In this document: positions 1-18,576 of the stretch, piece by piece
How positions within the stretch are numbered: position 1 is the first letter of the stretch
How the letters are laid out: every line of letters starts with the position of its first letter
Translations under genes and position numbers: made by a program
Notes under the pieces: model-generated
The model's input: only the letters and a program-made list of their open reading frames with translations
The model's database searches: none
Told to the model about the DNA's origin: nothing
Assembly (NCBI GenBank): GCA_003219995.1
Contig: QHRC01000049.1
Location: forward strand, 1-18,576
Length of the DNA stretch: 18,576 bases
Source: Verrucomicrobiota bacterium
GTDB lineage: Bacteria; Verrucomicrobiota; Verrucomicrobiia; Chthoniobacterales; UBA10450
Reading direction: 5' to 3'

Positions 1-474
1 GGCGGCGGCGTGAAAAATTGGGAATGGATCAAGAAAGGCGTGCCGGTGCGGATCGAGCTCGGCCCGCGTGATCTCGAAAAAGATTCGGTGACAGTGAGTC
101 GACGCGATCAGCCGGTGAAAGCGAAAGAGTCTATGGTGATGGAAGAATTCGTGAAGCGCGCCCCCGAAATTCTCATGTCGATCCAAAAAAATCTTTACGA
201 GCGCGCGCAAAAGTTTCGCGACGACAACACGCGCAAGATCGATAATAAGAAAGATTTTTACGATTTTTTTACGCCGAAAAATTCCGCCAAACCGGAAATC
301 CACGGCGGCTTCGCGCTCGCCCATTGGAACGGCTCACGGCAGATCGAAGATCAAATCAAAAACGATCTCAAAGTGACGATCCGTCTGATTCCATTCGGCG
401 ACTCGGAGACAGGTCGCTGCATCTTCACCGGTGAAGAGAGCTTGCGCCGGGTCATTTGGGCAAAGGCGTATTAG
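1..474 (+). CDS. proS: Prolyl-tRNA synthetase, C-terminal part (cut by window start)
   Basis: Class II aminoacyl-tRNA synthetase that charges tRNA-Pro with proline in the cytoplasm. The frame is open from base 1, so only the last 157 residues are present. The segment GVPVRIELGPRDLEKDSV followed by TVSRRD is the junction into the anticodon-binding domain. The ending CIFTGEESLRRVIWAKAY is typical of the C-terminal domain of the archaeal/eukaryotic-like ProS type (about 480-500 residues) rather than the longer bacterial type with an editing insertion. The catalytic core lies outside the window. A GTG at base 10 is internal and is not the start. The glutaredoxin gene follows 44 bp after the stop on the same strand. 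Identification rests on recognising the C-terminal motifs and is firm; the subtype is a little less so. Confidence 0.92.
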   Translation, partial: GGGVKNWEWIKKGVPVRIELGPRDLEKDSVTVSRRDQPVKAKESMVMEEFVKRAPEILMSIQKNLYERAQKFRDDNTRKIDNKKDFYDFFTPKNSAKPEIHGGFALAHWNGSRQIEDQIKNDLKVTIRLIPFGDSETGRCIFTGEESLRRVIWAKAY

Positions 475-518
475 CGAGACAATTGACTGCGCCAGAACGG
501 TTGTTCTATTTTGATTTT

Positions 519-770
519 ATGCCGACCGAGTTGAAGCTTTTTAGCCGGGAATGGTGCTCGTGGTGCATTGATGCCAAGGATTATCTGAGCGAGCGCGGTT
601 ACAAGTTCATCGAGATTGACGTTGGGCAAGATCGACGAGCATATCAGGAAATGAAGGAGCTCTCCGATCAAACATATGTCCCGACTTTCGTCGCGGGCGA
701 CAAGGTTCTGGCGAATTTCGATACCGATCAGCTCGAGAGATTTTTGCGCGAACACCAAATTCATCCGTAA
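519..770 (+). CDS. Glutaredoxin family protein, 83 aa
   Basis: Small dithiol oxidoreductase of the glutaredoxin/NrdH fold, expected in the cytoplasm. The active site is C-S-W-C (Cys13, Cys16) at the start of the first helix, preceded by the beta strand ELKLFSREW. The cis-proline motif TYVPTF and the following GDKVLANFD complete the glutathione or thioredoxin-fold signature. The length of 83 residues is typical. I chose the ATG at 519, because it places the first beta strand at the N-terminus; a longer in-frame reading from 456 would overlap the proS stop and add residues with no family counterpart. The stop overlaps the next start (TAATG), implying translational coupling to the membrane protein. 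The physiological partner is not evident from sequence. Confidence 0.9.
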   Translation: MPTELKLFSREWCSWCIDAKDYLSERGYKFIEIDVGQDRRAYQEMKELSDQTYVPTFVAGDKVLANFDTDQLERFLREHQIHP

Positions 771-1585
771 TGCTTTTCGGACTTTTCCTTACCCTCGGGG
801 TGGCTGTGCTGAGCGTTGCCCTCCGCAGTTATCAAAGCTCCTTTTCCCAAAAAGCCGGCGCACTCGGCATTTTGATCTCGTCCTATCTGGCGATTTATTT
901 CATTACCGGCAGCCACGTCCTCGGGGCGGTCGCGGCCATGAGTTGGCTCTTTCTGCCCTGGCTGGAAATTCTCACCCGCATTCGCACTTTGCGTTTGCCG
1001 AAGGAAAAACGGCTCCGGCCGAAAAACCCGCCTTCCTCGGACATTTTCCCCACGCTCAATGAAATCACGCGCGAGATCGAGAGCGAGGGATTCGTCCACC
1101 TCAACGACGCTGGCTGGGACTGGGAAGATTATCGGCAATTTTTTCGCTTGTTTTACAAGGATGAGGACCGCGCCCAGGCCACTATCTGCTTGAACGAGCA
1201 GCACGATCTCTCATTTTATTATCTGCGAATCTCGTCGCGCGCGAAGGGCGGCACGATTTGGACGACTTGGAATTATCCGCTCTCCTACGGCTTGAAACTC
1301 ACTCCGCAGTTCCGCATCAATCGTCAGCGTCCCGATCAATCGTTCTGGCAGCTTTACCAAAGCCATCGCGAATTTCTTCGCCGCAATCGGGTGGATGTTG
1401 GAACCATCGACATCCTGGATGAGGAGCGCATTCAGACCGAGATGGAAAACGATCTGCGCGATCAAATCGCGCACAACATCGACAAGGGCGTGCTCAAGCA
1501 AACGGCAGCGGGGGAGGTGAAATATTCCTGGCGAGGGATGATTTATCTTTGGTGCCAGTTTCTGCTCGATCTGGTCAGGTTGTAG
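770..1585 (+). CDS. Uncharacterised membrane-anchored protein, 271 aa
   Basis: I do not recognise a family. The N-terminus is strongly hydrophobic: one segment at about residues 1-20 and one or two more at about 28-66 (rich in A, L, I, W), followed by a basic stretch (RIRTLRLPKEKRLRPK) suggesting that the long remainder is cytoplasmic by the positive-inside rule. Residues 90-250 are soluble-looking and aromatic-rich (NDAGWDWEDYRQFF, WTTWNYPLSYGLKL). The last 20 residues (GMIYLWCQFLLDLVRL) are again hydrophobic and could lie along the membrane. The ATG overlaps the glutaredoxin stop, so the two are probably co-translated; this pairing is the only functional hint. The TAG stop lies inside the TGTAG head of a REP-like repeat (1581-1642), so the natural 3' end may have been altered. 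Confidence 0.8.
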   Translation: MLFGLFLTLGVAVLSVALRSYQSSFSQKAGALGILISSYLAIYFITGSHVLGAVAAMSWLFLPWLEILTRIRTLRLPKEKRLRPKNPPSSDIFPTLNEITREIESEGFVHLNDAGWDWEDYRQFFRLFYKDEDRAQATICLNEQHDLSFYYLRISSRAKGGTIWTTWNYPLSYGLKLTPQFRINRQRPDQSFWQLYQSHREFLRRNRVDVGTIDILDEERIQTEMENDLRDQIAHNIDKGVLKQTAAGEVKYSWRGMIYLWCQFLLDLVRL

Positions 1586-1642
1586 CGGCACTCTATGAGC
1601 GCCGGATCGGATTAATTTCGGCGGTCATAGACCGCCTCTACA
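1581..1642. repeat. REP/BIME-like inverted pair E1
   Basis: Two 24-bp units face each other. The left unit is at 1581-1604 on the plus strand, the right unit at 1619-1642 on the minus strand; written in the same orientation they agree at 20 of 24 positions. Each begins TGTAG and continues into a GC-rich imperfect palindrome around TCTATGA. The right unit alone forms a 7-bp stem (GGCGGTC at 1620-1626 with GACCGCC at 1630-1636, loop ATA). The pair sits between the converging membrane-protein gene and frr, and could also act as a bidirectional terminator, although no T run follows. The TAG at 1583-1585 is the stop codon of the upstream gene. Confidence 0.7.
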
Positions 1643-1665
1643 GCGATTATCGACCTTGCGCACGG

Positions 1666-2226
1666 TTACACCTTCATAATCTCAGCTTCCTTGTGCTTGA
1701 GATGATCATCGACTGATTTTACGAAACGATCGGTCAATTTTTGGATTTCATTTTCCAAATCGTGTAATTCGTCTTCGCTCGATCCCCCCGCGGTCTTGAG
1801 TTTCTTGGCCTCATCCAGCGCCGTGCGACGATTGACGCGCACGCGCACACGCGCTTCCTCAGCCATTTTGCCTAACGAGCGCACAAGATCTTTGCGCCGT
1901 TCTTCGGAAAGTTCCGGAATGGGCAGCCGGATAATTTTTCCATCGACATTCGGCGTGATGCCGATCTTCGATTCCTTGAGCGCACGCTCGATGTCCTGCA
2001 CCGTGCCGGCGTCGAACGGCTGGACGACGAGCAAGCGCGGCTCCGGCGTAGTGATCAAGGCGAGCTGTTTCAGCTTCATGGCTGATCCGTATGCTTGAAC
2101 ATCGACGTTCTCGACTAGCGCAGGCGAGGCCTTGCCCGTGCGCACGGCGGCAAATTCGTGCACCATGTAATCGACGCTTTTTTCCATCGACATCTCGGCT
2201 TCCAGAAGAATGTCGTCCCTGCTCAT
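1666..2226 (-). CDS. frr: Ribosome recycling factor
   Basis: Frr splits the post-termination ribosome together with EF-G so that subunits can be reused. The 186-residue product matches the usual length of about 185. Family marks include EFAAVRTGKASPALVENV in helix 1, the domain II segment LVVQPFDAGTVQDIERAL, the segment LPIPELSEERRKDLVRSLGK, and the C-terminal helix ending DHLKHKEAEIMKV. The start is ATG; no other upstream start is needed. It lies 12 bp downstream of pyrH on the same strand, the classic pyrH-frr pair, and is the last gene of the minus-strand cluster, followed by the E1 repeat. No anomaly is seen in the protein. Confidence 0.98.
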   Translation of the reverse strand: MSRDDILLEAEMSMEKSVDYMVHEFAAVRTGKASPALVENVDVQAYGSAMKLKQLALITTPEPRLLVVQPFDAGTVQDIERALKESKIGITPNVDGKIIRLPIPELSEERRKDLVRSLGKMAEEARVRVRVNRRTALDEAKKLKTAGGSSEDELHDLENEIQKLTDRFVKSVDDHLKHKEAEIMKV

Positions 2227-2238
2227 GCGGCTAGATTT

Positions 2239-2979
2239 TCACTTCGGCTCCAACTCATTGCAAACCAGCGTCCCGACTTTGCGGCCGAGCACGGCGTCAC
2301 GGATGTTGCTCGGCTTGTTCATGTCGAACACCAGGATGGGAATTTTGTTATCCATGCAAAGGCTGAAGGCGGTCGAATCCATGATTTGCAGCCGTTTTGC
2401 AAGCGCTTCGGTGAAAGTGATTTGCTCGTAGAGTTGGGCGTTTGGATCGGTGTTCGGGTCGCGATCGTAAACGCCGTCCACTTTCGTCGCTTTCAGGATG
2501 ACATCGGCGCGAATCTCGCTCGCGCGGAGGGCCGCGGTCGTATCCGTCGAAAAGTAGGGATTGCCGGTGCCGGCCGCGAAAATAACCACGCGGCCAAGTT
2601 CGAGATGGCGAACAGCGCGGCCCAGGATAAACGGCTCGGCCACATTTTTCATTTCAATCGCTGTCTGTACCCGTGTCGCCACGCCCATCTCAGCGAGCGT
2701 GCTCCGCAACGCCAACGCGTTGATAACGGTCGCGAGCATGCCCATGTAATCGGCCGTCGTGCGGTCCATGCCGCGATTAGAGGCGGCAAGACCGCGCCAG
2801 ATGTTACCCCCGCCGATGACCACCGACGTTTGCACGCCGAGATCGTGCACTTCTTTAATCCGGACCGCGATTTCGCGAACAACGGACGGGGAAATATTTT
2901 CTCGCGCGCCGCGCTCTTGCAGCGCTTCGCCGCTCAACTTAAGCACAATGCGTTTATAAGCGGGCGCTTCCTTTTCCAT
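2239..2979 (-). CDS. pyrH: UMP kinase
   Basis: Phosphorylates UMP to UDP using ATP, the bacterial hexameric UMP kinase of the amino-acid kinase superfamily, cytoplasmic. Visible marks are [12 protein letters not shown] (nucleotide binding, about residues 9-20), the segment [31 protein letters not shown], the segment [12 protein letters not shown], and [15 protein letters not shown] near the C-terminus. With the ATG at 2979 the product has 246 residues, close to the usual 235-245. An in-frame TTG three codons upstream (2988) is possible, but ATG is favoured; neither has a clear Shine-Dalgarno sequence. In many bacteria tsf precedes pyrH; here the upstream gene is fmt, separated by about 130 bp holding the E2 repeat. 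Confidence 0.97.
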
Positions 2980-3069
2980 GATCGACAATGATCAAACAGA
3001 ACGCCGCGCGCTTTTGAAAGCAAAATGAAATGAAATGGTAGGCCGCGACGGGCTGGCCTGGGCAAAAGT

Positions 3070-3117
3070 TGTAGGGAAGCCGTTCGTTTCCCATGGGACA
3101 ACAACGTCGCCCCTACA
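3070..3117. repeat. REP/BIME-like inverted pair E2
   Basis: A 48-bp imperfect palindrome centred on CCCATGGG (3090-3097). Each 24-bp arm starts TGTAG at its outer end and the arms match at 18 of 24 positions. The right arm, read on the minus strand, supplies the TAG stop of fmt (bases 3113-3115). A further GTAG-headed hairpin with stem AGGCC/GGCCT lies just outside at 3038-3059 and may be a third, more degraded unit. The element occupies the gap between fmt and pyrH, which are both on the minus strand, so any transcript running through would carry a long hairpin there. Confidence 0.7.
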
Positions 3118-4051
3118 GGTGTGCGATTTGAAAATCGCGTGGAAACCCGCGCAGAAATTCTTCCGCACTCATGCGCCGCTTTCCTTCAATCTGCACTTCG
3201 CGCAACTGCAATGCCCCTTTGCCGGCTGCGATGACGAAGTCATTTCTGTCGGCCACCAGAATTTCTCCAGGTGCGCCGCTACGATCGATAATCGCGGCCG
3301 AAAATATCTTCAAATTGCGCAGTTCATCTACCTTGGCGGTGATTTTTGTGAACGCACCCGGCCACGGATCAAAGGCGCGGATTTTCCGCACAATCGCTTC
3401 GGCCGGTTCCGACCAATCGATTCTACCATCTTCGCGAGTCAATTTGGGCGCGTAAGTGGCGAGCGCGGTGTCTTGCGGCGCGCGCGGCACATTTTCGCTG
3501 GAGAGCGCTCGCAACGATTCGAGCAATACGGCGGGTGCAACTTGACCCAGCCGATCGTGCAGAGAGCCGCCGGTCTCGTTGGGCTCGATCTCGATCGTTC
3601 GCTGCAACAAGATATCACCGGTATCGAGTCCCTCATCCATGTAGATGATCGTGATTCCGGTCTCGCGATCGCCCGCCGCAATTGCGGCCTGGATCGGTGC
3701 CGCGCCGCGCCAGCGCGGGAGCAGCGATGCGTGCAAATTCAAACAAACGATTTTTGGAATTTCGAGAATGCCGCGCGGCAAAATTTGTCCGTAAGCCATG
3801 ACGACAACCACATCCGGTTGCAACGCGCGAATTCGCTCAATCGCTTGTCGATCTTTGATGCGCGCCGGTTGCAAGATCGATATCTTCATTTGAGCGGCCG
3901 CTTGTTTGATTGGCGACGCATCGATGCGTCGATCCCGCCCAACCGGTTTGTCCGGCTGCGTGACGACGGCAACGATTTCGTGTTCCGATTTTTGCAGCGC
4001 TTGCAACGCCGGCACGCCGATTTTGCCCGTGCCGATAAAAATGATGCGCAT
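3113..4051 (-). CDS. fmt: Methionyl-tRNA formyltransferase
   Basis: Transfers a formyl group from 10-formyltetrahydrofolate to initiator Met-tRNA, making fMet-tRNA for translation initiation. The 312-residue length is normal (about 310-315). The Rossmann-like N-terminus reads MRIIFIGTGKIGVPALQ. The active-site motif CLNLHASLLPRWRGAAPI supplies Asn105 and His107, and MDEGLDTGDIL supplies Asp143, the three catalytic residues of the family. The C-terminal OB-fold domain (about 205-312) is present. The gene begins 6 bp after the zinc-ribbon gene stop, so it is probably in the same operon. The final codons CTG-TAG are part of the TGTAG head of repeat E2. Confidence 0.97.
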   Translation of the reverse strand: MRIIFIGTGKIGVPALQALQKSEHEIVAVVTQPDKPVGRDRRIDASPIKQAAAQMKISILQPARIKDRQAIERIRALQPDVVVVMAYGQILPRGILEIPKIVCLNLHASLLPRWRGAAPIQAAIAAGDRETGITIIYMDEGLDTGDILLQRTIEIEPNETGGSLHDRLGQVAPAVLLESLRALSSENVPRAPQDTALATYAPKLTREDGRIDWSEPAEAIVRKIRAFDPWPGAFTKITAKVDELRNLKIFSAAIIDRSGAPGEILVADRNDFVIAAGKGALQLREVQIEGKRRMSAEEFLRGFPRDFQIAHL

Positions 4052-4057
4052 GCCGAA

Positions 4058-4306
4058 TTACGGCATCCGTTGATGAGCGCGCGGCGCGCGACGTCGGCTT
4101 TGTCCAGCCATCGCTTGCGTCATCAATTTTTCGCCTGCTGTCACTTCACGCTGGCCGACCGAAGACGCGCAGCTGGTGCAGAGGTAATCGAAGATCTCTT
4201 TGCCCGGCAGAACTAAGAGCAGCCGCTCGCGCACCGGCATCGCGGCTTTGCACTTTTCGCAGTAGAGAGTTGAGGCGGTGAAATTTTCAAACTGCGGCTG
4301 AGTCAT
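4058..4306 (-). CDS. Small double-CxxC zinc-ribbon-like protein, 82 aa
   Basis: Not a family I can name. Two cysteine pairs, C-E-K-C and C-T-S-C, about 28 residues apart (LYCEKCKAAM, then FDYLCTSCASSVG), make a zinc ribbon likely. The tail is basic (QSRRRAPRAHQR). There is no signal peptide, so the protein should be cytoplasmic. Three in-frame ATGs (4324, 4315, 4306) are available; I prefer 4306 because it gives the smallest overlap with adk (20 bp), but this is not decided by a ribosome binding site. It sits between adk and fmt with close spacing on both sides, so it is probably co-expressed with translation genes. Binding to nucleic acid or the ribosome is conceivable but is only inference. 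Confidence 0.7.
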   Translation of the reverse strand: MTQPQFENFTASTLYCEKCKAAMPVRERLLLVLPGKEIFDYLCTSCASSVGQREVTAGEKLMTQAMAGQSRRRAPRAHQRMP

Positions 4307-4895
4307 GATGGCCATCCATGCCATTCACGCTGGCGAGGATATCGAACAAGACTTTTGACGGCGTTTGCATGGCGTCAATCACCGTGACGGAATCCTTCGG
4401 ATAATAAACCAGAACCGGCTTCGATTCCGATTCGTAAATATCGAGGCGCCGCTGAATGACCTGCTCGTTGGCGTCATCGAGGCGGTTGTCTTTCAAAGCG
4501 CGCTTCTTCAAGCGGCCGAATAAGGTCTCGCGATTCGGGCAGGAAAGATGGAAGACTTTCTCTACGTCGATCATCTCCTGCATGATCTTGGCCTGGCCCA
4601 GGTTTCGCGGGATGCCGTCAAGGACGAGGATGTCGATGTCCGGTTTGAATTTATGTGCGTCCACTGCGGCATGGATCGCCTCTTTCCAAAGTTCGACCGT
4701 GATGTCGTCTGGGACGAGCTGGCCTTTGCTCGAATATTCGAGGAACGCTTTGCCAACTTTCGTGCGCGTATCAATGGAGCGGAACACATCGCCACACGGG
4801 CAATGAAAAAAACGCGGGATGGTGCCGAGGGTTTTGCCTTGTGTGCCTTTGCCGCTGCCGGGCGCGCCGAAGAGGATGAACGTCCTGTATTTCAT
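4287..4895 (-). CDS. adk: Adenylate kinase (short type)
   Basis: Catalyses ATP + AMP to 2 ADP in the cytoplasm. The start at 4895 gives 202 residues beginning MKYRTFILFGAPGSGKGTQ, with the P-loop at residues 10-18. A further marker is LVLDGIPRNLGQAK (family DGFPR, here DGIPR). The LID region is short: LFGRLKKRALKDNRLDD passes directly into VIQRRLDIYE, without the roughly 30-residue, often zinc-binding, insert of long-type enzymes. The reading frame stays open upstream to 5114, but that part overlaps rpmA and is not coding. The C-terminal tail (GMDGHHDSAAV) overlaps the start of the next gene by about 20 bp. A general nucleoside monophosphate kinase of the same family is the only alternative. 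Confidence 0.93.
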   Translation of the reverse strand: MKYRTFILFGAPGSGKGTQGKTLGTIPRFFHCPCGDVFRSIDTRTKVGKAFLEYSSKGQLVPDDITVELWKEAIHAAVDAHKFKPDIDILVLDGIPRNLGQAKIMQEMIDVEKVFHLSCPNRETLFGRLKKRALKDNRLDDANEQVIQRRLDIYESESKPVLVYYPKDSVTVIDAMQTPSKVLFDILASVNGMDGHHDSAAV

Positions 4896-4932
4896 GAGGG
4901 AAGCTGGTTTATACCGTAAAGGGTGCCCATCC

Positions 4933-5190
4933 TTACTTTTGAGCAACCACCGGGTCGACATTGACCCGTCGACCCGCGCGGTCGAAGCGCACGTTGCCAT
5001 CGACCAAGGCAAAAATCGTGTAATCGCGTCCGAGACCGACGTTTCGGCCCGGTAAAAATTTCGTCCCGCGCTGCCGCACAATGATGTTACCGGCCACGAC
5101 CAATTCGCTACCAAATTTTTTCACGCCTAGCCGTTTACTGACGCTGTCGCGGCCGTTCTTGACGCTGCCTTGTCCTTTTTTATGAGCCAT
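4933..5190 (-). CDS. rpmA: 50S ribosomal protein bL27
   Basis: Component of the large ribosomal subunit near the peptidyl transferase centre. The 85-residue product has the usual N-terminus [16 protein letters not shown], followed by KRLGVKKFG and the conserved [27 protein letters not shown]. The N-terminus begins directly at the mature MAHKK form, without the cleavable extension seen in Firmicutes. It follows rplU by 10 bp, the standard rplU-rpmA pair, and precedes adk by 37 bp; in many bacteria obg follows instead. Confidence 0.98.
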
Positions 5191-5200
5191 AACGAGAAGA

Positions 5201-5551
5201 CTATTCCTCGGATTCTTTTGTGGCCGATTTTTTGGCGCCGACGCTGATGTTTTTGATCTTCACTCGCGTCAATTTGCGGCGATGCCCGACGGTGCGGTGA
5301 TAACCCTTGCGCCGTTTAAACTTGAACGCGATAACTTTCTTGTCTTTGCGCTGCTCGACAACTTCCGCCGTCACCTTTGCGCCGGAAATAAGCGGATCGC
5401 CATGCGTCAGTCTGTTGCCCTCGGCGTACATCAAAACATGGCCGAACGTTGCGGTCTTGCCCGCTTCGACCTCGAGAAGATCGACATCGATCGTTTCGCC
5501 TTCCGCGACACGATACTGTCGTCCACCGGTTTTGATAATTGCGTAAGTCAT
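5201..5551 (-). CDS. rplU: 50S ribosomal protein bL21
   Basis: Large-subunit protein that binds 23S rRNA. The start [18 protein letters not shown] at 5551 matches the family N-terminus; an in-frame upstream extension to 5608 would be unsupported. The core ends with the conserved basic segment [24 protein letters not shown], split here only for description, and a short tail rich in Lys, Ser and Glu ([10 protein letters not shown]) follows. At 116 residues it is slightly longer than the usual 103 because of that tail. It lies 10 bp upstream of rpmA. The 124 bp upstream, to the rsmI stop, hold repeat E3 and should contain any promoter private to rplU-rpmA. Confidence 0.97.
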
Positions 5552-5614
5552 AAGCGCGTCCGAGGAGAAAAAGCCGCGCAAAGTTCCACAGATGCGGGGG
5601 TTTGGCAAACAGAA

Positions 5615-5685
5615 AGCGTTGTAGCTGCCGCTGTCCTCAGCGGCAGTTTCGTTCTGCTGCCAGAGATGGAGGCTGCTACAACGCT
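5615..5685. repeat. REP/BIME-like inverted pair E3
   Basis: The outer arms are a perfect 11-bp inverted repeat, AGCGTTGTAGC (5615-5625) and GCTACAACGCT (5675-5685). Inside, the left unit forms a 9-bp hairpin, CTGCCGCTG (5625-5633) with CAGCGGCAG (5638-5646), loop TCCT. The right unit, read on the minus strand, starts TTGTAGCAGCC and is a looser palindrome. As in E1 and E2 both units carry the TGTAG head facing outward. The TAG of the right unit (5676-5678) is the stop codon of rsmI. The element lies between rsmI and rplU, which are in the same direction. Confidence 0.7.
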
Positions 5686-6338
5686 GAAATCACTAACCCG
5701 ATCTCGCCTTTGGGCGGGTGTGCCTCGTAATGGGCAAGAAGGTCGCGAGCAACGCCGCGGCGGAATTCTTCGAATTTTTTCGTGAGCTCGCGTGCAACGC
5801 AGAGTTGCCGATCTGGCATGATGTCGATGCAGGCGTTGAGCGTTTTGGTTAAGCGATAGGGTGATTCGAAAAAGATGGTTGTTTCATCGCGGGCGGCGGC
5901 GGCGCGCAACTCGCGCTCGCGCTGCCCGCTTTTAACGGGAAGAAATCCGCCAAAGGAAAATTTCTCGGCTGAAAATCCAGAACCGACCAGCGCGGTCAGG
6001 ATCGAGGACGGGCCGGGGATAATCGTGAACGGCAGCTCGCCCTTCACGCATTCCCGAATCAAACGTGCGCCTGGGTCGGACAGTCCCGGCATGCCGGCGT
6101 CGGTGATGAGCGCGATATTTTCGCCCGCGGCGAGTCGCTCGACGAGCTGTGCCGTGCGCATCGCTTCGTTGTGCTCATGATAACTAACGAGCGGTTTTTT
6201 GATTCCGAAATGCTTTAGCAACATTCCCGAGTGTCGTGTATCCTCCGCTGCGATAAGATCGACGTCTTTCAAGACGTCGACTGCACGCAAGGTGATATCG
6301 CCAAGATTACCAATGGGGGTGGCGACGACGTAAAGCAT
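5676..6338 (-). CDS. rsmI: 16S rRNA (cytidine-2'-O)-methyltransferase RsmI, short form
   Basis: Methylates the ribose of C1402 in 16S rRNA with S-adenosylmethionine, tuning decoding. The tetrapyrrole-methylase-like fold is clear: LYVVATPIGNLGDITLRA at the N-terminus, AAEDTRHSGMLLKHFGI, the segment LITDAGMPGLSDPGARLI, and the SAM-site segment IIPGPSSILTALVGSG. The product has 220 residues, whereas E. coli RsmI has about 286; the ending KGEIGLVISAL corresponds to the end of the methylase fold, so the small C-terminal helical domain is missing. The stop codon is inside repeat E3, raising the possibility that the repeat truncated the gene. It begins the minus-strand cluster and is divergent from the lipoprotein gene at 6449. 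Confidence 0.94.
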   Translation of the reverse strand: MLYVVATPIGNLGDITLRAVDVLKDVDLIAAEDTRHSGMLLKHFGIKKPLVSYHEHNEAMRTAQLVERLAAGENIALITDAGMPGLSDPGARLIRECVKGELPFTIIPGPSSILTALVGSGFSAEKFSFGGFLPVKSGQRERELRAAAARDETTIFFESPYRLTKTLNACIDIMPDRQLCVARELTKKFEEFRRGVARDLLAHYEAHPPKGEIGLVISAL

Positions 6339-6368
6339 CCTGTATCATCGGTTCAAAATGCCCCTCCC

Positions 6369-6388
6369 GCCATCGATTGCACGATGGC
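6369..6388. promoter_or_regulatory. 7-bp dyad in divergent intergenic region
   Basis: GCCATCG (6369-6375) and CGATGGC (6382-6388) form a perfect inverted repeat around ATTGCA. It lies in the 110-bp gap between the divergent rsmI and lipoprotein genes, where promoters for both should be. A dyad of this size could be an operator or a short hairpin in a leader. I cannot place convincing -35/-10 boxes around it, so the regulatory role is a guess. Confidence 0.3.
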
Positions 6389-6448
6389 TGTCATTTCCAA
6401 TAAAACCAAACCGCTGGTGCAAAACGAATTAATCGTGAGGAAACCTAT

Positions 6449-6796
6449 ATGAGAATAGTTTTTTATTTATTAGTGCTGCTGCCGTTGGCGTTTGCTGGCT
6501 GCGGAGAGGAGCCGGTAACCACAACCACCGTAACGCGTGAAGTAACAACGACTGGCCCAGCAACGGGAGAAGTTTATGTGACCCAGGCTCCGCCCGCGGT
6601 CCGGGTTGAGGCAGAGACGGTCGCACCCGGGCCGAACTATCTCTGGACACGCGGTTATTGGCGTTGGACAGGAGTGGACTATGTGTGGACGCCCGGCAGC
6701 TGGGTCGTCCGGCCAAGCATAAGAGCGGTTTGGGTCGAGGGTCATTGGGCCCACAGGTCCCGCGGATGGGTGTGGATCCCCGGCCATTGGCAATAG
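6449..6796 (+). CDS. W-x-x-G-x-W (YXWGXW-type) repeat lipoprotein
   Basis: Predicted secreted lipoprotein of 115 residues. The signal peptide MRIVFYLLVLLPLAFAGC ends at Cys18; Phe at -3 is a slightly atypical lipobox. A Thr-rich spacer (about 24-36) follows, then four hexapeptides of the form W-x-x-G-x-W at residues 66-71 (WTRGYW), 80-85 (WTPGSW), 95-100 (WVEGHW) and 109-114 (WIPGHW), spaced 14-15 residues apart. This matches the YXWGXW/WxxGxW repeat proteins common in bacterial cell envelopes, whose function is not established. The ribosome site GAGGA (6437-6441) lies 7 bp before the ATG and fixes the start. The gene converges on putA, 25 bp away. Confidence 0.85.
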   Translation: MRIVFYLLVLLPLAFAGCGEEPVTTTTVTREVTTTGPATGEVYVTQAPPAVRVEAETVAPGPNYLWTRGYWRWTGVDYVWTPGSWVVRPSIRAVWVEGHWAHRSRGWVWIPGHWQ

Positions 6797-6821
6797 CCGA
6801 AATCCATCGAAACGCAGTCGA

Positions 6822-9800
6822 TCAACCGCGCACGCGAAATTCGTCGCGATAGAGCGGCGTTTCTTCGGGTGCGAAGCCGTGGCGCATGATGTTTTCGGTG
6901 ACAACACGCGGCACCACGAATTGCAAAAGATAATCTTCGCCGCCGGCCTTGGTGCCGCCACCGCTCATCTTGAATCCGCCGAATGGGTGCCGCCCGACGA
7001 CCGCGCCGGTGCAGGAGCGATTGATGTAAACATTCCCGGCTTCGATTTGGGCTCTGGTGCGCTCAATGTTGGCTGGACTGCGCGAGAAAAATCCGGCGGT
7101 GAGCGCGTAATCGGTGCCGTTCGCGATCTTGATTGCTTCATCGAGATCGCGCGCTCTCAAAACGCTGAGAACCGGTCCGAAAATTTCTTCGCGGGCAATG
7201 CGCATGTCCGGCTTCACATCGACAAAGATTGTCGGCGGAATGAAGTACCCTTTTGACGGCACATTCTGATGCTGGAACGCGAGAGTGGCTTCGCTCTTGC
7301 CGGTCTCGATGTAATCCAGGATGCGCTCATGGGCTGTCTTGTCGATGACGGGGCCGACCGTAATCCCAGGTTCCTCCGGATTTCCGACCCGTAAACTCGC
7401 GGCCGCGTTGAGCAGGCGCTCGATCACGCGATCGTAATTTTGTTCCAGCACGATCAGTCGCGAAAGCGCCGAGCATTTTTGGCCTTGGTAACCAAAGGCG
7501 GAATAAGTGCAATCGACGATCGCTTCATCGAGATCGGCATCGGAATCGATAATGATAGCGTTTTTTCCGCCCATTTCGCAAATCACGCGCTTGAGCTCGC
7601 GCTGATCGGGGCGGGTGATGCCGGCGCTCTCCCAGATTCGCAGACCGACTTCGCGCGACCCGGTGAACGCAATAAGGTCGACATCTCTATGATCGACAAG
7701 GTGCGCGCCGATCACCGAGCCCTTGCCGGGGAAGTAATTCAATACGCCCGGCGGCACGCCGGCTTCCTCGAAAATCTCCATCAGCATGGCGCCGCAAACA
7801 GCCGATTGCTCGGCCGGCTTCATAATAACCGTGTTGCCGGTGACGAGCGCGGCCGTGGTCATTCCGCAGAGGATCGCGAGCGGAAAATTCCACGGCGCAA
7901 TGACGAACGCGACTCCGCGCGGCCAGTAGTGATAGTAGCTTTCTTCACCCGGAACGTGTTGGGTCAGGCGCGGCCGTCCGATCCGTCGCATTTGCTGGGC
8001 ATAAAAGAGACAAAAATCGATTGCCTCGCGGATATCGCCGTCCGCTTCCGTCCACGGTTTGCCGACTTCGAAAACCTCGAGCGCGGAGAGCTGGAAGCGA
8101 CGGCGGTCCATGATCGCAGCGGCTCGTTCCAATAGTTGCGCTCGTTCTTCGAATGGGGTCCATCGCCATTTTTCGAATGCGCCGCGAGCGGCCTGGACCG
8201 CGCGTTCCGCTTCGGCAATGCCGGCTTCAGCCACTGCGCCAACGACGTCATCGGGCGAGCTCGGATTGATCGAGGCAATCGTTTTGCCGGTCCTAATTTT
8301 TTCGCCATTAATGACCAGCGGATATTCCTTTCCAAGCCGCGTGCGCATTTCGCGCAAGGCGGCGCGCATTTTGTCCTGGTTCGCTTGCTCGGTGAAGTTA
8401 GTGAGCGGCGCGTTTTCGTAAGTATCGCCTGGCGGAGTATCACTGGAACCGCCAGGACGTTGATATCGATCTTTCATTGAGTGTGTAGTCGCAGTGGTTG
8501 AGCGGGTCGATGCACCGTTTCGGCTCTCCCGCAAAAGCTCAGAAGGATTGCGCAATAATTGCTCCTCGGAAACATTCTCGGAAAACTTCGCGCGCAAAAA
8601 ACCTTCATTCGAAGTGTTCTCAAGCAAGCGGCGAACGAGATACGACATTCCCGGCAGCAGCTCGCCGACCGGACAATATTCGCGGACCCGATACCCCATT
8701 TCAACCAGCGCCCGCTTAACTGGACCAGCCATGCCATAGAGCAATTGAAATTCGAAACGGCCGCGATCGATCCCGAGCTCGTCAGCGAGCGCCTGCGCAT
8801 GCGCGATGCTGCGGACATTGTGCGAGCCGAACGCGGCCGTGACGATCGATTCGTTTTCAAGCAACAGTTGGCTGAGCGCTTCAAAGTTCGTGTCGCTCTC
8901 TGGCTTTTGCAGATAAACGGGAATGTCCCAGCCGTTCTGGGTTGATTTGATTTTTTCGTAGTCCCAGTACGCGCCTTTGACGAGCCGCACGGTAAAACGC
9001 GTACGGCGGGCGCGCCCCCAATCGATAAGATCGACAAGATCTTTTTCGGCGTCGCGGAGGTAGGCTTGAATGACAATGCCGGCGTGCGGCCAATCTCGAA
9101 ACTCCGGTTCGGCGAAGAGGGTCTTATAAAGATAGAGTGTGATATTTTTGTGAGAAAAACTCTCCATATCGAAGTTGATAAACGCCCTGAGCTCTTTCGC
9201 TCGCCGCAAAATCGGACGAAGTTTTGGCGCAAGATGGGCGATTGCGTCCGCCGGATCAGCCGGATTTATCTGAGAATAGAGCGCGGAGATTTTTACGGAG
9301 AGATTGACGACGGGAAACAATCCCGCGCTGTCGCCGAGCGGATCGCTCCAGCCGCTTGTTTCGCGCGCGAGATGTTCGAGCAATTCCAAACAGCGTGCCG
9401 CGTATTCGTCCGTCTCCTTTTCGCTGACGACCGCTTCGCCCAAAAGATCGACCGTGAATCCGATCTTCTGTTCGTGCCGCTTGCGCAGCGTCTTCATGAC
9501 GTCATCGGGATTTTTTCCGGCGATGAATTGACGGGCCATCCCGGAAACATTCCAGCGCAGCAATTGGCCGCTGATCCACGGAAGAATTCTCGCGGCGCGG
9601 ACGCCGGTTCGGACGAGCGGCGCGAAGCCATTACCTATGTCCGTGAAATATTCGTCGAGATGCTGAACGATATCGCCTGAATGCCGGAGCGACGGCAGCA
9701 CATCAACAAAGCGAAACATCTGGACTTTAAAACGCTCATCGCGCATCGAGAGCGCCATCAGTCGCTGGTAAAAACCGGCCTTGCTGAAAAGAGATTCCGG

Positions 9801-9866
9801 ATGGTGGTCGACCAATTCAAAAATGCGCGTCCCACAGCGCTCGACCTCAGCTTGAAAAGACCTCAT
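6822..9866 (-). CDS. putA: Bifunctional proline dehydrogenase / L-glutamate gamma-semialdehyde dehydrogenase
   Basis: Oxidises proline to glutamate in two steps: FAD-dependent proline dehydrogenase, then NAD-dependent aldehyde dehydrogenase. With the ATG at 9866 the product has 1014 residues; a GTG at 9935 would add 23 weakly supported residues. The PRODH barrel (about 110-435) shows LVKGAYWDYEKIK, the segment FGSHNVRSIAHA, and the substrate motif VREYCPVGELLPGMSYLVRR. A low-complexity linker of about 45 residues (STRSTTATTHS) follows. The ALDH domain (about 500-985) has APWNFPLAI, the motif FTGSREVG, catalytic Glu764 in CEMGGKN, and Cys798 in GYQGQKCSALSR. There is no ribbon-helix-helix DNA-binding domain, so it should not autoregulate as E. 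coli PutA does. The size fits the short PutA class. Confidence 0.96.
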   Translation of the reverse strand: MRSFQAEVERCGTRIFELVDHHPESLFSKAGFYQRLMALSMRDERFKVQMFRFVDVLPSLRHSGDIVQHLDEYFTDIGNGFAPLVRTGVRAARILPWISGQLLRWNVSGMARQFIAGKNPDDVMKTLRKRHEQKIGFTVDLLGEAVVSEKETDEYAARCLELLEHLARETSGWSDPLGDSAGLFPVVNLSVKISALYSQINPADPADAIAHLAPKLRPILRRAKELRAFINFDMESFSHKNITLYLYKTLFAEPEFRDWPHAGIVIQAYLRDAEKDLVDLIDWGRARRTRFTVRLVKGAYWDYEKIKSTQNGWDIPVYLQKPESDTNFEALSQLLLENESIVTAAFGSHNVRSIAHAQALADELGIDRGRFEFQLLYGMAGPVKRALVEMGYRVREYCPVGELLPGMSYLVRRLLENTSNEGFLRAKFSENVSEEQLLRNPSELLRESRNGASTRSTTATTHSMKDRYQRPGGSSDTPPGDTYENAPLTNFTEQANQDKMRAALREMRTRLGKEYPLVINGEKIRTGKTIASINPSSPDDVVGAVAEAGIAEAERAVQAARGAFEKWRWTPFEERAQLLERAAAIMDRRRFQLSALEVFEVGKPWTEADGDIREAIDFCLFYAQQMRRIGRPRLTQHVPGEESYYHYWPRGVAFVIAPWNFPLAILCGMTTAALVTGNTVIMKPAEQSAVCGAMLMEIFEEAGVPPGVLNYFPGKGSVIGAHLVDHRDVDLIAFTGSREVGLRIWESAGITRPDQRELKRVICEMGGKNAIIIDSDADLDEAIVDCTYSAFGYQGQKCSALSRLIVLEQNYDRVIERLLNAAASLRVGNPEEPGITVGPVIDKTAHERILDYIETGKSEATLAFQHQNVPSKGYFIPPTIFVDVKPDMRIAREEIFGPVLSVLRARDLDEAIKIANGTDYALTAGFFSRSPANIERTRAQIEAGNVYINRSCTGAVVGRHPFGGFKMSGGGTKAGGEDYLLQFVVPRVVTENIMRHGFAPEETPLYRDEFRVRG

Positions 9867-10262
9867 GGATGACAATAATCCGCGCTCTGGACGTCGGCAA
9901 AGCTGATTGCCTGTTTGAAAAATTACCGCACCCACACACTCAGCCGCTGCTCCCTATTCGAAGTAAGAATGACGCAGGGAAAGCACTGAAATTATGAGAA
10001 TACGCAAGAAAATCGAGTGCGAAGGAGCGACCTTGGCTTCTTGGGATTCCGATTCCAGTTTTGTTTCTGTTCTTTCTGCTGCACGGATGCACGTGAAAGA
10101 TTAGGGCACGTAGAGGTGATTTGCCTGGCGGGCTCCAGAGGCCCAGGGCTCGGGTCTGTCAGGCAATCTCTCTCTCTCTTGCCGCCTAAAACGGCCCTCC
10201 GCTAGTTGTTGATCCTGTTCCTGATTGCTCCTTAAGAGAAACTCGCGTAGCAAACAGGCGAG
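9867..10262. other. Non-coding region between putA and threonine aldolase
   Basis: I see no convincing intact gene here. It should hold the divergent promoters for putA and the aldolase, but no clear promoter boxes stand out. Contents: a possible broken lipoprotein leader at 9994-10096; an inverted repeat TTGCCTG (10121-10127) with CAGGCAA (10160-10166), enclosing a GC-rich 32-nt loop with its own short stem; and a TC dinucleotide run at 10167-10179. The aldolase start is preceded by AGGCGAG, a passable ribosome site. Confidence 0.5.
9994..10096 (+). pseudogene. Possible frameshifted lipoprotein signal peptide remnant
   Basis: An ATG at 9994 starts MRIRKKIE. In a different frame, 10022-10096 reads KERPWLLGIPIPVLFLFFLL followed by HGCT and a stop, which looks like a basic-plus-hydrophobic leader ending in a lipobox (LLHGC). 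That frame has no start codon of its own after the stop at 9995-9997. Joining the two by one frameshift would give a normal lipoprotein signal peptide, with the mature protein then missing. Chance is a real alternative because the stretch is short. Confidence 0.25.
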
Positions 10263-11324
10263 ATGAAGCGGGGCGCTGATCGCTACGAGTTCGCCAGCGA
10301 CAACACCGCATCGATTTGTCCCGAAGCTTGGGATGCGCTGCAAAGGGCGAATGCCGATAAGGCGGCACCATCCTACGGCGATGATCGATGGACCGGACAA
10401 GCCAGCCACCTTGTGCGCGAGATGTTCGAAATCGATTGCGAAGTATTTCTTGTTTTCAATGGTACCGCAGCGAATGCGCTGGCGCTGGCGCAGCTTTGCC
10501 AGCCATTCCACAGCGTCATTTGCCATGAGCATGCACACATCCAAACCGACGAGTGTGGCGCGCCGGAATTTTTCTCCGGATCGAAACTGCTCGTCACGCG
10601 GGGAGCTAACGGCAAGATCGACATCGACGAAGCGGAAGCGACAATTCTTCGCCAGCCCGAATTGCATTCGCCGAAGCCGCGCGCGATCAGCATCACGCAA
10701 GCGACCGAGCTCGGGACTGTTTACACGACAGACGAGATCCGGGCGCTTAACGAATTTGCACGCAAACGGTCGCTTTTCCTTCATATGGATGGAGCGCGCT
10801 TCGCAAACGCGGTATCCTCACTTGGTTGTGCGCCGAAAGCGCTTACATGGGAAATCGGTGTGGATGTTCTTTGTTTTGGGGGAACGAAAAACGGCATCGG
10901 CGCGGGCGAGCTGGTGATATTTTTCAAAAAAGAACTCGCTCGCGAGTTCGACTATAGGGTCAAACAAGCAGGCCAGCTCGCGTCGAAAATGCGTTTTCTG
11001 GCCGCGCCGTGGGTAGGACTGCTGACGGGCGCTGTTTGGCTGCACCATGCGGAACACGCAAATCGCGCGGCACGGCAGCTCGCGGAGCAGCTTCGCTCGG
11101 AAGCAAAGATCGACATCGTCTTTCCAGTAGAAGCGAACGCAATCTTTGTGCGGATGAATGAGCAACTAGTGCGCGGGCTGCATGAACGCGGCTGGGATTT
11201 TTACAAATTCATTGAACCGGATGTGTACCGGTTGATGTGCTCATGGTCTGTCACCGAAGCTGATATTGCTGACTTTGTTGGCGACATTGTTGCGTTGAAA
11301 CGTAACGAAGAAGCAAAACATTGA
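10263..11324 (+). CDS. ltaE: Low-specificity L-threonine aldolase
   Basis: PLP-dependent enzyme that cleaves L-threonine or L-allo-threonine to glycine and acetaldehyde, cytoplasmic, fold type I. The 353-residue length fits. Recognised marks: FASDNTASICPEAWDAL at the N-terminus, SYGDDRWTG, the segment VFNGTAANALAL, the ring-stacking His in CHEHAHIQTDE (His90), LHMDGARFANA (Asp176 contacts the PLP nitrogen), and the Schiff-base Lys209 in CFGGTKNGIGAGE. The start ATG is preceded by AGGCGAG. The stereospecificity (L-threonine versus L-allo) cannot be read from the sequence. It is followed after 42 bp by a lipoprotein gene that may or may not be co-transcribed. Confidence 0.94.
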   Translation: MKRGADRYEFASDNTASICPEAWDALQRANADKAAPSYGDDRWTGQASHLVREMFEIDCEVFLVFNGTAANALALAQLCQPFHSVICHEHAHIQTDECGAPEFFSGSKLLVTRGANGKIDIDEAEATILRQPELHSPKPRAISITQATELGTVYTTDEIRALNEFARKRSLFLHMDGARFANAVSSLGCAPKALTWEIGVDVLCFGGTKNGIGAGELVIFFKKELAREFDYRVKQAGQLASKMRFLAAPWVGLLTGAVWLHHAEHANRAARQLAEQLRSEAKIDIVFPVEANAIFVRMNEQLVRGLHERGWDFYKFIEPDVYRLMCSWSVTEADIADFVGDIVALKRNEEAKH

Positions 11325-11366
11325 GTAGTTGCGCTGTGAAAAGGACGTCTGTATAGGAGCAGTAAG

Positions 11367-11849
11367 ATGGAGGCGGCAGCGCGAGTTTTACTTTCAACTT
11401 GCGTTCTGCTGTGGGGATGTCGGGCCACGCGCGATGTCGCTGTCACTTCGTATCATGTCGCTACCGCGCCGGTGCGCCTGGTGCACAGAGCCATCAGTGC
11501 TGATTCGCCGCCGCCGTCATCGACCACGACTACAACAACTTCGGACGTCACTACTCCGGGACGTCCGGTGCCAGTTACCTCTCCGAGCTCATCGCAACAG
11601 CAACGGATCGCTTCGAGGACGTCTGCAACGGAGACTCCGAGCGGAAATGCCCCAACCAAATCCAAAGGCTCGCCTCCGCAAACCACGGCCGTGCAGCCGC
11701 AGTTCCCAACCGCCAGGCCAGTTCCAGGCCGGCCTGGTATCGTGTTTAATCCCTACGACCCAGGCGGCGGGTACATCGATGTGAGCGGCTATGCGCCCGG
11801 GAGCAAGGTGAAAGACCCGGATTCACAAAAAATCTTCATTGTTCCGTAA
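11367..11849 (+). CDS. Thr/Ser/Pro-rich lipoprotein, 160 aa
   Basis: A predicted secreted lipoprotein with no named family that I recognise. The N-terminus has a hydrophobic leader ending LLWGC (Cys18; Trp at -2 is unusual). Residues 45-120 are low complexity, rich in Thr, Ser, Pro and Gln (DSPPPSSTTTTTTSDVTT), consistent with an extended linker or cell-wall spacer. The last 35 residues are more ordered: GIVFNPYDPGGGYIDVSGYA, then PGSKVKDPDSQKIFIVP. This short ending, with PGxxVKDP and KIFxVP, resembles endings I associate with other verrucomicrobial lipoproteins, but that is from memory. The ribosome site AGGAG (11355-11359) is 7 bp from the ATG, which supports the start. Confidence 0.75.
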   Translation: MEAAARVLLSTCVLLWGCRATRDVAVTSYHVATAPVRLVHRAISADSPPPSSTTTTTTSDVTTPGRPVPVTSPSSSQQQRIASRTSATETPSGNAPTKSKGSPPQTTAVQPQFPTARPVPGRPGIVFNPYDPGGGYIDVSGYAPGSKVKDPDSQKIFIVP

Positions 11850-11872
11850 AGGAAAAGATTGAATCCGATCGC

Positions 11873-11893
11873 GTGCCACCGGCGGAGTGGCGC
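11873..11893 (+). terminator. Weak stem-loop after the lipoprotein gene
   Basis: GTGCCAC (11873-11879) pairs with GTGGCGC (11887-11893) with one G-T wobble and a 7-base loop, 24 bp after the lipoprotein stop. Only three Ts follow, so an intrinsic terminator is possible but weak. Confidence 0.3.
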
Positions 11894-12022
11894 TTTCGCC
11901 TGAGGAATTTAAGTCGGCTATTCGGACGAAACTGGCGCAACCCGCCCAATAATCCCGCCTTTTGCGCGGCGCAAACGCAGATGGCTTAGCTCGACAACTT
12001 AGGGGACTTCGCTTTCCTGACG
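11894..12022. other. Short intergenic stretch without a gene
   Basis: Together with the stem-loop above this forms a 173-bp gap (11850-12022). I see no coding signal on either strand. A 5-bp hairpin at 11962-11974 (TTGCG/CGCAA) is the only structure noted and may be chance. Confidence 0.5.
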
Positions 12023-12208
12023 CTACCTGGGCGCGTTTTTGGCAATCGAATGGCTGGTATCGATCGCGTGTTTCTTCCAATTATGTTCACTCACTTTAGT
12101 CAGCTTGTTTGTTTGCATTTTCGAAGGTGCTGCCTCGGGAGCGTCTTTCTTCAAGATGACAACAAAGCCCAGAGCAGCCACGACAAATAAGGCGAGAATT
12201 GAACGCAT
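12023..12208 (-). CDS. Small membrane-anchored protein, 61 aa
   Basis: A short candidate gene with no recognised family. It begins MRSILALFVVAALGFVVILK, one hydrophobic segment that could be a signal anchor, then continues with a hydrophilic tail containing TKVSEHNWKKHAIDTSHSIA. The composition change from clean hydrophobic helix to charged tail is what a single-pass protein would show. The same frame stays open upstream to 12484, but that part is antisense to dsbD and has no protein-like character. No good ribosome site lies directly upstream of the ATG (GGGAG is 17 nt away), so the call is tentative. It is divergent from dsbD, with 81 bp between starts. Confidence 0.5.
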   Translation of the reverse strand: MRSILALFVVAALGFVVILKKDAPEAAPSKMQTNKLTKVSEHNWKKHAIDTSHSIAKNAPR

Positions 12209-12289
12209 ACCCTGAAATGCAGCAGCTCCCGAGCCATTTTGCCCGCTAGCTCGCGTTGCTGAAAACATCCACGAGTGGTAGGTAATAGC

Positions 12290-14416
12290 ATGCCGTTGGC
12301 GTTTCGCTTTGCCGTGCCGGTGACGATTTTCTTTTCGATCTTCGGTGCTGTGCCGGAGGGCAAGAGTCAGACTTATGAGGGAAAAGAGCTGGTCAAGGCA
12401 GAGCTCGTGGCCGACACGAACGCGATTATTCCCGGAAAAAAGTTCACCGCTGGGTTGCTTCTTCGAATGGCGCCCGGCTGGCACACCTACTGGAAGTTTT
12501 CCGGTGACGCCGGAATTCCCACAGAACTGAAATGGAAATTACCGCCGGGCTGGAAAGCAGGCGAGCTACAATGGCCAATTCCGCTGAAAACGAACGACCC
12601 TGGCGATATTCAAACCTACGGCTACCAGGATGAAGTCTTGCTCATGCAGGAAATAATCCCGCCTGCGAAGATCGACAATTCGCCAGTAAAACTTTCGGCG
12701 GAAGCAAACTGGCTCGTTTGCGAGAAAATCTGCATTCCCGGCAGCGCGACTCTGCAACTGGAAATCCCAACATCGACAACGAGCAAGGTCGCAAACACGG
12801 ACCTTTTTGCACGCTACCGCCAGTTACTGCCCAAAGATTGGCCTGGGGCCGACGTCGCGAAGGAGAAATGGAGCCACGTCGGTTCCGAGCTTCACCTCAG
12901 CGTGACCAGCGCGACACTGGCGAATCATCCGGTCGCGGATTTTTATCCATTGCCGGAGGGAAACATCGTTGTTGGTCATCCAAAGATCGAATCGCGGACT
13001 GGGAACGAAATTATTTTTGCTGTTCCGATCGACTCAGCGTCGAAAGATTTATTGTCGATCAAAGGTCTGGTCGTTTTTGCCCAGCGCCCCAATGGAAATG
13101 ACCGTGCCGCCTGGCGCGTGGCCGAACGTGCAGCAGCGCCACCTGCCAAATCTGTTCCCGCACGCGGCGTTCTTACCTTTCTCTTCTTTGGTTTTCTTGG
13201 CGGCTTGATCTTGAATTTGATGCCATGCGTCTTGCCGGTGATTTCGCTCAAGATCTTCGGATTCATTCAGCAGGCCGGTCAGAGCCGTGAAAAAATCTGG
13301 CGCAGCGGCCTCGCTTTCGCCGCTGGAATTTTCGCCTGGTTTGTTGGTCTGGCGCTGCTCCTGATTATTCTCAAAGCTGCCGGCCGCGAAGTTACCTGGG
13401 GGGGGTTTCAATTCACGAATCCTTATTTCGTTCTTTTGCTGAGCGTGATCGTTCTCGTCTTTGCCCTGAATCTTCTCGGCGTCTTCGAAATTTCGCTGCC
13501 GCAAACAGCCACCCGCGGATTGCTCAGCTGGACCGCGGGCGAAGGTGAAGCGGGCTCATTCTTTCAAGGTGTTTTCGCGACCGTCCTGGCGACGCCATGC
13601 ACCGCGCCATTTTTAGGAACCGCTCTTGGTTTCGCCTTCACCCAATCACCGGTAATCATATTGTCGATGTTTGTGGCCATCGCCGCCGGAATGAGCGCTC
13701 CCTATTTGCTCCTCTGTGCGCAACCGGCCTGGTTGCGATTTTTGCCGAAACCGGGCCCGTGGATGACGCATGTGAAACAGTTCATGGGTTTCCTGCTTCT
13801 CGCGACCTTGCTCTTTCTCCTCTACGTGCTCGGCGCGCAACGCGGCAGTGATGCGCTGATTTGGGCTTCGTGTTTTCTGCTCGTTGTCAGCATCGCTTGC
13901 TGGATGAAAGGCGCGTTCATCGTGCCGGGCGCATCGATCGCAACGAGGCGGCTTTCGCTCGTCCTCATGCTCGTGCTTGTAATCGGAAGCGGGATTTATT
14001 TCATTGGCGATAAGTTTCGTTCGTCCAAGCTCGCGACAACTTCGCAACTTGCCGGCGGGTGGCAGGCGTTCACGCCCGAGCGTTTGCAGGAAGAGTTGGC
14101 GGACGGCCACGCCGTCTTTGTCGATTTTACGGCGGCCTGGTGCCTGACGTGCAAATTCAACGAGGCCAGCGTGCTGGAAAGCGCCACCGTGCGCGAAGAA
14201 TTTCAGCGTCGCGGTATTGTCAAATTGAAAGCCGATTGGACGAACGGCGACCCGATCATCACAAAATTATTGCAACAATTTGGCCGCCCGGGTGTCCCAC
14301 TGTATGTGCTCTATCCCGGCAAATCCGCCGAACCGATTGTTTTTCCGGAATTGCTGACCAAGAGTATCATTCTGGACAAACTTGAAACCATCTCGCGCAC
14401 CATCGCTTCACAATAA
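12290..14416 (+). CDS. dsbD: DsbD/ScsB-type thiol:disulfide interchange protein
   Basis: Membrane protein predicted to carry electrons from cytoplasmic thioredoxin to exported thiol proteins. With the ATG at 12290 it has 708 residues (an in-frame GTG at 12275 is possible). A signal peptide lies at about 1-26. The N-terminal periplasmic domain (about 30-285) carries Cys144 and Cys148 in WLVCEKICIPG. The transmembrane core (about 293-572, eight or so helices) has the redox cysteines Cys313 in NLMPCVLPVISLK and Cys437 in ATPCTAPFLG. The C-terminal thioredoxin domain (about 585-708) has C-L-T-C at 618-621 in DFTAAWCLTCKFNE. All three cysteine pairs are intact. The N-terminal domain is the larger ScsB-like type rather than the short E. 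coli nDsbD. The redoxin gene starts 3 bp downstream, the likely client. Confidence 0.93.
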   Translation: MPLAFRFAVPVTIFFSIFGAVPEGKSQTYEGKELVKAELVADTNAIIPGKKFTAGLLLRMAPGWHTYWKFSGDAGIPTELKWKLPPGWKAGELQWPIPLKTNDPGDIQTYGYQDEVLLMQEIIPPAKIDNSPVKLSAEANWLVCEKICIPGSATLQLEIPTSTTSKVANTDLFARYRQLLPKDWPGADVAKEKWSHVGSELHLSVTSATLANHPVADFYPLPEGNIVVGHPKIESRTGNEIIFAVPIDSASKDLLSIKGLVVFAQRPNGNDRAAWRVAERAAAPPAKSVPARGVLTFLFFGFLGGLILNLMPCVLPVISLKIFGFIQQAGQSREKIWRSGLAFAAGIFAWFVGLALLLIILKAAGREVTWGGFQFTNPYFVLLLSVIVLVFALNLLGVFEISLPQTATRGLLSWTAGEGEAGSFFQGVFATVLATPCTAPFLGTALGFAFTQSPVIILSMFVAIAAGMSAPYLLLCAQPAWLRFLPKPGPWMTHVKQFMGFLLLATLLFLLYVLGAQRGSDALIWASCFLLVVSIACWMKGAFIVPGASIATRRLSLVLMLVLVIGSGIYFIGDKFRSSKLATTSQLAGGWQAFTPERLQEELADGHAVFVDFTAAWCLTCKFNEASVLESATVREEFQRRGIVKLKADWTNGDPIITKLLQQFGRPGVPLYVLYPGKSAEPIVFPELLTKSIILDKLETISRTIASQ

Positions 14417-14419
14417 CCT

Positions 14420-15028
14420 ATGAAAACAAAATCAATCGCGGCAATTCTCGCTTCACTCACAACCACGACGCTCCTGGCGCTTGATTCGCCACCGGTTGGC
14501 AGCGCCGCGCCCGACTTTTCGCTCACCGACGCAAAGGGCAAGACACATTCGCTTTCGCAATACAAAGGCAAATACGTCGTCCTGGAGTGGTTCAATCCGG
14601 AATGCCCGTTCGTGAAAAAGCATTACGGCAGCGGCAACATGCAGAAGCTACAAGAAGAATACACGGGCAAAGGTGTTGTCTGGCTGACGATCGATTCTAA
14701 TGCTCCCGGCAGCGAGGGCAACATGACTCCGGAACAAGCTGCGAAAGTTGCAGCCGCTTGGAAAACACATCAAACCGCGCTGCTTCTCGATCCGGAAGGC
14801 AAAGCCGGGCGCGCTTACGGGGCAAAAAACACGCCGAACATGGTCGTGGTTAGTCCTGAGGGTAAAATCGCGTACGAAGGCGCAATCGACAGCAAAGCCA
14901 CGCCCAATCCGGCCGACATTCCCAGCTCGACCAACTACGTCAAAGTCGCGCTCGACGAATCACTCGCGGGCAAACCAGTGACAACGGCGAACACCAAGCC
15001 ATACGGTTGCTCGGTGAAATACCAGTGA
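14420..15028 (+). CDS. Exported AhpC/TSA-family redoxin
   Basis: Thioredoxin-fold protein of the peroxiredoxin/redoxin group, 202 residues. The N-terminus MKTKSIAAILASLTTTTLLA is a signal peptide, so the protein acts outside the cytoplasmic membrane. The redoxin core runs from PPVGSAAPDFSLTDAKGK. The active-site motif WFNPECPFVKKHYG has one cysteine, Cys62, in place of CxxC; a second cysteine, Cys197, sits six residues from the end in KPYGCSVKYQ and is a candidate resolving residue. A cis-Pro motif is visible in KNTPNMVVVSPEG. The gene is 3 bp from dsbD, pointing to DsbD as its reductant. Whether it is a peroxidase or a disulfide-handling protein is not decided. Confidence 0.88.
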   Translation: MKTKSIAAILASLTTTTLLALDSPPVGSAAPDFSLTDAKGKTHSLSQYKGKYVVLEWFNPECPFVKKHYGSGNMQKLQEEYTGKGVVWLTIDSNAPGSEGNMTPEQAAKVAAAWKTHQTALLLDPEGKAGRAYGAKNTPNMVVVSPEGKIAYEGAIDSKATPNPADIPSSTNYVKVALDESLAGKPVTTANTKPYGCSVKYQ

Positions 15029-15037
15029 TATAAACGA

Positions 15038-15826
15038 CTAGCGCTGTTTCGATGAAAAGCGGCGCAAGATCGACATCGGCATCATTCGCACGAGAAACAT
15101 CCCAAGTTTCATTGCGAAACCTGGGATAACGAGCGGGCGAGCGGCTTCGACTGCGGCAAGTCCATCGCGAGCGACTTGTTCGACCGGAACGTAAGCGAAC
15201 TCCGGCCCGGCTTCGGGCTGGCCACCGGGGCGTTTTGCGACCTCTCCGAATTCGGTGTGTACTGGCCCCGGGCAGAGTATAGAAACACTCACGCCAGTGT
15301 CGCGTAATTCCGCGCGGAGCGCTTCCGAAAAGTTCGTCACGTAAGCTTTTGTCGCTGCGTAAACCGCGAAGCCAGGAATCGGGAGAAAACCAGCCGATGA
15401 GCTGACATTCAAGATTGCACCGCGCTTTCTCGCGATCATCGTTGGAAGCAATTTTCTAGTCAGCAGCGTGAGCGCGCTCATGTTCACTTGAATGATCTGG
15501 TCGATCCGTGTCGGATCGCTTGTCGCAAATGGTCCGCTATCGCCCAGTCCCGCGTTATTGATCAACAAATCGATGTCGATCTTGTCGTGCGCGAGCGACT
15601 CAATTAGCGCGTCAACCTGCGTTTTATCCGCAAGATCGACATCGTAAACATGGACGTTCAAGCTCGGATTTGCCTTCGTCAGTTCATTACGCAATTGCTC
15701 CAATCGCTCACGTCGCCGGGCGACGAGCACGACTGAACCGGCGCGGCTCGCGAGCTGCCGCGCAAATTCGCGGCCGATTCCAGCTGACGCTCCTGTGATC
15801 AACGCTTTGCAATTGTTTATTTTCAT
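15038..15826 (-). CDS. Short-chain dehydrogenase/reductase (SDR)
   Basis: NAD(P)-dependent oxidoreductase of the classical SDR family, 262 residues. The cofactor motif TGASAGIG is at 11-18, the structural motif NNAG at 90-93, and the catalytic tetrad is Asn115, Ser142-144, Tyr156 and Lys160 (YAATK). ARRRERLEQL after the second strand, with its run of arginines, suggests a preference for NADP. It resembles the DltE/YqjQ-like branch, whose substrates are mostly unknown. The C-terminus is hydrophobic and basic (MKLGMFLVRMMPMSILRRFS) and could touch the membrane. It converges on the redoxin gene, 9 bp apart. Three copies of the 13-mer AAGATCGACATCG lie inside it. Confidence 0.9.
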   Translation of the reverse strand: MKINNCKALITGASAGIGREFARQLASRAGSVVLVARRRERLEQLRNELTKANPSLNVHVYDVDLADKTQVDALIESLAHDKIDIDLLINNAGLGDSGPFATSDPTRIDQIIQVNMSALTLLTRKLLPTMIARKRGAILNVSSSAGFLPIPGFAVYAATKAYVTNFSEALRAELRDTGVSVSILCPGPVHTEFGEVAKRPGGQPEAGPEFAYVPVEQVARDGLAAVEAARPLVIPGFAMKLGMFLVRMMPMSILRRFSSKQR

Positions 15827-15957
15827 TGCGCGCTTGCCCGCGGGCTCGTTCTCATCGAGTTGCGGACCTTAACTGTTTCCAAGGGGGCGGTGCTATACCT
15901 GATTCACGTATGGCATGGAAGGCGCGCCCGCGATTGTTTAGCTTCATTGTGCGCCTG
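15809..15957 (-). repeat. Imperfect 28-bp direct repeat flanking the rluB-SDR gap
   Basis: 15809-15836 and 15930-15957 match at 23 of 28 positions. On the minus strand the downstream copy includes the SDR start codon (MKINNC), and the upstream copy would read MKLNNR from an ATG at 15947 that overlaps the rluB stop (ATGA). That frame runs only 31 codons (15852-15947) before a stop. It looks like a duplicated translation start region rather than a gene, although a tiny leader peptide cannot be excluded. Confidence 0.4.
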
Positions 15958-16798
15958 ATCGCCGCCTTCTGCCAGGGCGGTTCATCTTGACTGTCCTGGA
16001 GTGAAGCAACGCCATAGATGACTCACCTACAGCATGGCGAACACCCGCAAGGGTCGGTGCCGTTTCTCGATCTGGTCGAATGACCGAGCGCGATATATCT
16101 GACGCTGGCTTTGTCGTTCTCAACACTTTCAATTCAGATTTTGTGAGCGCGCGCCAGTGGCCGCGTGGCAAATCGTCGAGGCGCAAATTTCTGATTCGAA
16201 TGCGTACGAGCCGTTTCACTTTATAACCAACTTGCTCAAACATGCGGCGAATCTGACGATTTATGCCCTGGCGCAGAGTGACCCGCAAACGTGTTGGGGT
16301 GATGGAATGCAAACGCGTGATTTGGGCGCGCTGACCGTCGAGAGAAACCCCGCGCAACAATTTGGCAGCAAGCGCCGGAGTCCATTGCCGGTCGAGCGTT
16401 ATTTCATATTCCTTGTCGATCTTGTAACGTGGATGAGTGAGGCGATGCGCGAGCTCGCCGTCGTTTGTGAGAATGAGCAGACCTTCACTTTGCGCATCGA
16501 GCCGGCCCACGCTGAAGAGCCGCGGGAATTTCCGCGGCAGCAAATCGAAAACTGTGTCGCGCGCGTGAGGGTCGCTTTTCGTGGAAACGAAACCGGCCGG
16601 TTTGTGCAAAATGATCGTGAATGGAAGATCGATACGAACAAGCTTGCCGTTCACTTTCACGTGATCGCGCTCGCTCGGCTGGAAGCTGAAGTCGGTGCAC
16701 GGCTTTCCGTTGACGGCGACGCGCCCGGCCTCGATCAGCTCATCGCATTGGCGGCGCGAGCCGATGCCGGCGGCAGCGAGGAAACGGTTGAGACGCAA
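15944..16798 (-). CDS. rluB: RluB/RsuA-family rRNA pseudouridine synthase
   Basis: Isomerises a specific uridine in rRNA (RluB-like enzymes act on 23S) to pseudouridine. The S4 RNA-binding domain is at the N-terminus (MRLNRFLAAAGIGSRRQCDE). The catalytic Asp101 is in FSVGRLDAQSEGLLILTNDG, and LRQGINRQIRRMFEQVGY is the RsuA/RluB signature. The start is TTG at 16798: the family N-terminus begins exactly there and a stop lies 8 codons upstream with no ATG between. After the catalytic domain (about residue 225) there is a roughly 60-residue basic tail (ending MNRPGRRRRSG) with little family resemblance. RluE or RsuA specificity cannot be excluded. Confidence 0.92.
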   Translation of the reverse strand: MRLNRFLAAAGIGSRRQCDELIEAGRVAVNGKPCTDFSFQPSERDHVKVNGKLVRIDLPFTIILHKPAGFVSTKSDPHARDTVFDLLPRKFPRLFSVGRLDAQSEGLLILTNDGELAHRLTHPRYKIDKEYEITLDRQWTPALAAKLLRGVSLDGQRAQITRLHSITPTRLRVTLRQGINRQIRRMFEQVGYKVKRLVRIRIRNLRLDDLPRGHWRALTKSELKVLRTTKPASDISRSVIRPDRETAPTLAGVRHAVGESSMALLHSRTVKMNRPGRRRRSGAQ

Positions 16799-16863
16799 AG
16801 CAGAGTCAAAAACACGCTGTTACCATTTAACTTTGTAACATTTTTAACGAATCGCCTCTCCGA

Positions 16864-17019
16864 TCACGCGTCCGGTTTCGTTTTGGGAAGGCCGATGACT
16901 TTGCTGCCTTCCTTCCACTGCGCGCGCTTCTTGAGAAGTTCGACGCGCTCAAAACGTTTCAGAACATTGCGCTTGGCCATGATGGTGCTGGCGCCTTTTA
17001 GACTGCGATGCTGCGACAT
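16864..17019 (-). CDS. Small basic protein of the Verrucomicrobia/Chlamydiae type, 51 aa
   Basis: A complete 51-residue gene that is easy to miss because of its size. It starts MSQHRSLKGASTIMAKRN and continues VLKRFERVELLKKRAQW, ending GLPKTKPDA. Lys, Arg and His make up over a quarter of the residues and there are no cysteines or membrane segments, so RNA or ribosome binding is likely. I recall a conserved family of such small basic proteins restricted to Verrucomicrobia, Chlamydiae and relatives, of unproven function; the match is by memory of the motif MAKRNVLKRFERVELLKKR. An internal ATG at residue 14 is the alternative start. A weak -10-like TATAAC lies upstream on the minus strand (about 17112-17117). 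It precedes rluB by 65 bp. Confidence 0.85.
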   Translation of the reverse strand: MSQHRSLKGASTIMAKRNVLKRFERVELLKKRAQWKEGSKVIGLPKTKPDA

Positions 17020-17111
17020 AAACTGGTTTCCCGCCGAAATTGAGCCGGCACATTAAGCTGCGCGCTGGATTTTTCAAATGGAGATCATGGAGATCGTCCG
17101 CCAAGCCGCCG

Positions 17112-18576
17112 TTATAATCGGTTACTTAAGACGACGTATGAGCCGCAGGCTGTGACTTGATGATAAATGTGAAAGCGCTGGGTCAACAGGCTTTCCCAGT
17201 AGGCAACGCGCTTCTCCTCAACGATCAGATAAACGTCGCTGGAATCGCTCCATTTTGTAAGAACTCGATCTTCATCCAGAACGACATCCGCCTTGTTTGA
17301 GCCGATGTGCATTTCGTCGTCGCGCGGCTGATTCACTAAATAAAAGCGCCGATTCAAATAAAAAATAAGGCTGCTGGCGACGTCCAATGATCCCTCGTAA
17401 ATGACTTCGTCGTTGTCGGTGAGCCTGGGATTGAGAAAGCGGGCGGCGTCAGCGAGGGAAAAATGCGGCGCCATCCGCGCTACACCGTCGATCATGCTCA
17501 ATCCGGTTGGAATCATGGCGACGGCAAGCGCCGTGCAGGCGAGTTTCGGTCGTCGCGTCGAGATGAAATAAATCGCGACGAGGGAAAAGATTATGAGAGA
17601 GATGCCGATAATGGCGAACATCGGACGCAAGGCCAGCCAAGCTGGGCTTGGAATGCGTTGTAAGGCGCGCCAGGTCGTCCAGCTCGTGTCCCCGTTGCCC
17701 CGATGTCCATCCATTTCTCCGATCAATTTCGGGAGAAACAAGGCCAGGGCAGCGATGGTGAGTCCGACAAGATTAAGCAAGCCGGCGCCGGCGAGGCGCA
17801 GTTTTCCAGGCGCTCTTAACCACGTCGTCGCGGCCCAGAGAGCAAATCCGCTCCACATGCTCATCGAATAATAATCCTGGCGCTGTCCGATGAGAAGCAG
17901 CGGCAGGAAAGCCACAGCCATCCAACAAAGAGGCAAAGCATCGGCAAATTCAATTTCGCGCGGACGCATCACGCGCCGCCACGCTAGGAGCACTGCGGGC
18001 AAGAGCGCAACCGACCATGGAAACCACCAGGCGAAATGCAACGCGGTAAATTGCAATCGCGGAACGCCATTATCGCTGCCGGGAGCATTGGGAGCAGTGT
18101 GGAGGTGACCCAGCCACTCCACGCCTACAAGTTGGCGAAGAAATCCGGGGAAACGCCACTCCGTCCAAATGTACCACGGAGCAACAATGAGCAGAAAGAT
18201 CGACAAGTACGACCAATGCAAAAGCAGGCGGAAGCGCAAACTAGCCTCTCGATACAACAACCCCAGGATCAACAACACTGCCCCCGGATAAAGCAAACCG
18301 TGCACTCCTTTGGTCAGACAAGCGAGCGCCGCGCAAATCCAAAAGCCAAGAAACCAAAAACGGCGAAAGCGGCGCCGCTGATAACCGCATATGCCGCAAA
18401 GGATCGCGCCGGCAACGAAAGCGCTGAAAACCGGCTCGGGCATAATGAGCCGTCCGAGCAAAAAAGTGCCGCAGGAGCAAAGATAAATCAGACCGGCGAG
18501 GAAACCGCGCCAGTAATCAGCCAGCCGTTCGCCGATTAGAAACGTCACGGCGACGGTCGCAATCATTCCCAGCGCG
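17112..18576 (-). CDS. Glycosyltransferase-39-like (ArnT/PMT family) membrane protein, cut by window end
   Basis: Polytopic membrane enzyme that would use a lipid-linked sugar donor on the outer face of the membrane. The frame is open to the end of the window, so the N-terminus, including the family's catalytic acidic loop, is missing; the ATG at 18566 is internal. About ten hydrophobic segments are visible, with family-like features: [19 protein letters not shown], the segment [19 protein letters not shown], and [17 protein letters not shown]. After the last helix (around 335 of the visible part) there is a soluble C-terminal domain of about 130 residues ([20 protein letters not shown]). This layout matches the ArnT-like group with a C-terminal periplasmic domain. 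The acceptor, whether lipid A, another lipid or a protein, cannot be inferred. Confidence 0.85.

What the first reader, a model, noticed from the sequence alone, without database searches (positions are those of the whole stretch)
628..18204. A 9-mer, AAGATCGAC, and its 13-mer extension recur far above chance and mostly on one strand
Seen directly: 14 exact copies of AAGATCGAC in 18.6 kb (11 plus, 3 minus) against about 0.1 expected from base composition, and six exact copies of AAGATCGACATCG. They fall in both coding orientations and several reading frames (KID, VDL, SIL, QDR), in unrelated genes such as rplU, rsmI, putA, ltaE, dsbD and the SDR, so a shared domain is excluded. Codon preference can explain some KID copies but not the out-of-frame ones. 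Inference: a lineage-specific skewed motif, such as a replichore-orienting, recombination (Chi-like), uptake or methylation-related sequence. The 11:3 bias alone is only suggestive.
Basis: partly seen in the sequence, partly recalled or inferred. Interest (0 to 1): 0.7.

Follow-up and report, generated by a model that had tools for sequence, protein, structure and literature searches.

The report
Highly iterated 10-base word in Verrucomicrobia
A ten-letter DNA word is repeated hundreds to thousands of times in many genomes of one family of Verrucomicrobia, far more often than codon use predicts; it resembles the DNA-uptake words by which some bacteria recognise their own kind's DNA, but no uptake was tested here.

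Summary
AAGATCGAC is the window's top 9-mer (14 copies, 0.28 expected) and occurs 1,152 times in its 2.1-Mb genome (577:575 by strand; backwards control 2). The core is AAGATCGACA (A), in an asymmetric motif of about 22 bp. Synonymous shuffling gives 7 in-ORF copies where 116 are seen. A is confined to one family: 46 of its 83 genomes exceed 100 copies (maximum 4,653), against at most 46 in 130 other genomes of the order and 57 in 384 sampled from the phylum. The 11:3 strand bias is local. Flanks are unique; sites differ between relatives by substitutions. Two surprises: an unrelated word, TCGTTAGGC (B), is equally iterated in sister genera, and one genome (G142) carries both; in G142, A forms direct pairs at exactly 15 or 16 bp (100 pairs; 1.3 expected per spacing), no other spacing being enriched. 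Best reading: uptake-sequence-like molecular drive by a sequence-specific DNA-import system, with a word switch inside the family (confidence 0.5). Uptake is untested, competence genes do not discriminate, and every literature call failed, so novelty rests on recall.

The parts
628..636 (+). A site, 9-mer, in glutaredoxin-like gene, sense, off the codon boundary
3847..3855 (-). A site (10-mer AAGATCGACA) in fmt, sense, off the codon boundary; conserved in L091
5477..5489 (+). A site, 13-mer, antisense in rplU; 9-mer conserved in L091 and L092
6255..6263 (+). A site, 9-mer, antisense in rsmI (TP_methylase)
9027..9035 (+). A site (10-mer), antisense in putA
9444..9452 (+). A site, 9-mer, antisense in putA; conserved in L091
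10614..10626 (+). A site, 13-mer, sense in ltaE-like gene; 9-mer conserved in L091
11106..11118 (+). A site, 13-mer, sense in ltaE-like gene; 9-mer conserved in L091
12668..12676 (+). A site (10-mer), sense in dsbD
15066..15078 (+). A site, 13-mer, antisense in SDR gene, off the codon boundary
15571..15583 (-). A site, 13-mer, sense in SDR gene
15632..15644 (+). A site, 13-mer, antisense in SDR gene
16415..16423 (-). A site (10-mer), sense in S4/pseudouridine synthase gene
18196..18204 (+). A site (10-mer), antisense in PMT-like glycosyltransferase gene, off the codon boundary

Best explanation
A (consensus about CGY-AAGATCGACA-W-Y-T-N-C-a-T-T-T, flanks weaker than the core) is the recognition word of a sequence-specific DNA-binding step, most likely in type IV pilus/ComEC DNA uptake. 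DNA carrying the word is taken up better, so recombination keeps reintroducing it and copies accumulate at random places on both strands, in genes and between them (molecular drive), as with uptake sequences of Neisseriaceae and Pasteurellaceae (recalled). In sister genera the word is B (TCGTTAGGC), so the specificity changed inside the family; G142, which carries both, would have two specificities or the remains of a switch. Shown: family restriction, excess over a codon null, no polarity, unique flanks, difference by substitution, two words, 15/16-bp direct pairs. Inferred: the binding protein, uptake, drive, the switch.
For: Copy number on the scale of known uptake sequences (recalled): 1,152 9-mers in 2.1 Mb, 4,653 10-mers in 2.9 Mb. 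In-ORF copies against 30 synonymous shuffles: A in G000 116 vs mean 7.1 (max 12), in G142 268 vs 16.2 (max 24), in G143 21 vs 1.6 (max 4); B 107 vs 1.8 in G142, 88 vs 1.8 in G147 (max 5 each); in G000 and G142 A uses all six orientation/phase classes and B all four that make no stop. Density outside ORFs is higher in G142 (A single sites 2.69 vs 1.33 per kb) and for B in G147 (3.26 vs 0.97). Extended asymmetric motif from 190 non-ORF sites, T-rich at +16 to +18. No strand bias: 406:424 and 285:258 on two G142 contigs. 5 of 9 alignable sites are perfect in relative L091 (background 10.3% of aligned 9-mers, p = 0.001). In motif-free L093 the 7 alignable sites differ by 2-5 substitutions. The longest motif-free stretch of G142 C4+C2 (13.0 kb) carries a phage-type integrase. 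ComEC in 76 of 83, DprA in 74 of 83 family genomes, PilT family over cut-off in 18 of 18 chosen ones.
Against: No uptake or competence data. ComEC, DprA and PilT also occur where A and B are scarce, so they do not discriminate; the HHH_3 (ComEA-type) domain is found in only 10 of 18 (8 over cut-off) and not in word-rich G143, G141, G149, G108 and G111. Inverted pairs acting as hairpin terminators, common for known uptake sequences (recalled), are not enriched: tail-to-tail pairs at spacings 10-35 number 4, about 17 expected; direct pairs at 15/16 bp are enriched instead. In G000 and G143 density outside ORFs is not higher (0.48 vs 0.57 and 0.22 vs 0.28 per kb). No receptor candidate was found. 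Site-poor foreign DNA is expected under other chromosomal functions too, and only the longest gap is clearly mobile.
Confidence: 0.5

Rival explanations
1. A and B are binding sites of an abundant chromosome-organising or genome-surveillance protein, spread by selection for coverage rather than by uptake.
For: Direct pairs at 15/16 bp, about one and a half helical turns, suggest protein-protein contact on DNA; sites lie along all sampled G142 stretches on both strands.
Against: Gap lengths are close to random (CV 1.07), not even. Known chromosome-organising sites are fewer and regional (recalled). A complete change of word between sister genera is hard for an essential architectural function (inference).
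Confidence: 0.18
2. A is a Chi-like recombination hotspot or a KOPS-like orientation sequence.
For: Lineage-specific, enriched, non-palindromic word; 11:3 in the window.
Against: Strands equal genome-wide, on 0.5-Mb and 0.34-Mb stretches and over 51 stretches of G142 (p = 0.62); neighbours on the same strand 163 of 309 in G142 and 61 of 108 in G000, but 3 of 18 in the small G143 sample, an unexplained alternation. A 10-bp core is longer than known Chi sequences (recalled).
Confidence: 0.08
3. A is a self-mark for a modification or defence system at the internal GATC or TCGA.
For: A holds GATC and TCGA; the four bases TCGA are among the least variable.
Against: B has no GATC or TCGA; restriction sites are normally avoided, not enriched (recalled). 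No methylation data.
Confidence: 0.07
4. Codon or dinucleotide preference, or dispersed repeats or insertion scars, make the word common.
For: 10 of 14 window copies are on a codon boundary.
Against: Synonymous shuffles give 7 for 116; a third-order Markov model expects 1.7 for 127; flanks carry little beyond about -7 to +21; all window sites inside the L091 and L093 alignments align over all nine bases.
Confidence: 0.02

Closest known systems
DNA uptake sequences (DUS, Neisseriaceae) and uptake signal sequences (USS, Pasteurellaceae); features recalled
   Same: Short non-palindromic word, about a thousand or more copies per genome, both strands, in genes and between them, one-mismatch variants in excess, word differs between relatives (data)
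   Different: Other phylum; two unrelated words in one family and both in one genome; direct pairs at 15/16 bp and no excess of inverted pairs; no uptake data
HIP1 of cyanobacteria (recalled)
   Same: Dense, lineage-restricted word running through coding DNA
   Different: HIP1 is a palindrome; A and B are not
Chi and KOPS (recalled)
   Same: Enriched, species-specific, asymmetric words
   Different: No strand polarity here
Integron attC core box GTTRRRY (recalled)
   Same: B contains GTTAGGC, which fits the box; an integron integrase over cut-off is present in all 7 B-rich genomes and in 26 of the other 76 (Fisher p = 0.001, not corrected for kinship)
   Different: No excess of the partner box RYYYAAC upstream of B (upstream 65 vs downstream 77 in G142; 16 vs 18 in G147); most B sites lie inside ORFs (107 of 130 in G142, 88 of 115 in G147), on both strands, in all five G147 contigs sampled

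Membership tests
DUS/USS uptake sequences | Short word at hundreds to thousands of copies, equal strands | tested here: met
   577:575; 2314:2339 in G142
DUS/USS uptake sequences | Excess within coding sequence not due to codon use | tested here: met
   116 vs 7.1; 268 vs 16.2
DUS/USS uptake sequences | One-mismatch variants in excess | tested here: met
   G000 131 vs 33.2, G143 51 vs 11.3; weaker in G142, 77 vs 40.6
DUS/USS uptake sequences | Inverted pairs as terminators (common, not universal; recalled) | tested here: not met
   No inverted spacing up to 90 has more than 4 pairs in 1.02 Mb of G142
DUS/USS uptake sequences | Competence and type IV pilus genes | tested here: inconclusive
   ComEC, DprA, PilT present but not discriminating; HHH_3 in 10 of 18
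DUS/USS uptake sequences | DNA with the word is taken up preferentially | not testable with these tools
   Needs a culture
DUS/USS uptake sequences | Sequence-specific receptor such as ComP | not tested
   No candidate sought
Chi / KOPS | Orientation bias along the replichore | tested here: not met
   no complete genome with mapped origin
HIP1 | Palindromic word | tested here: not met
   AAGATCGACA and TCGTTAGGC are not palindromes (sequence)
Integron attC (for B) | Paired inverted core boxes | tested here: not met

The most novel reading that the evidence does not exclude
A family of Verrucomicrobiota runs a self-DNA recognition system outside the two lineages where I recall uptake words to be known. 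Its word was replaced wholesale by an unrelated one within the family, one genome now uses both, and its receptor binds two neighbouring words side by side about one and a half helical turns apart, a geometry I do not recall for any uptake sequence (no literature search succeeded).
Probability: 0.3. Interest if true: 0.9.

Novelty: new variant of a known kind. Interest (0 to 1): 0.78.

Why it matters
If the uptake reading holds, it puts sequence-selective DNA exchange in a phylum where I do not recall it. The family offers 83 held genomes in which gain, loss and replacement of the word can be followed, which would make the drive-versus-selection question about uptake words testable. If it does not hold, a genome-wide word of this density with phased double sites still needs a binding protein, which I did not identify.

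Tried and rejected
Strand polarity: the 11:3 bias is not seen genome-wide or along long contigs. Codon preference: refuted by synonymous shuffles. Dispersed repeat or insertion scar: unique flanks and orthologues aligned over the core; note that one search lists gapped and unaligned sites together, but all sites inside the aligned spans of L091 (9) and L093 (7) were aligned over all nine bases. Tandem duplication as the source of the pairs: the spacer matches the bases downstream about as well as shuffled (0.346 vs 0.355 at 15 bp; 0.369 vs 0.330, sd 0.032, at 16 bp) and upstream 0.263 vs 0.302 and 0.329 vs 0.274; the 16-bp class is a little above shuffled, so a minority of duplications is not excluded. 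A degenerate second direct copy next to single sites: no peak at +15/+16; weak inverted peaks at +10, +16 and +17 (1.3-1.7% of 1,349 sites with at least 7 of 10 matches, background 0.5%) are unexplained. Inverted terminator pairs: not enriched. An impression of a second pair class at 25-27 bp was not borne out in G142 (1, 0 and 1 pairs). attC sites for B: no partner box. ComEA-type domain as a marker: patchy. A first tree used wrong reading frames of DprA for G105 and G131 and was discarded. The backwards control is a poor null for B: in most genomes outside the family it exceeds B itself, so B is judged against other families; within the family B is not above that control in G143 (60 vs 79) and some genomes of genera 5 and 14. 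No structure prediction and no receptor search were made.

Literature: the paper search and paper reading all failed with a database time-out. No paper was seen, so statements about known uptake sequences, Chi, KOPS, HIP1 and attC are recalled, and nothing is claimed about what is or is not in print.
Full report
Observation. The window holds 14 exact AAGATCGAC, 11 on plus and 3 on minus, against 0.28 in dinucleotide shuffles, and 6 exact AAGATCGACATCG. It is the window's most frequent 9-mer. In the genome the window comes from (G000, 2,097,096 bases, 285 contigs, 77% complete) the 9-mer occurs 577 + 575 times, its backwards control twice; the 13-mer 54 + 47 times, control 0.

The word. In 226,727 bases of G000 (20 contigs plus the window; 6,476 of them N) the 10-mer AAGATCGACA is the strongest word: 127 seen, 1.7 expected by a third-order Markov model. 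The window has 11 perfect 10-mers and 16 one-mismatch forms. From 190 single sites outside ORFs in G142 the fuller motif is about CGY-AAGATCGACA-W-Y-T-N-C-a-T-T-T, asymmetric, flanks much weaker than the core.

Not codon use. Permuting synonymous codons (30 shuffles; ORFs chosen by length, no gene finder) leaves 7.1 copies in G000 ORFs where there are 116, 16.2 in G142 where there are 268, and 1.6 in G143 where there are 21. All six orientation/phase classes are used in G000 and G142, five of six in G143; those reading KID and VDL are the most frequent. Sense and antisense: 127 and 133 in G142, 49 and 64 in G000.

Not polar. Genome-wide strands are equal. On G142 contig C4 (499 kb) 406:424, on 340 kb of C2 285:258. 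Heterogeneity over 51 stretches of G142 p = 0.62, over G000 contigs p = 0.08. The window's 11:3 has p = 0.057. Neighbours on the same strand: 163 of 309 in G142, 61 of 108 in G000, but only 3 of 18 in the small G143 sample, unexplained.

Who has it. In 213 genomes of the order the 10-mer exceeds 100 copies in 46 of 83 genomes of the window's family f1 (4,653 in G142, 2.9 Mb, 98% complete) and never exceeds 46 in the 130 others. Within f1, genera 5 to 10 and 13 (34 genomes) have 9 to 85 copies. In 387 genomes drawn from the phylum (3 of f1, 8 of other families of the order) none of the 384 others exceeds 57. The nearest named records are Verrucomicrobia MAGs AV37, AV16, AV101 and AV69 by PyrH. 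That the family is the group of Candidatus Udaeobacter is a guess from memory; only places that genus in Chthoniobacterales.

How sites change. Window and L091 (AV37; 75.5% identity over 11,614 aligned bases): 5 of 9 alignable window sites are perfect in L091, and 5 of 10 alignable L091 sites are perfect in the window (5 sites on each side unaligned); 10.3% of all aligned 9-mers are perfect, p = 0.001 and 0.002. In L092 1 of 2 alignable sites is perfect. In L093 (AV101, no copies in 20.7 kb) 0 of 7 alignable positions is perfect; they differ by 2-5 substitutions. Sites therefore seem to come and go by point mutation and to be retained more than their surroundings; the sample is small.

A second word. 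Scanning sequence from eight genomes for enriched words (33 to 227 kb each) showed TCGTTAGGC (B), unrelated to A. Counts exceed 1,000 in 7 of 83 f1 genomes (G141, G142, G144-G148; up to 4,605) and are at most 30 in the 130 others of the order. In 288 phylum genomes (285 not f1) the highest are 133, 75 and 61, all in one genus of family f18; the rest have at most 29. B passes the codon test (107 vs 1.8 in G142, 88 vs 1.8 in G147). A tree of ComEC plus DprA (21 genomes, one to three per genus, 1,131 columns) puts genera 5-10 and 13 on one side of a split with support 100 and genera 1-4, 11, 12 and 14 on the other; counts of A above 100 occur only on the second side, B is strongest in genera 10 and 13 and in G142. 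Deeper branches on the A side have support of 18 to 53. In genus 14 A and B densities run against each other (35 genomes, Spearman -0.49, p = 0.003, kinship not corrected). One-mismatch excess per perfect copy is 0.11 for A in G142, 0.77 in G000 and 1.73 in G143; for B 0.27 in G147 and 0.91 in G142. That would fit B fading in G142, but B there also tolerates YY before GTTAGGC (657 TC, 192 TT, 120 CC), so a shifted preference is as possible.

Phased pairs. In 1.02 Mb of G142 with 1,655 A sites there are 63 direct pairs at 15 bp and 37 at 16 bp; 1.3 are expected per spacing, and no other direct or inverted spacing up to 90 has more than 4. Pairs at spacings 10-35 occur in 26 of 83 family genomes, 268 of them in G142; by my count from the listing 11 of 14 in G149 and 5 of 8 in G000 are at 15 or 16. 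Tandem duplication does not explain most of them, and 62 of 100 lie wholly inside ORFs including 19 of 37 at the frame-breaking spacing 16. Single sites show no degenerate second direct copy. This is what two protein units in contact on DNA would leave, at about one and a half turns of the helix; that step is inference.

Gaps. On G142 C4 and C2, 1,375 gaps average 610 bp, CV 1.07; 3 exceed 5 kb where 0.38 are expected. The longest, 13.0 kb, carries a phage-type integrase (PF00589), a replication-protein match below its cut-off, a CTD10 ABC-three-component protein and a DUF2326 protein: an island. Among the next nine, one carries an MmeI-type recognition domain and one an integron integrase; the others look by eye like ordinary genes and were not run against a library. 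Motif-poor foreign DNA is thus supported by one clear case.

Mechanism. A DNA-import system that prefers the word would produce high copy number, no polarity, spread through genes and frames, near-miss excess, unique flanks, retention above background, poverty in new islands, and replacement of the word when specificity changes. The genes needed are there (ComEC 76 of 83, DprA 74 of 83; PilT family over cut-off in 18 of 18 chosen genomes), but also in word-poor members and in control species such as Escherichia coli, and the ComEA-type HHH_3 domain is patchy (10 of 18). I put the uptake reading at 0.5. The phased direct pairs and the lack of inverted pairs are where it departs from known uptake words (recalled), and they leave room for a chromosome-organising protein.

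Limits. Genomes are mostly fragmented and unnamed; ORFs are length-based; the codon null keeps the amino-acid sequence but not codon-pair effects; correlations are not corrected for kinship; no paper could be read.

Noticed in passing
G141, G142, G144-G148; loci L051-L060, L081-L085: Second, unrelated iterated word TCGTTAGGC (B), over 1,000 copies in 7 of 83 family genomes; both words abundant in G142.
   Followed up: yes
G142 contigs C4 and C2 (L055, L057, L235-L274): Direct pairs of AAGATCGACA at exactly 15 or 16 bp, 100 in 1.02 Mb of G142, no other spacing enriched.
   Followed up: yes
Family-wide; G142 L264:15255-16295: Integron integrase (TIGR02249 over cut-off) in all 7 B-rich genomes and 26 of 76 others; B contains the attC-like box GTTAGGC, though no partner box was found.
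   Followed up: partly
G394, G397, G406 (family f18, genus g76): The only raised B counts seen outside the family (75, 133, 61); could be integron cassette arrays or an independent word.
   Followed up: no
L237:1687-14720 (G142 C4): 13-kb stretch without A but with 4 B sites, carrying a phage-type integrase: an island, perhaps from a donor with the other word.
   Followed up: partly
G000:C19:8221, G149:C50:34884, G150:C25:1240, G151:C144:4359: A pair of A sites 34 bp apart with nearly the same spacer in four genomes of the genus: a conserved double site.
   Followed up: no
G143 stretches L061-L065: Neighbouring A sites alternate strand (same strand in only 3 of 18), unlike G142 and G000; small sample.
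   Followed up: no
G142 single A sites: Weak excess of inverted near-copies at +10, +16 and +17 (1.3-1.7% vs 0.5%).
   Followed up: no
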